A program made the position numbers and the translations under genes. This document shows positions 1-64,000 of a DNA stretch of 64,000 bases, piece by piece. Position 1 is the stretch's first letter. Every line of letters begins with the position of its first letter. The notes beneath the pieces are model-generated. The model made no database searches, had not been told where the DNA came from, and saw only the letters and a list, made by a program, of their open reading frames with translations. The stretch is from Novosphingobium kaempferiae (lineage in GTDB: Bacteria > Pseudomonadota > Alphaproteobacteria > Sphingomonadales > Sphingomonadaceae), in the NCBI RefSeq assembly GCF_021227995.1, contig NZ_CP089301.1, positions 3,100,001 through 3,164,000 on the forward strand, in the 5' to 3' direction.

Positions 1-2
1 CC

Positions 3-278
3 GCCAGTATCACGGCGGGAGGGCTTGGCCGCACCTTCCGGGAGGCGGACGTGCTGGTGAACGCCACCGGCAAGTACCCCCGCGGCACCACGCAATACTC
101 GCTACGCAGCGTCGACTGCCTGGGCGGACGCGTCCGCATGGAACAGTGGCAACTCGTCGGCCCGCGCGGCGTGACGCTGGGCTCCTCCACCACCCCCGGC
201 CTGCCGCAGCGCGTGGTGTGGGACAAGGAGGACGGCATGGTCGTGCGCTACGTGTGCAAGGGCATCGTGCCTAGATAG
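3..278 (+). CDS. C-terminal end of an unidentified (probably exported) protein, cut by the window start
   Basis: The frame is open from base 3 to a TAG at 276-278, so this is the last ~91 residues of a gene that begins outside the window. A GTG at position 51 is in frame but is probably internal, because the reading frame continues upstream of it with sensible codon use. Two cysteines, in YSLRSVDCLGG and in RYVCKG near the end, could form a disulfide as in small secreted proteins. The layout (first Cys, Arg/Trp-rich strand, then a late Cys) loosely recalls surface-adhesin-E-like domains, but this is a guess. Function not recognised. Confidence 0.55.
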   Translation, partial: ASITAGGLGRTFREADVLVNATGKYPRGTTQYSLRSVDCLGGRVRMEQWQLVGPRGVTLGSSTTPGLPQRVVWDKEDGMVVRYVCKGIVPR

Positions 279-300
279 GCGTCAAATGCCGCACTCTGGT

Positions 301-377
301 TCGTCATTGCGAGCGTAGCGAAGCAATCCAGCGGTGAGCGGCTGCCCTGGATTGCTTCGCTACGCTCGCAATGACGA
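301..377. repeat. Dispersed palindromic repeat, family A, copy 1
   Basis: Two inverted arms, TCGTCATTGCGAGCGTAGCG and its complement ending at 377, each continue into an AAGCAATCCA core and enclose a short non-conserved centre. The same element recurs at about 8837, 14881, 32487, 33076, 36477 and 58168. It fills most of the gap between the truncated first gene and the antiporter. Confidence 0.9.
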
Positions 378-485
378 ACCGTAATGAGTTCAGAAGGACG
401 AAAGACCAACGGATAGGTTGGTATCCGCGCCCGGCCTCTCTAAGGTGGACGCACTTCTGCGCACACACGACACCGAAAGGCCACG

Positions 486-2264
486 ATGGAAGAACATGCT
501 CAGGCGTTCCTGCTGAGGGACGGCTTCCTGCTGCTGGGCACCGCCCTCGCCTTCGTGCTGGCGTTCCGGAAGCTGGGGCTGGGTGCGACGCTGGGCTTTC
601 TGACCACCGGCGCGGTGCTGGGGCCTTACGTGCTCGACCTCGTCGGCGATCCCGAGAGCAAGATGGGCATCGCCGAACTGGGCATCACGCTGCTGCTGTT
701 CATCGTCGGCCTCGAACTCGCGCCCGCGCGGCTGTGGCGGATGCGGCATGAGATCTTCGGGCTCGGCGCGCTGCAGGTGATCCTGTGCGGCCTTGCGGTT
801 TCGGCGGTGATCTACTTCTTCACCGGCTTCAGTATGGAGGCGTCGCTGGCGCTGGGGCTGCCGCTGGGTCTTTCCTCCACCGCGCAGGTGCTGCCGATGC
901 TGCAGAGCGCCGGTCGCCTGCACACGCCCTTCGGCGAGCGGTCCTTCGCGATCCTGCTGTTCCAGGATCTCTCGATCATCCCGCTCATCACGATCATCGC
1001 CGCGATGAACCGCAATCCCGCGTTGCCGTCCGGCCCGCCGGGATGGGTACTGGGGCTGGAGACGGTCGCCGCCATCGTCGGCCTGATCCTCGCAGGCCGC
1101 TTCGCCATCCGCCCGCTGTTCCGCCTGATCGGCAACCTTGGCGAGCGGGAGATGTTCGTCTTCGCCGCCCTGTTCACGGTCATGGCATCGGGCGCGCTGA
1201 TGCAGGCGCTGGGCCTCTCAACCGCACTGGGCGCCTTCATCGCGGGCGTCATGCTGGCGGACTCGCCTTACCGACATGAGTTGGAGGCCGACGTCGAGCC
1301 GTTCCGCGCGATCCTGCTCGGCCTGTTCTTCATGTCGGTGGGCATGCTGCTCGACCTGTCCGCGATCGCCGAGCGCCCGCTGTTCGTGATCGCCATGGCC
1401 CTCGCCCTGATCGCGGTGAAGGGCTCGATCATCTTCCTGCTCGGCCTCGCCTTCCGCATGGAATGGCGCAGCGCCCTCGCGCTCGGCCTGCTGCTGAGCC
1501 AGGGCGGCGAATTCGGCTTCGTGCTCTTCGCGCAAGCGACCAATGCCATGCTGGTCAACTCCGACGCGACGAGCCTGTTCAGCGCCATCGTCACCCTCTC
1601 GATGGTCACGACGCCGTTCCTGATGATGGCCACGCGCGGCATCCGCGAACGGCCCGAGGGCAAGAAGGAAGTCCGCGAAGGACCGCATGAGGACGGCGCC
1701 AACGCGATCATCGTCGGCTATGGCCGCTTCGGCCAGACGGTGGCGCAGATGCTGATCTCCGCGGACATCGAAGTGACGATGATCGACACCGACATCGAGA
1801 TGATCGACGTCGCGCGCGAATTCGGCGCACAGGTCTGGTTCGGCGACGGCACCCGCATCGACATGCTGCGACAGGCGGGCGCGGCGGATGCCGAACTGAT
1901 CGTGTTCTGCATCGACGGCGACCAGTTGACCGAACCCTTCCTCCAGGCGGTGAACCAGGCCTTCCCGAACGCGCAGGTCCATGCCCGCGTGTTCGACCGC
2001 CGCGCCCTGCTGCGCCTCAAGAGCGCCCCGATCGCGTCGATGGCGCGCGAGGTCATGGAATCGGCGGTGGTGCTGGCCCGGCGCGCGCTCAAGGGGCTGG
2101 ACGTGGCGCTGGCCGACATCGACCGTGCGGAGCAGGTCTACCGCAAGAGCGACAAGGAGAGGCTGGCTCTGCAATACGAAGCGGGCGACGTGCGCGCCGC
2201 GCGCGAGCACATCATCACCCAGCGCCGCCGTCCGTCTCGCAGCGATCAGGAAGGGACGGAGTAG
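486..2264 (+). CDS. CPA2-family monovalent cation:proton antiporter (KefB/KefC/YbaL type)
   Basis: This is an inner-membrane K+/H+ or Na+/H+ exchanger with a cytoplasmic nucleotide-binding regulatory domain. Residues ~8-385 form the hydrophobic Na/H-exchanger domain, with about a dozen membrane segments and the family signatures GLELAPARLW, GLSSTAQVLP and LSQGGEFGFVLFA. Residues ~405-530 form a TrkA-N/RCK Rossmann domain with GYGRFG at 411-416 and an acidic residue (VTMIDTD) at the end of the second strand. The length of 592 aa is normal. The ATG at 486 is preceded by an AAAGG-type ribosome site. Its 3' end overlaps the convergent Lrp regulator by 19 bases. Whether glutathione or NAD(H) gates it cannot be read from sequence. 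Confidence 0.93.
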   Translation: MEEHAQAFLLRDGFLLLGTALAFVLAFRKLGLGATLGFLTTGAVLGPYVLDLVGDPESKMGIAELGITLLLFIVGLELAPARLWRMRHEIFGLGALQVILCGLAVSAVIYFFTGFSMEASLALGLPLGLSSTAQVLPMLQSAGRLHTPFGERSFAILLFQDLSIIPLITIIAAMNRNPALPSGPPGWVLGLETVAAIVGLILAGRFAIRPLFRLIGNLGEREMFVFAALFTVMASGALMQALGLSTALGAFIAGVMLADSPYRHELEADVEPFRAILLGLFFMSVGMLLDLSAIAERPLFVIAMALALIAVKGSIIFLLGLAFRMEWRSALALGLLLSQGGEFGFVLFAQATNAMLVNSDATSLFSAIVTLSMVTTPFLMMATRGIRERPEGKKEVREGPHEDGANAIIVGYGRFGQTVAQMLISADIEVTMIDTDIEMIDVAREFGAQVWFGDGTRIDMLRQAGAADAELIVFCIDGDQLTEPFLQAVNQAFPNAQVHARVFDRRALLRLKSAPIASMAREVMESAVVLARRALKGLDVALADIDRAEQVYRKSDKERLALQYEAGDVRAAREHIITQRRRPSRSDQEGTE

Positions 2265-2704
2265 CCCTCGAAGCGGCGGATGCGCCGCAACGAGAAGCTG
2301 GTCTTCATCGCCGACACCCCCGGCAGCCGCGCCAGGCAGTCGCGGTGGATCGCGTCGTAATGATCGAGATCGCGCGCGGCGACGCGCAGCAGGTAGTCCG
2401 CCGAACCGCTCATCAGGTGGCATTCGAGGATATCCTCGAAGCCGCCGACGGCGCGCTCGAACCGCTCCATCGCCTCGCGGCTCTGGCTGGTCAGGGCGAT
2501 CTCGACGAAGACCTCGACTGAGAGGCCCAACTTCCGGGGATCCAGCCGCGCGGCGTAGCCGAGGATGAGCCCCTGTTCCTCCAGCGCCTTGACCCGGCGA
2601 TGCGCGGCAGAGGGGGAAAGACGCACGAGTTCGGCCAGTTCGGCGATTGATCGCGATGAATCCGCCTGAAGCGCTGAAAGCAGCGCACGGTCAGCCCGGT
2701 CCAT
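2246..2704 (-). CDS. Lrp/AsnC-family transcriptional regulator
   Basis: A 152-aa regulator with an N-terminal winged helix-turn-helix (residues ~4-60; the segment SIAELAELVRLSPSAAHRRV is the HTH) and a C-terminal RAM/AsnC ligand domain (from ~65, with the typical GSADYLLRV strand). The frame is open 23 codons further upstream, but the ATG at 2704 is chosen because GAGAGGA lies at correct spacing and the protein then starts MDRADRALL like other family members. It is divergent from alanine dehydrogenase. That is the usual arrangement for Lrp-type activators of ald (AldR, BkdR/AlaR), so alanine-responsive control of ald is the likely role, by inference. Confidence 0.92.
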   Translation of the reverse strand: MDRADRALLSALQADSSRSIAELAELVRLSPSAAHRRVKALEEQGLILGYAARLDPRKLGLSVEVFVEIALTSQSREAMERFERAVGGFEDILECHLMSGSADYLLRVAARDLDHYDAIHRDCLARLPGVSAMKTSFSLRRIRRFEGYSVPS

Positions 2705-2840
2705 GGGAAATCCTCTCACCAACACAGCACACAGCGGGATAATATCCTGCGCAGCCGCGCACACAAGTTTCAATTAGGAGAAACATTGCAGCGCGCCGGG
2801 TGTATCTATCGCGGCAGGGTAATTCGCCAGGAGAGATGCG
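2705..2840. promoter_or_regulatory. Divergent regulator/ald intergenic region
   Basis: 136 bases separate the two divergent start codons, and this is where an Lrp-type protein would be expected to bind. An AT-rich near-palindrome GGATAATATCC lies at about 2740-2750. The ald ribosome site CAGGAGAG lies just before its ATG. No promoter boxes are convincing enough to call. Confidence 0.4.
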
Positions 2841-3956
2841 ATGCGCGTCGGTACCGTCAAGGAAATCAAGAACCACGAATACCGCGTCGGCCTGACGCCT
2901 GAGAGCGCGCGCGAACTGGTCGCGCATGGCCACGAAGTCTGGGTCGAGACCGGGGCCGGCCTCGGCATCGGCGCCTCGGACGCGGACTATGTCGCAGCGG
3001 GCGCGACGATCGTCGCCACCGCCCCGGAGATCTTCGGCCAGTGCGAGATGGTCGTGAAGGTCAAGGAACCGCAGCCGGTCGAGCGCGCGATGCTGCGCGA
3101 AGGCCAGATCCTCTACACCTACCTCCACCTCGCGCCCGATCCCGAGCAGACCGCCGATCTCGTCGCGTCAGGCGTGACGGCGATCGCCTATGAGACCGTC
3201 ACCGGCCCCGGCGGCTCGCTGCCGCTGCTCAAGCCGATGAGCCAGGTCGCGGGTCGCATGGCGATCCAGGCAGGCGCGACCGCGCTGGAGAAGGCTCACG
3301 GCGGACGCGGCGTCCTGCTCGGCGGCGTTCCCGGCGTGCTCCCCGCGCGGGTCATGGTGATCGGCGGCGGCGTCGTCGGCTTCAACGCGGCGCAGATGGC
3401 GGTCGGCCTCGGCGCCGACGTGACGATCCTCGACCGCAGCCCGGAAGTTCTGGAGCGCCTCGGCATCCACTTCGAGAGCCGCGCCAAGACGCGCTTCGCC
3501 AACTCCAGCAACATCCGCCAGATGCTGTCGGAAGCGGAACTGGTGATCGGCGCCGTGCTGGTCCCCGGCGCGGCTGCGCCCAAGCTCATCACGCGCGAGA
3601 TGCTCTCGGTCATGAAGCCCGGCGCGGTGCTGGTCGACGTCGCCATCGACCAGGGCGGCTGCTTCGAGACGAGCCGCCCGACCACGCACCAGGAGCCGAC
3701 CTTCACGGTCGACGGCATCGTCCACTACTGCGTCGCCAACATGCCCGGCGGCGTGGCGCGCACCAGCACTTATGCGCTCAACAACGTGACGCTGCCGCAC
3801 GCGCTGGAGATCGCGAACCTCGGCTGGAAGGCCGCGCTCAAGGCCGATCCGCACCTCGCCAACGGCCTGAACGTCCACGCCGGCAAGGTGACTTACGAGG
3901 CCGTCGCCCGCGAACTCGGCTACGACTACGTGCCGGTGAGCGAAGTGCTGGGCTAA
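2841..3956 (+). CDS. ald: Alanine dehydrogenase
   Basis: NAD-dependent reversible conversion of L-alanine to pyruvate and ammonia, in the cytoplasm. The protein is 371 aa, the exact family length. Known catalytic residues fall at their canonical positions: Arg15 (HEYRVGLTP), Lys75 (VVKVKEP) and His96 (YLHLAPD). The Rossmann nucleotide-binding loop is [15 protein letters not shown] near residue 172. A strong ribosome site (CAGGAGAG) precedes the ATG. The adjacent Lrp-type gene is probably its regulator. A thioesterase gene converges on its 3' end three bases after the stop. Confidence 0.97.
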
Positions 3957-3959
3957 GCC

Positions 3960-4349
3960 TCAGCCGACAAACGGTGCCGCCACTTCCGGCGGCACCCGCA
4001 TCAGGCGACCCGAGGCGATGTCGATCATCGCCCAGGTCGTGCGGGCCGAGACGATCACCTTGCCCGCCGCATTCCTGAAATCCACCCGGCGGTCGAAGCG
4101 CGCGCCGCTCGGCCCTTCGGGGATGAACGTCTCCCCCGTCACGCTCTCGCCCTCGCGGATGTTTCCGCGGTAGTCGATCTCGTGGCGGGTGACGACCCAG
4201 GCGTATTGCGCCTGATGCTCGGGCGGCGCGACCGCCGCCCAGTGCGCGCCCGCCATCGCCTCCATCCACTGCACCCACACCGCGTTGTTGACGTGACCCA
4301 TCACGTCGATGTGCTCGGGGCTTGCGGTGAAGGTGAGGGTGAATGTCAT
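3960..4349 (-). CDS. Acyl-CoA thioesterase, 4HBT hotdog family
   Basis: 129 aa with the 4-hydroxybenzoyl-CoA thioesterase signature HIDVMGHVNNAVWVQWME at residues 13-30; Asp15 is the expected catalytic acid. A second conserved strand, VVTRHEIDYRGNI, follows. Such single-hotdog proteins (YbgC/FadM-like) hydrolyse acyl- or aryl-CoA thioesters in the cytoplasm. The specific substrate is not evident. It sits downstream of oligopeptidase B on the same strand, separated by about 100 bases holding a palindromic repeat. Confidence 0.88.
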   Translation of the reverse strand: MTFTLTFTASPEHIDVMGHVNNAVWVQWMEAMAGAHWAAVAPPEHQAQYAWVVTRHEIDYRGNIREGESVTGETFIPEGPSGARFDRRVDFRNAAGKVIVSARTTWAMIDIASGRLMRVPPEVAAPFVG

Positions 4350-4374
4350 GGCAGGTACGCTCGCTTTGTCGCGG

Positions 4375-4452
4375 GGGCTTCGACAAGCTCAGCCTGAGCG
4401 GGTTTGGGAGATTTGCACCACCCCCGCCCATCCTGAGCCTGTCGAAGGATCA
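4375..4452. repeat. Dispersed palindromic repeat, family B, copy 1
   Basis: GGCTTCGACAAGCTCAGCCT at 4377 pairs imperfectly with TCCTGAGCCTGTCGAAGGA at 4431-4449. The right arm runs up to the stop codon of oligopeptidase B. Other copies flank a family A element near 8.8 kb and lie near 33.0 kb. Confidence 0.8.
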
Positions 4453-6522
4453 GAGGCCCAGCTGCCACAGGATGAAGGCGAATTCCTCCGCCGTTTCCTT
4501 GAGGCTCTCGAAGCGGCCGGACTTGCCGCCGTGGCCAGCGCCCATGTTGGTCTTGAGCAGAAGTTCGTTGCGGTCGGTCTTCACCTCGCGCAGCTTCGCC
4601 ACCCACTTGGCGGGCTCCCAATAAGTCACGCGCGGGTCGTTGAGGCCCGCCGTGACCATCAGCGGCGGGTAGTCCTGCGCCTTGACCTGATCGTAGGGGC
4701 TGTAGCTGAGGATCAGGTCGAAGGCGGCCTTGTCCTCGATCGGGTTGCCCCATTCCGGCCACTCGCCCGGCGTCAGCGGCAGGGTATCGTCGAGCATGGT
4801 GTTGAGCACGTCCACGAAGGGCACATGCGCCACCACCGCGCCGAACAGTTCGGGGTCGGAATTGATGACCGCGCCCATCAGCTCGCCACCTGCGGAGCCG
4901 CCAGAGATCGAGATCTTGCCCGCCTCGGTGAAGCCGCGCTCGATCAGCGCCTTGGCCACGTCCACGAAGTCGTTGAAGGTGTTCTCGCGCCGCTCCAGCT
5001 TGCCCGCCTTGTACCACGCGCGGCCAAGGTCGTCGCCGCCGCGGATATGCGCGATGGCGTAGGCGAACCCGCGATCGACGAGGCTGAGGCGCGAGGTCGA
5101 GAAGCCGGGATCGATGGCGATGCCGTATGCGCCGTAACCGTAGAGATGCAGCGGCCCCGTACCGGAGCGGTCCTTGCGGTAGACGATGGACACCGGGATC
5201 GCGGTGCCGTCGCGTGCGGTGATTTCCAGCCGCTCGGTGGCGTAGAGCGAGGCGTCGTAGCCCGAGGGGATTTCCTGGACCTTGAGCGTCTCCAGCGTCC
5301 TCGCCGCCACGTCGTAGTCCAGTACCGATGACGGGGCGACCATCGACTCGTAGGTCAGGCGCAGCGTCGTCATGTGCCATTCGGGGTTGTTCGACAGCCC
5401 GGCCGAATAGCTCGCCTCAGGGAACACGATCGGCTCCACGCGGGCGGGATCGTCGTAGTAGCGCACCTCGATCTGGTCGAGACCCGCACGGCGGCCCTCG
5501 ATCACGTAGAAGTCGCGGAACAGGTCGAAGCCGGTCAGGTAGAAGGCGTCGGTGCCCTCGATCAGCGTCGTCCACTCGCCCGGGCTCGCCAGCGGCGCGG
5601 TGGCGAGGCGGAAGTTCTCGTGGGTGTCGTTGGCGTGGATGTAGAGCACGTCGTCGCGCTCATCGACGTCGTACTCCACGCCCTTCGCGCGGGGCTTCAC
5701 CAGGATCTGCTCGCCCAGCGGATCGTCGGCGAGGACCATGCGGCACTCGCTGGTCTCGTGGTCGCTGGTGCCGATCAGAAGCCACTTCTCGTTCGACGAG
5801 AGCGAGGAGCCGACGCGGAAGCCCTCGTCGTCCTCATGGTAGAGTTCGACATCCTGCTCCACCGGCTGGCCGAGCCAGTGCAGGCGCGCATTGTCCGTGC
5901 GCCACTGCTCGTTGGCCAGCGAGTAGACGAGGCCCTTGTCCTTCGCGACCCATACCAGCGACGAGAGCGTGCCGGGGATTTCGTCCGGCAGCAGTTCGCC
6001 GGTTTCGAGGTTCTTGATGCGCGCGGTGAAGCGCTCCGATCCGTTGTCGTCCACCGCATAGGCCAGCAGCTTGCCGTCGGTCGTCGTCGAGATCGCGCCG
6101 AGGCGGAAGTATTCCTTGCCCTCGGCCAGCGCCACTTCGTCGAGGATCAGCTCGGGCTCGCCGCCCGCGACGGGCTTGCGCCACCACTTCTTGTACTCGG
6201 CGCCTTCCTCGAACTCGATCCAGTAGAGCCAGTCGCCGTCCTTCTGCGGCACCGACGAGTCGGCTTCCTTGATGCGGCCGCGCATTTCCTTGAACAAGTC
6301 GTCGATCCGGCCCTTGTGCTGGTCCATCTTCGATTCGAACCAGCGGTTCTCCGCTTCCAGATGGTCGAGGACTTCCTTGTCCTTCACCTCGGGATAGCCC
6401 GGATCGCGCAGCCACGCGTAATCGTCGCTGACGGTGACGCCGTGGTGGGTGAAGGAATGCGGCTTCTTCGCCGCCTGCGGGGGACCGACGAGGGTCTGGG
6501 TGGAATCTGCCATCAGCACCAT
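4450..6522 (-). CDS. ptrB: Oligopeptidase B (S9A family serine peptidase)
   Basis: A cytoplasmic prolyl-oligopeptidase-family enzyme that cleaves short peptides after basic residues. The N-terminal beta-propeller (to about residue 400) opens with the typical HHGVTVSDDYAWLRDP. The C-terminal alpha/beta-hydrolase domain carries the triad Ser543 (GGSAGG), Asp629 (GLNDPRV) and His664 (GAGHGG), numbered from the first ATG. The 690-aa length is normal. An alternative ATG lies three codons in (6513). Its start region lies back to back with the next gene: the first possible ATG of the aminopeptidase P frame is two bases away, so the two divergent promoters must overlap the opposite coding starts or be very compact. 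Confidence 0.95.
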   Translation of the reverse strand: MVLMADSTQTLVGPPQAAKKPHSFTHHGVTVSDDYAWLRDPGYPEVKDKEVLDHLEAENRWFESKMDQHKGRIDDLFKEMRGRIKEADSSVPQKDGDWLYWIEFEEGAEYKKWWRKPVAGGEPELILDEVALAEGKEYFRLGAISTTTDGKLLAYAVDDNGSERFTARIKNLETGELLPDEIPGTLSSLVWVAKDKGLVYSLANEQWRTDNARLHWLGQPVEQDVELYHEDDEGFRVGSSLSSNEKWLLIGTSDHETSECRMVLADDPLGEQILVKPRAKGVEYDVDERDDVLYIHANDTHENFRLATAPLASPGEWTTLIEGTDAFYLTGFDLFRDFYVIEGRRAGLDQIEVRYYDDPARVEPIVFPEASYSAGLSNNPEWHMTTLRLTYESMVAPSSVLDYDVAARTLETLKVQEIPSGYDASLYATERLEITARDGTAIPVSIVYRKDRSGTGPLHLYGYGAYGIAIDPGFSTSRLSLVDRGFAYAIAHIRGGDDLGRAWYKAGKLERRENTFNDFVDVAKALIERGFTEAGKISISGGSAGGELMGAVINSDPELFGAVVAHVPFVDVLNTMLDDTLPLTPGEWPEWGNPIEDKAAFDLILSYSPYDQVKAQDYPPLMVTAGLNDPRVTYWEPAKWVAKLREVKTDRNELLLKTNMGAGHGGKSGRFESLKETAEEFAFILWQLGL

Positions 6523-6563
6523 CTATGATTGCACAATACCCCCCGCAAGCCGGAACCCATGAC

Positions 6564-8384
6564 ATGCTGATGAATACCCATGAAGCCCGCCTCGATGCGC
6601 TCCGCAAGGAACTGAAGGCGCGCGGCCTCGATGGCTTCGTGATCCCGATCTCCGACGAGCACATGAGCGAATACGTCGGCGCCTATGCCCAGCGGCTCGA
6701 ATGGCTGACCGGCTTCGGCGGCTCGGCGGGCACCGCCGTGGTACTGGCCGACGCGACGCTGGCGCCTGCCGCCGCGATGTTCGTCGACGGGCGCTACACG
6801 CTGCAGGTGCGCGATCAGGTGGATGGCCGCCTCTACGCCTACGAGAACGTGCCCGCGACCAGCCCCGCCGCGTGGCTGTCCGACCATGCGCCCAAGGGTG
6901 CCAAGATCGGCTACGACGCATGGCTCCACGGCTCCAAGTGGGCCGAGGGCGTCGAGCGCATCCTTGCCGCGAAGGGCGGCGCGCTGGTCGCGGTCGAGGG
7001 CAACCCGGTCGACGCCGTGTGGGAGGACCAGCCGCTTCCCTCCGCCGCGCCCGCGCTGGTCCACCCCGACCAGTTCACCGGCGAGGTCAGCGAGGCCAAG
7101 CGCGCCGCCGTCTCCGAATGGCTGACGGCCAAGCGCCTCGACGCCACCGTCGTCACCGCGCTCGATTCGATCGCCTGGCTGCTCAACATCCGCGGCACCG
7201 ACGTGGAGCGCACGCCGGTCGCGCTGTCCTACGTGATCGCCCGCGCCGACGGCACCGCCGACCTGTTCATCGCCGGTGAGAAGGTGACGGACGAGCTTAA
7301 GCGCCACCTCGGCAACGCCGTCACCATCCGCGAGCGTTCGGCCTTCGCCGGGGCCTTGCGCGAACTGGCGGGCAAGCGCGTCGCGGTCGATCCCGAGCGC
7401 GCCGTCAGCGCCATCTTCGAGGAGCTGCGCAAGGCGGGCGCCACGCTGGTCGAGGAACGCGACCCCACGGTGCTGCCCAAGGCGATCAAGAACCCCGTCG
7501 AGCAGGCCGGCCACCGCGCCGCGCAGGGCCGCGACGCCGCCGCCGTCACCCGCTTCCTGCACTGGCTCTCGGTCGAGGCTCCGAAGGGCGAAGTGACCGA
7601 ACTGTCCGCCGCCGCGAAGTTGCAGGACTTCCGCTCGGTCGACCCGACCCTGCGCGACCTGTCGTTCGACACGATCTCCGGCGCCGGTCCCAACGGGGCG
7701 AGCCCGCACTACCGGGTGTCGGAGGAGACGAACCGCGCGCTGGAGCCGAACTCGGTCTACCTCGTCGATTCGGGCGGCCAGTACCTCGACGGCACCACCG
7801 ACATCACCCGTACCGTCTGGGTCGGGCCGGGCGAGCCCTTCGCCGAAGTGAAGGACCGCTTCACCCGCGTGCTCAAGGGCCACATCGCGCTGGCCCTTGC
7901 GATCTTCCCCAAGGGCACCGTCGGCGGCCAGCTCGACGTGCTGGCGCGCCATGCGCTGTGGCAGGTGGGCCTCGATTATGCGCACGGCACCGGCCACGGC
8001 GTCGGCAGCTTCCTCTCGGTCCACGAAGGGCCGCAGCGCATCGGCAAGTCAGCGGGCGGCCAGGCCGGGACCGATCAGGCGCTGCTGCCCGGCATGTTCC
8101 TCTCGAACGAGCCCGGCTACTACAAGACCGGCGAATACGGCATCCGCATCGAGAACCTGATCCTCGTCGAACCGCGCGAAATCGCGGGCTCGGACGGCGA
8201 GTACTACGGCTTCGAGACGCTGACCCATGTCCCTATCGAGCGCCGTCTGGTCGATACCGCGCTGCTCACGGCGGAGGAGATCGCGTGGTGGAACGCCTAC
8301 CACGCCCGCGTGCTGGAGATCGTCGCCCCGCAGCTTGAGGGCGAGGCGCTGGCATGGCTCGAAGTACAGTGCGCGGCGCTTTGA
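6564..8384 (+). CDS. Aminopeptidase P family metallopeptidase (M24B, three-domain APP1 type)
   Basis: Removes N-terminal residues preceding proline. At ~606 aa it is the long eukaryote-like form: two creatinase-like N-terminal domains and a C-terminal pita-bread catalytic domain. The metal ligands are visible: Asp402 and Asp413 (LVDSGGQYLDGTTDIT), His478 in HGTGHGVGSF, Glu516 (SNEPGYY) and Glu530 (IRIENL). The frame extends to an ATG at 6525, but MLMNTHEARLDALRKELKA from 6564 matches the usual family start and avoids collision with the divergent gene. The cupin gene follows after one base, suggesting translational coupling. Confidence 0.94.
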   Translation: MLMNTHEARLDALRKELKARGLDGFVIPISDEHMSEYVGAYAQRLEWLTGFGGSAGTAVVLADATLAPAAAMFVDGRYTLQVRDQVDGRLYAYENVPATSPAAWLSDHAPKGAKIGYDAWLHGSKWAEGVERILAAKGGALVAVEGNPVDAVWEDQPLPSAAPALVHPDQFTGEVSEAKRAAVSEWLTAKRLDATVVTALDSIAWLLNIRGTDVERTPVALSYVIARADGTADLFIAGEKVTDELKRHLGNAVTIRERSAFAGALRELAGKRVAVDPERAVSAIFEELRKAGATLVEERDPTVLPKAIKNPVEQAGHRAAQGRDAAAVTRFLHWLSVEAPKGEVTELSAAAKLQDFRSVDPTLRDLSFDTISGAGPNGASPHYRVSEETNRALEPNSVYLVDSGGQYLDGTTDITRTVWVGPGEPFAEVKDRFTRVLKGHIALALAIFPKGTVGGQLDVLARHALWQVGLDYAHGTGHGVGSFLSVHEGPQRIGKSAGGQAGTDQALLPGMFLSNEPGYYKTGEYGIRIENLILVEPREIAGSDGEYYGFETLTHVPIERRLVDTALLTAEEIAWWNAYHARVLEIVAPQLEGEALAWLEVQCAAL

Positions 8385-8385
8385 C

Positions 8386-8784
8386 ATGAGCGGCGCGCGG
8401 GATCTTCGCACCTTCCCGGTCCATCTGGGCCTTGGCGCGACTGCCGAAGCCCAGCCTGCCTTCACCGGCATGGAATGGTACGAAGCCTACGCGCAGCGCA
8501 CCGAGGCGGACGGCAAGGAAGGCCGTCTCGTCAGCTGCTACGACTTCAGCGAAAGCTGGGATTCGTGGGAAATGCACCCGGAAGGCGACGAACTGGTCGT
8601 CTGCCTGTCCGGCACGATCACGCTGATCCAGGAATACCCCGACGGCCGCCTCCATTCCGAGACGCTGGAGGCGGGGCAGTACCTCATCAACCCGGCGGGC
8701 GTCTGGCACACCGCCGACGTCTCCGCGCCCGCCAGCGCGCTCTTCGTAACGGCGGGAATGGGGACCGAGGGGCGGCCGAGGTAG
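8386..8784 (+). CDS. Cupin-domain protein
   Basis: 132 aa, with a single beta-barrel cupin pattern: SWEMHPEGDELVVCLSG (motif 1) and YLINPAGVWHTADV (motif 2). The canonical metal-binding histidines are only partly present, His in EMHPEGDE and His in VWHTAD. The ATG at 8386 is chosen because it follows the upstream stop by one base; the longer open frame would lie inside the aminopeptidase gene. Function unknown. Co-expression with the aminopeptidase is likely from the spacing. Confidence 0.85.
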   Translation: MSGARDLRTFPVHLGLGATAEAQPAFTGMEWYEAYAQRTEADGKEGRLVSCYDFSESWDSWEMHPEGDELVVCLSGTITLIQEYPDGRLHSETLEAGQYLINPAGVWHTADVSAPASALFVTAGMGTEGRPR

Positions 8785-8796
8785 CGCCCTGCCGCA

Positions 8797-8954
8797 GGGG
8801 CTTCGACAAGCTCAGCCTGAGCGGGAACACCCCCATTCGTCATTGCGAGCGCAGCGAAGCAATCCAGCAGTAGCGCGTAACGCTGGATTGCTTCGCTGCG
8901 CTCGCAATGACGAGAACCTCTAAAACTCGCTCAGGCTGAGCTTGTCGAAGCCCC
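8797..8954. repeat. Nested palindrome: family B arms enclosing a family A element
   Basis: Outer arms GGGGCTTCGACAAGCTCAGC (from about 8797) and its complement ending at 8954 bracket a complete family A palindrome at 8837-8913. The composite lies downstream of the cupin gene and fills half of the 372-base gap before the EF-hand gene. The rest of that gap (8955-9156) holds only the hairpin at 9079-9130 and unassigned sequence. Confidence 0.85.
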
Positions 8955-9078
8955 GGACCATACCCCAACGATCCAAATGTCACCCCAATGAACACGCGCC
9001 CGCACTTGTGACAATTCACGACAATAAACGCCGCTCCCGGCACATCTGCGCGACAACCCGCGTTTAGAACGGATCACA

Positions 9079-9130
9079 GAGAGCCGCGGGGCAGTTCTTC
9101 CCCCTCCCTTCCCTATGTCCCGCGGCTCTC
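9079..9130. promoter_or_regulatory. Stem-loop in the probable leader of the EF-hand gene
   Basis: GAGAGCCGCGGG at 9079-9090 pairs perfectly with CCCGCGGCTCTC at 9119-9130, leaving a 28-base loop rich in pyrimidines. It ends 26 bases before the chosen ATG at 9157. It could be a leader structure or an operator; the sequence alone does not decide. Confidence 0.5.
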
Positions 9131-9156
9131 ATCCAATTCGTTACGGGACACGACAG

Positions 9157-9849
9157 ATGACCAGCATGAAAACCCTGATGCTCGGCCTCTCGGCCGCAGC
9201 CCTCACCATCGGCGGCGTCGCCTGCGCGCAGGCCCCTGCCGCGCAGAAGCCGGGCATGGACCACGACCGCACCATCACGCGCGCCGAGGCCCAGACCCGC
9301 GCGACAGAGATGTTCGCCCGGCTCGACGTCAACAAGGACGGCAAGCTCGACAAGGCTGACCGCGACCTCGGCCGCCAGCAGATGCGCGAGAAGATGTTCG
9401 CGAAGCTCGACGCCAATGGCGACGGCTCGATCTCCAAGGCCGAATTCATGGCCGACAAGGGGCCGGAAGGTCGCGGTCCCGGCATGGACGGCCCGCCGCC
9501 CCCGCCTCCGGGTGACGATGCTGCGCCGCCGCCCCCTCCCGGTGGCGAGGGCCCCGGAATGCATGATGGCATGCGTGACGGCAAGCACGGCGGCAAGTTC
9601 GGGCGTGGTCACGGCGGTCGCCATCACTTCGGCGGCCCGCGCGGCGGCATGATGATGGAGAAGCAGGCCGACACCAACAACGACGGCGCCGTCAGCCAGG
9701 CCGAATTCGTCGCCGCCGCCCTCAAGCGCTTCGATGCCGAGGACGCCAACCACGACGGCAAGGTAACGAAGGAAGAGCGTCAGGCCGCCCGCGCCGCGAA
9801 GAAGGCGGAATGGCAGGCCAAGAGGGCTGACAAGAAGGCGGCAAACTGA
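9157..9849 (+). CDS. Secreted EF-hand protein with proline-rich and His/Gly-rich linkers
   Basis: 230 aa. The N-terminus is a signal peptide (KTLMLGLSAAALTIGGVACAQA), so it is exported; the Cys is not in a good lipobox. Four EF-hand loops are visible: DVNKDGKLDKAD, DANGDGSISKAEF, DTNNDGAVSQAEF and DANHDGKVTKEER, in two pairs. Between the pairs lie poly-proline stretches and a segment rich in Gly, His and Met. The C-terminus is a Lys/Arg/Ala helix. The frame opens at 9115, but the ATG at 9157 (or 9166) puts the signal peptide at the start. It lies 20 bases upstream of a two-component system, so it may be a periplasmic Ca2+ or metal-binding partner (inference). Confidence 0.88.
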   Translation: MTSMKTLMLGLSAAALTIGGVACAQAPAAQKPGMDHDRTITRAEAQTRATEMFARLDVNKDGKLDKADRDLGRQQMREKMFAKLDANGDGSISKAEFMADKGPEGRGPGMDGPPPPPPGDDAAPPPPPGGEGPGMHDGMRDGKHGGKFGRGHGGRHHFGGPRGGMMMEKQADTNNDGAVSQAEFVAAALKRFDAEDANHDGKVTKEERQAARAAKKAEWQAKRADKKAAN

Positions 9850-9869
9850 CAGGAAGACGCGGTAACGCC

Positions 9870-10625
9870 ATGGATCTTGAAATGAACGATACCGCGTCTG
9901 CCCCTGGGCTTTCGAAGTTGCTGCTTGTCGATGACGAAGCCTCCCTGCGCGAACCCCTGGGCGACTACCTGTCGCGGCAGGGGTTCGCCGTCGTCCAGGC
10001 ATCGAGCGCGGCGGAAGCCCGCTCGCGCCTGCGAGATGCCCGCTTCGACCTCGTCCTGCTCGACATCATGATGCCCGGAGAGGACGGACTCTCGCTGTGC
10101 CGTCATCTGGTGGAAGCGCAGGACGTGCCGGTGATCTTCCTCACCGCGCGCGGCGAGGCGACCGACCGCATCGTCGGGCTGGAGATCGGCGCCGACGATT
10201 ACGTGGTGAAGCCCTTCGAGCCGCGCGAACTGGTCGCCCGCATCCGCAGCGTGCTGCGCCGCGCCTCGCGCGCCGCGCCCGCCCAGACCGAGAACGAGGC
10301 CTTCGAGTTCGAGGGCTGGAAGCTCGACCCGCTCAAGCGCCGCCTCATCGACGCCGAGGGCGCGGTCGTCGCGATCTCCTCGGTCGAGTTCCGCCTGCTC
10401 ATGGCCTTCCTCGAACACCCGCGCCAGGTGCTCAACCGCGACCGCCTGCTCGACATGGTGCAGGGCCGCGAGGCGCACCTGTTCGACCGCGCGGTGGACA
10501 ACCAGGTCAGCCGCCTCAGGCGCAAGATCGAGAACGACAGCCGGAACGCCCAGCTCATCCAGACGGTCTGGGGCGGCGGCTACATGCTCGCCGCCGACGT
10601 GCGCCGCGTGCCCATAACCGACTGA
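9870..10625 (+). CDS. OmpR-family response regulator
   Basis: 251 aa. The receiver domain (residues ~15-130) has the acidic pocket VDDE, phosphoacceptor Asp65 (LVLLDIMMPGEDG), Thr in FLTAR and the invariant Lys in VVKPFEP. The C-terminal winged-helix domain (~150-245) ends with the usual TVWGGGYML. It is the first cytoplasmic gene of the two-component pair; its TGA overlaps the ATG of the histidine kinase (TGATG). Targets are unknown, but the EF-hand gene just upstream is a candidate. Confidence 0.95.
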   Translation: MDLEMNDTASAPGLSKLLLVDDEASLREPLGDYLSRQGFAVVQASSAAEARSRLRDARFDLVLLDIMMPGEDGLSLCRHLVEAQDVPVIFLTARGEATDRIVGLEIGADDYVVKPFEPRELVARIRSVLRRASRAAPAQTENEAFEFEGWKLDPLKRRLIDAEGAVVAISSVEFRLLMAFLEHPRQVLNRDRLLDMVQGREAHLFDRAVDNQVSRLRRKIENDSRNAQLIQTVWGGGYMLAADVRRVPITD

Positions 10626-12070
10626 TGCGCGCACTGAGTTTTCTCCAGCCCCGCAGCCTGATGGGGCAGATGCTGCTGGCGGTCGCCGCCGCGCTGCTGC
10701 TGGTGCAGGGCATCGGCGCGATCCTCGTCTACCGCGCCCAGCGCGAGGGCTACGAGGCGGGCATGACCAATGCCGTCGCCTTCAAGCTCATCGCCGAGAC
10801 ACGCGGCAAGGGCGCGCTCGGGCGCATCCTGCGCAACAACGACCGCGAGCGTGACCGCGCGCCGTTCGGAGGCCCGCCCCTGCGCGGCTTCCCGCTCGAA
10901 TTCAGCGGCAGTTCCCCGGTCCGCCCCGGTGAGAAGCGCGATTCCGATGCCGAGGAACGCCTCGCCCACACCCTTACCGAGCAGGACTTCCCCGCTTCCG
11001 AGATCGTCGTCGTCCACCGCACGGTGAAGCGCGACGCCTTCGCCCGCAACCACACGCAGCGGCGCGCGGCGATGGGGCGGCTCGATGGGCCGGAGATGAA
11101 CGAGATGATGGACGATCACCTGCTGGTCGTCGGCGTCAAGCAGCCCGGCAAGGCCAACTGGATGGTCGCCCGCGTCCGCAGCCCCCGCGCGTTCAACGCG
11201 ATGATCCGGCCGCTGCTGGTCCAGACCGTCATCATCTACCTCGTCCTCGTCGGCGCGGTGGCGCTCATCCTGCGCCGCATCACCCGCCCGCTCGCCGCGC
11301 TGACCCGCCGCGTGGAGCAGTTCGCCTTCGCCCCGGGCTCAGCGGGCCAGCTCGACCCCAGCGGGCCGGAGGACATGCAGCGCCTGATCGTCGCCCACAA
11401 CGCGATGGAAGCGCGCATCGTCGCCATGCTGGACGAGAAGGACCTGATGCTCGGCGCCATCGGGCACGACCTCAAGACCCCGCTCGCCGCGCTGCGCGTC
11501 CGCATCGAATCGGTCGAGGACGATACCGAGCGCGGCCGCATGGCAGCCACCATCGAGGACATCGTGCGCACCCTCGACGACATCCTCTCCCTCGCGCGGG
11601 TCGGCCGCCCGAGCGACCCGCGCGAACGCACCGAACTCTCCGCCCTCGTCGCCTCGGTGGTCGAGGAATACGAGGACATGGGCGAGCCGGTTGAGCTTGG
11701 CGATACCCAGCGCATCGTGCTCGAACTGCGCTCCACATGGCTGCGGCGGGCGCTGCGCAACCTCATCGACAACGCCATCCGCTATGGCGACGGCGCGCGC
11801 GTCGCACTGGAGCGGGAAGGCGATCGTGCCGTCGTGCGCATCGACGACGACGGACCCGGCATCCCCGAGGACGAGATCGAGGCGATGACCAACCCCTTCA
11901 CCCGCGGCGACCCCTCGCGCAACAAGGCCACCGGCGGCGCGGGCCTCGGCCTCGCCCTGGCGCGCGCCATCGCCGACCAGCACGGCGGCGCGCTGGTGCT
12001 GGCGAACCGGCTCTCGGCTGACGGGATGGTCGAGGGACTGACGGTAAGGCTGGAACTGCCGGTCGGGTAA
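10625..12070 (+). CDS. Sensor histidine kinase
   Basis: 481 aa. One membrane segment near residues 13-33 and a second near 200-217 bound a periplasmic sensor region of about 165 residues that is charged and shows no domain I recognise. A HAMP segment follows, then the H box with His281 (GHDLKTPLAALR), the N box with Asn383 (NLIDNAIRYG) and the ATP-binding G boxes DDDGPGIP and GGAGLGLALAR. The start at 10625 is set by TGATG coupling to the regulator; the frame remains open far upstream but only as a shadow of that gene. Stimulus unknown. Confidence 0.95.
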   Translation: MRALSFLQPRSLMGQMLLAVAAALLLVQGIGAILVYRAQREGYEAGMTNAVAFKLIAETRGKGALGRILRNNDRERDRAPFGGPPLRGFPLEFSGSSPVRPGEKRDSDAEERLAHTLTEQDFPASEIVVVHRTVKRDAFARNHTQRRAAMGRLDGPEMNEMMDDHLLVVGVKQPGKANWMVARVRSPRAFNAMIRPLLVQTVIIYLVLVGAVALILRRITRPLAALTRRVEQFAFAPGSAGQLDPSGPEDMQRLIVAHNAMEARIVAMLDEKDLMLGAIGHDLKTPLAALRVRIESVEDDTERGRMAATIEDIVRTLDDILSLARVGRPSDPRERTELSALVASVVEEYEDMGEPVELGDTQRIVLELRSTWLRRALRNLIDNAIRYGDGARVALEREGDRAVVRIDDDGPGIPEDEIEAMTNPFTRGDPSRNKATGGAGLGLALARAIADQHGGALVLANRLSADGMVEGLTVRLELPVG

Positions 12071-12072
12071 AG

Positions 12073-12207
12073 TTCCTCCCCGAGCTTGTCTCGGGGAGGG
12101 GGACCGCCGCCGCAGGCGGTGGTGGAGGGGGAGAACCTTGCGCCATTCCCCCTCCGTCAGTCGCTGCGCGACTGCCACCTCCCCGAGCAAGCTCGGGGAG
12201 GAATTAT
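12073..12207. repeat. Dispersed palindromic repeat, family C, copy 1
   Basis: CCTCCCCGAGCTTGTCTCGG at 12075 is inverted as CCTCCCCGAGCAAGCTCGGG near 12178. Both arms are themselves short palindromes. A second copy lies at 31672-31793. It occupies the convergent gap between the histidine kinase and the M1 aminopeptidase. Confidence 0.85.
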
Positions 12208-12208
12208 G

Positions 12209-14887
12209 TTAGCGCAGCGTCGCGAACTCGGCGTCGATCTGCTTACCCATCATGTCGTCGAGCAACCCGCAGTTGCGCACCCGTTCCACCGCGCGGTCGA
12301 GTTCCAGCGCACCGGGCGTCCCGGCGAAGTGCGCGCCGAAATCCTTCGCGATCCGGTCCGCCCGCGCCACCGAGCAGTAGCGCCCCAGCATCTGCGGCAG
12401 CCGCGTCGCGAACGCCAGCCCGTCCGCCCCGCCCAGCAGCACACCGACATGCGCCAGCGCCCAGTCGTAGCCGTAATCGCGGCTGGCACTGCGGGCCATC
12501 ACGTTGTCGAGAATATCGCGCCGCTCGCTTTCGCGCAGGCGCGGATCGTCGAGCGCCAGCAGCCACGCCGCCATCTCGGGAAACCCGGTGCGCGAGACCG
12601 CGCCCAGCACCTCGGGCCGGAACACCGGATCCTCCGACGCCAGCGCCTTTTCCAGCAGCCCCCGCACCGCCGCCGCATCGCGGTTGTAGAGGTAGATGTC
12701 GAAGGCATGGTCGAACCACGCCGGATCGAGCGCGGCGCGGTCCCCCGCCAGATAGGCCACCGCCGCATCGTCGAGCTGCTTGCGCAGGCCCCGCCCGCTC
12801 CCGGTGCCGACGAGCGCGTTGACCACCTGCACCCGCCGCTGCGCCCGCGCCGCCGCATCGCGCGCATAGACGCCCGCGCGCGGATCGAAGCCGTATTCCT
12901 TCAGCAGCGGCATGTAGAGCTTCTCACGCAGCAGGCGAAAGCCGCGCCGCCCCTGCGCGCTGACGATGTTCTCGCGCACCAGCTTCGACAGCGCCTTGTC
13001 CGCCGCATCGGCCGCGTGGGGATCGGGATGGCGGATCAGCTTGCGCTCCAGCCGCGCCATCTCGCCGATGGTGCCCCGCCCTGCGCGGATCGAAGCCCAG
13101 AGCGAATCCACCAGCGCCAGCGCCTCGCCGCCGGGAAGCGCATCGGCGCCCGCGATCAGTTCCTGCCAGTGCCCGGCGGTCAGCTCGAAGCGGTAGTAGC
13201 CGGTGCCCCCCGCGTTCGGGAACACCGCCCCCTCACCCGGCATCGTGAACGCCTGCGTGCGCTGGTCCATGATGAAGCAGCGCCGCTCCGCGCCCCGGCG
13301 CAGGCATAGCGGGATCGTCCAGCGCACGTCCGGCGGCGCGACGCCCGCCGTGGTGTAGCGCAGCTGCGTCACCGTCACCCGGTCCCCGTCGCGCCGCATG
13401 GCGAGGAGCGGGACGCCCGGTTGCTCGACGAAGCTGCGCATCGCGGGCACCAGCTTCGGGTTGCCCGCCACTTCGGCGAGCGCGGTGAAGAAGTCCTCGC
13501 TCGTCGCACTGACTTCGCGGTGGGCGGCGATGTAACGGCGCACGCCCTCGCGGAAGGCATCGTCGCCCAGCCACGCGGCGACCATCCCGACGACATGCCC
13601 GCCCTTGCCATACGTGATCGTGTCGAAGGCGGTGTCGATGCGGCGGCTGTCGTCGATGGGCTGGCGCACCGACCGCCCGGCGAGCAGCGCGTCGGTCTCC
13701 ATCGCCTCGTAGCCGGAGCCGAGCGCGTCCCCGGCGATGCCGAGGTCCGGCCGCCACGCCGCGCCAATGCGGTAGCCGATCCAGTTGGCGAAGCTCTCGT
13801 TCAGCCACAGGTCGTCCCACCAGTCCGGCGTGACGAGGTTGCCGAACCACTGGTGCCCAAGTTCGTGCGCAGCGGTGATCGCGAAGCTGCGCTGCTGCGC
13901 CACCGGCGCGTCGGCGTCCATCACCAGCAGGTCGTCGCGATAGAGCGCCGCACCCGCGTTCTCCATCGCCCCGCGCAGGACCGGCGTGCTCACCTGATCC
14001 ATCTTCGGGAACGGGAAGGGCTCGCCGAAATAGTCCTCCAGCAGTCCGACGATCTTCTGCGTGCCGTCGAGTGCGAACGCCAGTTTTCCTGCATTCGGCG
14101 CGGTTGAGGCCACGCGCAGCGAAAGCGGCGTGGTGCGCCCGCCCTGCGGCGGCGCTTCGCCCGCCAGCGTCGCGAAGGGGCCGACCATCATCGCCACCAG
14201 ATACGTCGGCAGCGGCGCGGTGGGCGCGAAGCGGTGGACCGTCAGGCCATCGGTGCCGACCGTGCCCTGCTCCGGCGTGTTGCCGATCACGGTCAGCCCC
14301 GCGGGCGTGCGCAGGGTCAGGGCGAAGGGCGTCTTGAAGCCGGGCTGGTCGAAGCAGGGAAACGCCGCCCGCGCGTCGATCGCCTCGAACTGGGTCCAGG
14401 CGTACCATGCGCCCTCCACCTGCACGCGGAACAGCCCGGCGGGGCCATCGGCGAACGGCGCATCGTAGTCGAACGCCAGCGTGACCGGGCCGGGCGGCAG
14501 CGCCTCTGCGAAGGTGATGCGCGCGACGCCGACCGGATCGAGCTGCCGCCAACGGCCGATGTAGGAGCGCCCCCTGACGGTGGCGACGACGCGCGAGACG
14601 TTCAACCCGCGTCCGTGAAGGTCGATGGAGGAACTGGTCGAGGCCAGCACCACGTCGATCTCGACATGCCCGGAAAAGCGCGGGCGCGACGGGTCCACGG
14701 TGAGGTCGAGACGATAGGCGGTAGGCCGGGCGGCATCGCTCAGGCGACCGAGGGGGACGGGCTCCACGCGCGGCGCGGATACGGCGATCTCCTGCGCGAC
14801 CGCACTCCCGCCGATCATCGAGAGCAAGGCTGCCGCAAGCAGAACCGCCTTGCTTCCCCGAACCAGACCCTCCCCTTTTCTCGTCAT
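12209..14887 (-). CDS. Exported M1-family zinc aminopeptidase (aminopeptidase N-like)
   Basis: 892 aa from the chosen ATG. An N-terminal signal peptide (SKAVLLAAALLSMIGGSAVAQ) indicates export to the periplasm. The M1 features are clear: the exopeptidase motif GAMEN and the zinc site HELGH at 341-345 with Glu364 eighteen residues later (NESFANW). The C-terminal half is the ERAP1-like helical domain. The frame is open to 14959, but that extension is repeat sequence. The ATG at 14885-14887 is the only reasonable start before the signal peptide, and it lies inside the family A palindrome. No clear ribosome site precedes it. Confidence 0.93.
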   Translation of the reverse strand: MTRKGEGLVRGSKAVLLAAALLSMIGGSAVAQEIAVSAPRVEPVPLGRLSDAARPTAYRLDLTVDPSRPRFSGHVEIDVVLASTSSSIDLHGRGLNVSRVVATVRGRSYIGRWRQLDPVGVARITFAEALPPGPVTLAFDYDAPFADGPAGLFRVQVEGAWYAWTQFEAIDARAAFPCFDQPGFKTPFALTLRTPAGLTVIGNTPEQGTVGTDGLTVHRFAPTAPLPTYLVAMMVGPFATLAGEAPPQGGRTTPLSLRVASTAPNAGKLAFALDGTQKIVGLLEDYFGEPFPFPKMDQVSTPVLRGAMENAGAALYRDDLLVMDADAPVAQQRSFAITAAHELGHQWFGNLVTPDWWDDLWLNESFANWIGYRIGAAWRPDLGIAGDALGSGYEAMETDALLAGRSVRQPIDDSRRIDTAFDTITYGKGGHVVGMVAAWLGDDAFREGVRRYIAAHREVSATSEDFFTALAEVAGNPKLVPAMRSFVEQPGVPLLAMRRDGDRVTVTQLRYTTAGVAPPDVRWTIPLCLRRGAERRCFIMDQRTQAFTMPGEGAVFPNAGGTGYYRFELTAGHWQELIAGADALPGGEALALVDSLWASIRAGRGTIGEMARLERKLIRHPDPHAADAADKALSKLVRENIVSAQGRRGFRLLREKLYMPLLKEYGFDPRAGVYARDAAARAQRRVQVVNALVGTGSGRGLRKQLDDAAVAYLAGDRAALDPAWFDHAFDIYLYNRDAAAVRGLLEKALASEDPVFRPEVLGAVSRTGFPEMAAWLLALDDPRLRESERRDILDNVMARSASRDYGYDWALAHVGVLLGGADGLAFATRLPQMLGRYCSVARADRIAKDFGAHFAGTPGALELDRAVERVRNCGLLDDMMGKQIDAEFATLR

Positions 14888-14964
14888 TGCGCGCGTGGCG
14901 AAGCAATCCAGCACGGAGCCTCGATACTGTGGATTGCCGCAGCCCTTCGGGCTTCGCAATGACG
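14881..14964. repeat. Dispersed palindromic repeat, family A, copy 3 (diverged)
   Basis: The left arm TCGTCATTGCGCGCGTGGCG and the right arm ending CGCAATGACGG are more diverged than in other copies. The CAT of the left arm, read on the minus strand, provides the start codon of the M1 aminopeptidase. Confidence 0.8.
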
Positions 14965-14984
14965 GCGAAGGAAGGCCGTGATGC

Positions 14985-16583
14985 TTATCGCATCAACCCT
15001 CCGATAAGATTGCGCGCGAAACGCCCAAGCCCCGGAAAGCCGATGGCCTTGCCCAGCACGTCGCCCACTGTCCCGGCGGCGGCGCTGGCGGCGGAGGCCT
15101 TGGGGCTGGCGCGGCTCTTCTTGCCCTGCATCTGCTGCGCGAGGATCGAGCCCGCGCTGGCGGCGGCGGCTCCGGCGGCGGCCTTGGCGACCTTGCCGCC
15201 GATGCCGTCCCACAGGCCGGGGCTCTTGCGCTCCTGCTTGCGCACTTCCTCCTCGCCCTTCTCCTCGACCTCCTGCGCGGTGGCTGCGGCGTCGGCGGCC
15301 TTGGCGGCGAGCACTTCCTCGGCGCTCTCGCGGTCGATGCGGGTGTCGTACTTGCCATCAAACGGGCTGATCGACTGGACGATGGCGCGTTCCTTGTCGG
15401 TCACCGGCCCCAGCCGTGAGCGCGGCGGCGCCACCAGGGTACGCTGGACCACCGATGGCGCGCCGTCGTCGCCCAGCGTGGAGACCAGCGCCTCGCCCAC
15501 CTTAAGTTCGGTGATCGCCGTCTCGACGTCGAGGTCGGGGTTGATGCGGAACGTCTCGGCGGCGGCCTTTATCGCCCGCTTGTCGCGCGGGGTGAAGGCG
15601 CGCAGCGCGTGCTGCACCCGGTTGCCGAGCTGCCCCGCGATCTCCTCCGGGATATCGATCGGGTTCTGCGTGACGAAGTAGACGCCGACGCCCTTGGAGC
15701 GCACCAGCCGCACCACCTGCTCGACCTTGTCCTGCAGCGCCTTGGGCGCATCGTCGAACAGCAGGTGCGCCTCGTCGAAGAAGAACACCAGCTTGGGCTT
15801 GTCGGGGTCGCCGACCTCGGGCAGCGCCTCGAAGAGTTCCGACAACAGCCAGAGCAGGAACGTGGCGTAGAGCTTCGGGCTGCGCATCAGCTTGTCGGCG
15901 GCAAGGACGTTGATGTAGCCGCGCCCCTGATCGTCGCACTTGATGAAATCGGCGATTTCCAGCGCGGGTTCGCCAAAGAACTGCGCCGCGCCCTGGCTCT
16001 CCAGCGCCAGAAGCTGCCTCTGGATGGTTCCGACGCTCGCCCGTGTCACATTGCCGTACTTCAGTGACAGCTCGGTGCCGTTCTGTGCCGTGTATGCGAG
16101 CATGGATTGCAGGTCTTCGAGGTCCAGCAGCAGCAGGCCCTGCTCGTCGGCATAGCGGAAGACGATGTTGAGAACGCCCTCCTGCGTCTCGTTCAGGTCC
16201 ATCAGGCGAGAGAGCAGCAGCGGCCCCATTTCCGAGATCGTGGTGCGGATCGGATGGCCCTGCTCGCCGTAGATATCCCAGAAAACCGCCGGATTGTCGG
16301 CATAGGCATAGTCGGCGATGCCGATCTCCTGCGCCCGCGATTCGAGGATGGCGGCGTTCTTGAACTGCGGGCTTCCGGCCATGCAGACGCCCGAAAGGTC
16401 GCCCTTCACGTCCGCCATGAATACCGGCACGCCAGCGGCAGAGAACTGCTCGGCAATGGTCTGCAAGGTCACCGTCTTGCCGGTGCCAGTGGCGCCCGCG
16501 ATCAGGCCATGGCGGTTGGCGCGGCCAAGGCGCAGCACCTGCCGCTCTCCATTGCCGCCAAGTCCAAGGAATATCTCGCTCAT
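14985..16583 (-). CDS. HerA-like / DUF853 (YjgR-type) ATPase
   Basis: 532 aa with Walker A GATGTGKT at residues 30-37 and Walker [10 protein letters not shown] near 265-272, typical of the HerA/FtsK superfamily C-terminal-domain family exemplified by E. coli YjgR. The substrate is probably DNA or a protein partner; the biological role of the family is not settled. The C-terminal ~120 residues are Ala/Lys/Glu-rich with a coiled-coil look and end in a small Gly/Ala-rich hydrophobic stretch. The start MSEIFLGLG is the first ATG of the frame. Confidence 0.9.
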
Positions 16584-16714
16584 CCTGCCGTCTCCCTGCC
16601 CTGTCGCGCCTCAAGGTTTACGGCCATCGCCCGCGATTGCAAACGGCGAAAAGGCCCAAGATCACGCGGGTTTTGCCAGCCGCGCTCAGTGCCGCTAAGG
16701 GGCGCGAAGACCCC

Positions 16715-18517
16715 ATGACCGAACCTTTCGTCCTCCTCGATGACGCCCGCGCCGACGGTGCGGCCGCCGCCCGCCTCTACCGGGCCCCGCGCGAAACCGT
16801 CGTGGCGATGCGCGGCGAGGACGTCGCTCCCGCGCTTGAGCGCATCGAAACGCTGCGGCGCGAGCGGCTGCACCTCGCCGGATACCTGACTTACGAAGCC
16901 GGGCTGGCGCTGGAACCGCGCCTGGCCCCGCTATCGCGCAAGGCCGGAAATGCGCCGCTCCTGTGGTTCGGCGCGTTCGACGGGTTCGAGGAACTCCCCG
17001 CCGACGACCTCGCAGCATGGCTGGAGGCGCAGGCCGGCACGGAACGCCCCGCCATCGGCCCGCTCGAACCGCAGATCGACATCCCCGGATACGAGCAGGC
17101 CTTCGCCACGATCCACGGCGCGATCGAGGCGGGCGACATCTATCAGGCCAATCTCACCTTCCCGCTGGCAGGCCCATGGAGCGGCGATCCGCTGGTGCTC
17201 TACGCCGCGCTGCGCCCGCGCGCAGCGGCAGGCTACGGCGCGGTCATCCATGACGGCGCGCGCTGGCATCTCAGCTTCTCGCCCGAACTGTTCTTCGCGC
17301 TTTCCGGCCGCGAGGTGGAAGTCCGGCCGATGAAAGGCACCCGCCCACGCGGCCGCGACGCTGCCGAAGATGCACGCTTTTCCGCCGAACTCGCCGCCAG
17401 TGAAAAGGACAGGGCCGAGAACCTGATGATCCTCGACCTCATGCGCAACGACCTGTCGCGCGTGGCCGAGGCAGGCAGCGTCCGCGTGGAGAACCCCTTC
17501 GCGGTCGAGAGCTATCCCACGGTGCACCAGATGGTCTCGACCGTGCGTGCCAAGCTGCCCCAAGAGCGCGGCGCCGTGGACCTTCTGCGCGCGCTGTTTC
17601 CCTGCGGATCGATCACCGGAGCGCCCAAGATCCGGGCGATGGAACTGATCGCCGAGGTCGAGACCGCACCGCGCGGGCCTTATTGCGGTTCGATCGGATA
17701 TCTCGAACCCACTGGCGATGCCGCGTTCAATGTGGCAATCCGCACCCTGCGCCTCGAACGCGACGGCCGCGCCGTCCTTGGCGTGGGATCGGCGGTAGTG
17801 GCGGATTCGCAAGCGCTTCCCGAATGGCGGGAGTGCCTGGTCAAAGGGGGTTTCGTGCGAGAGTCGGCAGTTCGGGCACCGGAAGATGCGGTTTCGCCCG
17901 CCAGCTTCGACCTGATCGAAACGATGCGCTTCACGCCCGAGCAGGGCATCGCGCTCCTTGAACTGCACCTCGAACGCATCGGCGCCAGCGCCGCCGCGCT
18001 GGGCTTCGGGTTCGACCGTCACGCGGTGCGCAACGCCATCCAGGCGCTGTGCTTCGAGGCGGATGCGGTATCGAAGCTGCGCCTCGTCGTCGGCCGCACC
18101 GGGGCGTTTTCGCTCGAACTGACGGAACTGCCGCCCACCTTGCCGGAGCCTGCAATCGTCGCAGTGCTGCGCCTGCCGGTTGACAGCAGCGACTGGCGCC
18201 TGACGCACAAGACCACCGACCGCAGCTTCTACGACAAGGGCCTCGAAGTCGCGCAGGCCAACGGCGCGAACGAGGCGATCCTGCTGCGCGACGACGGCCT
18301 CGTCACCGAGGGCTGCTTCACCAATATCTTCGTCGAGCGCGACGGCATGCTGCTCACGCCACCCGCAAGCCTCAGCCTGCTGCCGGGCGTCCTTCGCCGC
18401 TCGCTGATCGACACGGGCCGCGCCGTCGAGGCCGAACTGACGCTCGATGATCTCGCTGGCGGCTTCCTCATCGGCAACGCTCTGCGCGGCCTGATGCCTG
18501 CCAAGCTGCTCGACTGA
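16715..18517 (+). CDS. pabB: Fused aminodeoxychorismate synthase component I and 4-amino-4-deoxychorismate lyase
   Basis: 600 aa catalysing two steps of p-aminobenzoate synthesis for folate. Residues ~10-390 are the chorismate-binding enzyme PabB, with GDIYQANLT, KGTRPRG and the C-terminal signature CGSITGAPKIRAMELI. Residues ~400-600 are a class IV PLP aminotransferase/lyase (PabC-like), with the candidate PLP lysine in THKTTDR and the TEGCFTNIF motif. Such fusions are known in several proteobacteria. The ATG at 16715 gives the normal N-terminus; the frame is open to 16637. Its stop overlaps the next ATG (TGATG), the first of several tight junctions in this operon. Confidence 0.93.
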   Translation: MTEPFVLLDDARADGAAAARLYRAPRETVVAMRGEDVAPALERIETLRRERLHLAGYLTYEAGLALEPRLAPLSRKAGNAPLLWFGAFDGFEELPADDLAAWLEAQAGTERPAIGPLEPQIDIPGYEQAFATIHGAIEAGDIYQANLTFPLAGPWSGDPLVLYAALRPRAAAGYGAVIHDGARWHLSFSPELFFALSGREVEVRPMKGTRPRGRDAAEDARFSAELAASEKDRAENLMILDLMRNDLSRVAEAGSVRVENPFAVESYPTVHQMVSTVRAKLPQERGAVDLLRALFPCGSITGAPKIRAMELIAEVETAPRGPYCGSIGYLEPTGDAAFNVAIRTLRLERDGRAVLGVGSAVVADSQALPEWRECLVKGGFVRESAVRAPEDAVSPASFDLIETMRFTPEQGIALLELHLERIGASAAALGFGFDRHAVRNAIQALCFEADAVSKLRLVVGRTGAFSLELTELPPTLPEPAIVAVLRLPVDSSDWRLTHKTTDRSFYDKGLEVAQANGANEAILLRDDGLVTEGCFTNIFVERDGMLLTPPASLSLLPGVLRRSLIDTGRAVEAELTLDDLAGGFLIGNALRGLMPAKLLD

Positions 18518-19683
18518 TGCACCTTTCCACTTCCCTTGCCCGCATTGCTCCCTCGCAGACCACCGCGATGACCGACCGCGCCACGCAGCTGCGCGAGGCG
18601 GGGCGCGACGTGATCTCGCTTTCCGTGGGCGAGCCCGACTTCGCAACGCCGCCGCATGTGCTGGAAGCCGCGAAGGCGGCGCTCGACGGCGGGCAGACGA
18701 AGTACACGCCGGTCGGCGGCACCTCGCGGCTCAAGCAGGCCGCCGCGCTGCACTTTGCGCGTGACCTCGGGATCGAGGTTCCGGCGTCGCAGGTGACGGT
18801 CAGCGCGGGCGGCAAGCAGGCGATCTTCCACGCCATGCTCGCGACGATCAGTGAGGGCGACGAGGTCATTGTGCCTGCGCCATGGTGGGTCAGCTATCCC
18901 GAGATCGTGCGCTTTGCCGGTGGCAAGGTCGTGCCTCTGCACACCCACGCCAAGGACAACTTCCGCTTCACGCCCGCCGATCTGGAAGCGCAGATCGGGC
19001 CGAACACCTTGTGGGTACTGCTCAACAGCCCCGGCAACCCGACCGGCGCGTGCCTGCCCACGGAAACGCTGCTCGGCATCGGCGAAGTGCTGCGCCACCA
19101 TCCCCGCGTGATGGTGCTGTCTGACGATATCTACGCGCCGATCAACTACACGGGCGGCCCTCACGCCACTCTCGCGAACCTTTGCCCTGACCTCGCCGAC
19201 CGCATCCTGACGGTCTCGGGGGTGTCCAAGAGCCATGCGATGACCGGCTTCCGCATCGGCGTCGCGGCCGGGCCGGAATGGCTCATCAAGGCGATGGAGC
19301 GCCTGCAGTCGCACAGCTCGGGCAATCCCTGTTCGATCAGCCAGGCTGCCGCCGTCGCCGCGTTCGAGGGACCGCAGGAGTTCCTTGCCGACTGGTGCGA
19401 ACGCTTCCGCGCGCGGCGCGATCTGGTCGTCTCCGCGATCAACGCGATCCCCAGCCTTTCCACGCCCGTGCCCGATGGCGCGTTCTACTGCATGGTCGAT
19501 GCCGCGCCCTTGATGGACCGCTTCGGCGACGATGCGAAGCTGGCCCTGCATCTGCTGGACCACGGCGTCGCGATCGTGCCCGCCTCGGCCTTCGGCGGAC
19601 GCGATGGTTTCCGTATCAGCTTTGCTGCGGACGAGGCCAAGCTGGTCGAGGCATGCAGGCGGATCGCCGAAGCCGTCGCCTAA
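18517..19683 (+). CDS. PLP-dependent aminotransferase, class I (aspartate aminotransferase-like)
   Basis: 388 aa. Fold-type I aminotransferase with the substrate/PLP signature NSPGNPTGA, the Asp of SDDIYAPI and the PLP lysine Lys238 in SGVSKSHAMTGFRIG. The closest group by appearance is the class Ib aspartate/aromatic aminotransferases of alphaproteobacteria; exact amino acid specificity is not evident. The start overlaps the stop of the PabBC fusion, so translation is coupled. Confidence 0.93.
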   Translation: MHLSTSLARIAPSQTTAMTDRATQLREAGRDVISLSVGEPDFATPPHVLEAAKAALDGGQTKYTPVGGTSRLKQAAALHFARDLGIEVPASQVTVSAGGKQAIFHAMLATISEGDEVIVPAPWWVSYPEIVRFAGGKVVPLHTHAKDNFRFTPADLEAQIGPNTLWVLLNSPGNPTGACLPTETLLGIGEVLRHHPRVMVLSDDIYAPINYTGGPHATLANLCPDLADRILTVSGVSKSHAMTGFRIGVAAGPEWLIKAMERLQSHSSGNPCSISQAAAVAAFEGPQEFLADWCERFRARRDLVVSAINAIPSLSTPVPDGAFYCMVDAAPLMDRFGDDAKLALHLLDHGVAIVPASAFGGRDGFRISFAADEAKLVEACRRIAEAVA

Positions 19684-19720
19684 ATTTGCCCGGACGTTCT
19701 CCGGGACGACGAAAGAGATT

Positions 19721-20404
19721 ATGATGCAACTGGAAATCCTCTTCGAAGACGGCGAAGCGCTCGTCATCGACAAGCCTGCGGGCCTCCCGCTCGACCGTCC
19801 GCGCGCCGGAGGGCCAAGCCTCGAGGATCGGCTGGACGAACTCAAGCTGGGCTTCCAGCGCGAGCCTTTCCCCGTCCATCGCCTCGACCGCGACACGTCG
19901 GGCTGCCTGCTGCTGGCGCGCAACCCCAAGGCGCTCAAGCGCTTCGCCGCCGCCTTCGAGGAACGCGCGGTCGAGAAGCGCTACCTCGGCATCGTCGCCG
20001 GAGAGATCGCCGACGAGGAAGGCACCATCGCGCTCAACCTCTCGAAGGTCAGCACCGCAAAGGACGGCTGGCGCATGATCCCGGCGCGCAAGGGCAAGCC
20101 CGCCGTCACGCACTGGCGCCAGTTGGACAGCCGCAATGGCCTGACGCTGGTGGAATTCCGCCCGGAGACCGGCCGCACGCACCAGATCCGCGTCCACGCC
20201 GCCTCGGGCCTCGGCTTCCCGCTGCTCGGCGACCCTGTCTATGGCAGCAAGGGCGGTGCGCCGCGAACCATGCTCCACGCCGCTGGCTTGACGGTTCCGC
20301 GCGGAGACAAGGCGCCGATCGTCGCCGTCGCTCCACTGCCCGCCGATTTCGCCGCGCTGGGCTTCACCGACCCCGGAGCGTCGGTCGAAACCACCGATGA
20401 GTGA
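19721..20404 (+). CDS. RluA-family RNA pseudouridine synthase
   Basis: 227 aa. It contains the catalytic motif HRLDRDTSG with Asp56 and the later family segment GRTHQIRVHAASGLGFPLLGD. It converts uridine to pseudouridine in rRNA and/or tRNA. There is no N-terminal S4 domain, as in the RluA/TruC-like small members. Two consecutive ATGs at 19721 and 19724 both follow an AAAGAGA ribosome site. Its end overlaps arfB by eight bases. Confidence 0.92.
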   Translation: MMQLEILFEDGEALVIDKPAGLPLDRPRAGGPSLEDRLDELKLGFQREPFPVHRLDRDTSGCLLLARNPKALKRFAAAFEERAVEKRYLGIVAGEIADEEGTIALNLSKVSTAKDGWRMIPARKGKPAVTHWRQLDSRNGLTLVEFRPETGRTHQIRVHAASGLGFPLLGDPVYGSKGGAPRTMLHAAGLTVPRGDKAPIVAVAPLPADFAALGFTDPGASVETTDE

Positions 20405-20807
20405 CGAGATCGTCGAGCGCGCGCAAGCTCTCGCCACCGAGAGCTTCATCGCCTCGACGGGCCCCGGCGGCCAGAACGTCAACAAGGTAGCGACGGCGGT
20501 GCAACTGCGCCTCGACGTCTACGCGCTGCGGCTGAGCCCGCCGGTCTTTGCGCGGGTGAAGGAACTGGCGGGCAGCCGCATGACTTCGCGCGGAGAACTT
20601 GTACTCACGGCCCGCCGCTTCCGCACACAGGAAGCCAATCGTGCTGACGCGCGCGAACGCCTCGCCGAATTGCTGGTGGAAGCGCAGAAGCTACCTGAAA
20701 AGCGCGCCAAGAGCCGCCTCAACCGCGTCGGCAAGGAACAGCGGCTCAAGGGAAAGAAGCTGCGTGGCTCGGTCAAGGCCGGGCGCGGCAAAGTCAGCTT
20801 CGACTGA
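20397..20807 (+). CDS. arfB: Ribosome-rescue peptidyl-tRNA hydrolase ArfB (YaeJ)
   Basis: 136 aa. A codon-independent release factor that frees stalled ribosomes. The GGQ catalytic motif is at residues 24-26 (TGPGGQNVNK), with a basic C-terminal tail (KRAKSRLNRVGKEQRLKGKK) that in ArfB threads the mRNA tunnel. The length matches the family. Overlap with the pseudouridine synthase puts it in the same transcript. Confidence 0.95.
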   Translation: MSDEIVERAQALATESFIASTGPGGQNVNKVATAVQLRLDVYALRLSPPVFARVKELAGSRMTSRGELVLTARRFRTQEANRADARERLAELLVEAQKLPEKRAKSRLNRVGKEQRLKGKKLRGSVKAGRGKVSFD

Positions 20808-21005
20808 TTACTGGGCCGCTTGCGTAGCCTGAGGCTGCGACGGCTCCAGCGCCTCTGCCGGAGGGCGACGCTCGTCGAGCATAGCCGCCGCCTCGTCCAG
20901 CGCGCGCGCCTCGCCCATGGTGACTCCGCCCGGGCCGGGCGCGGTATCGGACTTGGAACAGGCGCCGAGCGTGAGCAGCGCGAGGATCAGGCAGGCCTCT
21001 CTCAT
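20808..21005 (-). CDS. Small lipoprotein of unknown function
   Basis: 65 aa with a lipoprotein signal peptide: a hydrophobic stretch ending in the lipobox LGAC, with Cys16 as the acylation site. The rest is short, Ala/Glu/Pro-rich and probably disordered. It abuts the arfB stop codon on the opposite strand. The family is not recognised. Confidence 0.7.
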   Translation of the reverse strand: MREACLILALLTLGACSKSDTAPGPGGVTMGEARALDEAAAMLDERRPPAEALEPSQPQATQAAQ

Positions 21006-21029
21006 GCCCGGCTCATAGCCCGCCTATCG

Positions 21030-21464
21030 TCAGGCGTCGATGACCCGCGTATGCGGATAATGCTTGTCGAGGTGCTTGCGAATGATCTTAAGGTTGCGGC
21101 TATTCGAACGGAACAGAAAGTCGAACAGGTCGCCCGCCACCGGCACCGCGCCGACCAGCGTGTCGAAGCCGACATTGGCGGTCATGCGCGCAAGCTGCCA
21201 CTTCGACATGCCGAGATTGCGCGCCTCCCAGACCAGATAAAGACCCAGCGCAGCCGCGATCAGGTCGCCCGCCACGGGGACAAGTCCGACGACGGCGTCA
21301 AGGCCGACCTGCCGACGGATGCCCGGCACCGTGAAGGCGCGCTCCAGCACACGCTCCAGAGCCTCCACGCGGCGGCGCACCGACACCGGATCGTTACCAA
21401 GCGGAAGGTCGTATTCCATGCGTCGCGCGAATTGCGGGCCGGAGAATTGGGGGCCTGTCGCCAC
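21030..21464 (-). CDS. DUF4112 family membrane protein
   Basis: 144 aa. The family pattern is a duplicated segment with the glycine/proline signature LDAVVGLVPVAGDLI and again FDTLVGAVPVAGDLFDFLF, each in a hydrophobic hairpin, followed by a basic tail. Probably an inner-membrane protein. Function unknown. The start used is the first ATG; a second lies at MEYDLPLGN (residue 16). Confidence 0.88.
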   Translation of the reverse strand: MATGPQFSGPQFARRMEYDLPLGNDPVSVRRRVEALERVLERAFTVPGIRRQVGLDAVVGLVPVAGDLIAAALGLYLVWEARNLGMSKWQLARMTANVGFDTLVGAVPVAGDLFDFLFRSNSRNLKIIRKHLDKHYPHTRVIDA

Positions 21465-21509
21465 TGCAGAGTGCCTCTCGTCGAACGCGGCGTCAGGCGC
21501 CGCTCTCGA

Positions 21510-23024
21510 TCATTTGGGGAGCCACGCCAGCGGCATCAAGGGATGCCAGCCCCAGGCGTTGACCGAGAACCCGTCCACGCTGCCGCGCACCAGCGACCAG
21601 CGGATCGGCGTGCCGAACGGGATGAAGACGTTGGAACCCGTCAGTTCGGCCTCCGCCTCCGTCAGCAGCGCAGCCCGTTCGGCAGGCGTTGCGGCCGCCC
21701 CTGCCTCCGTCACGCGCGCATCGGCCTCCTCGGAACACAGACCCTTGCCCGCATGGCACGACAGCCGATTGAGATACCAGGCAGCGCGAGGGTAGCGGGC
21801 CACGTCGTCCACCAGCGCAAGGTCGGCCTCACCGGCATCCTCGGCCCGGTCCAGCCCTATGCCGATCGCGGCGAAGTCGGTTGAAAGGCGGTTGAACAGC
21901 ACCGTCGAGCCACCACCCTCAGGGAGCCACAGTCGGAGGCGAAGCGCTGCACCGCCCGGCGCAGCATTCGACGGGGCGTTCCACGCCCGGACCCGTGCAG
22001 CGGCGACCGCGCGGCGCTGTTCCAGCGTCTGCTCGCCCCAGCGCTCCCCTATGGTGCCGAGGTCTCCGTCGAGGCTCGGGGTGACGATCCGCGTCGTCGG
22101 CACCCAGCCGCCGACCCCGAACGGAGAGATCAGGCCGTCGCGATCGACCGCCATCGCCAGCGCTTCGCGATTGGCGGGCTCGGCGAGAAAACCCTCGTCG
22201 TTCATCACATGCAGGCCGAACAGACCAACTACCGGGTCGAGTTGGATCGTCCCGCGCAGGATGCCGACCGAGCGGGTAAGCAGGAAATCCTGAATGCGAC
22301 CACCCAGCACCAGATCGACGCTGCCGTCGTTGAACGCCTCCACGGCAGAGGGGCCCGGCAGCGCGCGAAGCTGGATCTGCCGCGTGCGCTCCGCCCAGTT
22401 TTCGATCGGCGGCATGCCGAGGCGGGCGGGATCTATCGCGCTGAGAGCGGCGATGGCGCCGGAGCGCACCGCCTCCATCGGCCCGGTGCCCCGGCCCTTG
22501 TGGAGCAGGCCCAGTTCGGGCTGCGCAAGCAGCTGGAGCAGGTAGGGCATCGGGCGCGTCAGGCGGATTTCGATGACTCGCCCCGCCATGGCACGCACTT
22601 CGTCGATGCCTGCAAGGTCGAGCGCCAGCGGACCGCCGTCGAGGCTCTTCAGTGCGGCACTGATCGCTCGCTTTGCCGTGTCGGCGGTGATCGGGTCACC
22701 GTTGGCCCAGTTGCCGTCGCGCAGGCGGAAGATGTAGCTCTGCCCGTCGTCAGTGACGATCCAGCGGTCGGCCAGCGCAGGAATGACGCGGCCCGCATCG
22801 TCGAAAGCTACGAGCCCCTCGACGGTGGACGCGCGCACCAGAACGCCACCCTGCGTGAGATCGCCGCCCTTCGCAAAAGGATCGGCTGGCTCCCCGACCA
22901 CGGCGACGCCGAGCGCCGAATTGTCATAGCCGCTGCAGGAAGAGAGCGTGAAGGCGGCCAGAACGGCCAGCACCCGCAAGGCTTGGCGCTTGGACAGCAT
23001 GGAAACCGGAGTAGTCCATTTCAC
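21510..23024 (-). CDS. Extracellular solute-binding lipoprotein, family 5 (peptide/nickel ABC type)
   Basis: 504 aa. A lipoprotein signal with lipobox-like LSSC precedes a full-length SBP_bac_5 fold: it has the domain start LVRASTVEGLVAFDDAGRVIPALADRW and the typical YIFRLRDGNWANGDPITADT. Such proteins deliver oligopeptides or similar solutes to an ABC permease, but no permease genes are adjacent, so it is an orphan or serves a distant transporter. An alternative start is the ATG at residue 9 (23000), which gives a more usual signal-peptide length. Confidence 0.88.
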   Translation of the reverse strand: MKWTTPVSMLSKRQALRVLAVLAAFTLSSCSGYDNSALGVAVVGEPADPFAKGGDLTQGGVLVRASTVEGLVAFDDAGRVIPALADRWIVTDDGQSYIFRLRDGNWANGDPITADTAKRAISAALKSLDGGPLALDLAGIDEVRAMAGRVIEIRLTRPMPYLLQLLAQPELGLLHKGRGTGPMEAVRSGAIAALSAIDPARLGMPPIENWAERTRQIQLRALPGPSAVEAFNDGSVDLVLGGRIQDFLLTRSVGILRGTIQLDPVVGLFGLHVMNDEGFLAEPANREALAMAVDRDGLISPFGVGGWVPTTRIVTPSLDGDLGTIGERWGEQTLEQRRAVAAARVRAWNAPSNAAPGGAALRLRLWLPEGGGSTVLFNRLSTDFAAIGIGLDRAEDAGEADLALVDDVARYPRAAWYLNRLSCHAGKGLCSEEADARVTEAGAAATPAERAALLTEAEAELTGSNVFIPFGTPIRWSLVRGSVDGFSVNAWGWHPLMPLAWLPK

Positions 23025-23077
23025 CCGCCTCGCAAATGGAGGCGCGGAAATTTTCGTACCGAAATCAGGTATGGAGA

Positions 23078-23440
23078 TCAGATCTTGCGCAGCAGCGCCG
23101 TATCGGCCGGGCGCGACTGGTAGCGCATGTAGTCCGGCGCGGGATCCTCGACCCTGGTGACCGGCGCGCGAGCCAGACGGGGATCGATATCCTCGCGGAA
23201 GGCCACGCCGAAACGGTTGTCCTGCACCCAGGCCACCGAGCCTTCGATCCAGCCGATGTTGCGGATGTTGACCTGCACGACGGTGCCGCGGACAACACGC
23301 ACGTTGCCTTCGCCCATCATGCCGCCGGCGGAGAGATTGCGCACCTTGATGCGGAAGTCACCGTCGAGGCCGTCGACGCGAAGATCAGCCATGAGGAACA
23401 GGCTATCCCGCGCGATCTGCCGATTTTCACCTTCGTTCAT
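23078..23440 (-). CDS. PilZ-domain protein
   Basis: 120 aa, almost entirely one PilZ beta-barrel. NLSAGGMMGEG matches the (D/N)xSxxG element of c-di-GMP receptors. The upstream RxxxR motif is only weakly seen (arginines at 7 and 11), so nucleotide binding is plausible but unproven. The partner pathway is not evident. Confidence 0.85.
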   Translation of the reverse strand: MNEGENRQIARDSLFLMADLRVDGLDGDFRIKVRNLSAGGMMGEGNVRVVRGTVVQVNIRNIGWIEGSVAWVQDNRFGVAFREDIDPRLARAPVTRVEDPAPDYMRYQSRPADTALLRKI

Positions 23441-23555
23441 GCGCTTCCGTCCGGGGCGTTTGAAACTGCACGTATCGTCCGTGCCGCCAATGCACGAAAA
23501 GTAACGCGCTTTAGCCCCTATTCCTAGTCGGCAATGGCAAACAAAGGCTTAATGT

Positions 23556-23583
23556 CCCGGCTCCGGACAGCGTCGGAGCCGGG
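23556..23583 (-). terminator. Stem-loop downstream of dksA
   Basis: CCCGGCTCCG at 23556-23565 pairs perfectly with CGGAGCCGGG at 23574-23583 around an 8-base loop, 39 bases beyond the dksA stop. There is no strong uridine run on the minus strand, so it may be a weak or Rho-assisted terminator, or an mRNA 3' end stabiliser. Confidence 0.5.
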
Positions 23584-23621
23584 TGTTGACTTGTCTCCGG
23601 TCCCGTTTCCGGGAAATCCGG

Positions 23622-24080
23622 TCAGTCGTCGCGCGAGACTTTTTCGCGACGCTCGTGCGCTTCCTGCGCCTCGACCGTCATCGTCGCGATAGGGCGCGCT
23701 TCGAGGCGACCGAGGCCGATCGGTTCACCGGTGACCTCGCAGTAACCGTATTCGCCCTCTTCGATGCGGCGCATGGCCGAATCGATCTTGGCGATCAGCT
23801 TGCGCTGGCGGTCGCGGGTGCGAAGCTCGATGCCCCAATCGGTCTCGCTCGAAGCGCGGTCGTTGAGGTCGGGCTCGCGAATCGGGCCGTCCTGGAGCTG
23901 CTGCAGCGTGTCGGCTGCCGCGTCGAGGATCGAACGTTTCCATGCGAGAAGCAGCTTGCGGAAATAATCCTGCTGCGCATCATTCATGTATTCTTCGTTG
24001 GGTTCGGAAATGTAGGCGCCGCCAATTGCACGCTTCGCTTTGGCGAGTACATCGATTTCGTCAGCTAGGGCCGTTGCCAT
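23622..24080 (-). CDS. dksA: RNA polymerase-binding transcription factor DksA
   Basis: 152 aa. Works with ppGpp at the RNA polymerase secondary channel. The N-terminal helical coiled coil spans ~25-110, and the C-terminal finger has GEYGYCEVTGEPIGLGRLEARP. Only one of the four classical zinc cysteines remains, a known feature of alphaproteobacterial DksA. The ATG at 24080 is chosen because GGAG lies nine bases upstream; the open frame extends 37 codons further but without a ribosome site. Confidence 0.93.
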   Translation of the reverse strand: MATALADEIDVLAKAKRAIGGAYISEPNEEYMNDAQQDYFRKLLLAWKRSILDAAADTLQQLQDGPIREPDLNDRASSETDWGIELRTRDRQRKLIAKIDSAMRRIEEGEYGYCEVTGEPIGLGRLEARPIATMTVEAQEAHERREKVSRDD

Positions 24081-24404
24081 CCAGAGAAACTCCGCAGTGT
24101 TTCCATCGGATCGCCAACGCCCTGCAGTCCCGGACTTTTCCGATAACCGTACAACGATCCGCGGTTGAGGCGGCCTATAAGTCGCCGCCATTTCCTACAC
24201 AAGCGTATATCCGTGACACTCCACAAATTTCTTAACAGGGTCTCGGAGTGACACAGAGTTAATCTGCGCAGGTGAACGCGCCGATACGGCGTTAACCATA
24301 TGTTGACCTGCCTCCCGCAAATTCGCCTCATCGAACGCAGGGGCCATTTGCAAACGATTGAGGTCCACGCGGTCACGACCACTTTCAAGGGCACGGGGAT
24401 TACC
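24081..24404. other. 324-base divergent intergenic region between dksA and the Sel1-like gene
   Basis: This must hold the promoters of dksA (minus) and the Sel1-like gene (plus). It is visibly richer in A and T than its surroundings. A short hairpin (CGCCG-ATAC-GGCG) lies near 24283-24295. I found no promoter boxes that are convincing by eye, no small ORF with a ribosome site, and no RNA gene. Confidence 0.5.
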
Positions 24405-24740
24405 ATGGATACTGTTCGCGTTAACCAGGATCACGCCGCACCGGCCGCCGCCAACGACTTCGGCGGCGACATGCTCATCGCCGAGGCGCTGGCTTGCGCT
24501 GCCGAGGGCGATGCTTCGGCCTACTTCGATCTCGGCGTCGCGTTCTCGACCGGCAGCAACGGCGTCGCCTGCGATCTGATCGAGGCGCACAAGTGGTTCA
24601 ACCTCGCCGCCGTCGGCGGGCACGAGGATGCGCCCGTCTGCCGCGCGGAAGTGGCCGACGACATGACCGCCCGCGAGATCGCCGAAGCCCAGCGCCGAGC
24701 GCGCCAGTGGCTCGGTGCGACCACCCGCAAGGCGGCCTGA
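24405..24740 (+). CDS. Short Sel1-repeat-like protein
   Basis: 111 aa. The segment SAYFDLGVAFSTGSNGVACDLIEAHKWFNLAAVGGHEDA carries the Sel1/TPR-like signature (GVAxDLIEAHKWFNLAA). The protein is soluble, with no signal peptide. The ATG at 24405 follows CGGGGAT; the frame is open to 24300. Sel1 repeats mediate protein-protein contacts; no partner is indicated. Confidence 0.82.
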   Translation: MDTVRVNQDHAAPAAANDFGGDMLIAEALACAAEGDASAYFDLGVAFSTGSNGVACDLIEAHKWFNLAAVGGHEDAPVCRAEVADDMTAREIAEAQRRARQWLGATTRKAA

Positions 24741-24743
24741 AAG

Positions 24744-25880
24744 CTAGTCTTTCCTGAAAGGCGAGTGGCCGCCGAGCTGGATCTGGTCGCGCGCGATACC
24801 GGCGCGCTCCTGCTCCAGATAGTCGGCAATCGCGGCACGGAGGCCGTCGTGAACGATGTAGTGCGCGGAAATCGTGCGCACCGGCTCGTAACCCCGCGCC
24901 AGCTTGTGCCCGCCCTGCGCCCCCGCCTCGACGCGCTGGAGGCCCAGCCGGATCGCGACGTCGATGGCCTGATAGTAGCACAGCTCGAAATGCAGGAACG
25001 GCTTGTCGACGATAGCGCCCCAATAGCGCCCATATAGCGCGGCATCACCGATGAAGTTGAGCGCACCCGCCACCGCCTGCCCATCGATGAAGGCGAGCAC
25101 CATCAGGATGCGGTCGCCCATCGTCTCGCCCAGCAGGCCGAACGCCTCGCGCGTCAGGTAGGGGCGGCCCCATTTGCGTGCGCCAGTATCCTGGTAGAAG
25201 TCCCAGAATGCATCCCAGTGCGCCCCGGTGATCTCGTCGCCGCTCAGCGCGCGGATCTCGACGCCTTCCTGCGCCTTCTCGCGCTCCTTGCGCAGATCCT
25301 TGCGCTTGCGTGACGACAGCGCGTCGAGGAAATCGTCGAAGGTCGCGTAGCCCCGATTCTCCCAGTGGAACTGGATATCCTCGCGCAGCAGCCAGCCCGC
25401 GCTCTCGAAGACGGGCACTTGCGCGGGCTCGATGAAGGTCGCGTGGGCGGAGGACAGGCCATTGTCGCGGCACAGCGTTTCCGCCGCGCGCAGCAACGGC
25501 AACATGAGTTCGGGATGCGGCGTCAGCAGGCGCGGACCGGTCGCGGGCGTGAAGGGCACCGCGATCTGGAGCTTGGGATAATACGATCCCCCCGCCCGGT
25601 GCCAGGCATCGGCCCAGGCATGGTCGAAGACGTACTCCCCCTGCGAATGCTCCTTGAGGTAGGCTGGCAGCGCAGCGGCGAGGCTGCCGTCGGGGCCGTC
25701 GATCACCAGCGGCAGCGGGCTCCAGCCGCTGCGCCCGCCGACGCTGCCCGATTCCTCCATCGCCGTCAGGAAGGCATGGCTGACGAAGGGATTGCCGCCA
25801 TCGGTGAGCGCATCCCACTGGTCGGCAGGCAGATCGCCGACCGCACCGAGAAGCCGGGCGGTGAAGGCGCCCCCGCTCAC
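24744..25880 (-). CDS. FemAB-like GNAT-fold protein (PF04339 / COG3146 type)
   Basis: 378 aa. It matches the family annotated as peptidoglycan biosynthesis/recognition protein: NPFVSHAFLTAMEESGSVGGRSGW near the start, then VFDHAWADAWHRAGGSYYPKLQ, and the C-terminal CYYQAIDVAIRLGLQRVEAGAQGGHKLARGY. The fold is a duplicated N-acetyltransferase. The substrate is unknown. The start codon is GTG at 25880, overlapping the upstream TGA by GTGA, so it is translationally coupled as the last gene of a five-gene operon. Confidence 0.88.
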   Translation of the reverse strand: MSGGAFTARLLGAVGDLPADQWDALTDGGNPFVSHAFLTAMEESGSVGGRSGWSPLPLVIDGPDGSLAAALPAYLKEHSQGEYVFDHAWADAWHRAGGSYYPKLQIAVPFTPATGPRLLTPHPELMLPLLRAAETLCRDNGLSSAHATFIEPAQVPVFESAGWLLREDIQFHWENRGYATFDDFLDALSSRKRKDLRKEREKAQEGVEIRALSGDEITGAHWDAFWDFYQDTGARKWGRPYLTREAFGLLGETMGDRILMVLAFIDGQAVAGALNFIGDAALYGRYWGAIVDKPFLHFELCYYQAIDVAIRLGLQRVEAGAQGGHKLARGYEPVRTISAHYIVHDGLRAAIADYLEQERAGIARDQIQLGGHSPFRKD

Positions 25881-26722
25881 GCGTCCCCTTCGCGCACTTC
25901 GAAGATCGCTGCGTCGGCATAGGCCTCGGCGCGTTCGTCGTGCTCGTCATCGCGCACGGTCCATGTCGCGACCGGCAGGCCCCGGCGGCGCTGTGCGGCG
26001 GCGAAACGGCTCGGCAGATCGCGCACGTCGTAGGCAAGGAAGTCCGGCCGCGCGTGCCACAGCCACAGGCGGCGGCGCATCTTGCCGGGAAGCGCGCGGT
26101 CCTCGCCCTCGGATATCACAAGGCCGCGGACCGTGTGCGGCGAGTGCCGCCAGTACCAGCGCGAGACTCGCGGATCGAAACTCATGACCGCATGCTGGCC
26201 GGCATAGCCTTCCAGCACCCGGCGCACTGCAAGACACAACGCGGCGATGCGAACCTTGCGGTCGGACTTGATCTCGATGAGCACCGGCACCCTGCCGCCG
26301 ACTTGCGCCAGCACCTGCCGCAGGGTGGGGATCGTCTCCTCGGTACCCGACAGCGTGATCGCGCCGAGCTGCGCGGCGCTGCGCCGTTCCGTCGAACCGG
26401 TATCGCCGGTCAGCCGGTCGAGCGTGTCGTCATGGAAGACAACGGGTTGCCCGTCGCTGGAGCGCTGGACGTCAAGCTCGATCCCGTTGCCCGCCGCCAT
26501 CGCCTTAGCGAAGGCCGCGCGCGAATTCTCGGGAACGCCCGCTCCATGCAGCCCGCGATGGGCATAGTCCTGCGCCCCGATCCACGCGACCTTGCGCGGA
26601 TCGGGTGCAGGCGAACGCCAGCGATCAAGCAGGGCGAACGGCAACGATGGCGTCCACTTCGACGGCGGCGCCCAGCGGCAGCACCGGCACGCCGACCGCG
26701 CTGCGCGCGTGCTTGCCGGCAT
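25877..26722 (-). CDS. Glycerophosphodiester phosphodiesterase
   Basis: GDPD family TIM barrel that hydrolyses glycerophosphodiesters to glycerol-3-phosphate and an alcohol. Seen motifs: YAHRGLHGAGVPENSRAAF (catalytic His and Asn), IELDVQRS (metal-binding Glu and Asp), VVFHDDTLDRLTG and VLIEIKSD. The first ATG (26722) would overlap ridA by about 98 bases and add an odd Arg/Cys-rich leader. A TTG at 26644 gives a more natural 255-aa protein beginning MPFALLDRWRSPAPDP, so the start is uncertain. There is no signal peptide in either version, hence probably cytoplasmic. Confidence 0.88.
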   Translation of the reverse strand: MPASTRAARSACRCCRWAPPSKWTPSLPFALLDRWRSPAPDPRKVAWIGAQDYAHRGLHGAGVPENSRAAFAKAMAAGNGIELDVQRSSDGQPVVFHDDTLDRLTGDTGSTERRSAAQLGAITLSGTEETIPTLRQVLAQVGGRVPVLIEIKSDRKVRIAALCLAVRRVLEGYAGQHAVMSFDPRVSRWYWRHSPHTVRGLVISEGEDRALPGKMRRRLWLWHARPDFLAYDVRDLPSRFAAAQRRRGLPVATWTVRDDEHDERAEAYADAAIFEVREGDA

Positions 26723-27089
26723 CGCCGAAGACCGCGACCATCAGTTCCGACGCGCCGTTGATGACCTTGGGCTGGTCGGTGAAGGCGCCGGTCGAGTTGA
26801 CGAAGCCGCCGAGCTTGACGATCCGCTCCACGCGGTCGAGCGAGCCCAGCGCCGCCTTCAGCTGCGCGAGGATCATCAGCCCGCAGGCCTGCGCCGCCTC
26901 GGCGCCCGCTTCGAGGCTCACGTCCTCGCCCAGACGGCCCGTGACGAGCTTGCCGCCGACGAAGGGAAGCTGGCCCGAGACATGGGCGAGACCGCCCGCT
27001 TCGACCACCGGCACGTAGGCCGCCACCGGGGCAGCGGCTTCGGGCAGGGTCAGGCCGAGTTCGGCGAGACGGGCTTCGATCTTACTCAT
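26625..27089 (-). CDS. RidA/YjgF/YER057c/UK114-family protein
   Basis: 154 aa. A longer RidA-superfamily member with GLAHVSGQLPFVGGKLVTGRLG near residues 33-54 and a C-terminal core LGAAVEVDAIVAVRP. The classical RidA arginine that binds imines is not clearly present at the usual place near the C-terminus, where the sequence reads VEVDAIVAV, so activity as an enamine/imine deaminase is not assured. It overlaps the upstream HAD gene by eight bases. Confidence 0.87.
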   Translation of the reverse strand: MSKIEARLAELGLTLPEAAAPVAAYVPVVEAGGLAHVSGQLPFVGGKLVTGRLGEDVSLEAGAEAAQACGLMILAQLKAALGSLDRVERIVKLGGFVNSTGAFTDQPKVINGASELMVAVFGDAGKHARSAVGVPVLPLGAAVEVDAIVAVRPA

Positions 27090-27750
27090 GGATGTCCTCT
27101 TCTTCGCGGGTCAGGCTGTCGTCAGTGAGACTTTCGAGCAGCCAGGGGAGCGCGCTCGCCCAGTCGTCGATGCGCGCATGCGCATGGCCGAGCTGGAGGG
27201 CGCATTTGATGCTGGGGGCGATCTGCGGTTCGCCGCACAAGTGCAGGCGGCGCACATGCGGCGTCACCTCGAAGACCGAGCCGTGGTGCTGCGACAGGTC
27301 GTCGATGAAGACCGCGCGGCTCGGCTTGAACTCGTCGAGGATCGCCTGGAGCGCCGGGCCTTTCGGCCCCTGGTTGGTGAAGACGCGCAGCGGCATGCCG
27401 TGGCCCGCCAGCTGCGCCTCGCGCGCCTCACGGCGGAAGTCGAGCAGGTTGGTCAGCACCACCACGTCGGCATGTTCGCGGATCGCGGCGATGGCGTCCA
27501 CCGCGCCCTCGATCGGCGTCTGGCGGTACATCTGCGAATCGAAGAAGCGGTTGAGCAGCGCCCACATCTCCGCCTGCTCCAGCGGGACGTCGCTGCCGAT
27601 CCGGCGCATCGAGCGGTAGAACTCGCCGCCCGCCATGTCGAACTGGACGCCCTCGTCCTCGGCCAGCCAGTCGCGGAAGTGCTTGATCATGTGAAGCAGC
27701 ACTTCATCGCAGTCGGTGATGAGCAGCGGCCTGTTCGTTCCCCGGGTCAT
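27082..27750 (-). CDS. HAD-family hydrolase
   Basis: 222 aa. Haloacid-dehalogenase fold: motif I LLITDCDEVLL (nucleophile Asp and the +2 Asp), motif II VVVLTN, a Lys in GPKGPALQ, and motif IV AVFIDDLSQH. The segment between motifs I and II (~90 residues) forms the cap. Substrate unknown; probably a phosphatase. The ATG at 27750 is used because it overlaps the DUF3572 stop (ATGA); the frame stays open 30 codons upstream only as a shadow. Confidence 0.88.
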   Translation of the reverse strand: MTRGTNRPLLITDCDEVLLHMIKHFRDWLAEDEGVQFDMAGGEFYRSMRRIGSDVPLEQAEMWALLNRFFDSQMYRQTPIEGAVDAIAAIREHADVVVLTNLLDFRREAREAQLAGHGMPLRVFTNQGPKGPALQAILDEFKPSRAVFIDDLSQHHGSVFEVTPHVRRLHLCGEPQIAPSIKCALQLGHAHARIDDWASALPWLLESLTDDSLTREEEDIHE

Positions 27751-28055
27751 GCGCCCAGCCCCCGGCGTGCGCCGACCAGCGTTTCCGGCGTGACGCCCAG
27801 CGCATCCGCCGCGCCCAGCAGGTCCGGTTCGTGCGAGCACAGGAAATCGAGCACCGCGCCCAGCGTCGCGGGCTCACCGAGCGACGCGCGCAGGTCGTCC
27901 GGCGTCAGCCCGGTGAGCGACAGGAAGCGGTCGGCGCGGCTCTGCTCGCCCAGCACCCAGCCCAGCGCGCCAAGGGCGAGCGCCTGCGGATCAGACGGGG
28001 ATGACGGCTCTCGAAGAATTGTCAGTCTCGCTTCGGTATCATAGAGGGGTCTCAT
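27747..28055 (-). CDS. DUF3572 family protein
   Basis: 102 aa. Family pattern: DPQALALGALGWVLGEQSRADRFLSLTGLTPDDLRASLGEP, followed by LGAVLDFLCSHEPDLL. A small helical protein of unknown function that is commonly divergent from divK in alphaproteobacteria, as here. The ATG at 28055 leaves 26 bases to the divK start; the ATG at 28088 would overlap divK. First gene of the overlapping minus-strand operon. Confidence 0.85.
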   Translation of the reverse strand: MRPLYDTEARLTILREPSSPSDPQALALGALGWVLGEQSRADRFLSLTGLTPDDLRASLGEPATLGAVLDFLCSHEPDLLGAADALGVTPETLVGARRGLGA

Positions 28056-28081
28056 ACCCCAGATGGTCGTCAGGGCGTCGA

Positions 28082-28444
28082 ATGGCAAAGCGAATCCTCG
28101 TTGTCGAGGACAACGATCTCAACCGTAAACTCTTTTGCGACGTGCTCCGCAGCCAAGGCTATGCGGTGGAGCCGGTCGGCGACGGCCTGGACGCGCTCGA
28201 CCGGGCGCGGCAGTTCGTGCCGAACCTCGTCATCATGGACATCCAGCTACCCAACGTCTCGGGTCTCGACCTCATCGAAGCGGCCAAGAAAGACCCGGTT
28301 CTGCGGGCGATTCCGGTGCTGGCGGTGACCGCCTACGCGGGCAAGGGCGACGAGGAGCGCATCCGCGAGGCGGGGGCCGAGGGATACCTCGCCAAGCCGG
28401 TGTCGATCGGGCCGTTCATGCAGGCCGTGCGTGCCCTGCTCTGA
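28082..28444 (+). CDS. divK: Single-domain response regulator DivK
   Basis: 120 aa, a lone receiver domain. Asp53 is the phosphoacceptor (LVIMDIQLP), with the acidic pair Glu9-Asp10 and Lys in YLAKPVS. The sequence follows Caulobacter DivK closely in pattern (VVEDNDLNRKLF, DEERIREAGAEGYLAKP). In alphaproteobacteria DivK relays signals from DivJ/PleC to the CtrA cell-cycle pathway. Here pleD does not follow; the next genes are for sphingolipid synthesis. The ATG at 28082 is preceded by AGGG. Confidence 0.93.
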   Translation: MAKRILVVEDNDLNRKLFCDVLRSQGYAVEPVGDGLDALDRARQFVPNLVIMDIQLPNVSGLDLIEAAKKDPVLRAIPVLAVTAYAGKGDEERIREAGAEGYLAKPVSIGPFMQAVRALL

Positions 28445-28533
28445 CACTCCTTCCTTGACATGATACACCTGCGCCGCTTTTGCGCCGCAATTCGCGGCCA
28501 AAGCGCCGCCCGACGCTTTCGGAGTTAGTACCC

Positions 28534-28773
28534 ATGGACCGCGCAGAGACTTCGGCCCGCATCGCCGCGCTGATCGAGCCCTTCAACAAGAAGGGCGTCG
28601 AAGTGACCGATGCCACCCGTTTCACCGACGATCTGGAATTCGACAGCCTGACGGTGATGGACTTCGTCGCCGCCATCGAGGACGAGTTCGACATCATCAT
28701 CTCGATGAACGCGCAGGCCGAGATCGAGAACTACGGCCAGCTGGTCGATGCCGTGGTCAAGCTCAAGGGCTGA
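28534..28773 (+). CDS. Acyl carrier protein dedicated to sphingolipid synthesis
   Basis: 79 aa. The phosphopantetheine attachment site is Ser38 in LEFDSLTVMDF. It is less acidic than a housekeeping AcpP and has a modified motif (FDSLTVM rather than the AcpP-type DSLDTVE). It starts six bases before the serine palmitoyltransferase gene, like the specialised ACP beside spt in Caulobacter. The inferred role is to supply the acyl thioester to Spt or to carry a later ceramide precursor. The ATG at 28534 follows GGAG. Confidence 0.9.
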   Translation: MDRAETSARIAALIEPFNKKGVEVTDATRFTDDLEFDSLTVMDFVAAIEDEFDIIISMNAQAEIENYGQLVDAVVKLKG

Positions 28774-28779
28774 ACGCAA

Positions 28780-29991
28780 ATGACTGATACCGTTGATCTT
28801 TTCAGCAAGTTCGACCCGCTGATCCAGATGCGCGCCGACCTGCTTTCGACCGGCGTCACCGATCCGTTCGGGCTGGTCATGGAGCGCGTGATCTCTCCCA
28901 CCGTCGCCATGTGCAACGGGCGCGAGACGATTTTGCTGGGCACTTACAACTACATGGGCATGACCTTCGACCCCGACGTGATCGCGGCGGGCAAGCAGGC
29001 GCTCGACGATTTCGGATCCGGCACCACCGGCAGCCGTGTACTGAACGGCACCTACGCGGGCCACAAGGCGGTCGAGCAGGCGCTATGCGACTTCTACGAC
29101 ATGCAGCACGCCATGGTGTTCTCCACCGGCTATCAGGCCAACCTGGGCATCATTTCGACCATCGCCGGCAAGGGTGATTACATCGTCCTCGACATCGACA
29201 GCCACGCCTCGATCTGGGACGGCTGCAAGATGGGCGACGCCGAAGTCGTGCCGTTCAAGCACAACGACATCGAGGCGATGGAAAAGCGCCTCAAGCGCAT
29301 TCCCGAAGGCGCGGGCAAGCTCGTCGTGCTCGAAGGCGTCTACTCGATGCTGGGCGACATCGCCCCGCTCAAGGAGATGATCGCGGTCGCCAAGAAGTAC
29401 GGCGCCATGGTGCTGGTCGACGAGGCGCACTCGATGGGCTTCATCGGCCCCAACGGACGCGGCGTGGCCGAGGAGCAGGGCTGCCTCGACGACGTGGACT
29501 TCGTGATCGGCACGTTCTCCAAGTCGGTCGGCACCGTCGGCGGGTTCTGCGTCTCGAACCACCCCAAGTTCGAGATCATGCGCCTGGTCTGCCGCCCCTA
29601 CGTGTTCACCGCCAGCCTGCCGCCGAGCGTGGTCGCCACCGCGACGACCTCGATCCGCAAGCTGATGACCGCGTCGGAAAAGCGCGCCCACCTTTGGGAA
29701 AGCTCGCGCACGCTGCACAAGGGGCTGACCGACGCGGGCTTCCAGCTCGGCACCACCAAGCCGCAGAGCGCGATCATCTCGGTCATCATGCCCGACCTCG
29801 AACGCGGCGCGATGATGTGGGAAGCGCTGCTGCACGAAGGTCTCTACGTGAACCTCGCGCGCCCGCCGGCGACCCCTGCGAACATGACCCTGCTGCGCTG
29901 CTCGCTCTGCGCCGAACACTCGGCCGCGCAGGTCCAGCAGATCATCGGCATGTTCACCCGCGCCGGTACGGCAGTGGGCATCATCGGCTGA
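28780..29991 (+). CDS. spt: Serine palmitoyltransferase
   Basis: 403 aa. PLP-dependent alpha-oxoamine synthase that condenses L-serine with a long-chain acyl thioester to 3-ketodihydrosphingosine, the committed step to sphingolipids. There is no membrane segment, matching the soluble homodimeric sphingomonad enzyme. Visible residues: the PLP lysine Lys248 in GTFSKSVGTVGG, LVDEAHSMGFIG, and the glycine loop FGSGTTGSRVLNGTYAGH. The preceding ACP gene and the strong terminator that follows define a two-gene transcript, possibly reading in from divK. Confidence 0.95.
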   Translation: MTDTVDLFSKFDPLIQMRADLLSTGVTDPFGLVMERVISPTVAMCNGRETILLGTYNYMGMTFDPDVIAAGKQALDDFGSGTTGSRVLNGTYAGHKAVEQALCDFYDMQHAMVFSTGYQANLGIISTIAGKGDYIVLDIDSHASIWDGCKMGDAEVVPFKHNDIEAMEKRLKRIPEGAGKLVVLEGVYSMLGDIAPLKEMIAVAKKYGAMVLVDEAHSMGFIGPNGRGVAEEQGCLDDVDFVIGTFSKSVGTVGGFCVSNHPKFEIMRLVCRPYVFTASLPPSVVATATTSIRKLMTASEKRAHLWESSRTLHKGLTDAGFQLGTTKPQSAIISVIMPDLERGAMMWEALLHEGLYVNLARPPATPANMTLLRCSLCAEHSAAQVQQIIGMFTRAGTAVGIIG

Positions 29992-30024
29992 GACCGTAAG
30001 CCCCAATAACGCCGCAGTAACACG

Positions 30025-30056
30025 AAAGGCGCGCCACCACCGTGGCGCGCCTTTTT
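30025..30056 (+). terminator. Rho-independent terminator after spt
   Basis: GGCGCGCCAC at 30028 pairs with GTGGCGCGCC around a short loop and is followed by TTTTT; an A run precedes the stem. It starts about 33 bases after the spt stop. Confidence 0.92.
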
Positions 30057-30134
30057 CATGTCCCGCAAATGTCATGCTTGCCTGCCAAGTCTGGACAGGC
30101 TTTAAGTGGGCAGCATAAACGGGGCAATTACAGA

Positions 30135-31637
30135 ATGTTAATCGATTTAATCCGCGACGGCCGACGTCGCGGCATGGTATTTTTCGCGAGTTCCGCAATG
30201 GCGCTCGCTCTGGCCTCCTGCGGTGGTGGTGATGGCGGCAACGGCGGGAGCGGCGGCTCCACCAACACCGCCCCGGCCTTTTCCTCCGCCGCAGGCGCGT
30301 CCGTCGCCGAGAACGCCACCGCCGTCGTCTACCAGGCCACTGCCACCGACGCGCAGGGCGACACGATCACCTTCACGATCAGCGGCGGCGCCGACGCTTC
30401 GGCGTTCACCATCACGCCGGGCGGCGCGCTGAGCTTCACGACGCCACCCAACTACGACCTGCCCACCGACGCCGACGGCAACAACGTCTATCAGGTCACG
30501 ATCCAGGCCAGCGACGGCAAGGCGAGCAGCACGCTCGCCGTCTCCATCACCGTCACCAACGACCGCGAGGGCATCCGCGTCACGCGCGTCGGCCAGTTCG
30601 AAGGCGCAGTCGACATCGCCAGCGTCGAGACGCCTCGCCTCGATGGTCATCCCAACCTGCTGGTAGCTTTTGCGAATGGCACCATCCTGCAGATGGCGGG
30701 CGCTGACGGCTCGATGGCGCCATATGCCAACGTAACCGGACTGAACCCCACGAGCACCGTGACGCTGCTGGGTATGACCCGCGCACGCGCGATAGGCTCC
30801 CGCATGGCCACGTACATTCTCGTTCGCGAGGGCACGCAAGTCCGTGTCGTCTGCGTGGGCTGCCTCGTCTCCCCCATTTCCGGCTACCTGGCAGACGTGG
30901 CCGACGGCAGCAGCGTCGCCATTGGCACCGGCCCCGACGGCGCAGCCTATATCGCGGTAGGCGACGTTGCGGGAACCCGCGCGCAAGGCGGCAGTGCCGA
31001 CCGTCATGGAAAACTCTACCGCTATTCCCTGCATCCCGATCCCTATGGAGGCGCGTCCGTCCCCGAGGATCTGTATCTCAAGGAACTGATCGGCCTCGGC
31101 CTGCGCGAACCCGTCGGGATCGGCGCCATCCCTGAACGCCTTGTCGTGTCGGATCGCGGCGACACGATGTTCGACGAGATTTCGATCATCTTTGCCAAAA
31201 CCGAAAACAACTTCGGCTGGCCCTATTTCGAAGGAACATATGAGCGCGCTGCGGGCGGTGCAGGACTATGGGGGCTGGTCACGCCTCATGTCGTCATCCC
31301 GCGCGGGTCCGGCCAGCGGCAGAGTCGCGGCATCATCGGAGGCGCGTTCTACACCGGGCCGATCGCCGGCATCCGCAACCATTACGTTTTCGCCGACAAG
31401 GATGGACGCATCTGGTCGTTCCCCGGATCGAAGATTGCAGGACCGTCGTTCGATGCCACCTCGCTCGAACTGCGCAACGAGGACTTCCGGCCTGACCAGG
31501 GCAAGATCGATCACCCGGTCTCAATCAAGGTCGACAACCTGGGCGATCTCTACATCCTCGATTCGGATGGAGAGCTGTTTCGTGTCGAAAATGCCGACGG
31601 CGGTGGAAGCATCATCATTATCAGCCCTTCGCCCTGA
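30135..31637 (+). CDS. Lipoprotein with a cadherin-like domain and a sugar-dehydrogenase-type beta-propeller
   Basis: 500 aa. A lipoprotein signal (MVFFASSAMALALASC) is followed by a Gly/Ser/Asn linker. Residues ~45-145 form a cadherin-like Ig fold (ATDAQGDTITFTIS, VYQVTIQASDGKASSTLAVSITV). Residues ~150-490 resemble glucose/sorbosone dehydrogenase-like propellers (GTGPDGAAYIAVGD, NNFGWPYFEGTY, VDNLGDLYILDSDGELFRV). The final residues are hydrophobic. It is probably outer-membrane or surface exposed. Ligand and activity are unknown; PQQ binding cannot be judged. The ATG at 30135 follows GGGGCA; a start at residue 14 is also possible. Confidence 0.82.
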   Translation: MLIDLIRDGRRRGMVFFASSAMALALASCGGGDGGNGGSGGSTNTAPAFSSAAGASVAENATAVVYQATATDAQGDTITFTISGGADASAFTITPGGALSFTTPPNYDLPTDADGNNVYQVTIQASDGKASSTLAVSITVTNDREGIRVTRVGQFEGAVDIASVETPRLDGHPNLLVAFANGTILQMAGADGSMAPYANVTGLNPTSTVTLLGMTRARAIGSRMATYILVREGTQVRVVCVGCLVSPISGYLADVADGSSVAIGTGPDGAAYIAVGDVAGTRAQGGSADRHGKLYRYSLHPDPYGGASVPEDLYLKELIGLGLREPVGIGAIPERLVVSDRGDTMFDEISIIFAKTENNFGWPYFEGTYERAAGGAGLWGLVTPHVVIPRGSGQRQSRGIIGGAFYTGPIAGIRNHYVFADKDGRIWSFPGSKIAGPSFDATSLELRNEDFRPDQGKIDHPVSIKVDNLGDLYILDSDGELFRVENADGGGSIIIISPSP

Positions 31638-31671
31638 TCCCGCGACGGCAGGCATCACCGACTGCCGTCCA

Positions 31672-31793
31672 ATCCCTCCCCGAGCTTGTCTCGGGGAGGT
31701 GGCAGCCCGTCAGGGCTGACGGAGGGGGGATGGCGTGAGGTTCTCCCCCTCCAGCGGTCCCCCTCCCCGAGCAAGCTCGGGGAGGAATTACCT
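31672..31793. repeat. Dispersed palindromic repeat, family C, copy 2
   Basis: CCCTCCCCGAGCTTGTCTCG and the inverted arm CCTCCCCGAGCAAGCTCGGG enclose a GGGCTGACGGAGGGGG centre. It reaches the stop codon of the FMN reductase gene. The same family lies at 12073-12207. Confidence 0.85.
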
Positions 31794-32338
31794 CAGCTGT
31801 GAATTGCGACGTAGTTCAGGAAAGCCTGCATCCAGCCGCCGAGGAAGCCGGCTGACTGCGCGCCCACGGTGCCGTCCTCGTTCAGCAGCCCGTCCTTCCA
31901 CTGCAGGAACACCTCGGGCGCGCCCAGCGTCGGCATGTCGAGATAGGCCAGCACGTTGCGCAAGTGCTGCTGTGCCAGCGCCGACCCGATCGCGCCCACC
32001 GACACGCCGATGACGCCCGCAGGCTTTCCGGCCCATGCGCTCTGCCCATAGGGGCGGGAGGCGTGGTCGATGGCGTTCTTGAGCACGCCCGGCATCGAGC
32101 GGTTGTATTCCGGCGTCGCGAAGATCACCCCGTCCGAGCCCGCGATCAGCGCTTTCAGCGCCTTGACGCTGTCCGCCTGATCCGCGTCGTCGTCCTGATC
32201 GTAGAGCGGCAGCGAACCGATATCGGCAAAGGTGAATTCATGGCCCTGCGCGGCGGGCAGCTTGATGAGCGCCTCCGCGACCTGTCGATTGAAGGAATCG
32301 GCACGCAGGCTGCCGACGACCACGGCGATCTTGGACAT
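31793..32338 (-). CDS. NADPH-dependent FMN reductase (flavodoxin-fold)
   Basis: 181 aa. NAD(P)H:quinone/FMN reductase family: VVVGSLRADSFNRQVAEAL near the N-terminus is the phosphate-binding loop, and ATPEYNRSMPGVLKNAIDHASRP is the flavin-contact motif. A cytoplasmic flavoenzyme, probably in redox or quinone detoxification. The ATG at 32338 follows GAGGGAGAT; the open frame further upstream is only repeat sequence. Confidence 0.93.
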   Translation of the reverse strand: MSKIAVVVGSLRADSFNRQVAEALIKLPAAQGHEFTFADIGSLPLYDQDDDADQADSVKALKALIAGSDGVIFATPEYNRSMPGVLKNAIDHASRPYGQSAWAGKPAGVIGVSVGAIGSALAQQHLRNVLAYLDMPTLGAPEVFLQWKDGLLNEDGTVGAQSAGFLGGWMQAFLNYVAIHS

Positions 32339-32486
32339 GGATTGATCTCCCTCGGGATGACGATGAGCGGCAGTCTTGTGGCTGCGACCGCCGCCGGATG
32401 TAACCATACGAGAGAATAGGCCCGTTACCGAGCGGTTGCATGACAGGCGTGTTCCAAGGCGCCTTTTCGCCCCCGTCACCCCCTTA

Positions 32487-32563
32487 TCGTCATTGCGAGC
32501 GTAGCGAAGCAATCCACGGACGGCTCGCGCCGCTGGATTGCTTCGCTGCGCTCGCAATGACGA
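32487..32563. repeat. Dispersed palindromic repeat, family A, copy 4
   Basis: A complete palindrome with arms TCGTCATTGCGAGCGTAGCG and its near-complement ending CGCAATGACGA. It ends 11 bases from the usg stop. Confidence 0.9.
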
Positions 32564-32574
32564 AGTGACGCCCC

Positions 32575-32877
32575 TCAATGGATAGAGATGATCCCGTCCA
32601 CCGCCCGCCATTCCTGCGGGCCGATCAGGTGGTTGTGCGCGATCCGGACCGAATGCAGCGGCCCCTCGATCTCGCGCGTCCAGTAGTCGAGGAAGCCGCG
32701 CAGCGCCGGAAAGCGCGGGGCGACGTCATACTGCTGAAAGGCGAACAACTGGAGCAATCGGGGATGGTCGGGCAGGAAGTAATGTATTTCCACCGTCGTC
32801 AGGCCGTAGCCTTCGATCTGCCTGAGAAAGTCAGGCGTTGCGTGGAAATCGGATGATGCTTCCCGTTGACCGACCAT
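32575..32877 (-). CDS. Usg-like family protein
   Basis: 100 aa. Matches the alphaproteobacterial Usg family: GYGLTTVEIHYFLPDHPRLLQLF, EIEGPLHSVRIAHNHLI and WRAVDGI. The function of the family is not known; the name comes from a gene found near trpF in other bacteria, which is not the case here. The first ATG is used. Confidence 0.87.
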   Translation of the reverse strand: MVGQREASSDFHATPDFLRQIEGYGLTTVEIHYFLPDHPRLLQLFAFQQYDVAPRFPALRGFLDYWTREIEGPLHSVRIAHNHLIGPQEWRAVDGIISIH

Positions 32878-33187
32878 AGTCCTCCTTCGGGCACCGCACG
32901 CTTATTGCGGTGCAGCAAGGGAAAGATGACACAACTGTCATGGCAGTCAAGGTGCTGAAAAATCGGGCTGTGGGGTAGGCGGAGGGGCTTCGAAAGGCTC
33001 AGGGTGAGCAGAGTTGGTGCCTGAACCTCTCAAACCCGCTCAGGCTGAGCTTGTCGAAGCCCCCTGCTGCGCGCGCTCTGGATTGCTTCGCTTCGCTCGC
33101 AATGACGAGGTGAGGTGCGATGCGCCAAAACATTTCGTCATTGCGAGCGAAGCGAAGCGAAGCAATCCAAAACAGCACCGCAACTCC
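32878..33187. repeat. 310-base gap made mostly of family B and family A repeat pieces
   Basis: A degenerate family B pair lies at 32983-33064 (left arm decayed, right arm intact). An unusual family A element at 33076-33170 follows directly, with its two arms in everted order and enlarged AGCGA units. The first ~100 bases (32878-32982) are the AT-richer upstream region of usg, with nothing else recognisable. Confidence 0.75.
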
Positions 33188-33709
33188 TCACCCCGGCCGC
33201 CTCGGCACAGGCGGGCGGTGATAGCTGACGTCGCTCCGATCCCGGCTCGCCTGACACGGTTCCTCCGTCGAATAGGCGCTGGCGCTCGACGGCGCGCGGC
33301 CAGCCTTGGGCACGTCGTAGGTTCCCTCCACCACAGTGACGCGGTTGGCGATGCGCCATTCACCGCCCTGCTTGCGGAAATGATCGACGTAGCGCCCGGT
33401 GGACATGAAGTTCGGCCCCTCGGCCGTCACGCCGGAAAAGTGGTAGTACGTCTCGCAGAACGCCTCGTCGCCAGCCAAGTCGCAGACGTGGTTGAGGATG
33501 GCGTGCTGCGTCGCCTCGAACATCAGCGTGGTGCCGTCGGCCCAGCGGATGAAGTCGTCGGGCGTGCCGACGAAATGGCCGTGGTCCTCGATCGCGTCGT
33601 CCCAGTAGCACGACCGAGCAAGCGCGTTGTCCAGCCGGTCCAGTCCGCGCGCGTAGCGCAGCAGCACCTGATGGATGGCGTGGCGGTCGGCGAGTTCGGT
33701 CAGGTCCAT
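33188..33709 (-). CDS. NTF2/SnoaL-like family protein
   Basis: 173 aa. SnoaL_4-type start LADRHAIHQVLLRYARGLDRLDNALARSCYWDDAI, then HAILNHVCDL and GRYVDHFRKQGGEWRIANR. The fold often serves as a small hydratase, dehydratase or ring-hydroxylating subunit. The last ~35 residues are Pro/Ser/Arg-rich and look non-conserved, reaching into repeat territory. It follows the alpha/beta hydrolase stop by four bases and is probably co-transcribed with it. Confidence 0.85.
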   Translation of the reverse strand: MDLTELADRHAIHQVLLRYARGLDRLDNALARSCYWDDAIEDHGHFVGTPDDFIRWADGTTLMFEATQHAILNHVCDLAGDEAFCETYYHFSGVTAEGPNFMSTGRYVDHFRKQGGEWRIANRVTVVEGTYDVPKAGRAPSSASAYSTEEPCQASRDRSDVSYHRPPVPRRPG

Positions 33710-33713
33710 GCGC

Positions 33714-34580
33714 TCAGCCCCTCAGCCAGTCGAGCACCATCGGCGCGATGAGCGGCCAGCGCTCGAACCGGCCCCGGCGACTGGCGGGATCGACCGGGAA
33801 GGTGGAGACGTAATTCCATTCCTGATCGCCCCACGGCGGCTCGGCCAGCGTCGAATTGGGCAGCAGGCGATGGACCCATTCCGACGTTTCGCGGGTGTGG
33901 GCCATGTCGCTGTGGCCGGAACGGAAGGTCAGCACCGGCATCGTCAGCTTGGCCAAGTCCGCCTCGGTCATGCCCGGAACCGGGGAGGCGTCCGAATAGG
34001 CGAAGGCCTTGCCCCAGCGTTGCATGGTGGCGATGTAGGTGTCCGCGTCCTGCGCCAGCAAGGTCTCGCGGATCTTCGGATTGCGGGCGATCTGGTCGGC
34101 CCAGCTAGGCAACTGGACGACCGCCTCCATGCCGCCCTTGCTGGCCGCCGCGATCTGGTCTCCGCAGTAGAACCACGCGAGGCCCGCGAGACCCACCGGC
34201 CCGCCGCTGATCCACCAGATCGCGATCTTCCTGACGTTCTGCGGCATCCGCGCCGCCGCCATCAGGGTGATCCGCGATCCCGCCGATCCGCCCACCAGCG
34301 TCACGTCCCGCAGTTCCAGCGCCTCGACCAGCCCGACCAGCGCCTCGCAGTTCATCACCGATTCGCTGGGCGCGGTGAAGGCGATGTCGGACGCGCCGCA
34401 GCCCGGGCGGTCCCACAGCAGCACGCGGTAGCCGCCCTCTGCCAGCTTTGCGCCCAGTTCGGGCACGCCGGCGGTGTCGCGCGCGTAGCGACCGCCGGGG
34501 GTCAGCACCAGCGGCGGCGCGGCGGCGTCGCCGATCAGCTCGTAGTCGAGCGAAAGGCCGTTTACGTCGATCTTCGACAT
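33714..34580 (-). CDS. Alpha/beta-fold hydrolase
   Basis: 288 aa. The nucleophile elbow is Ser99 in VGGSAGS. The oxyanion region is LTPGGRYARDT, the segment LLWDRPGCGASD is typical, and a C-terminal motif PWGDQEW may replace the usual GH catalytic histidine region, so the His is not obvious. The substrate is unknown. The ATG at 34580 is chosen over 34613, which lies in repeat sequence. Confidence 0.88.
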   Translation of the reverse strand: MSKIDVNGLSLDYELIGDAAAPPLVLTPGGRYARDTAGVPELGAKLAEGGYRVLLWDRPGCGASDIAFTAPSESVMNCEALVGLVEALELRDVTLVGGSAGSRITLMAAARMPQNVRKIAIWWISGGPVGLAGLAWFYCGDQIAAASKGGMEAVVQLPSWADQIARNPKIRETLLAQDADTYIATMQRWGKAFAYSDASPVPGMTEADLAKLTMPVLTFRSGHSDMAHTRETSEWVHRLLPNSTLAEPPWGDQEWNYVSTFPVDPASRRGRFERWPLIAPMVLDWLRG

Positions 34581-34600
34581 GGGTTCTCCAGACTCATTCG

Positions 34601-34736
34601 CCTCCCCAAACACCCGTCATCCCTGCGAAGGCAGGGATCCATCAGGTGTCTCGCCACAGCACCTTGCGCAGTGCGGGGCGGAGGGGGCGGGATGGGCCCC
34701 TGCCTGCGCAGGGGCGACGGGTTTGGGTGGGGAGGC
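34601..34736. repeat. Inverted repeat (family D-like) between hydrolase and TauD genes
   Basis: CCTCCCCAAACACCCGTC at 34601 is inverted as GACGGGTTTGGGTGGGGAGG ending at 34736, with CATCCCTGCGAAGGCAGGGA inside. It resembles the CGTCATCCCGGCGCATGCCG element inside the GTA cluster at 43018. It overlaps the alternative upstream start of the hydrolase and ends two bases before the dioxygenase stop. Confidence 0.75.
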
Positions 34737-34738
34737 TC

Positions 34739-35698
34739 TCACGCCATCGCATCCGCCCCGACTGCCGCCTTCGGCTCGCTCTCCCAGCGGCCGAGGCCAT
34801 AGTCCCCGGCGATGGTGGTGCGGTACATCAGGCGCTCCTGCTCGGGATCGTTGCCCGAAACGCAGTGGAGCATGCGCAGGTTGTCCCAGATCGCCATGTC
34901 GCCCTCGCTCCACTTGTGATGGTAGGAACACTGCCCGCCGAGGCGGTTGATCTCCTGGCACACGTCTTCCAGCAGCGCATCGCCCTCGGGCGTCTCGTCG
35001 CCCACCAGCCCCTGCGCCATGTAGGCGGAGACGTGGAGCACCTTCTCGCCGGTGGCGCGGGTCCAGACGGCGGGGTGGATGGCGCGCGGCATCGCGGCGA
35101 CCTGATCGGCGAAGCCTGCGGGCATCGGCTTGGGCTCGATCATGCGGTATTCGGCGGGACGGCCGAAGCGCAGGTCGTCGTACTGCGTCTCCAGCCGATA
35201 GGCGACCTCGGTGCCTTCGATCCGCTGCCGCAAGTCCTCGGGGAACGCCTCGTACAGCGCCACGCCGTCGAGGAAGCCGGTAATGCCGCCCTCCTCCACC
35301 CGCTCGACCGAGCGCAGCACGCCCGCGCGGTTGAGTTCGTCGTTGTAGCAATGGTCGAAATGCCACGGCAGCCAGTGCGAGACGCGCCGCCCGTCGACTT
35401 CGACGATGCCCTTGCCCCGGCGACTGCGGATCTCGATCACGCCGGGCAGCCGGTCCTTGTCGACAAGGCCGACGCCCTTGACCGGATGCTCCTTGAGCGG
35501 CCCGAAGCAGCTGGAGATCGCCAGTTGCATCTCGTCGGTCTGCTCGACCTCCTCGAACACGATCATGCCGTGCCGCACGAACAGCGCGTCGATGTCGTCG
35601 CGCGTCGCCTTGTCCTGCAGCGCGGCGAGCGTCAGCCCGCGGATGCGCACGCCGAACGGCAGCCCCTCCTGCAATGGTCCAGTAGTGAATGACGGCAC
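34739..35698 (-). CDS. TauD/TfdA-family Fe(II)/2-oxoglutarate dioxygenase
   Basis: 319 aa. The facial triad is His113-x-Asp115 (PWHFDHCY) and His278 (MLHCVSGND), with the 2-oxoglutarate arginine in LMYRTTIAG. The family oxidatively cleaves taurine, 2,4-D and related substrates; the substrate here is not evident. With the hydrolase and the SnoaL-like gene it could form a small catabolic unit on the same strand, although repeats separate them. Confidence 0.92.
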   Translation of the reverse strand: MPSFTTGPLQEGLPFGVRIRGLTLAALQDKATRDDIDALFVRHGMIVFEEVEQTDEMQLAISSCFGPLKEHPVKGVGLVDKDRLPGVIEIRSRRGKGIVEVDGRRVSHWLPWHFDHCYNDELNRAGVLRSVERVEEGGITGFLDGVALYEAFPEDLRQRIEGTEVAYRLETQYDDLRFGRPAEYRMIEPKPMPAGFADQVAAMPRAIHPAVWTRATGEKVLHVSAYMAQGLVGDETPEGDALLEDVCQEINRLGGQCSYHHKWSEGDMAIWDNLRMLHCVSGNDPEQERLMYRTTIAGDYGLGRWESEPKAAVGADAMA

Positions 35699-35762
35699 GG
35701 CCTCTCTCCCGATCTGCTTTCGGGAGGGAGGCTAGGTCGGCGCGCCCTTGCGGGCAAAGCGC

Positions 35763-36401
35763 TCAGACGGTTTTTGCCGCCACAGCCGAGGCGCACTTCT
35801 CCGTGGTGTCCTTCGCGCCGCCGCCGAGGAAGGCGATGGCGAGGAACCCGGCGACGACGAGGACGGCGAAAGCGGCGGTGACCTTGCCCAGATGCTTGTC
35901 GATCACCGCCTTGATCGGCGCGCCGAACAGGCGGAACAGCACACCCACGATCATGAAGCTGATCGAGCGCGAGACGATCGAAGCGCCGATGAACACCAGC
36001 AGGTTCATGCCGATGAAGCCCGCGGTGATCGTCAGCAGCTTGAACGGGATCGGCGTCGCGCCCTTCACGATGATGATCTCCGCGCCGTAATCGCGCAGGT
36101 AGCACGCCGCCTTGGGGAAGCTGTCCGCCAGCCCCAGCGCGCGCAGCATCGCCTCTCCGAACGCCTCGTAGGCGAAGTGGCCGATGCCGTAGCCGAGCAG
36201 CCCGCCCGCGACCGAGGCCAGCGTGGCGATCACGGCGAAGCGAATCGCCTTCTTCGGCTCGGCCAGGCACATCAGGCCCAGCAGCGGGTGCGGCGGCACC
36301 GGGAAGAAGCTCGCCTCCATGAAGGCGAAGGCCGCCAGCCACCATTCGGCATGGCGGTGCGCGGCCTTGGCCATGGTCCATTCGTAGAGGCGGCGCAGCA
36401 T
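35763..36401 (-). CDS. YqaA/DedA-like (VTT-domain) inner-membrane protein
   Basis: 212 aa with about five hydrophobic segments. EASFFPVPPHPLLGLMCLAEPKKA is typical of YqaA-like members of the SNARE-associated/VTT family, and KGATPIPFKLLTITAGFIGMN is the second conserved re-entrant motif. Related DedA proteins are lipid scramblase- or flippase-like; this is not proven here. The ATG at 36401 has GGGGGAA at good spacing; the frame is open six codons upstream. Confidence 0.9.
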   Translation of the reverse strand: MLRRLYEWTMAKAAHRHAEWWLAAFAFMEASFFPVPPHPLLGLMCLAEPKKAIRFAVIATLASVAGGLLGYGIGHFAYEAFGEAMLRALGLADSFPKAACYLRDYGAEIIIVKGATPIPFKLLTITAGFIGMNLLVFIGASIVSRSISFMIVGVLFRLFGAPIKAVIDKHLGKVTAAFAVLVVAGFLAIAFLGGGAKDTTEKCASAVAAKTV

Positions 36402-36633
36402 TCGTAATTCCCCCGGCAAGATGCGCGCGCCGATCAGCCCGGTGGGCGCACGACGACATCGGCTTGAACCACAAGGTCGTCATTGCGAGCGCAGCGAAGC
36501 AATCCATGACCGGCTCACGGCGCTGGATTGCTTCGCTGCGCTCGCAATGACGAACGATATGGTGCCATTCGCATTAGTGGCGGCGCTGCACTGCGGCAAG
36601 CGCGAAGCGTGTAACCCTATTGGTTATTTACGC
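36402..36633. other. Gap upstream of the GTA cluster
   Basis: It contains a complete family A palindrome at 36477-36553, flanked by unremarkable sequence. The last part becomes AT-richer as it approaches the promoter at 36634. No gene or RNA was seen. Confidence 0.6.
36477..36553. repeat. Dispersed palindromic repeat, family A, copy 6
   Basis: A full inverted pair, TCGTCATTGCGAGCGCAGCG and its complement, with an AAGCAATCCA core on each side. It lies 80 bases before the GTA promoter. Confidence 0.9.
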
Positions 36634-36662
36634 TTGACATCGGCGAACCGTTTCGGTACATA
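36634..36662 (+). promoter_or_regulatory. Sigma-70-type promoter of the GTA cluster
   Basis: A perfect -35 TTGACA (36634-36639), a 17-base spacer and TACATA (36657-36662) as the -10. It lies about 90 bases upstream of the first GTA gene, in the most AT-rich stretch of the neighbourhood. No CtrA full site (TTAA-N7-TTAA) is visible beside it. Confidence 0.65.
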
Positions 36663-36750
36663 ACGTGAACATCGCGGAAAGACGGACGCTCACCGCGCTC
36701 CCTTCCCGCAAACCGCCCCGCCCCACTCCCGCCAATGCAGGAACACTCCG

Positions 36751-37263
36751 ATGGTCGAGCCGAAGACGGCGTCGCGTCCCGCACGCGCGCGCAAGCCCCG
36801 CACGAAGATCAGCGCCAAGGCCGCCGCGACCGAGAAGGAGGGCCTCAACCGCCACTGGCGCACCGAATTTCTGGAAGCGCTGGCGCAGACGTCCAACGTC
36901 ACCGCCGCCTGCGCCGTGGCGGGCGTCCACCCCAGCCGCCCCTACATCGTCCGCCGTGCCGAGCCCGAGTTCGCCCGCGCCTGGCGCGCCGCGCTGCTCG
37001 AAGGCTACGAGAACCTCGAAATGGAAGTGCTCCACCGCCTGCGTTTCGGCGAGGCGAAGGACGGCCCGGTCAAGTTCGACAACCCCGGCGCGCTGCGCCT
37101 CCTTGGCCTCCACCGCGAGACGGTGGCCCGCGAACGCGCGATGCGCGAGAACGAGGAGATCGGCGTCGTGCGCGCCGCGATCCACGCCAAGCTGGAACAG
37201 CTGCGCCGTCAGGTCATGGCCCGCCGTGCGCTGGAGAATGCAGAGGTCGCGGGCCGTGCGTGA
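36751..37263 (+). CDS. GTA small terminase (RcGTA g1-like)
   Basis: 170 aa. A very basic N-terminus is followed by a helix-turn-helix-like region TSNVTAACAVAGVHPSRPYIVRRAEPEFA, the signature of GTA/phage small terminase subunits that recognise DNA and feed it to the motor. The C-terminal half is helical. It lies directly upstream of the large terminase, which it overlaps by eight bases. It starts the structural cluster. Confidence 0.85.
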   Translation: MVEPKTASRPARARKPRTKISAKAAATEKEGLNRHWRTEFLEALAQTSNVTAACAVAGVHPSRPYIVRRAEPEFARAWRAALLEGYENLEMEVLHRLRFGEAKDGPVKFDNPGALRLLGLHRETVARERAMRENEEIGVVRAAIHAKLEQLRRQVMARRALENAEVAGRA

Positions 37264-38575
37264 ACCCGGCCACCTCGACTGGCTGCCCGAGGCCAGCACG
37301 GACGAGATCGAGGATTACCTCCACGAACTGCCGCGCGAACACCGCCGCGAATGGCCGTGGGACTGGCGCGTCTGGGCCCGCCCCGCGCAGCTGCCCCCCG
37401 CCGGCGACTGGCGCATCTGGCTGGTCATGGCCGGGCGCGGCTTCGGCAAGACCCGCGCCGGGGCCGAATGGGTCAGCGCGCTGGCCGAAGGCAACCCCGA
37501 TGCCCGCATCGCCCTTGTCGGCGCCAATCTGGGAGAGGCCCGTTCGGTCATGGTCGAAGGCGAATCCGGACTGCTCTCCATCGGCGCGCCGTGGCGCAGG
37601 CCGGTGTTCGAGCCTTCGCTGCGACGCCTTACATGGTCGGGCGGCGCGCAGGCCACGCTCTATTCCGCCGCCGAACCCGAAGCCCTGCGCGGTCCGCAGC
37701 ACAGCCATGCCTGGTGCGACGAGATCGCCAAGTGGGACAATGCATCGGGCCGCGCCGTGGCGGCATGGGACAACCTGATGATGGGCCTGCGCCTCGGCAC
37801 GGACCCGCGCGTGCTGGCCAGCACCACGCCGCGCGCCGTGCCGCTGCTTACCCGCCTGCTGGGCGAGGACAGGGTTGCGGTGACGAAGGGCAGCACTTTC
37901 GACAACTCCGCCAACCTGCCCGACCGCTTCGTCGAGACGATGCGCGCCACCTATGGCGGCACCCTGCTGGGCCGTCAGGAACTGGACGGAGAGATGATCG
38001 CCGACATCGAAGGCGCGCTCTGGACCCGCGCCCTGCTCGAATCCTGCCGCGAGGATGCCGCGCCAGATATGGTCCGCGTCGTCGTCGCCGTCGATCCGCC
38101 CGCCTCCGCCGGAGGTGACGCCTGCGGCATCGTCGTCGCCGGACTCGCCGCCGACGGGACCGCCCACGTCCTCGCCGACGCCTCGATAGCGAACGCCGGG
38201 CCGGAACGCTGGGCGCGCACGGTCGCCGCGACCGCCGAGGCATGGCAGGCCGATCGCGTCGTCGCCGAAGCCAATCAGGGCGGCGCGATGGTCGGCGCGG
38301 TCCTGCGCGCGGCGCAACTCTCGCTGCCGCTCAGGCTGGTCCACGCCAGTCGCGGCAAGACCGCCCGCGCCGAACCCGTCGCCGCGCTCTACGAAGCAGG
38401 CCGCGTGCGCCACACCGGGACATTCCCGGCGCTGGAGGACGAACTGTGCGGGCTTGTTGCGGGAGGCTCCTACCAGGGGCCGGGCCGCTCGCCGGATCGC
38501 GCCGATGCGCTGGTCTGGGCGCTGACCGAACTGATGCTCGGCAAGGCGGCGGAGCCGAGAGTGCGGATTACGTAA
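37256..38575 (+). CDS. GTA large terminase, packaging ATPase/nuclease (RcGTA g2-like)
   Basis: 439 aa. Walker A is AGRGFGKT at 59-66, Walker B/catalytic carboxylates are HAWCDEIAKW (Asp155/Glu156), and the C-terminal RNase H-like nuclease begins at VVAVDPPASAGG (Asp280). Terminase_6-type, as in GTAs. The GTG at 37256 has GAGG nine bases upstream; an ATG at 37238 is in frame but its GGAG is too close. The frame is open back to 36665, but only as a shadow of the small terminase. Confidence 0.93.
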   Translation: MREPGHLDWLPEASTDEIEDYLHELPREHRREWPWDWRVWARPAQLPPAGDWRIWLVMAGRGFGKTRAGAEWVSALAEGNPDARIALVGANLGEARSVMVEGESGLLSIGAPWRRPVFEPSLRRLTWSGGAQATLYSAAEPEALRGPQHSHAWCDEIAKWDNASGRAVAAWDNLMMGLRLGTDPRVLASTTPRAVPLLTRLLGEDRVAVTKGSTFDNSANLPDRFVETMRATYGGTLLGRQELDGEMIADIEGALWTRALLESCREDAAPDMVRVVVAVDPPASAGGDACGIVVAGLAADGTAHVLADASIANAGPERWARTVAATAEAWQADRVVAEANQGGAMVGAVLRAAQLSLPLRLVHASRGKTARAEPVAALYEAGRVRHTGTFPALEDELCGLVAGGSYQGPGRSPDRADALVWALTELMLGKAAEPRVRIT

Positions 38576-38586
38576 CAGGAAATGAT

Positions 38587-38743
38587 TTCACGCGGAGGCG
38601 CGGAGACGCGGAGATACTGCGCCGCAGGCCTCTTCCATCGATCGACGTAGCGGCTGTCGCAGCCTTTCGTTTCTCAACGCGGCTGCGCCGCAAACGCGCG
38701 CCCTCCCTCTTTCTTCTCCGCGTCTCCGCGCCTCCGCGTGAGA
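38587..38743. repeat. Inverted repeat (family E) between GTA large terminase and portal
   Basis: CACGCGGAGGCGCGGAGACG (38590) is inverted as CTCCGCGTCTCCGCGCCTCC (38717), so the element could fold into a long stem with a ~90-base centre. It fills the 206-base gap in an otherwise tightly packed operon. Confidence 0.85.
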
Positions 38744-38781
38744 CCCGTCCGAACACCCCGATCTGAAAGGAACCCTTTCCC

Positions 38782-39933
38782 GTGTCCTTCATCGAATCGC
38801 TCGCCGCCGCCTTCAAGGGCGCTAGCAGCCGCGCGCCGCTGGCTCGCGGGACTGCATCGCCATGGTTCTTTGCGGACCCCACTGGCGGCGGGCGTACCCC
38901 CTTCGAATACAACACCGCCGTTCGCCGCGCGTACCTCGAAAACCCCGTCGCCCAGCGTGCGGTGCGCCTTGTCGCCGAGGGCATCGGCGGTGCGCCGCTG
39001 AAATCGGTCGATCCGAAGCTGGCCGCGCTCGTCGCCGATACCAGCGCCGGGCAGTCGCTGCTGGAAACGCTGGCATCGCACCTGCTGCTGCACGGCAATG
39101 CCTATGTGCAGGTCATGAAGGATGCGCGCGGGGCTCCGGTGGAGCTGTTCGCGCTGCGGCCCGAGCGGGTCAGCGTGGTGGCGGGCGAGGACGGCTGGCC
39201 TGCCGCCTATGCCTACGAGGTCGCGGGGCGGCGGCTGTCGATCCCGGTGCTGGACGAGGACGCCTCGCCCAACGTGATCCACATCCGCCACTTCCACCCC
39301 TCGGACGACCACTACGGCGCCGGGTGCCTGACCGCTGCCGACGAGGCGATCGCCACGCACAACGCCGCTTCGGCGTGGAACCGGCAACTGCTGGAGAACG
39401 CCGCGCGGCCTTCCGGCGCGCTGGTCTACGAAGGGGCTGACGGTTCGACGCTGACCGGCGACCAGTTCGACCGGCTCAAGGCCGAACTGACGAGCGCCTA
39501 TGCCGGTTCGGGTAATGCCGGGCGGCCAATGCTGCTGGAGGGCGGCCTGACCTGGCAGGCGATGGCGATGACCCCCGCCGACATGGACTTCGCGACGCTG
39601 AAAGCCGCCGCTGCGCGCGATATCGGGCTGGCCTTCGGGGTGCCGCCGATGCTGCTCGGCCTGCCGGGCGACGCGACCTACAACAATTACCGCGAGGCCA
39701 ACCGCGCGCTGTGGCGGCTCACCCTGTTGCCGCTGGCCGCCAAGATCTTCGCCGCACTGGGCGAGGGGCTGGCGCCGTGGTTCCCCGAAGCCGTGCTCGC
39801 CATCGACCTCGACCGCGTGCCCGCGCTGGCCGAGGACCGCGAGCGTCTCTGGGCGCAAGTCAGCGCCGCCGACTTCCTGGAACCCGCCGAAAAGCGCGCG
39901 CTTCTGGGATTTGATATGGAGAACAAATCATGA
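38782..39933 (+). CDS. GTA portal protein, HK97 family (RcGTA g3-like)
   Basis: 383 aa. The dodecameric portal through which DNA enters the capsid. Signature regions: NPVAQRAVRLVAEGIGG, LLLHGNAYVQVMKD, and the C-terminal VPPMLLGLPGDATYNNYREANRALWR. The start is GTG at 38782 with AAGGA well placed. It overlaps the following gene by four bases. Confidence 0.94.
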   Translation: MSFIESLAAAFKGASSRAPLARGTASPWFFADPTGGGRTPFEYNTAVRRAYLENPVAQRAVRLVAEGIGGAPLKSVDPKLAALVADTSAGQSLLETLASHLLLHGNAYVQVMKDARGAPVELFALRPERVSVVAGEDGWPAAYAYEVAGRRLSIPVLDEDASPNVIHIRHFHPSDDHYGAGCLTAADEAIATHNAASAWNRQLLENAARPSGALVYEGADGSTLTGDQFDRLKAELTSAYAGSGNAGRPMLLEGGLTWQAMAMTPADMDFATLKAAAARDIGLAFGVPPMLLGLPGDATYNNYREANRALWRLTLLPLAAKIFAALGEGLAPWFPEAVLAIDLDRVPALAEDRERLWAQVSAADFLEPAEKRALLGFDMENKS

Positions 39934-40238
39934 ACTCCAATGACATGCTGGCCGGCCTGCTTGCGCAGGCGGCGTCGGAGGGCGGCGACCTCGTCACCCT
40001 GCGCGCCGTGGTCGAGGAAGCCGCCGAACTGGGCGCGCGCCGGATGCTCGCCCGCATCGGCCTCGACGACGCCACCGCGCCGCAGGACGTGGGCGAACTG
40101 CGCGAACTGCTGCAGGCCTGGCGCGACGCCAAGGCCAGCGCGCGGCGCACGGTGATGGGCTGGGTCATGCGCGGGATGCTGGCGCTGCTGCTGCTCGGCC
40201 TGACGGTGCGCTGCGGCGCGACGGAGTTGCTGCGATGA
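39930..40238 (+). CDS. Small membrane-anchored GTA protein (DUF6127-like, g3.5 position)
   Basis: 102 aa. The N-terminal two thirds are helical and acidic (MLAGLLAQAASEGGDLVTLRAVVEEAAELGARR). A single membrane segment (GMLALLLLGLTVRCG) lies near the C-terminus. It occupies the place of RcGTA g3.5 between portal and protease. Start and stop overlap both neighbours (ATGA junctions). Role in head formation is inferred from position. Confidence 0.8.
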   Translation: MNSNDMLAGLLAQAASEGGDLVTLRAVVEEAAELGARRMLARIGLDDATAPQDVGELRELLQAWRDAKASARRTVMGWVMRGMLALLLLGLTVRCGATELLR

Positions 40239-40630
40239 GCCTGCGTTTCGCCGGTTACGCCGCTCTGTTCGGCAAGCCCGACGCCGGGCGCGACGTGATC
40301 CGCGCCGGGGCCTTCGCCCGCTCCCTCGCCGAACGGCGCGATCCGCTCCCGCTGTTCTGGCAGCACCGCGCGGACCTGCGCATCGGCTGGGTCGAGACCG
40401 CCGCCGAGGACGCGCGCGGCCTGCGTGTGGTGGCGACCATCGACAACCCCGCAGGCGCGGCGGGCCTCGCCCTGAAGCGCGGGACGGTCACCGGCCTCTC
40501 CTTCGGCTACCGCGCCCGCGCCAGCCATCGGACCGAGGCGGGCCGCGAACTGCTCGATCTCGACCTGTTCGAGGTCAGCCTCGTCACCCACCCGATGCAG
40601 CACGACGCGCGAGTGCATCTGGTCGCCTGA
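40235..40630 (+). CDS. GTA prohead protease, HK97 family (RcGTA g4-like)
   Basis: 131 aa. Caudovirus prohead serine protease: FAGYAALFGKPDAGRDVIRAGAF, catalytic His in FWQHRADLRIG, and Ser in TGLSFGYRA, followed by LFEVSLVTHPM. It matures the capsid by clipping the N-terminal delta domain of the capsid precursor. Shorter than many phage enzymes, as usual for GTAs. Confidence 0.93.
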   Translation: MSLRFAGYAALFGKPDAGRDVIRAGAFARSLAERRDPLPLFWQHRADLRIGWVETAAEDARGLRVVATIDNPAGAAGLALKRGTVTGLSFGYRARASHRTEAGRELLDLDLFEVSLVTHPMQHDARVHLVA

Positions 40631-40675
40631 CCCCTCCTTTCCCCCCCTTCCCCACCAACGAAAGGTGCCTACCCC

Positions 40676-41815
40676 ATGGAATCCGCAACTCCCGTCGAGG
40701 CGATCGACGCCTCGTTCGATCTGGTCGCGCGTCAGGACGCGACCGATGCCGCCGTCACCGCGCTGCGCGGCGACGTCGACGACGTGAAGGCCCGCCTCGA
40801 CCGCGTGTCGCGCGCCGCTTCCCGCCCGGTCATCGACGGCGCGGGCGCTGCGCCTAGCATCGAGGTGAAGAGCTTCGTGCAGGGCTACCTGCGCGCCGGT
40901 CGCGAGACGGAGCTGAAGTCGCTCTCCGGCGCGGTGGCGGCGGACGGCGGCTATGCCGTCCCGCGAGAGATCGACGCGCTGATCTCGGCCCGGCTGAAGG
41001 CCATCAGCCCGATCCGCGCGATCGCGCAGGTCGTGCAGACCGGCTCGGCGGGCTACCGCAAGCTCATCACCACCGGCGGCACCGCCTCGGGGTGGGTGAG
41101 CGAGACCGGCGCCCGCGCCGAGACCGCGACGCCCAGCTTCGCCGAGATCGCGCCCCCGGCGGGCGAACTCTATGCCAACCCGGCGGCGAGCCAGGCCATG
41201 CTCGACGATGCTGCCTTCGACGTGCAGTCGTGGCTGGCGGACGAGATCGCGATGGAATTCGCCCGCGCGGAAGGCGCCGCCTTCGTCACCGGCACCGGCA
41301 CCAACCAGCCGCGCGGCTTCCTGACCGGCACGACCAGCACGGCGGCTGACGGCGCCCGCGCGTTCGGCACGCTGCAGCACATCGTCTCGGCCAACGCCAG
41401 CGGCTTCGACGCCTCGCCGGAACTGAAGCTGATCGACCTCGTCCATGCGCTCAAGGCCGGGCACCGCCAGGGCGCGAGCTGGGTGATGAATTCGAAGACG
41501 CTGGCGCAGGTGCGCAAGCTCAAGGCGGCGGACGGCTCGTTCCTGTGGCAGCCGGGCCTGCTCGAAGGCCAGCCCAACCGCCTGCTCGGCTACCCGGTGG
41601 TCGAGGCCGAGGACATGCCGGACATCGCGGCGGGCGCGCTGCCGATCGCTTTCGGCAACTTCCGCGCGGGCTACCTCATCGCCGAGCGCACCGCGACCTC
41701 GATCCTGCGCGATCCGTTCACCAACAAGCCCTTCGTCCACTTCTACGCGACCAAGCGCATCGGCGGGCAGGTGCTCGATTCCGACGCGATCAAGCTGCTC
41801 AAGATCTCGACCTGA
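40676..41815 (+). CDS. GTA major capsid protein, HK97 fold (RcGTA g5-like)
   Basis: 379 aa. The N-terminal ~100 residues form the helical, charged delta/scaffold domain (ALRGDVDDVKARLDRVSRAA), followed by AADGGYAVPREIDALI at the probable cleavage region near residue 95, then the HK97 core (FVTGTGTNQPRGFL, WVMNSKTLAQVRKLKAADGSFLW, GYPVVEAEDMPDIAAGALPIAFGNF). A good AAAGGTG ribosome site lies upstream. Confidence 0.95.
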   Translation: MESATPVEAIDASFDLVARQDATDAAVTALRGDVDDVKARLDRVSRAASRPVIDGAGAAPSIEVKSFVQGYLRAGRETELKSLSGAVAADGGYAVPREIDALISARLKAISPIRAIAQVVQTGSAGYRKLITTGGTASGWVSETGARAETATPSFAEIAPPAGELYANPAASQAMLDDAAFDVQSWLADEIAMEFARAEGAAFVTGTGTNQPRGFLTGTTSTAADGARAFGTLQHIVSANASGFDASPELKLIDLVHALKAGHRQGASWVMNSKTLAQVRKLKAADGSFLWQPGLLEGQPNRLLGYPVVEAEDMPDIAAGALPIAFGNFRAGYLIAERTATSILRDPFTNKPFVHFYATKRIGGQVLDSDAIKLLKIST

Positions 41816-41842
41816 CCCCGATCTCGACCTGAAACGGTCGAG

Positions 41843-41880
41843 GCCCGCGCCGTCTTCCCCGCCCTTTCGGCGGCGCGGGC
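41843..41880 (+). terminator. Stem-loop after the capsid gene, possible attenuator
   Basis: GCCCGCGCCG at 41843-41852 pairs perfectly with CGGCGCGGGC at 41871-41880. It is followed by ACCTTCTTCTTCC, a weak pyrimidine tract rather than a T run. Its position just after the most abundant structural protein suggests partial termination or protection of the upstream mRNA. Confidence 0.5.
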
Positions 41881-41913
41881 ACCTTCTTCTTCCCCCTCAC
41901 ATCGGAGTCACCC

Positions 41914-42462
41914 ATGAACCGGGTCATCCTATCGCCGGCCGCGCTGCCGTCCCCGGCGCTGGCCGAACTCAAGCAGTGGCTCGGCATCGCCATCGGCGGC
42001 GACGATGCGGCGCTGACCGCACTGCTCGGCGCCTCGCTCGACACCTGCGAGGCGTTCACCGGCACCCTGCCCATCGAGGCCGAGTGCGAGGAGATGCTGC
42101 CGCCCTGCGCGGGCTGGCACCCCCTCTCGACCCGTCCGGTGCTCGCGATCTCCGCCGTCGAGGCCGTCGCTGCGGACGGCACCCGCACCCCGCTCGCGCC
42201 CGGCAGCTGGGAAGCGGATCTCGGCGCCGACGGCACCGGCCGCGTCCGCCTGCCGCTCAACGACGGCCGCGCCCGCGTCGCAGTGCGTTTCACCGCCGGT
42301 TACGCGCCGGAATGGGACGCCCTGCCCGAATCGCTGCGCCACGGCGTCGTCCGCCTCGCCGCGCACCAACACCGCGAGCGCGAGACTTCGGGCGCGGCCC
42401 CGCTGCCCCCCGCCTCGGTCGCGGCGCTGTGGCGGCCCTGGCGCCGGATGCGCCTCGCGTGA
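41914..42462 (+). CDS. GTA head-tail connector (RcGTA g6-like)
   Basis: 182 aa. The phage gp6-like connector pattern: ALAELKQWLGI near the start, a DDAALTALLGASLDTCEAFTG helix, and a C-terminal helix LRHGVVRLAAHQHRER. It forms part of the adaptor ring between portal and tail. The stop overlaps the next start as GTGA. Confidence 0.88.
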   Translation: MNRVILSPAALPSPALAELKQWLGIAIGGDDAALTALLGASLDTCEAFTGTLPIEAECEEMLPPCAGWHPLSTRPVLAISAVEAVAADGTRTPLAPGSWEADLGADGTGRVRLPLNDGRARVAVRFTAGYAPEWDALPESLRHGVVRLAAHQHRERETSGAAPLPPASVAALWRPWRRMRLA

Positions 42463-42623
42463 TCGAGGCCACGACCGACTTCGACGCCCTCGCCCGGCGG
42501 CTCGCCTCGAAGGCTGTAGCCCTCGCCACCGCGCGGGCCACCAGCCGCCACCTCGCCGCCCGCAACGCTGACAGCCGCTGGCGCCACGCCGGGCTCGTCT
42601 GGCCCCTCTTCGCGAAAGGATAA
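42459..42623 (+). CDS. Very short coupled GTA gene at the g7 position
   Basis: 54 aa from GTG at 42459, which overlaps the g6 stop by four bases (GTGA). It ends three bases before the ATG of the tail terminator gene, a layout that strongly suggests a real, translated gene. The product is Ala/Arg-rich, with ARRLASKAVALATARATSRHLAARN as a probable helix. RcGTA has a head-tail adaptor of about twice this length here, so this is either a reduced adaptor or an unrelated small protein. Homology is not claimed. Confidence 0.62.
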   Translation: MIEATTDFDALARRLASKAVALATARATSRHLAARNADSRWRHAGLVWPLFAKG

Positions 42624-42626
42624 GCC

Positions 42627-43016
42627 ATGGAAATCGCCCTTCGCGCCGCCCTGATCGCCTGGCTCGCCGCCGACGCGACGCTCGCCGCGGGCCTCAACGC
42701 CGTGGTCGAGGAAGCGCCCTCGCGCACCAGCCTGCCCTGGCTCGCCATCGCATCAAGCGCCAGCACCGACTGGAGCTGCAAGACCGCCACCGGGCGCGAG
42801 GTGCGCGTGGCGCTGGAACTCCACTGCCGGGGCGACGCGCCCGACACCGCAGCGAACCTCGTATCCGCCATCGAGGCACGGGTGGTCAGCCTGCCACGCG
42901 AACAGGCGGGCTTCGACATCGCGACCACCCAGTTCCTGCGCGCCCGCGCCGAACAGCGAGCCGACAACCGCCGCGCGATCCTGCTCGAATACCGCTTCCG
43001 GCTGCTGGCCGATTGA
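42627..43016 (+). CDS. GTA tail terminator, DUF3168 (RcGTA g8-like)
   Basis: 129 aa. DUF3168 pattern: LRAALIAWLAADATLAAGL followed by PWLAIASSAS and a C-terminal YRFRLLAD. It caps the tail tube at the head junction. It starts three bases after the short upstream gene. Confidence 0.87.
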   Translation: MEIALRAALIAWLAADATLAAGLNAVVEEAPSRTSLPWLAIASSASTDWSCKTATGREVRVALELHCRGDAPDTAANLVSAIEARVVSLPREQAGFDIATTQFLRARAEQRADNRRAILLEYRFRLLAD

Positions 43017-43017
43017 C

Positions 43018-43142
43018 CCGTCATCCCGGCGCATGCCGGGACCGTGGGCTGTCTTTAGACGCACCATCAAGCACGCGGCGCCCCGACGCCAGATTCCTCC
43101 TCAAGAACTGCCCACGGTCCCGGCATGCGCCGGGATGACGAC
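43018..43142. repeat. Inverted repeat (family D) between tail terminator and major tail genes
   Basis: CGTCATCCCGGCGCATGCCG at 43020 continues to GGGACCGTGGGC, and the whole arm is inverted at the right end (GCCCACGGTCCC... to 43140). The arms are over 30 bases with only minor differences and surround a ~60-base centre. It is an insertion-like palindrome inside the GTA operon; the sequence downstream still provides a good ribosome site (AAGGAGA) for the next gene. Confidence 0.9.
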
Positions 43143-43172
43143 GCTATTCCCCATACCCCAAGGAGACCCACC

Positions 43173-43580
43173 ATGCCCGCCCAGAAAGGCAGCGCCTTCC
43201 TCCTCAAGATCTCCAACGGCGGCGCCCCCGCCGCCTACCAGACCGTCGCGGGCCTGCGCACGACGCAGATGTCCGTCACCGGCGACGCGGTGGTCGTCAC
43301 GTCAAAGGACAGCGGCGGCTGGCGCGAACTGCTGTCGGGCGCGGGCGTGCGCTCCGTCTCGGTCAGCGCGGCGGGGATCTTCCTCGGCAGCGCGGCGGAG
43401 GCACAGGTCCGCGCCAACGCCATGGCCGGCACGCTGGACGACTACGAACTGAGCTTCGAGGGCGGCGAACGCCTGCGCGGCAGGTTCCTCGTCCAGCGCC
43501 TCGACTACGCGGGCGATTTCAACGGCGAGCGCAACTACACGCTGCAGTTGGAAAGCTCGGGTCAGGTGCTCCCGGCATGA
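43173..43580 (+). CDS. GTA major tail protein (RcGTA g9-like)
   Basis: 135 aa. The tail-tube subunit pattern AQKGSAFLLKISNG, then the beta-rich VTSKDSGGWRELLSGAGVRSVSVSAAG, ending NYTLQLESSG. The ATG at 43173 has a strong AAGGAGA site. The stop overlaps the next ATG (ATGA). Confidence 0.92.
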   Translation: MPAQKGSAFLLKISNGGAPAAYQTVAGLRTTQMSVTGDAVVVTSKDSGGWRELLSGAGVRSVSVSAAGIFLGSAAEAQVRANAMAGTLDDYELSFEGGERLRGRFLVQRLDYAGDFNGERNYTLQLESSGQVLPA

Positions 43581-43897
43581 CGGCCAGCGCCCTGCCCAAC
43601 GCCCTTCGCGGCGAGTGCGCGCTCGCCATCGCCGGGACTGCATATGTCATGCGCCCCAGCTTCACGGCGCTGGTGGCCGCCGAGGAGGAACTCGGCCCGC
43701 TGTTCGCCCTCGTCGAGCGTGCCGGAGCGGGCGAACTGCGCCTTGCCGAGATGACCGCGCTGTTCTGGCACTGCCTGCCCGATGGCGACCGCCCGGAACG
43801 CGAGACGGTGGGCGCAGCGGTGGTCGCGCAGGGCCTTGCCGCCTGCGCCGCGCCGCTGCGGGTGCTGCTCGGGCAGATCCTCAAGGGCAGCGCATGA
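43577..43897 (+). CDS. GTA gp10-like tail assembly protein
   Basis: 106 aa. The GTA_gp10 family pattern: NALRGECALAIAGTAYVMRPSFTALVAAEEELGPLFALVERA. It corresponds to the first tail-assembly chaperone gene between tail tube and tape measure. It overlaps both neighbours by four bases. Confidence 0.88.
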   Translation: MTASALPNALRGECALAIAGTAYVMRPSFTALVAAEEELGPLFALVERAGAGELRLAEMTALFWHCLPDGDRPERETVGAAVVAQGLAACAAPLRVLLGQILKGSA

Positions 43898-44085
43898 CGT
43901 TCGCAGCGGCGGCCCTTGCTCTGTGCGGCGTTTCCGCCCGCGTTCTGGGCTGGCGACCGCCCGAATTCTGGGCCGCCACCCCCGCCGAACTCGCCGCCGC
44001 GCTCGGCCTGCTGACCGCCGACACCGCATCCGGCTTCGACCGGGCTGCCCTGCACAAGCTGATGGAAGACGATCATGGACGATGA
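43894..44085 (+). CDS. Short phage tail assembly chaperone (RcGTA g10.1-like)
   Basis: 63 aa, from an ATG overlapping the gp10 stop to a TGA 11 bases inside the tape-measure gene. The segment LGWRPPEFWAATPAELAAALG is the recognisable core of the small DUF2376/TIGR02216 chaperone family. The overlaps on both sides support translation. Confidence 0.82.
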   Translation: MTFAAAALALCGVSARVLGWRPPEFWAATPAELAAALGLLTADTASGFDRAALHKLMEDDHGR

Positions 44086-44632
44086 CATCGACAGCCTCCT
44101 CGTCGAAGTGCGCGCCGGCACCGACGGCTTCGCCCGCGACATCGCGCAGATGCGCGGCGCGGTGGACGGCAACCTCGTTTCCGGCTTCACCCGCGCCGGG
44201 GACGCACTGGAGCGCGGCCTTTCCGGCGCGATCCGCAAGGGCAGCCTCGGCTTCGACGACCTCAAGCGCACCGCGAACTCCGCGCTCGACGCCATCGCCG
44301 GGCAGGCCGCACAGACGCTCGCCTCTGCGCTGGTCGGCGGCGGTACGGGCGGTGCCCTCGATCTCTCGGGCCTGCTGACCGGCGCGCTCGGTCTTCCGGG
44401 GCGCGCGACCGGCGGCAATGTCTCGCCGGGGCGTGGCTACGTCGTGGGCGAGCGCGGGCCGGAACTGTTCGTGCCGACCTCCGCCGGACGCATCGAGACC
44501 GGCAGCGGACGCGCGCGCGACGTGCGCGTCGCGATCAACCTCTCCGCACCGCGCGGCGCCAGCGCGCCGCAGTCGCTCCAGCGCTCGTCCCGGCAGGTCG
44601 CGAGCGCCGTGCGCCGCGCCCTCTCGAACTGA
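44075..44632 (+). CDS. Short GTA tail tape-measure protein (RcGTA g11-like)
   Basis: 185 aa. Pattern: LVEVRAGTDGFARDIAQMRGAVDGNL, a central Gly/Ala/Leu-rich hydrophobic stretch (QTLASALVGGGTGG), and the phage motif ATGGNVSPGRGYVVGERGPELFVP. Tape-measure length sets tail length, so this implies a very short tail, as in RcGTA. Confidence 0.9.
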   Translation: MDDDIDSLLVEVRAGTDGFARDIAQMRGAVDGNLVSGFTRAGDALERGLSGAIRKGSLGFDDLKRTANSALDAIAGQAAQTLASALVGGGTGGALDLSGLLTGALGLPGRATGGNVSPGRGYVVGERGPELFVPTSAGRIETGSGRARDVRVAINLSAPRGASAPQSLQRSSRQVASAVRRALSN

Positions 44633-44643
44633 GGAGACACCCG

Positions 44644-46992
44644 ATGGCATTCTGGCTCGCCAGCAAGCGCGAAGGTCAGGCGAGCGACTGGATCATGCGT
44701 TTCGATCCGCGCTTCTGGACTGTCAACTTCCCCCGCCCGATGGTGGCGACGGTGGTCTCGACCGGCCCGGCATCGCTGCGCGTCGACGCCTCGTTCCTGC
44801 GCCGCGCGGACCTCGGCGGGCTGATCTGGGACAGCGTGGACACGCTCGACCATCCGCTGCTCGCCTACCGCACCGACCGCGACTATGTGCATACGTCGCT
44901 GCGATTCCGCTGGCGCTCGTCGGGCGTGATCCCGCTCGACGCGGGCAACGGGCCGACGCTGACGGTGGAGGGGCGGGACCGGCACGGCGCCGCGCGGACG
45001 TGGTACGTCCGGCTCTGGAACTATGCGCAGGGGACCGGCGAGGACGCGGTCGTCGCGCTCGATTTCTCGCAGCTCGACGGCGGCTTCACCCTCCCCGCCG
45101 AGGCTGACCGCGTCTGGCCCCATGCGATCGAGCGCATGTTCATCTCCTTCGCTCCGCCCGGCTACGACGGCGCGAGCACCGATGCCCTGCCCGCCGAGGC
45201 CGAAGGCTGGATCGAGATTTCCGACATCGCCACCGATGGCGCACGCGCCATGCTGGAGATCGGCGACGTGGCGATGCCCGCCAACGGGCTCGCCATCGCC
45301 ACCGGCTACGACGATCAGGGCGTGCAGACCCCGGCGCGCCTGATCCGCAGCGCGCGCCAGCTCGGCTATCGCGGTTCGATGATCCACTACGTCGGCATGA
45401 GCCACTATTTCCGGCTCGCCCATGCGCATGGTGCGTTCCTGACCGGCGGGACCGGCGATCCGCTCAACAACCCGACGCGCACATGGCACCGCGCCTTCTT
45501 CGCCGAGTGCATCGCCGCCGGGTTCAGCCCGGTCGCCTCGCTGTCCTACGAACTGCTCGACCAGCATTGCCCGGAAGGTTGGAAGCAGCGCGACCATCGC
45601 GGCGATCCGGCGCTGACCGGCTGGGATCCGCCCTCCACGCTGCTCTCGCCCGCCAATGCCGATGCGATGGCGTGGCTCCAAAGCATTGGCGCCGAATTCG
45701 CCGCGCTCATGGTCGAGGCAGGCGCGCCCGTTCGCTTCCAGGTGGGTGAGCCATGGTGGTGGACCTTCGGCGACGGCCGCATCTGCCTCTACGACGATGC
45801 CGCGAAGGCCGCATTCGGCGGCAATCCGCCCGCCATCGCCGACATGCGCGCGCCGCTGTCTGCCCCGCAGAAGGCACTCCTCGATCAAGCCGGTGCGATG
45901 CTCGCGCAATCGACCGCCGATCTCGTCACCGCCGTGCGCGCCGCCGTCGCGCCCGCTCCGGTCGAGGCTCTGGCGCTCGTCTTCACCCCCACCCTGCTCG
46001 CGCCCGACATGCCCGAACTTAAGCGCGCCAACCTCCCGCTTGGCTGGGCCAAGCCCGCGTTCGACCGGCTGCAGGTGGAGGACTACGACTGGCTCACCGC
46101 CGGAGCGGACGGCCTGCGTCGCAAGGCTTACGCCGAAGTCGACGAGCGGCTGGGCTATCCCCCGCACGAACAGGACTACCTCGCTGGCTTCGTACTCACG
46201 TCCGCCCAGCGCGACCAGTGGCGGCGGATCGACGCGGGGATCGACGAAGCCCTGTCCCGCGCCCCGCACGAAGTCGTCGTCTGGGCGCTGCCGCAAATCG
46301 CGCGCGATGGATACACGCGCCTGCCCCCTCCCCCTTCCGACCAGTCAGGAGCCGAAGCCATGCAGGCCTTCGACGACGTGCTCTACCCCCTCGCCCTCGG
46401 CCGCGACGCGACCGTGGTGCCCGAATTCTCCACCAGCGTCTCGGTCACGGCCTCCGGCTTCGAGCGGCGCAATTCCCTGTGGTCGAACGCGCGGCTGCGC
46501 TTCGACGTGGGCCCCGGCGTGAGGTCCGAGGCGGAACTGGGCGCACTCATCGCCTTCTTCCGCGCCCGCCGGGGCCCGGCGCGCGGCTTTCGCCTGCGCG
46601 ATCCGAGCGACTTCAGCTCCAGCGGCATGGTCGGCACGCCCGGCCCGCTCGACCAGCGGATCGGCACCGGAAACGGCCTCGCCACCGACTTCCCGCTGGT
46701 GAAGCGCTACGGCGAGGACGACGACGCGCAGCTTCGCCGCATCACCCGACCTGACTTCGCGACCCTCCTGCTCTCGGTCGATGGGGTGGTGCAGGTCGGC
46801 AACTGGCGACTGCTCGACGGCGGAATCGTTTCGTTCGAGGAAGCCCCGTCCGCCGGAGCCGCCGTACACGCCGGATTCCTCTTCGACGTCCCCGTCCGCT
46901 TTGCCGAGGACAGCCTCGAAGTCTCCGGCTCCGCCTTCGCCGCCGGGGAAGCGCCGAGCGTGCCCGTCGTCGAGATCCGGGAGGCGTCATGA
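44644..46992 (+). CDS. GTA distal tail protein fused to a large N-terminal domain (g12-like, DUF2460)
   Basis: 782 aa. Residues 573-782 are the DUF2460/gp12 distal-tail domain (MQAFDDVLYPLALGRDATVVPEFSTSV, FFRARRGPARGFRLRDPSDFS), about the size of the stand-alone RcGTA protein. Residues 1-572 have no equivalent in RcGTA g12: a beta-rich start (to ~230) and then a region resembling a glycosidase TIM barrel (GMSHYFRLAHAHGAF near 250, SYELLDQHCPEGW near 305, FQVGEPWWWTFGDG near 364). An AGGAG at 46347-46351 lies eight bases before codon 573 (ATG), so an additional short product is possible. Four-base overlap with g13. Confidence 0.88.
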   Translation: MAFWLASKREGQASDWIMRFDPRFWTVNFPRPMVATVVSTGPASLRVDASFLRRADLGGLIWDSVDTLDHPLLAYRTDRDYVHTSLRFRWRSSGVIPLDAGNGPTLTVEGRDRHGAARTWYVRLWNYAQGTGEDAVVALDFSQLDGGFTLPAEADRVWPHAIERMFISFAPPGYDGASTDALPAEAEGWIEISDIATDGARAMLEIGDVAMPANGLAIATGYDDQGVQTPARLIRSARQLGYRGSMIHYVGMSHYFRLAHAHGAFLTGGTGDPLNNPTRTWHRAFFAECIAAGFSPVASLSYELLDQHCPEGWKQRDHRGDPALTGWDPPSTLLSPANADAMAWLQSIGAEFAALMVEAGAPVRFQVGEPWWWTFGDGRICLYDDAAKAAFGGNPPAIADMRAPLSAPQKALLDQAGAMLAQSTADLVTAVRAAVAPAPVEALALVFTPTLLAPDMPELKRANLPLGWAKPAFDRLQVEDYDWLTAGADGLRRKAYAEVDERLGYPPHEQDYLAGFVLTSAQRDQWRRIDAGIDEALSRAPHEVVVWALPQIARDGYTRLPPPPSDQSGAEAMQAFDDVLYPLALGRDATVVPEFSTSVSVTASGFERRNSLWSNARLRFDVGPGVRSEAELGALIAFFRARRGPARGFRLRDPSDFSSSGMVGTPGPLDQRIGTGNGLATDFPLVKRYGEDDDAQLRRITRPDFATLLLSVDGVVQVGNWRLLDGGIVSFEEAPSAGAAVHAGFLFDVPVRFAEDSLEVSGSAFAAGEAPSVPVVEIREAS
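46360..46992 (+). other. Possible internal translation start giving stand-alone gp12
   Basis: AGGAG at 46347-46351 with 8-base spacing precedes the in-frame ATG at 46360, exactly where the DUF2460 domain begins. If used, it would produce a 210-aa protein equal in size to ordinary GTA gp12. This is a prediction from sequence placement only. Confidence 0.4.
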
Positions 46993-47813
46993 CCCGCCCC
47001 TGGTTCGCCGCAGACCTCGAGACCGCCGCGACCTTCTGGCGCATCCTACGCCGTGACGGGGTTACGCTGGGCTTCACCTCGCATGACCGGGACTTGTGGT
47101 TCGACGGCGTGCTCCACCGCGCCTCGCCCGGCATGGTGCCGAGTTCGATCCGCAAGTGCGCCGACTTCGAGCCCGACAGCGCCGAAGTGCGCGGCTCGCT
47201 CAGCCACGAGGCGATCGACAGCGCAGACCTTGCCGCAGGCCGCTTCGACGGCGCGCAGGTGCGCATCGGCCTCGTCGACTGGGACAGCCTGGAGCGCGAT
47301 GTCCTCTACGCGGGCACCATCGGCGCGATCACCGAGGAGGACGGCGCGTTCTCCGCCGACCTCATATCCCGCAAGGCCGAACTCCACCGCGACCCGACCC
47401 CGCGCACCAGCCCGACCTGCCGCGCAGTCTTCTGCGGCCCCGGCTGCAATCTCAACCCGTGGAAGTTCACCCGCGAATTCCGCCTCGCCGCCGTCGATGC
47501 AGGCGCCAATACGGTACGCTTCGCGGAGACACTAGATGCGGCGTTATACGCGGGCGGCACCCTGCGCTGGATGGACGGCCCGCAGGCCGGACTGACGATA
47601 GGCGCGATCGGTGGCGATACGACCGGAGGTCTCCTACTCGACACGCCCATCGACACCGGGATCGCTCCCGGCACTCCCGCGCTGCTACGCGAAGGCTGCG
47701 CCCACACGCTCGGCACTTGCGCGCACCGCTTCGGCAATGCCGTCAACTTCCGGGGCGAACCACACCTGCCCGGCAACGACATGCTCACCCGCTACCCGGA
47801 CCCGATACAGTGA
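46989..47813 (+). CDS. GTA hub protein, DUF2163 (RcGTA g13-like)
   Basis: 274 aa. DUF2163 pattern: FWRILRRDGVTLGFTSHDRDLWFDGVLH, EVRGSLSHEAIDSADLAAGRFDGAQV, and a C-terminal cysteine cluster. Cys144, Cys149, Cys153, Cys237 and Cys244 are spaced as in tail-hub proteins related to lambda gpL, which bind an Fe-S cluster. Both ends overlap neighbours (ATGA, GTGA). Confidence 0.9.
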   Translation: MTRPWFAADLETAATFWRILRRDGVTLGFTSHDRDLWFDGVLHRASPGMVPSSIRKCADFEPDSAEVRGSLSHEAIDSADLAAGRFDGAQVRIGLVDWDSLERDVLYAGTIGAITEEDGAFSADLISRKAELHRDPTPRTSPTCRAVFCGPGCNLNPWKFTREFRLAAVDAGANTVRFAETLDAALYAGGTLRWMDGPQAGLTIGAIGGDTTGGLLLDTPIDTGIAPGTPALLREGCAHTLGTCAHRFGNAVNFRGEPHLPGNDMLTRYPDPIQ

Positions 47814-48223
47814 CGGGGGCCGACCTTGCCACGGCGGCACTCACCCTCGTCGGCACGCCGTTCCGGCTGCATGGCCGCGATCCCGCTTCGGGGCTCGACT
47901 GCATCGGCGTCCTCGAAGCGGCGCTGGCGCGGGCCGGACGACCGGCGCGCCTGCCCAACGGCTATCCCCTGCGCGCCCGTCGCCTGCCCGACCTGCAACG
48001 CACGACGGCGATGCTCGGGCTGAACGAAGCGGATGGCGCCCTGATCCCCGGCGACGTCGTGATGCTGCGCGTCTCACCGTGCCAGCTTCACCTCGCCATC
48101 GCCATTTCTCCCATGACCGCGGTCCACGCCCACGCCGGGCTGCGCAAGGTCGCGCTCGCCCCGCTGCCGCCGGAGTGGCTGCGCGTCGCGCACTGGCGGC
48201 TCTCCCCCCATTCGAGGAACTGA
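47810..48223 (+). CDS. GTA NlpC/P60-family peptidase (RcGTA g14-like)
   Basis: 137 aa. Catalytic Cys31 in SGLDCIGVLE and His94 in CQLHLAIAIS; the third polar residue is less clear (the HAHAG segment follows). Probably cuts cell-wall peptide during DNA delivery. The GTG at 47810 overlaps the g13 stop (GTGA); the long upstream frame is a shadow of g13. Confidence 0.9.
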   Translation: MTGADLATAALTLVGTPFRLHGRDPASGLDCIGVLEAALARAGRPARLPNGYPLRARRLPDLQRTTAMLGLNEADGALIPGDVVMLRVSPCQLHLAIAISPMTAVHAHAGLRKVALAPLPPEWLRVAHWRLSPHSRN

Positions 48224-48224
48224 C

Positions 48225-50420
48225 ATGGCGACGCTCGTTTTCGGAAGTCTCGGCTCGATGCTGGGCGGCCCCCTCGGCGGAGCTATCGGCTCGCTGGTCG
48301 GCCGCCAGTTCGACGCGGCGCTGTTTGGCTCGGCCGGACGGCAGGGGCCGCGCCTCAAGGAACTGGCCGTCACCACGTCCAGCTACGGCCAGACGCTGCC
48401 GCGCCACTTCGGCCGCATGCGCACGGCAGGCTCGGTGATCTGGGCCACCGACCTCGTGGAGCGCAGCGAGGCGCAAGGCAGCGGCAAGGGCGGCCCTTCG
48501 CTCACCACCTACGCCTATTCCGTAAGCTTCGCCGTGGCGCTGGCCAGCCGTCCGATCCGCGCCATCGGCCGCATCTGGGCCGACGGCAAGCTGCTGCGCG
48601 GCGCGGCGGGTGATCTCAAGGCCGCAGGCACCCTGCGTGTCCACACCGGAGCCGGGGACCAACAGCCCGATCCGCTGATCGTCGCAGCGGAAGGCCCCGG
48701 GCAATGCCCTGCCTATCGCGGGCTGGCGTATGTCGTGTTCGAGGATCTCGACCTCTCCGGCTTCTACAACCGCATCCCCTCGCTCACGTTCGAGATAATT
48801 GCGGACGACGGTTTCAGCCTGCGGGACATGATCGGCGAAGTGATCGAGGACGTGGACGCCGACCTCCCGTTCTCCGGCCTGTCCGGCTACACCAGCGAAG
48901 GCAGCCCCGCCGCCGACCTCCAGGTGTTCGACCAGATCACCCCGCTGGAAATCGATGCCGCAGGCGAACACCTCGTCATCGCCGCCGAGCGACGACAGGA
49001 AGCGGCAATCTGCCTGCCCGAGCCCGCCATCGCCAGCGGAGATGGCGACTTCGGCGCACTAACCGGCTTCACCCGCCACCGCGCCCCTCCACCCGAGAGC
49101 CCGCCCTCCATCCTGCGCTACTACGATGTCGATCGCGACCATCAACCGAGCCTCCAGCGCGCAACGGGCCGCAGCATTCCGGGCGAGCCCGCCGGCATCG
49201 ACCTGCCCGCCGCACTCGATGCCGGCACCGCCCGCGCGCTGATCGAACGCACCGCGCGCCGCATCGACTGGAACCGCGACCGCATTTCCTGGCGCACCTG
49301 CGAACTCGACCCGCGCATCGGGCCGGGCACACTCGTCACCCTCCCCGGGATCGACGGACACTGGCGCGTGCGCGAGTGGGAATGGCGCGACAGCGGCGTG
49401 GAACTGCATCTCGAACGCGCCCTCCCCCCCACGGTCGCAACGACGCCGGACCTGGCATCCGATCCCGGACGTCCGAACCCACCCCTCGACACGGAGACGG
49501 GCCAGACCCGGCTGGTGGCATTCGAGCTGCCCTTCGACGCCGCAACCGGCTCGCCCGATGCCCCGCGCCCGTTTGCCGCCGTCTCGGCGACAAGCGCCGG
49601 ATGGAGCGGGGCCGCCCTGTATGCGGATCATGGCGATGGTGCGCTCCACCCCCTCGGCCCCAGCGGCCGGATGCGGGCGACCATCGGGACGGTAGCGTCG
49701 CCACTGCCTCCCGCGAACCCGCTGCTGTTCGACCGGACCTCGTGCCCTGTCGTGATGCTCGTCGATCCCGCTATGCAGCTTGCAGCAACCGACACCGGCG
49801 GCATTTCGCGCGGCGCCAACCTCGCTCTGATCGGCGAGGAGATAGTCCAGTTCCTCGGTGCCGTCCCTATCGGCGCCGGTCGCTGGCGGCTCGAAGGACT
49901 GCTCCGTGGCCGGGCCGGAACCGAAACGGCCATCGCGGCTCACAGGGAAAACGAGGATTTCGTGCTCCTCGACAACAGCCTTGTGCGCGTCGATGCATCG
50001 ACGCTCGGATCGTCGCCGGGTCGACAGGTGGTGGCGCTGGGGCGTGGCGACGATGCCCCGGCCACAGCCTCGCTTCATCTCGACGGCATCGGCCAGCGCC
50101 CCCTGGCACCCGTGCATCCACGCATGATCGTGACGAAAGACGACGGCCTGCTGCTGTCCTGGACGCGCCGGGCACGCGGGGGCTGGGCTTGGCAGGACGG
50201 CGTGGATGTGCCCCTCGTCGAACAGGCCGAGCGCTATCTCGTCACGCTGGGACCGCTCGACGCGCCGTTGGCGATGTGGACGAGCACATCGCCGACGCTC
50301 GACATCGATGCCGCGACGGTCGTCCGCTTCGCCACGTCCGCGCCGCACGCCGAGATCCATGTCCGCCAGCAGGGCACGCACGCGCTCTCGCTTCCCCTTC
50401 TGCTCGGCACCCTCAGTTGA
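48225..50420 (+). CDS. GTA tail-tip protein (g15-like, shortened)
   Basis: 731 aa. The start MATLVFGSLGSMLGGPLGGAIGSLVGRQFDAALFG and the segment ELAVTTSSYGQTLPRHFGRMRTAGSVIWATDLVE are typical of GTA/phage tail-tip (gp15, megatron-like) proteins, followed by FYNRIPSLTFEII and a beta-rich C-terminal half. RcGTA gp15 is about 1,300 residues and includes the GTA TIM-barrel domain; that segment is missing here. It begins one base after the g14 stop region and probably forms the spike. Confidence 0.88.
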   Translation: MATLVFGSLGSMLGGPLGGAIGSLVGRQFDAALFGSAGRQGPRLKELAVTTSSYGQTLPRHFGRMRTAGSVIWATDLVERSEAQGSGKGGPSLTTYAYSVSFAVALASRPIRAIGRIWADGKLLRGAAGDLKAAGTLRVHTGAGDQQPDPLIVAAEGPGQCPAYRGLAYVVFEDLDLSGFYNRIPSLTFEIIADDGFSLRDMIGEVIEDVDADLPFSGLSGYTSEGSPAADLQVFDQITPLEIDAAGEHLVIAAERRQEAAICLPEPAIASGDGDFGALTGFTRHRAPPPESPPSILRYYDVDRDHQPSLQRATGRSIPGEPAGIDLPAALDAGTARALIERTARRIDWNRDRISWRTCELDPRIGPGTLVTLPGIDGHWRVREWEWRDSGVELHLERALPPTVATTPDLASDPGRPNPPLDTETGQTRLVAFELPFDAATGSPDAPRPFAAVSATSAGWSGAALYADHGDGALHPLGPSGRMRATIGTVASPLPPANPLLFDRTSCPVVMLVDPAMQLAATDTGGISRGANLALIGEEIVQFLGAVPIGAGRWRLEGLLRGRAGTETAIAAHRENEDFVLLDNSLVRVDASTLGSSPGRQVVALGRGDDAPATASLHLDGIGQRPLAPVHPRMIVTKDDGLLLSWTRRARGGWAWQDGVDVPLVEQAERYLVTLGPLDAPLAMWTSTSPTLDIDAATVVRFATSAPHAEIHVRQQGTHALSLPLLLGTLS

Positions 50421-50439
50421 CCACCAAGGAGCCTTTCCC

Positions 50440-50898
50440 ATGTCCGACCTGCCGAACTTTGCCGACGTCACTCCGCGTTTCGCGCTGCCGCTGCTCTACG
50501 CGGCGCAGGCGCAGAAGGAGGTCTTCGTCAACGAGGCGCTCATGCTCACCGACGCGCTGGCACACTCCTGCGTGGAGGGTGAACGCGCAACACCTCCGGA
50601 AACTTCCGCAGAAGGCGACGCCTGGCTGGTCGCGCCCGGAGCGACTGGCGACTGGGCCGATGCGGAAGGCTCCATAGCGGTCTGCCGCGGCGCGGGCTGG
50701 GTGTACATCCCGCCCCGCGACGGCATGCGCGTCTTCGATCGCTCGCGCGGTGCCGAGATGCTGTTTTTCGGTTTCTGGAGAAAAGCTTCGCTTCCCGTGG
50801 AACCAGTTGGCGGGACGAATGTTGATGGGGTTGCTCGGACCGCGATCAACGATCTGGTCTCGGCTCTCCAGGCCTTGGGTATTCTGCCCGCGGCTTGA
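50440..50898 (+). CDS. DUF2793 protein, last gene of the GTA cluster
   Basis: 152 aa. DUF2793 signature: TPRFALPLLYAAQAQKEVFVNEALMLTDAL, then GDAWLVAPGATGDWA and GWVYIPPRDGMRVFDRSRGAEMLF. Often follows GTA tail genes in alphaproteobacteria and may decorate the tail fibre. The ATG at 50440 follows AAGGAGC; the frame opens upstream only inside the tail-tip gene. Confidence 0.88.
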   Translation: MSDLPNFADVTPRFALPLLYAAQAQKEVFVNEALMLTDALAHSCVEGERATPPETSAEGDAWLVAPGATGDWADAEGSIAVCRGAGWVYIPPRDGMRVFDRSRGAEMLFFGFWRKASLPVEPVGGTNVDGVARTAINDLVSALQALGILPAA

Positions 50899-51087
50899 CG
50901 GGTGCAAAAAACAAGGGGCCTTCGGGGTGTTGCAGATTCAGTTGAGTGAGGGTGCAGTGGCCTACCAAGCCCCCGATAACGCGACATATTTGCAACAGTC
51001 GCGCTCAATGTGCGCTTGCACACGGAAAGCCAAGGGGTTAGACACTCTCGCACTCGGTGGCTCCAAATCTCTTAGTAGGGGAAACGT
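50899..51087. other. Gap between the GTA cluster and ompA
   Basis: 189 bases, markedly less GC-rich than the flanks, ending in TAGGGGAAACGT just before the ompA ATG. It must hold the ompA promoter; TTGCAC near 51016 with a poor -10 is the best candidate but is weak. No terminator is obvious after the last GTA gene. Confidence 0.4.
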
Positions 51088-52110
51088 ATGAGGAAACTCG
51101 TCCTTGGACTGGCGCTGGCTTCGACCGCCATCGCCACTCCCGCGCTGGCGCGCGACGACTCGTGGTATCTGCAACTCGACTTCGGCGGCATGATCGTCGA
51201 AGACGCTGACGTTAGCGTCGATGGCGTTAACAACGCGGCTGCGATCGACTTCAACAAGGGCTTCGACGGCGGTGCCGTTCTTGGCTACGACTTCGGTCCG
51301 TTCCGTCTGGAAACCGAAGCCAGCTATCGTCAGGCGTCCATCAAGAACAGCGGTGGAGCTGACGTCAGCAACCTGTCGTTCATGGTCAACGGCCTGCTCG
51401 ACTTCGGTCCGGACGATGGCCTTCAGGGCTTCGTCGGCGGCGGCGCCGGTGTCGCTCGCGTCCATGCCGACGTGATCGACGATTCGGACAGCGGCTTCGC
51501 GTGGCAGGCGATCGCGGGTATCCGCGCTCCGCTCAGCTCGCACTGGGACGTGGGTCTGAAGTATCGCTTCATGAACGTCCAGAACGTCGACTTGGTCGGC
51601 CCGGCTGGCGAAGACATCAGCACCCGCTGGCGTTCGCACTCGCTGCTCGGCACCCTGGCGTACAACTTCGGTGGCAAGGAAGCTGCTCCGCCGCCGCCCC
51701 CGCCGCCGCCGCCGCCTCCGCCGCCCCCCCCGCCTCCGCCGCCCCCGCCGGCTCCGGTGTGCAACAAGGGCCCGTACATCGTGTTCTTCGACTGGGATAA
51801 GTCGGACATCACGCCTGAGGCTTCGACCATCCTCGACAGCGCCGTCAGCGCCTACGCGAACTGCGACAGCGTGCCGATCATGCTGGCCGGTTACACCGAC
51901 CGTTCGGGTACGCCGAAGTACAACATGGGCCTGTCGGAGCGTCGTAACGCTTCGGTCCGTTCGTACCTGACCAGCCACGGCATCCCCGACGGTTCGATCT
52001 CGAGCCAGGCGTTCGGTGAAGCCAACCCGCGCGTTCCGACTGCGGACGGCGTGCGCGAGCTGCAGAACCGTCGCGTCGAGATCACTTACGGTCCCGGCTC
52101 GGGCATGTAA
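51088..52110 (+). CDS. OmpA-family outer-membrane protein
   Basis: 340 aa. A signal peptide (RKLVLGLALASTAIATPALA) is followed by an eight-strand beta-barrel (~25-195, with WYLQLDFGG at the start and LLGTLAYNFGG at the last strand), then a run of 21 prolines, then a C-terminal OmpA domain (IVFFDWDKSDITPEA, ILAGYTD-like LAGYTDRSGTPKYNMGLSERRNASV) that binds peptidoglycan. Codon use favours GGT/GTC/CGT more than the neighbours, fitting high expression. A terminator follows. Confidence 0.95.
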   Translation: MRKLVLGLALASTAIATPALARDDSWYLQLDFGGMIVEDADVSVDGVNNAAAIDFNKGFDGGAVLGYDFGPFRLETEASYRQASIKNSGGADVSNLSFMVNGLLDFGPDDGLQGFVGGGAGVARVHADVIDDSDSGFAWQAIAGIRAPLSSHWDVGLKYRFMNVQNVDLVGPAGEDISTRWRSHSLLGTLAYNFGGKEAAPPPPPPPPPPPPPPPPPPPPPAPVCNKGPYIVFFDWDKSDITPEASTILDSAVSAYANCDSVPIMLAGYTDRSGTPKYNMGLSERRNASVRSYLTSHGIPDGSISSQAFGEANPRVPTADGVRELQNRRVEITYGPGSGM

Positions 52111-52134
52111 GCGAACCGGCAACGGTAAAGATCG

Positions 52135-52166
52135 GGGGGTCGGAGCAATCCGGCCCCCTTTTCTTT
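52135..52166 (+). terminator. Rho-independent terminator of ompA
   Basis: GGGGGTCGGA and TCCGGCCCCC form a 10-bp stem (one G-U pair) with a GCAA tetraloop, followed by TTTTCTTTT. It begins 24 bases after the ompA stop. Confidence 0.9.
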
Positions 52167-52194
52167 TGCCTGCCGGAATGGCGTATCAGCCAAA

Positions 52195-52237
52195 AACAGA
52201 AGGCCCGGCGGATCATCTCCGCCGGGCCTTTTGTTTT
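52195..52237. terminator. Second, bidirectional terminator between ompA and queC
   Basis: AAGGCCCGGCGGA and TCCGCCGGGCCTT form a perfect stem with a TCATC loop. A rich runs precede it and T-rich runs follow, so it can work in both directions, including for the convergent queC. Confidence 0.9.
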
Positions 52238-52253
52238 TATCCGGGAGGGTGGT

Positions 52254-52949
52254 TCAGGCCGCGTAAGGCGTGGGATCCACCAGTCCTGCATCCGCAAAGC
52301 CCGCCTTGCGCAGGCGGCAGCTGTCGCACAGGCCGCAGGCATTGCCGTCAGGCTGCGGATCGTAGCAGGACCAGCTCATGCCGGGGTTCAGACCCAGCCG
52401 GTCTGCCTCGCGCGCGATATCGGCCTTCGTCTTGAACTGGAGCGGTGCGTGGATGCGCAGCTTCGTGCCCTCATCCCCCGCCTTGGTCGCAAGCGTCGCG
52501 ATATCCTCAAAGGCGGAGATGAATTCCGGGCGGCAATCCGGGTAGCCGGAATAGTCCAGCGCGTTCACGCCGATGAAGATATCGGCCGCGCCGATCGCCT
52601 CGGCCCAGGCCAGCGTCAGCGAGAGGAACACGAGGTTGCGCGCGGGCACGTACGTGACCGGGATCTCCTCGCCCACGCCCTCCTTGGGCACGGCGATGTC
52701 GTCGGTCAGCGCCGATCCGCCAAACCGGCGCAAGTCGAGCGGCAGCACGACATGGCGCTCCGCCCCGATGACGCGCGCGATTTCCGCCGCAGCGTCAAGC
52801 TCCCGGCGATGGCGCTGGTTGTAGTCGATGGTGAGCGCGTTGACCGCAAAGCCCTGCTCGCGCGCAATGCCCGCGGAGACCATGGAATCGAGCCCGCCGG
52901 AGAGCAGCACGACGGCCTGCTTCGGCTGAGAAGATGAAATATCCTGCAT
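52254..52949 (-). CDS. queC: 7-cyano-7-deazaguanine synthase QueC
   Basis: 231 aa. Converts 7-carboxy-7-deazaguanine to preQ0 in queuosine tRNA modification. The ATP-pyrophosphatase loop is SGGLDS at 17-22. The zinc cysteines lie near the C-terminus in [18 protein letters not shown]. The ATG at 52949 is used rather than 52985, to give [19 protein letters not shown]. No preQ1 riboswitch was seen upstream. Other queuosine genes are not in the window. Confidence 0.96.
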
Positions 52950-53000
52950 GAATGCCCCGCTACGCCCAGCAAGGCGCGCCGACAATCCCGAAGTGAAAGC

Positions 53001-53402
53001 TCAGCTGCGGCAGTCGCCGGTCTTGCGGCCTTCGGCGGAGAACGAGAACGGCAAGCCATTGGCGATGCCCTGGCTGTCGATCTGCACCAGCCCATCGGTC
53101 TCACGCCGGACCTGGGTACGACCGTAGCCCTGCCCCCGGCAGGTGTACTGCACCGTCACCTGGTCGCTCTTGTCCTCGACCACGACGCTGCTGCACGGCA
53201 CGCCCTGATGACGCAGCTGGATCAGACGCCGCCCGCTGTCGAGGCAGATGTTGTGCACCGGTCCGCCACGCTCGCGCAGTTCCCAGCCGCCATGGTCAAG
53301 CTCGTCGAGCATGCCCAGCGACTGTTTCTGGCCCTGCGCCGGTACGGCCACCACCGCACAGACGCCCAGGCTCAGCGCCGCAAGAATGGACTTCGTTTTC
53401 AT
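53001..53402 (-). CDS. Exported DUF3617-like protein
   Basis: 133 aa with a signal peptide (SILAALSLGVCAVVAVPAQG). The mature part has the pattern GGWELRE, CLDSGRRLIQLRHQGVPCSS, VQYTCRGQGYGRT, then IANGLPFSFSAEGRKTGDC, with four cysteines likely in two disulfides, as in the DUF3617 family of sphingomonads. Function unknown. Confidence 0.78.
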   Translation of the reverse strand: MKTKSILAALSLGVCAVVAVPAQGQKQSLGMLDELDHGGWELRERGGPVHNICLDSGRRLIQLRHQGVPCSSVVVEDKSDQVTVQYTCRGQGYGRTQVRRETDGLVQIDSQGIANGLPFSFSAEGRKTGDCRS

Positions 53403-53494
53403 TCCATCGCTTCCTGATACCGTCCTGTCGCACCAAGTATCGGTAGGGTCTGCCGGAATTTCAAGTCATCCACCCGTATGGCAGCAATATGACG

Positions 53495-54403
53495 TCAGAC
53501 CGGAATGCGCAGGACTTTCGAACAGAACGCGCAATCGACCGGGATGTGCCCGTCGTCGTCGCGCATGTCGGCAAGCTGGTCCTCGGGAAATCCCGACAGG
53601 ATCGACAGATAGTGATCGACCGTGCAGCGGCAGCCGCGCTGCAGCAGCAGCAAGGGCTCCACCCGCACTTCGTCTTCCTCGTGGAACAGCCGCCAGGCAA
53701 GCTGCTCCAGGCTCAGCACCGGGTCGACCAGTTCGCCGCTCTGCACGGTCCCCGCGATGATCGCGACGTGTTCCCAGTCGGGATGCTGTTCCTTGGCATG
53801 AAGGCGCTCGCGCCCTTCCTCGCCATCCGGCAGGTGCTGCACGAGGATGCCGCCCGCCACGCAGCGCGGCCCGTTCGAGCGCACCGCGATGCGGATGAGG
53901 GTCGGCACCTGCTCGGACTGTGCGAAGTAGTTCTCGCAGGCATGCGCCAGCGAGGCGCCTTCCAGCGGCACCACGCCCTGATAGCGTTCGTTGGTGACGG
54001 GCAGGTCGAAGGTGATCGCCAGATAGCCCTTGCCGAACATCGCCTCGAGCGAGCAGTTCTCCTCCAACGCGCCGACCATATCGGGATTGTGACGCAGATA
54101 TCCGCGCACTTCGCCGTTGCGGTAGTCGCAGACCAGCAGGTCCACCGCGCCGCCTTCGGCCTGCGCCTGGAAGGTGAGCTGGGCGTGCTCCTCCTTGAGG
54201 AGCGAGCCCATCAGCGCGGTCAGGACCAGCGCCTCGGCCAGCACATGCTTGACTACCTTGGGATAGTCGTGCGCGGACAGCACCGTTTCCAGCACCGGCC
54301 CCAGCCGCACCATGCGCCCACGCACATTGCGCGAGGGCACGGTGAAGGCCAGAACGCGGTCGAAGCCGGTGTCGTCGTCGCGCAGCAGATCGTCTTCGTT
54401 CAC
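53495..54403 (-). CDS. hslO: Redox-regulated chaperone Hsp33
   Basis: 302 aa. Hsp33 is a cytoplasmic holdase activated by oxidation of a zinc-cysteine switch; here the switch is Cys-x-Cys (GCRCTV) and, about 30 residues later, Cys-x-x-Cys (CAFC) near the C-terminus. The GTG at 54403 is chosen because it overlaps the argF stop as GTGA; the in-frame GTG at 54421 lies inside argF. Third gene of the arg operon, an arrangement common in alphaproteobacteria. Confidence 0.95.
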
Positions 54404-55326
54404 AGCTTGCCCAGTGCCCACAGCAGGACCGACTTCTGCGCATGGATGCGGTTCTCGGCCTCGTCCCAGACGGCCGACTGCGGGCCGTCCATGACTTCGT
54501 CGGTCACTTCCTCGCCGCGATGCGCGGGAAGGCAGTGGAGGAACGTCGCCTTCGGATCCGCCGCCGCCATCAGCGTGGCGTCGACCTGATAGGGCTGCAT
54601 CGCGGCGACATGCACCTCTCCGCCCGCCTGCCCCATCGAGACCCAGGTGTCGGTGACGACGACCTGCGCTCCAGCCACCGCCTCGCGCGGATCGTTGGTC
54701 AGGATCACCTCGCCCCCGGCGGCGCGGGCACGCTCGATGAAGCCGACATCCGGTTCGTAGCCTGCCGGGCCGCCGATGCGGATAGTGAACTTCATCAGGC
54801 CCGCCGCCTCGATCAGCGAATTGGCGACGTTGTTGCCGTCACCCAGCCATGCCAGCTGGAGGCCCGGCAGCGCGTGGCCATGCTCGACCACGGTCAGCAG
54901 GTCGGCGACGATCTGGCACGGATGCGACAGGTCGGTCAGGCCGTTGATGACGGGGACGTCGGCGTAGTGCGCCAGTTCCTCGATCTTGGCGTGATCGTCG
55001 GTGCGGATCATGATCGCGTCGACCATGCGGCTGAGCACGCGCGCGGTGTCGGCGATGGTCTCGCCGCGACCGATCTGCGTGGAACCCGCCTCCATGATGA
55101 GCGCCGAGCCGCCGAGCTGGCGCATCGCCATGTCGAACGACACGCGGGTGCGGGTCGAGTTCTTCTCGAAGATCATGGCAAGCGTGTGCCCTGCGAGCGG
55201 CGCATCGGCATCGGCGCGGCCTTTCGGCCAAGCCTTGCGCGCCGCCTTCCGGTCGATCGCGTCGTTGACCATGGCGGCGATGGTATCGCCGCCCGCGTCC
55301 GACAGGTTCAGGAAGTCCCGGATCAT
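54400..55326 (-). CDS. argF: Ornithine carbamoyltransferase
   Basis: 308 aa. Makes citrulline from ornithine and carbamoyl phosphate. The carbamoyl-phosphate loop is STRTRVSFD near residue 57, the ornithine loop is in VTDTWVSMG, and the catalytic [11 protein letters not shown] follows near the C-terminus. The start overlaps the argD stop by four bases (ATGA). Confidence 0.96.
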
Positions 55327-56516
55327 CCCGCGACTTCCTCGGGCTGATACGTCCCCGCTGCGGCGGAGAGCTTTTCCATGAACTCGTCGATATGGCCGTC
55401 GTCGATGACGAGCGGCGGCAGGATGCGCACCACGTTGTCGCCCGCCGAGACGGTGAGCAGCCCGTGGTTGTCACGCATGTGCGCCACGAACGCGCGCGGC
55501 TCGACCTTCATCTTGAGGCCGATGAACAGGCCGCGCCCGCGCACCAGTTCGAACAGATCGGGGTAGTTGCCGATGAACTGTTCGAGGCGGGCCTTGAGGC
55601 GCTCGCCCTTGGCGCGCACGTCGGCGAGGAACGCCTCGTCGGGGATCACGTCGAGCACGGCATCGATCGCGGCCATCGCGAAGGGGTTGCCGCCATAGGT
55701 CGAGCCGTGGGTGCCGAAGGTCATGCCGCGCGCCGCCTTCTCGGTGGCGAGGCAGGCGCCGACCGGGAAGCCCCCGCCGATGGCCTTGGCGGTGGAGAGG
55801 ATGTCGGGCTCGATGCCGTACTGCTCGTAGGCGTAGAAGGTGCCGGCGCGGCCGACGCCGCTCTGCACTTCGTCGAGGACGAGCATCAGGTCATGCTCGT
55901 CGCACAGCGCGCGCAGGCCCTGCATGAATTCGTCAGTGGCGATGCGGATGCCGCCCTCGCCCTGGATCGGCTCGACCAGGAAGCCCGCGGTGTTCGGGCC
56001 GATCGCCGCCTTGGCGGCTTCGAGATCGTTGAACTCCACGTACTTGAAGCCGGGCAGCAGGGGCAGGAAGCCCTTGTGCATCTTCTCCTGGCTCGACGCG
56101 CTGATGGTCGCCATCGTGCGGCCGTGGAAGGCGTTGTTGAAGGTGATCAGTTCGAACTTGTGGTCGTTGCCGGCCGACTGGTGATAGGCGCGCGCGGTCT
56201 TGATCGCGCATTCCACCGCCTCGGCGCCCGAGTTGGTGAAGAACACCGTGTCGGCGAAGGTCAGGTCCACCAGGCGCTTCGCCACGGCCTCACCCTGCGG
56301 GCTGCCGTAGAGGTTGGACACGTGCATCAGCGTCTCGGCCTGCTTCTGGATCGCGCCGACGAGGCCGGGGTGCGAGTGACCAAGCGCGTTCACCGCGATG
56401 CCGCTGGCGAAGTCAAGGAATCGGCGGCCGTCCTCGCTGATGAGATGGCAGTGCTCACCGCGAACGGGACGCACGCCGCACCGGGGATATACGGGCATCA
56501 GCGGGGTAATCGACAT
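55323..56516 (-). CDS. argD: Acetylornithine/succinylornithine aminotransferase
   Basis: 397 aa. Class III PLP aminotransferase of arginine synthesis. Motifs: [46 protein letters not shown], and the PLP lysine in [14 protein letters not shown]. The ATG at 56516 gives the normal N-terminus [12 protein letters not shown]; the upstream extension has no support. First gene of argD-argF-hslO. Confidence 0.95.
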
Positions 56517-56586
56517 GTCGGTATTCCTTGAGACTGGTCCTGGAAATCTGACCTTGAAGAAATTTTGATCGTGAGATCGCAAACGA

Positions 56587-56616
56587 CAAATGGCGGCCCT
56601 GCCGGACCGCCATTTG
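56587..56616 (-). terminator. Stem-loop downstream of the cold-shock gene
   Basis: CAAATGGCGG at 56587-56596 pairs perfectly with CCGCCATTTG at 56607-56616. On the minus strand it lies 58 bases after the cold-shock stop and before the argD leader. Only a weak T tract follows (TCGTTTGCG). Confidence 0.6.
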
Positions 56617-56674
56617 CGCGCATTTAGATGTTTGCAGTCTCCCGGTCAAACGCCCGGGAGCAATGCAGGCAGGA

Positions 56675-57433
56675 TCAACCCTGGCGCGGCGTCAGGTTGA
56701 CCGCCGAGTACTTGCCTCGTCGATCGACCTCGATGTCGAACTCGACCTGATCGCCTTCGTTGAGGCCGGACATGCCCGAGCGCTCAACGGCACTGATGTG
56801 CACGAATGCGTCCGGCTGGCCGTCATCACGGGTGATGAAGCCGAAGCCCTTCATGGAGTTGAAGAACTTGACCGTGCCGGTTGCCTTCTCGCCGGTGAGC
56901 TGGCGCTGCGGCGCCGGCTCGCGCTTGGCGACGGGGATCACGTCGCCCACGACCGACAGGTCGGTGGCCGAGATCTTGCCGCCGCGATCGACGAGCTGGA
57001 ATTCGAGCTGCTGGCCTTCGGCCAGGCCTTCGAGGCCGGCGCGCTCGACCGAGCTGATGTGCACGAACACATCGTCGCCGCCTTCATCACGCTGAATGAA
57101 GCCGAAGCCCTTTGCTGCGTTGAAGAACTTTACGACGCCACGGCCCTGACCGACGACCTGCGCGGGCATACCGCCACCGCCACCGCCGCCGCGGAAACCA
57201 CCGCCGCCGCCGCCGAAGCCGCCACCGCCGCTACGGAAGCCACCGCCGCCGCCGCCGCCGAAGCCGCCACCACCGCCGCCGCCAAAGCGGTCACCACCGC
57301 CGAAGCCGCCGCCGCCGAAACGGTCACCGCCGCCACCGAAGCGATCCTGCCCGGCAAAGAACGGATCGAACTCGTCCTCACCAGACCGCTTATTGTCGCG
57401 GCCCCTTCCGCGACGACCTCTGTCAAAACCCAT
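56675..57433 (-). CDS. Twin cold-shock-domain protein with a glycine-rich N-terminus
   Basis: 252 aa. Residues ~1-90 are low complexity: a basic [12 protein letters not shown] start, then many FGGGG/RFGGGG blocks. Two complete cold-shock domains follow (~93-160 and ~182-250), each with RNP1-like KGFGFI and RNP2-like VFVHIS/AFVHIS. Probably an RNA chaperone. Two-domain CSPs are usual in alphaproteobacteria, but the Gly/Phe/Arg-rich tail resembles eukaryotic phase-separating RNA-binding proteins. The first ATG (57433) begins the basic stretch; the Gly-rich part uses codons that differ little from the rest. Confidence 0.92.
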
Positions 57434-57728
57434 GTCTACTAGCGTACCTTCGCTGCGCCCCAGAATTAGTCGCCAGGCGCGTGGACGAACCGCACCAGAC
57501 GTCAGGCAAGCGACCGGGCAGAGGCCCGATCTTCTCCTGCAACCGTTAGTCTTACACGACTCAAAACGCGATGGCGAACGGAAATGCGAGGTGTTTGCAG
57601 CCGTTCTCGACGAATTGCGGCATTTTACGCGACGAATGGGCTTGCACCATCGACAGGAAGCGGCTTGATGCCCGTTTACACGGCCCTTCGTTCATCTTCG
57701 GGTCGCTCGATTACGGGAGAATGCGAGA
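57434..57728. other. 295-base divergent region between the cold-shock gene and the TIGR01244 gene
   Basis: It holds the two divergent promoters. The plus-strand end carries GGGAG just before the ATG at 57729. The minus-strand part could be a long cold-shock-type leader, but no cold-box could be identified by eye. No RNA gene or repeat was seen. Confidence 0.4.
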
Positions 57729-58154
57729 ATGTTCCGCCAGATCACCGAGTCCGTTTTCGCCAGCCCGCAGATCGATGTTGCCACCATTGCGGAGGCACAG
57801 GCCCTTGGAATCGTTCGAATCGTCAACAACCGCCCCGAAGGCGAGAGCGACGACCAGACCCCGGGCGCCGAGATCGAGGCCGCCGCGCGCGCGGCAGGCA
57901 TCGACTATGTGGCGATTCCCGTGACTCATGCCGGATTCAGCCAGGCGCAGGTGGACGCGATGGAGCAGGCGCTCGATGTCGAGGGGCCGGTGCTGGCCTA
58001 TTGCCGCTCGGGCACGCGCTCGACGCTGCTGTGGGCGCTGGCGCGGGCCAAGGCGGGCGACAATCCGGCAGTGATCGCCTCGAAGGCGGCGGGCGCGGGT
58101 TACGACGTGACGCCGGTGCGACAGCTGATCGAGATGCTGTCCGCCGGGCGGTGA
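57729..58154 (+). CDS. TIGR01244 / DUF442 family phosphatase-like sulfur-transferase protein
   Basis: 141 aa. A dual-specificity-phosphatase-like fold with the active-site loop YCRSGTRST (Cys-x5-Arg). RIVNNRPEGES near residue 30 is typical of the family, which is often fused to Blh/ETHE1-like sulfur enzymes and linked to sulfide response. Here it stands alone. A good GGGAG lies upstream. Confidence 0.9.
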   Translation: MFRQITESVFASPQIDVATIAEAQALGIVRIVNNRPEGESDDQTPGAEIEAAARAAGIDYVAIPVTHAGFSQAQVDAMEQALDVEGPVLAYCRSGTRSTLLWALARAKAGDNPAVIASKAAGAGYDVTPVRQLIEMLSAGR

Positions 58155-58167
58155 GGCCGAAACACGT

Positions 58168-58256
58168 TCGTCATTGCGAGCGCAGCGAAGCAATCCAGCG
58201 GCCCAATCCGTCAGTAGGCGCCGACCATGGATTGCTTCGCTACGTCGCAATGACGA
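58168..58256. repeat. Dispersed palindromic repeat, family A, copy 7
   Basis: TCGTCATTGCGAGCGCAGCG and the inverted arm ending CGCAATGACGA, here with a one-base deletion in the right arm (CTACGTCGCAA). It lies in the convergent gap before the P-II gene. Confidence 0.88.
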
Positions 58257-58280
58257 GGGTTAAGTAAGCTTTGCGATATT

Positions 58281-58619
58281 CTAAAGCGCGTCGTCGCCCT
58301 GCTCGCCGGTGCGGATTCGCACGGCCTGCGCGAGCGGCAGCACGAAGATCTTGCCGTCGCCGATCTCGTCGTTGTTGGCCTGGGTGCGGATGATCTCGAC
58401 CACGCGGTCGGCCAGCGCGTCGGGCACGGCGATCTCCATGCGGATCTTGGGCAGCATGCTCGATGCGTATTCGGCGCCGCGATAGACTTCGGTCTGGCCC
58501 TTCTGGCGACCGAAGCCGCTGACCTCCGACACCGTCATCCCGGAAATGCCCGCAGCGCTCAGCGCGTCGCGCACTTCGGTGAACTTGAACGGTTTTATGA
58601 TGGCCGTGACGTACTTCAT
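58281..58619 (-). CDS. glnB: P-II nitrogen regulatory protein, copy distal to amtB
   Basis: 112 aa. The T loop has Tyr51 (TEVYRGAEYA), the uridylylation site; the ATP/2-oxoglutarate site GFGRQKGQ and the C-terminal [10 protein letters not shown] are present. It senses 2-oxoglutarate, ATP and ADP and controls glutamine synthetase adenylylation, NtrB and AmtB. The ATG at 58619 gives the exact family length. It lies downstream of the amtB terminator and behind a 33-bp perfect hairpin, so its expression is separable from glnK-amtB. Whether it is functionally GlnB or a second GlnK cannot be told from sequence. Confidence 0.93.
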   Translation of the reverse strand: MKYVTAIIKPFKFTEVRDALSAAGISGMTVSEVSGFGRQKGQTEVYRGAEYASSMLPKIRMEIAVPDALADRVVEIIRTQANNDEIGDGKIFVLPLAQAVRIRTGEQGDDAL

Positions 58620-58647
58620 GGTCCCTCCGCTCTCGCTTGCGTGTTGG

Positions 58648-58728
58648 GCGGCACCGGCCCTCGCCCCCACCCGACCTCCCTAGGGTACTATCGTTGGGAG
58701 GTCGGGTGGGGGCGAGGGCCGGTGCCGC
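58648..58728. repeat. Perfect 33-bp inverted repeat in the leader of the P-II gene
   Basis: Bases 58648-58680 are the exact reverse complement of 58696-58728; the 15-base loop is TAGGGTACTATCGTT. On the minus strand the structure ends 28 bases before the glnB start codon. The arm is very GC-rich (CACCGGCCCTCGCCCCCACC in the middle). Confidence 0.95.
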
Positions 58729-58783
58729 TTCCGCCGAAGGCGGATAAGATCGACCCCGTAACGGCAGCATTTCACAATCGGGA

Positions 58784-58820
58784 CAAATAAAAAAGGGGCC
58801 GGAGCGGCTGGCTCCGGCCC
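58784..58820 (-). terminator. Rho-independent terminator of amtB
   Basis: On the minus strand GGGCCGGAG pairs with CTCCGGCCC and is followed by CTTTTTTATTT. It begins about 90 bases after the amtB stop, so it separates glnK-amtB from the second P-II gene. Confidence 0.9.
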
Positions 58821-58911
58821 TTTATAGGTTGTGTTCGCAGGAGGAACATCGGTTGGCGACGACGGGTGGAAGGAGAGGAGGAAGTACCCGCCGCCGCCAA
58901 ACTGGAGATTC

Positions 58912-60237
58912 TTAGTTGTAGGCGCGCTCGCCGTGCTCGCCGATGTCGAGGCCGTCGGCTTCGACTTCGGGGCTGACGCGCAGGCCGGTGATTGCCTTGG
59001 CGATGAACATCGCAATCGTGGTGCCGACGACCGAGAGGACGATCGTGGCGGCGACAGCGGCGACCTGGACGCCGAGCTGCGAGCCGATGGCGAAGTCTTC
59101 GCCGCCCGGGCCGCCGAGCGACGGGGCATAGACGATGGCGGTGCCGATGGCGCCGACGATGCCGCCCACGCCGTGGATGCCGAAGGCGTCGAGCGAGTCG
59201 TCGTAACCGAGGGCCGGCTTTACCTTCGAGACGAAGATGAAGCAGACGATCGAGGCGACGGCGCCGAGCACGATCGCACCGAACGGACCCGAGTTACCGG
59301 CAGCCGGGGTGATCGCGACGAGGCCGGCGATGATGCCCGAGCAGTAGCCCAGAGCCGAACCCTTGTGGCCCGAGAACTTCTCGGCAAGCATCCAGAACAG
59401 GCCGGCCGAAGCGGTGGCGACGAACGTGTTGATCATGGCGAGAGCCGCGGAACCGTTGGCTTCCAGCGCCGAACCGGCGTTGAAGCCGAACCAGCCCACC
59501 CACAGCAGGCCGGTGCCGACGAAAGTCAGCGTCAGCGAGTGCGGAGCCATCGGCTCGGTCGGGTAACCCTTGCGCTTGCCGAGGATCAGCGCGGCGACCA
59601 GCGCCGAGACGCCGGCGTTGATGTGGACCACGGTGCCGCCCGCGAAGTCGAGAGCGCCCATCACGAAGAAGACGCCGCGCGCTTCCCAGACCATGTGTGC
59701 GATCGGGTAGTACACGATCAGCAGCCACACGAAGGCGAAGGCCATCACGGCCGAGAACTTCATGCGCTCGACCACCGAACCGAGGACCAGCGCGACGGTG
59801 ATCGCCGAGAAGGTCATCTGGAAGCAGACGAAGATGAGTTCGGAGATGACCACGCCGTCGGTGAAGGTGGCGGCGGTCGCGTCGGGCGTGACGCCCGCGA
59901 GGAAGAACTTGCCCCAGCTGATGAACTGGTTGCCTTCGGGACCGAAGGCGAGGCCGTAGCCCACGATCACCCACATGAGCATGGCGAGCGCGGTGACGCC
60001 GCCGATCTGGGTCATCGTCGAGAGCATGTTCTTCGAGCGGGTAAGACCGCCGTAGAACAGCGCGAGGCCGGGAAGGATCATCATCAGGACGAGGATCGTC
60101 GAGACCATCATCCAGGCATTGTTGCCGGGGTTCGGCACGGGTGCGGCAGCGGCCGCTTCCTGCGCCCAGGCGGCAGTCGAGACGGCGAGCGACGCGACCG
60201 TCGCTGCGATGCCGCCGAAAAGCTTGCGGTTCATCAT
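58912..60237 (-). CDS. amtB: Ammonium transporter AmtB
   Basis: 441 aa. A cleavable signal-like N-terminus (KLFGGIAATVASLAVSTAAWAQ) is followed by eleven membrane segments. The twin pore histidines are in GTVVHINAGVSALV and AFGIHGVGGIVG, and FALMQMTFAAIT-type FVCFQMTFSAIT is present. It conducts ammonium when nitrogen is scarce and is blocked by de-uridylylated P-II. It starts 11 bases after the glnK stop. Confidence 0.96.
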   Translation of the reverse strand: MMNRKLFGGIAATVASLAVSTAAWAQEAAAAAPVPNPGNNAWMMVSTILVLMMILPGLALFYGGLTRSKNMLSTMTQIGGVTALAMLMWVIVGYGLAFGPEGNQFISWGKFFLAGVTPDATAATFTDGVVISELIFVCFQMTFSAITVALVLGSVVERMKFSAVMAFAFVWLLIVYYPIAHMVWEARGVFFVMGALDFAGGTVVHINAGVSALVAALILGKRKGYPTEPMAPHSLTLTFVGTGLLWVGWFGFNAGSALEANGSAALAMINTFVATASAGLFWMLAEKFSGHKGSALGYCSGIIAGLVAITPAAGNSGPFGAIVLGAVASIVCFIFVSKVKPALGYDDSLDAFGIHGVGGIVGAIGTAIVYAPSLGGPGGEDFAIGSQLGVQVAAVAATIVLSVVGTTIAMFIAKAITGLRVSPEVEADGLDIGEHGERAYN

Positions 60238-60248
60238 GAAAGCTCCCC

Positions 60249-60599
<351 letters not shown>

Positions 60600-60636
60600 T
60601 TAGCCACCGGCCCCAGCGCCGGCTGCCAATAGGCCT

Positions 60637-60652
60637 AGCAAGGGGTGTGCCA
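60637..60652 (-). promoter_or_regulatory. Sigma-54 promoter of glnK-amtB
   Basis: On the minus strand TGGCAC (60652-60647), a 5-base spacer ACCCC and TTGCT (60641-60637) match the RpoN consensus TGGCAC-N5-TTGCW exactly. Transcription should begin near 60625, about 38 bases before the ATG. NtrC sites would be expected beyond 60700, but that stretch runs into the next gene. Confidence 0.88.
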
Positions 60653-60749
60653 ATTTACCTTTCGGCAAGAAAGGGAGGGGATTCAGGGGTGCGACAAACC
60701 GCATGCCTCAGGACAAGCACGGATCGACGCTCGATTCCTGAGCAGTTGC

Positions 60750-61496
60750 CTAAATTTTAGGCAACGAAAGCGAGGCCACGACCGGCAGGTGGTCGGAACC
60801 TACAGCCGACAACGGGCTATGGTGCACACCGGTTCCCAGCACTGACCACTCTGCGGATACGATGATGCGGTCGAGCGTGGCCATCGGGCGGCGCGAAGGA
60901 AAGCTGCGGCCCGGCGCCAGCACCTGCCAGCCGCCGTCGAACTCGCGCAGGCAGCCGCCGTGCCGCGCCCATTCGTTGAGGTCGCCCATCATCACCGTCG
61001 GCACCCGCGCGTCGCAGCCGGAGCAGTGGGCGAGCACCGAGCGGACCTGATGCCGCCGCCGGATGCCCGAGAGGTCGAGATGCATGCCGACGACGCGCAG
61101 GCGGCGGCCCTCGATGGACAAGTCGGCGCGGATCGCCCCGCGCGGCTCCAGCACCGGCAGCGGCACCGGCGCGGCCTCCACCAGATCGATGCCCTTGCGC
61201 ACGAGGATCGCGTTGCCATGCCAGCCGAGGCTGTCGGGCTTCATGGACAGGGGAACGGGAACGTAGTCGGTCCCCGAATGGATCGCATCGAGCGGCAGCA
61301 CCGCCATGCGCCGGCCATAGCGCCGGTCGACCTCCTGCAGCGCGACGACGTCGGCGTCGATCTCGCGCAGCACCGTCAGGATGCGCTCGGGGTCGCGACG
61401 CCGGTCGAGACCGACGGCCTTGTGGATGTTGTAGCTGGCGAACGTGATCTGCAACGGCGGCGTCCGAAGGGTCCGGTGGAGGGGTGTTCCTAGCAA
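60750..61496 (-). CDS. Endonuclease/exonuclease/phosphatase (EEP) family hydrolase
   Basis: 248 aa. DNase I-like fold: TFASYNIHKAVG (Asn), LQEVDRR (metal Glu), GMHLDLSG (His), MMGDLNEWAR (Asp/Asn) and VGSDHLPVVA (Asp-His). The substrate could be a nucleic acid or a phospho-lipid/inositol phosphate. The family in this form (YafD/ElsH-like) is not assigned. The first ATG is used; a TTG at PPLQI would give a shorter N-terminus. Confidence 0.9.
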   Translation of the reverse strand: MLGTPLHRTLRTPPLQITFASYNIHKAVGLDRRRDPERILTVLREIDADVVALQEVDRRYGRRMAVLPLDAIHSGTDYVPVPLSMKPDSLGWHGNAILVRKGIDLVEAAPVPLPVLEPRGAIRADLSIEGRRLRVVGMHLDLSGIRRRHQVRSVLAHCSGCDARVPTVMMGDLNEWARHGGCLREFDGGWQVLAPGRSFPSRRPMATLDRIIVSAEWSVLGTGVHHSPLSAVGSDHLPVVASLSLPKI

Positions 61497-61583
61497 TCCG
61501 CCGGACCCGCGTCAGGTTCCTGTCAGGTCCGTTCTGGAGCGGCCAGGTGGTCCTCTGGCGCCGTTAGGTTCAGTTCAGTGTGT

Positions 61584-63119
61584 TCACCGTTCCTTAGTGG
61601 CGCTGAACGTGAGGTCGGGGTTGCGCTCCTGCTGGTAGCCGACGTCCCAGGCCGAGCGGGCCATGAACACCGGGTCGCCGTCGCGGTCCTTTGCGAGGTT
61701 CATCTTGTTGAAATCGCTGAATTCCCGCAGCGCCTTGTCGTCGCCCTTGAGCCAGCGCGCGGTGTCGAACGGCGATCCTTCGAGCATCGCCTCCACCTTG
61801 TACTCGGCTTCGAGGCGGCTGATGAGCACGTCGAGCTGGAGCTGGCCGACGACGCCGACGATCCACTGCGAACCGATCTCCGGATAGAAGACCTGGATCA
61901 CGCCCTCTTCCGAAAGATCGTCGAGCGCCTTGCGCAACTGCTTGGTTTTCGTGGGATCCTTCAGCGCGACGCGGCGCAGGATTTCCGGCGCGAAGTTGGG
62001 CAGGCCGGTGAAGCGCACGTCGTTGCGCTCCGACAGCGTATCGCCCACGCGCAGGGTGCCGTGGTTCGGAATGCCGATGATATCGCCCGGCTCCGCATTG
62101 TCCGCGATCTCGCGGTCCTGCGCGAAGAAGAGGATCGGCGAATGCACCGCGATCGGCTTGCCGAGACCCGAGGGCGTCAGCTTCATGCCGCGCTTGAAAG
62201 TACCGGAAACCAGCCGCATGAAGGCGATGCGGTCGCGGTGCATCGGGTCCATGTTGGCCTGCACCTTGAAGATGAAGCCGGTCACTTCCTTGTTGTCCGG
62301 CTCGATCGTCCCCTGCTCGGAGGGCTGCGGACGCGGCGGCGGAGCATGGCGCGAGATCGCGTCGATCAGTTCCGCAACGCCGAAGTTCTTGAGCGCGGAA
62401 CCGAAGTAGACCGGCGTCAGGTCGCCGCCACGATAGGCCTCGACGTCGAATTCCGGATAGCCCGCCTGCGCCAGTTCCAGCTCCTCGGCGACGGCGGCAG
62501 GCAGCGTGGCGCCTTCGTCGACCTTGCCGAGAAACTCCTTTGACGGGCCTTCAGGGCGGCTGATGCGGCCGCTCTCGATGTCGAGGATGCCCTCGAACAG
62601 GCCGCCCATGCCGACCGGCCAGGACATCGGGCACACGTCGAGCGCCAGCATGTCCGCCACTTCGTCGAGCAGATCGAAGCAGGCGCGGCCCTCGCGGTCG
62701 ACCTTGTTGATGAAGGTGATGATCGGAACCGAACGCAGGCGGCAGACCTCGAACAGCTTGCGGGTCTGCGGCTCGATGCCCTTGGCCGCGTCGATCACCA
62801 TAATCGCCGAATCGACCGCGGTGAGCGTGCGGTAGGTGTCTTCCGAGAAGTCCTCGTGCCCCGGCGTGTCGAGCAGGTTGAAGGTGATGCCGTCACGCTC
62901 GAAGGTCATGACCGAGCTGGTCACGGAAATGCCGCGCTGCTGCTCGATCTTCATCCAGTCCGAGCGCGCACGCCGCGCCGCGCCGCGCGCCTTCACCTGC
63001 CCGGCAAGGTGGATAGCGCCGCCCTGCAGCAGCAGCTTTTCGGTCAGCGTGGTCTTGCCGGCGTCAGGGTGCGAGATGATCGCGAAAGTGCGCCGGGACT
63101 GGAAAGGCGAGGTAGTCAT
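61584..63119 (-). CDS. prfC: Peptide chain release factor 3
   Basis: 511 aa. A GTPase that recycles RF1/RF2. G1 SHPDAGKT at 16-23, G3 LLDTPGHEDFSEDT, G4 FINKVDREG, and the RF3-specific KIEQQRGISVTSSVM in the switch region. Domains II and III follow (DPMHRDRIAFMRLVSGTF, LDVLISRLEAEYKVEA). Normal length. Confidence 0.96.
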   Translation of the reverse strand: MTTSPFQSRRTFAIISHPDAGKTTLTEKLLLQGGAIHLAGQVKARGAARRARSDWMKIEQQRGISVTSSVMTFERDGITFNLLDTPGHEDFSEDTYRTLTAVDSAIMVIDAAKGIEPQTRKLFEVCRLRSVPIITFINKVDREGRACFDLLDEVADMLALDVCPMSWPVGMGGLFEGILDIESGRISRPEGPSKEFLGKVDEGATLPAAVAEELELAQAGYPEFDVEAYRGGDLTPVYFGSALKNFGVAELIDAISRHAPPPRPQPSEQGTIEPDNKEVTGFIFKVQANMDPMHRDRIAFMRLVSGTFKRGMKLTPSGLGKPIAVHSPILFFAQDREIADNAEPGDIIGIPNHGTLRVGDTLSERNDVRFTGLPNFAPEILRRVALKDPTKTKQLRKALDDLSEEGVIQVFYPEIGSQWIVGVVGQLQLDVLISRLEAEYKVEAMLEGSPFDTARWLKGDDKALREFSDFNKMNLAKDRDGDPVFMARSAWDVGYQQERNPDLTFSATKER

Positions 63120-63159
63120 CCGGCGCCTTTACTGGCGCCGGATGGATATGGGAAGTGCG

Positions 63160-63909
63160 TCAGCCTTCGCGTGCGATCTGGAAGCCTGCAAACGACTGGT
63201 TCACCGGCATCAGTTCCAGCGTGTTGATGTTGACGTGCGCGGGGAGCGAAGCGACCCACAGCACGGTTTCGGCGATATCCTCACCGGTCATCGGATTCAC
63301 GCCTGCGTAGAACGTGTCCGAGGCCGCCTGATCGCCGCCGTTGCGCACCACGGTGAACTCGGTCTCCACCATGCCCGGCTCAATCGAGGTGACGCGCACG
63401 CCGGTGCCCGACAGGTCCGAGCGCAGGCCGAGCGCGAACTGGCGCACGAAGGCCTTGGTGCCGCCGTAGACGTTGCCCCCGGTATAGGGATAGGTCGCCG
63501 CGACCGAGGACAGCATGACGATCCCGCCCTTGCGCTCGATCAGCCCCGGCAGGAGCTTGTGGGTCAGCGAGACAAGCGCAACGACATTGGTGTCGATCAT
63601 CGTCTTCCAGTTGGCGAGGTCCGACTTCTGCGCAGGCGCGGCGCCGAGCGCGAGACCGGCATTGTTCACGAGGCAGTCGATCTGCGCGAAATCGCCCGGA
63701 AGCGCGGCCAGAGCGGCGTCGCGGGCGGCTTCGTCACGCACGTCGAAGACGGCGGCGTGGAAGCGGTCCGCGCCGAGTTCCGCCGCCAGCGCTTCCAGAC
63801 GCTCGGCGCGGCGACCGGTGCCGATCACACGCCATCCGGCCTTCACGAAGGCGCGGGCGCAGGCCTCGCCGATACCGGCCGTGGCGCCGGTTACGAGTAC
63901 GGTCTTCAT
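63160..63909 (-). CDS. SDR-family NADP-dependent 3-hydroxy acid dehydrogenase (YdfG type)
   Basis: 249 aa. Classical short-chain dehydrogenase: TGATAGIG at 7-14, NNAG at 82-85, catalytic Ser134/135, Tyr148 and Lys152 (YGGTK). The whole sequence follows E. coli YdfG closely in pattern (LPAHVNINTLELMPV near the C-terminus), which oxidises L-allo-threonine, serine and 3-hydroxy acids and reduces malonic semialdehyde. The ATG at 63909 follows AAGGAG; the frame is open six codons further. Confidence 0.93.
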   Translation of the reverse strand: MKTVLVTGATAGIGEACARAFVKAGWRVIGTGRRAERLEALAAELGADRFHAAVFDVRDEAARDAALAALPGDFAQIDCLVNNAGLALGAAPAQKSDLANWKTMIDTNVVALVSLTHKLLPGLIERKGGIVMLSSVAATYPYTGGNVYGGTKAFVRQFALGLRSDLSGTGVRVTSIEPGMVETEFTVVRNGGDQAASDTFYAGVNPMTGEDIAETVLWVASLPAHVNINTLELMPVNQSFAGFQIAREG

Positions 63910-63923
63910 CGGGGAATACTCCT

Positions 63924-64000
63924 TCAATCGGCCGGAAGGACGGTCACGTCCAGGCGGAAGCCGCGCGCCTCACCGGGCGGCAGCGAGATCATGCCGGGCT
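63924..64000 (-). CDS. C-terminal fragment of a further gene, cut by the window end
   Basis: The last 24 or so residues of a minus-strand gene ending in GEARGFRLDVTVLPAD and TGA at 63924-63926, 14 bases before the dehydrogenase start. Its end overlaps the ribosome site region of that gene, so the two are probably co-transcribed. The LPPGE...RLDVTVL pattern loosely recalls the last strands of aldose-epimerase-like barrels, which is too little to assign. Confidence 0.5.
   Translation of the reverse strand, partial: PGMISLPPGEARGFRLDVTVLPAD

Follow-up and report, generated by a model that had tools for sequence, protein, structure and literature searches.

Gene content of the cluster

The window, a 64,000-nucleotide stretch of the Novosphingobium chromosome, contains 18 intact open reading frames at positions 36751-50898, all on the plus strand, in the order of the gene transfer agent of R. 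capsulatus (RcGTA). The first-pass annotation had described eighteen co-directional genes in this order with all frames intact, which is borne out by the families found and by 18/18 frames being open in the window. The start given there for the cluster, 36634, coincides exactly with the position where the -35 box of the promoter described below begins. The junctions, said to be overlapping, are so in nine of 17 cases (by 4-11 bases), while the other eight pairs of genes are separated by 1-206 bases.

The head genes begin with the terminase small subunit g1 (36751..37263; phrog_4044) and the large subunit g2 (37256..38575), which matched the TerL family and PHROG profiles. Family matches also identified the portal g3 (38782..39933), a DUF6127 gene in the g3.5 position (39930..40238), the S78 prohead protease g4 (40235..40630) and the HK97-type major capsid protein g5 (40676..41815). 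The nearest solved relative of the capsid is the RcGTA chain Rcc01687 (E 4e-85). The head-tail connector g6 (41914..42462) was just under the Pfam cut-off but has a PHROG match (phrog_442). In the g7 position lies a 54-aa gene of no known family (42459..42623), a difference from RcGTA; replacement of g7 is reported for Sphingomonadales RcGTA-like clusters in PMC9765227. The genome's second capsid gene (L106) is located in a separate, phage-like region.

The tail genes comprise the gp17-type tail terminator or completion gene g8 (42627..43016; family and PHROG matches), the tail tube g9 (43173..43580), with a Shine-Dalgarno-like AGGAG at its start at 43173, g10 of the GTA-gp10 family (43577..43897), and g10.1 (43894..44085), a tail assembly chaperone (TAC match) under the cut-off of the rcc01693-like model. 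They are followed by the tape measure g11 (44075..44632), the distal tail protein (Dit) g12 (44644..46992; TIGR02217 above cut-off), the baseplate hub g13 (46989..47813; TIGR02218 above cut-off), a putative NlpC/P60-like tail peptidase g14 (47810..48223), with weak matches under the Pfam and other cut-offs, the megatron g15 (48225..50420) and a DUF2793 protein (50440..50898; family match). The Rcc01698_C family was also matched. No Pfam match was obtained for g1, the short gene at 42459-42623 or the tape measure.

The tape measure is indeed 185 aa long, as first annotated, but such a length is not unusual, the RcGTA model itself having 220 positions. It scored 21.4 bits against NF058675 (RcGTA_tape; cut-off 220), and gp15 scored 370.7 bits against NF048004 (cut-off 800); judged by these NCBIfam cut-offs, both proteins are relatives of the RcGTA proteins rather than equivalogs. 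The cluster shares with RcGTA the gene order g1-g15, the HK97 capsid, the Dit, the hub, the NlpC-type gene, the megatron ends and the lack of phage early genes. The description of the cluster as complete and RcGTA-type stands for gene order and families, but not for the domain layout of gp12 and gp15.

Domain layout of the distal tail protein and the megatron

The gp12 protein (782 aa) consists of an RcGTA distal tail protein preceded by an N-terminal module of ~570 aa, absent from the RcGTA Dit, that is similar to the non-contractile sheath of coliphage N4. Its domains are NCTSP_N (17-207), TIM-barrel_NCTSP (212-557) and the DUF2460 distal tail protein (577-779), and the similarity of the module is to the beginning of gp65 and to the TIM barrel of gp64. 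Sequence searches (phmmer) matched N4 Gp64 (E 3e-41), the N4 sheath (E 4e-15) and Rcc01695 (E 7e-40), the last being the RcGTA chain that is the best solved-structure match of the Dit part; profile searches matched the same three (E 5e-66, 5e-26 and 1e-64, respectively). Two gp65 stretches were counted in each search, the best covering chain residues 53-129 (phmmer) or 47-129 (profile).

In comparison with the N4 sheath (gp64 and gp65; PDB 9lc0, 9yf4; PMC12633501), gp12 is similar at residues 14-90 to the beginning of gp65 and at residues 272-559 to gp64, which shares two catalytic-looking glutamates; E369 and E479 of gp12 are invariant across 77 aligned sequences. Both domains typical of an N4-type sheath are therefore present in gp12. 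In contrast, the N4 sheath is composed of two proteins of 1382 and 417 aa (PMC12633501), with gp65-type receptor-binding domains, whereas here a single protein joins one arm to a siphovirus-type Dit and lacks most of gp65. An NCTSP_N and TIM module adjoining the Dit was also found in IMG/VR contigs (e.g. L294 and L299), in genome G275 and in the siphophages Loki and Lebethron, although in all of these it is located after the Dit and not before it. In the IMG/VR contigs and G275 the module is fused to the hub, and gp15, where scanned, is likewise short and has no GTA_TIM.

No TIM-barrel peripheral domain is present in gp15 (731 aa); in the RcGTA megatron this domain spans residues 230-744 (PMC7296036). 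The best solved-structure match of gp15 is nevertheless the RcGTA chain (E 3e-50), and an alignment with 26 TIM-bearing megatrons covers its residues 1-673 at probability 100; between residues 212 and 232, 536 of 568 megatron columns are absent. The two barrels have a complementary distribution: the NCTSP barrel was found in 80 of the 119 family genomes, with no RcGTA barrel above cut-off, and in a sample of 289 genomes of the class, 4 had the NCTSP and 29 the RcGTA barrel, without overlap. A transfer of the barrel from gp15 to gp12 was rejected on homology, since the comparison of the NCTSP barrel (30 sequences) with the 26 megatrons by hhalign gave a best P of 0.12. Because the NCTSP profile has little depth (Neff 2.5), only a replacement of the RcGTA barrel is claimed. 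That the NCTSP and GTA_TIM barrels have equal functions is a guess from their position and mutual exclusivity, their profiles showing no similarity.

Promoter of the cluster and its spacer site

Upstream of g1 and on the same strand, a promoter was recognized at 36634..36662 by its pattern and conservation, with a -35 box TTGACA (36634-36639) and a -10 box TACATA (36657-36662); a generic sigma-70 scan did not report it. Alignment of promoters revealed a further box, TAACC-N5-GGTTA (36612..36629), just 5' of the -35. The promoter pattern was present in 33/37 upstream regions. The place of a CGTNACGCT site between -35 and -10 (36641..36649) is decayed in the window, retaining three of the eight defined bases, and a conserved downstream stretch, GAACATCGCG... 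(36667..36681), is partly decayed.

Conservation of the spacer site follows the presence of DUF6456, the GafA/GafZ-type activator domain. At least seven of the eight defined bases of CGTNACGCT were found in 52/53 located promoters of genomes with DUF6456 and in 1/14 of those without it; the exceptions were G440, which retains seven bases without DUF6456, and G029, with only six despite having it. Seven phylogenetically independent pairs gave the same direction in six cases, the opposite in none and one tie (p 0.031). Position by position, genomes with and without DUF6456 alike conserve the -35, the -10 and the upstream box; the spacer site has a near-random core only where DUF6456 is missing. 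The upstream box is largely kept with or without the gene, three of its bases being invariant in 37/37 aligned promoters, and the downstream element tracks DUF6456 weakly (median p 0.125).

The position of the site is that of the Caulobacter system, where GafZ, homologous to the C-terminus of GafA, binds between -35 and -10 (PMC11150451); GafA matches carry the annotation DUF6456 (PMC9638019). Both systems have a palindromic activator site at this place of the GTA promoter, but the site sequence differs, the -35 is a consensus box here, and the window genome lost activator and site.

Genome-wide, TTGACNNCGTNACGC gave 94 matches, compared with 63 for a reversed-pattern control (119 genomes, counted among the matches listed); therefore, the spacer site alone is unspecific and most single matches mean little. 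A wider regulon was rejected on this modest excess and on the lack of a common downstream gene among those inspected. Of 20 chosen sites away from NCTSP-bearing clusters, 13 were at cluster remnants or pieces and seven were not (G058, G049 twice, G098 twice, G040 and G020).

Loss of DUF6456 and selection on the cluster

DUF6456 is present in 102/119 family genomes, and among 14 control genomes its model, PF20057, matched only Caulobacter. No match at E<=1e-3 was obtained in the window's own genome, a further difference from RcGTA, and there secDF adjoins other genes, the DUF6456 block being missing; this synteny shows absence at that place, not the manner of loss. With neither the activator gene nor an intact spacer site, the agent is apparently not under the textbook activator in this genome. 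The proposal that the particle system is host-controlled was only half right for this genome: DUF6456 was not found and its presumed site is decayed. DUF6456 may have another job, because 28 of the 39 family genomes without NCTSP retain it, some of them together with promoter-bearing cluster remnants.

Pairwise omega medians of the cluster genes were 0.19-0.43, the neighbouring OmpA gene having 0.26. The branch of the window lineage has an omega of 0.17 over 12 cluster genes (dN 0.046 and dS 0.27 since the split from G432). Omega was slightly higher without DUF6456 than with it (0.254 and 0.199), the difference not being significant (p 0.12). A link between activator loss and gene breakage was likewise not significant (breaks in 3/12 without and 2/25 with DUF6456, p 0.30).

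The absence of DUF6456 and the decay of the spacer site could also mean that the loss switched the cluster off and that its intact genes reflect a recent event, in a GTA that decays slowly. G432, the window's closest relative, lacks g3-g8 and most of g2, other relatives without DUF6456 are broken (a deletion in G499 and a stop in G480), and several family genomes retain mere remnants at the same site. However, the branch omega of the window falls within the range of lineages with DUF6456, and the -35, the -10 and the upstream box are retained. DUF6456 is likewise missing from the window's four nearest neighbours in the tree, an indication that its loss predates the branch of the window itself. 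Overall, we consider slow decay after silencing unlikely.

The spacer site might instead belong to another regulator that was lost together with DUF6456, such as the HTH-like protein encoded next to it in the three genus loci compared (G111, G409 and G500); the block of both genes is absent beside secDF in the window genome. This seems improbable in view of the position of the site, which is where GafZ, itself homologous to the C-terminal part of GafA, binds (PMC11150451).

Inheritance of the cluster

RcGTA-like clusters are well documented in this order, with 132 clusters among 207 Sphingomonadales genomes (Kogay 2019; PMC6821227), or 65% of 169 OTUs after correction (PMC6821227). The cluster studied here is of this published kind, and what look new are the tail layout and the promoter control; the portions of PMC6821227 and PMC9765227 consulted mention neither the g12/g15 domain layout nor the promoter site.

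Both flanking neighbours are shared by 35/38 genus loci and at least one by 38/38; in the family, the corresponding figures are 11/39 and 38/39. These neighbours and the omega values indicate vertical inheritance at a shared site with purifying selection. Stops, splits or deletions were found in 5/38 homologous loci of the genus. These broken copies occupy the same place in the chromosome and therefore resemble an inherited element being lost more than the remains of a recent prophage. As had been annotated, no integrase, repressor or replication family was detected in the 20 proteins scanned (the 18 of the cluster and one on each side), and no bracketing direct repeats of >=18 bases, which could represent att-like sites of a temperate prophage, were found in 35700-51400. 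Among 50,697 phage records, a single one, a 5.4-kb unannotated faecal contig, covered 80% of gp12.

An ordinary prophage remnant retaining structural genes by chance, a reading in line with the recording of such clusters as viral contigs in IMG/VR and with an earlier study, as cited in PMC6821227, that called a Sphingomonadales element an ancient prophage, is very improbable given the neighbours common across genus and family, the purifying selection, the lack of bracketing repeats and, among the 20 proteins scanned, of integrase, repressor and replication families, and the NCTSP-type gp12 in 80 of the 119 family genomes. The first view of a maintained system and not a decaying prophage is upheld by the same evidence. 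Judged from its genes, the cluster is an inherited and selected RcGTA-like agent in the wide sense.

Proposed model and implications

The gene content and comparisons make it probable that this is an RcGTA-like agent transmitted vertically at one chromosomal site in Sphingomonadaceae and retained by selection, with a rebuilt tail tip and a DUF6456 control that operates in most relatives and was lost here. Each distal tail protein, of which RcGTA has one hexamer per particle, would bear an N4-sheath-like arm made of two domains, among them a glycosidase-like TIM barrel. The baseplate protein gp15 would have dropped its TIM-barrel peripheral domain. From the arm gained by gp12 and the domain dropped by gp15, it would follow that the sugar-facing barrel is presented by a six-fold ring instead of the three-fold baseplate.

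In most relatives, transcription would start from the consensus -35 promoter with CGTNACGCT in its spacer, at the position where GafZ acts in Caulobacter and Q in phage lambda. At this site RNA polymerase most likely acquires the DUF6456 protein, which is of the type of GafZ or the C-terminus of GafA, and the loaded polymerase would read through the cluster; read-through of a terminator at a GTA promoter has a precedent in PMC11150451. The window's and several other lineages would have lost DUF6456 and let the spacer site decay, with the -35, the -10 and the upstream box remaining and purifying selection on the genes continuing. In these lineages a different factor probably drives expression, and the TAACC-N5-GGTTA box may be where it binds. 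The more specific scenario is put forward tentatively, as a possibility somewhat short of even: a Q-like DUF6456 control at CGTNACGCT was dropped independently in several lineages, the window's among them, which keep particle genes and core promoter under selection and run the GTA from the conserved upstream box, and within the same family the six-fold distal ring took over the sugar-facing barrel from the three-fold baseplate by way of an N4-sheath-type module.

In the literature consulted, the GTA activators described so far are those of Rhodobacter and Caulobacter. The predicted pair of activator and site, with its natural losses as controls, makes control of the GTA that is widespread in sphingomonads directly testable, and the swapped TIM barrels are a natural experiment on the role of the unexplained protruding domains of the GTA baseplate. 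Clusters that are intact although the activator is missing are also relevant to why GTAs persist. The extra N4-like tail module and a start signal that has apparently outlived its activator illustrate how such particles get rebuilt and re-controlled in evolution.

Structural cluster and genomic context

The genome carrying the window is one contig of 5.70 Mb, on which the window spans positions 3100001-3164000. The first-pass annotation had described eighteen co-directional, intact genes in the order of the Rhodobacter capsulatus gene transfer agent (RcGTA), and this was borne out by reading frames and matching families: gene order and family matches place the structural cluster at 36751-50898. 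Among solved structures, the best matches to the capsid, gp15 and the distal tail part of gp12 were RcGTA chains, and among named genomes the best 21 matches to gp12 were all from Novosphingobium; the genus and family compared here are accordingly taken as Novosphingobium and, presumably, Sphingomonadaceae. The upstream neighbour is a VTT-like membrane protein (a family match below the Pfam cut-off) and the downstream neighbour an OmpA-like protein; no direct repeats of 18 or more bases were found bracketing the cluster.

Palindromic repeat-like intergenic stretches were noticed by eye at 36450-36560 (before g1), 38576-38781 (g2/g3) and 43017-43125 (g8/g9), the first of which, lying between the VTT gene and the promoter, forms an almost perfect hairpin. 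Elsewhere in the genome there is another HK97 capsid gene (G000:C1:1273497-1274321; loci L002 and L106), near a ~994-aa frame that, from the frame alone, has the look of a tail protein. This region is probably a separate prophage.

RcGTA-like clusters are already known in Sphingomonadales, numbering 132 in 207 genomes and occurring, after correction, in 65% of 169 OTUs (PMC6821227), with strong codon bias and replacement of g7 (PMC9765227).

Tail proteins gp12 and gp15

The gp12 protein (782 aa) contains three Pfam domains, namely NCTSP_N, TIM-barrel_NCTSP and DUF2460, NCTSP referring to a non-contractile sheath of the phage N4 type. By sequence comparison, residues 14-90 resemble the beginning of the N4 sheath protein, 272-559 N4 Gp64, and 575-779 the RcGTA distal tail protein (Dit); profile searches gave these relationships too. 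Two residues, E369 (GEPWWW) and E479 ((L/V/I)EDYDW), were invariant in 77/77 aligned sequences, including five of the phage type with NCTSP joined to the hub, and have counterparts in N4 Gp64. We infer from these sequences that they could form a glycosidase pair, and the role assigned to the TIM barrel is likewise putative.

Residues 1-673 of gp15 (731 aa) aligned with 26 TIM-bearing megatrons at a probability of 100, with 536 of 568 megatron columns absent between gp15 residues 212 and 232. The peripheral domain of the RcGTA megatron comprises residues 230-744 (PMC7296036) and has been described as a TIM barrel that protrudes and has no known function (PMC13420450). In contrast to the RcGTA megatron, gp15 has a gap where this domain sits.

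The NCTSP barrel was found in 80 and DUF2460 in 84 of the 119 family genomes, none of which had the megatron barrel, GTA_TIM, above the cut-off (one match fell below it). Among 289 genomes of the class, four had NCTSP (three from this family and G275, from another), 29 had GTA_TIM and none had both. Since no profile similarity was detectable between the two barrels, their exchange looks, at the sequence level, like a replacement and not the transfer of one domain.

A second tail layout

NCTSP and the front of the hub are encoded in a single frame in G275 and in 8/8 IMG/VR contigs (L292-L299; 7.4-41.4 kb), of which L292 and L293 seem to come from a single virus. A separate Dit lies directly ahead of this gene in G275 and 6/8 contigs, the sequences of L295 and L297 starting inside the gene. 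The gp15 frames in this layout are 754-804 aa long (that of L292 is cut), and GTA_TIM was absent from the two scanned, those of loci L102 and L299. Two siphophage isolates, Loki and Lebethron, encode an NCTSP protein of ~900 aa after a protein annotated as distal tail protein.

A search of 50,697 phage records gave a single place with 80% coverage of gp12, in an unannotated 5.4-kb contig from faeces, and the best 80 of 597 confirmed IMG/VR matches (L212-L291) were on contigs of 4-17 kb, the largest of 17.4 kb; thus, in these two sets, the sphingomonad NCTSP-Dit order was not seen in a full phage. The 5.4-kb 'Bacteriophage sp.' record L433 (MT840053.1), of human faecal origin, has a gene for a gp12 relative that shares ~50% identity with the window's gp12 across 89% of its length; the record probably represents a piece of a sphingomonad GTA cluster, which may have been packaged DNA or contamination. 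Sphingomonad GTA clusters have been entered in IMG/VR as viral contigs, the best 80 of the 597 being cluster-sized or smaller.

Promoter spacer site and DUF6456

The consensus upstream of g1 in the genus is TTGACA-N-CGTNACGCT-N5-GGTACATA, and its -35/-10 pattern was present in 33/37 genus upstream regions. Promoters were placed by the -35 and -10 bases alone, and eight defined spacer bases were scored afterwards. At least seven of the eight were found in 24/24 genus and 28/29 family promoters from genomes with the activator domain DUF6456 (PF20057), versus 1/13 and 0/1 from genomes lacking it (Fisher p 8e-12, kinship ignored). Of 74 regions examined, seven in which no promoter could be placed close to g1 were excluded (L078, L080, L081, L096, L101 and L126, with DUF6456, and L121, without), the five family regions among them by hand; four family loci with no g2 match were unscored (L071, L100 and L104, with DUF6456, and L099, without). 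The cluster-protein tree required at least eight DUF6456 changes and at least seven spacer-site changes, and seven independent pairs gave six concordant, no discordant and one tied (p 0.031).

Promoters from genomes without DUF6456 largely keep their -35, -10 and upstream AACC-TGG box, but their core spacer bases are almost random, and the edges of the site and a downstream stretch are partly so; the effect on the downstream stretch by itself was not significant. In the window, the TAACC-N5-GGTTA box lies at 36612-36629, before the -35, and is largely conserved with and without DUF6456. Any role assigned to this box is tentative. A whole-genome scan for the site preceded by TTGAC gave 94 matches versus 63 in the control (our own count), a modest excess, so that the link between DUF6456 and the site rests on the promoter comparison and not on the scan. 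In genome G098 the GTA promoter motif occurs twice more outside the cluster (L478, L479).

DUF6456 is the annotation given to GafA homologues (PMC9638019). PF20057 was present in 102/119 family and 70/99 genus genomes, and a domain search did not find it in the window's genome; in three genus genomes it is behind secDF, a place occupied by other genes in the window's genome. It occurred in 74/80 family genomes with NCTSP versus 28/39 without (p 0.004, kinship ignored). DUF6456 immediately precedes the GTA cluster in six family genomes (G107, G113, G029, G112, G094 and G053; loci L422-L426 and L430), at a distance of ~9.5-16 kb upstream from the NCTSP domain; in G111, which belongs to the genus, DUF6456 and the cluster are far apart.

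In Caulobacter, the GTA promoter has a palindrome between its -35 and -10 that is bound by GafZ, a homologue of the GafA C-terminus and an antiterminator like lambda Q (PMC11150451). Together with the promoter comparison, this makes it probable that the DUF6456 protein acts at the spacer site. No account of the gp12/gp15 layout or the spacer site was found in the literature covered, and coverage mostly without subscription papers makes this weak evidence of their novelty.

Inheritance and selection

Synteny was compared at 38 genus loci, chosen mostly for long contigs from 67 gp12-positive genomes (99 searched) and excluding the incomplete L407: VTT flanked 36, OmpA 37 and both 35. At 39 family loci, VTT was found at 18, OmpA at 31, both at 11 and at least one neighbour at 38. 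A stop, split frame or deletion affected 5/38 genus loci (17 genes checked per locus), and the L403 cluster was interrupted by a contig end. Another 13 were only partially covered at the divergent g1 or g10 ends, which was not scored as damage.

Twelve cluster remnants in genomes lacking NCTSP had the same place and the same promoter, and each was flanked by VTT, OmpA or both; having been reached through the promoter pattern, they demonstrate existence and give no frequency. In G001 (L105, L477) there is a GTA remnant that includes the promoter; a further GTA-like tail module, at another place in this genome, encodes Dit separately and has an insert in its hub and a gp15-like frame of 1169 aa that lacks GTA_TIM.

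Pairwise omega medians were 0.19-0.43 for 12 cluster genes versus 0.26 for OmpA (at most 21 sequences), and omega was 0.17 on the window's own branch (dN 0.046, dS 0.269), rough values because these are Nei-Gojobori estimates with a dS of 0.58 to the nearest sequence. The main rival explanation is a slow decay of the cluster after the loss of DUF6456. Omega was 0.254 in the 14 genomes without DUF6456 versus 0.199 in the 25 with it, and since this difference is not significant (p 0.12), the cluster genes still seem to be needed in the genomes that lack DUF6456.
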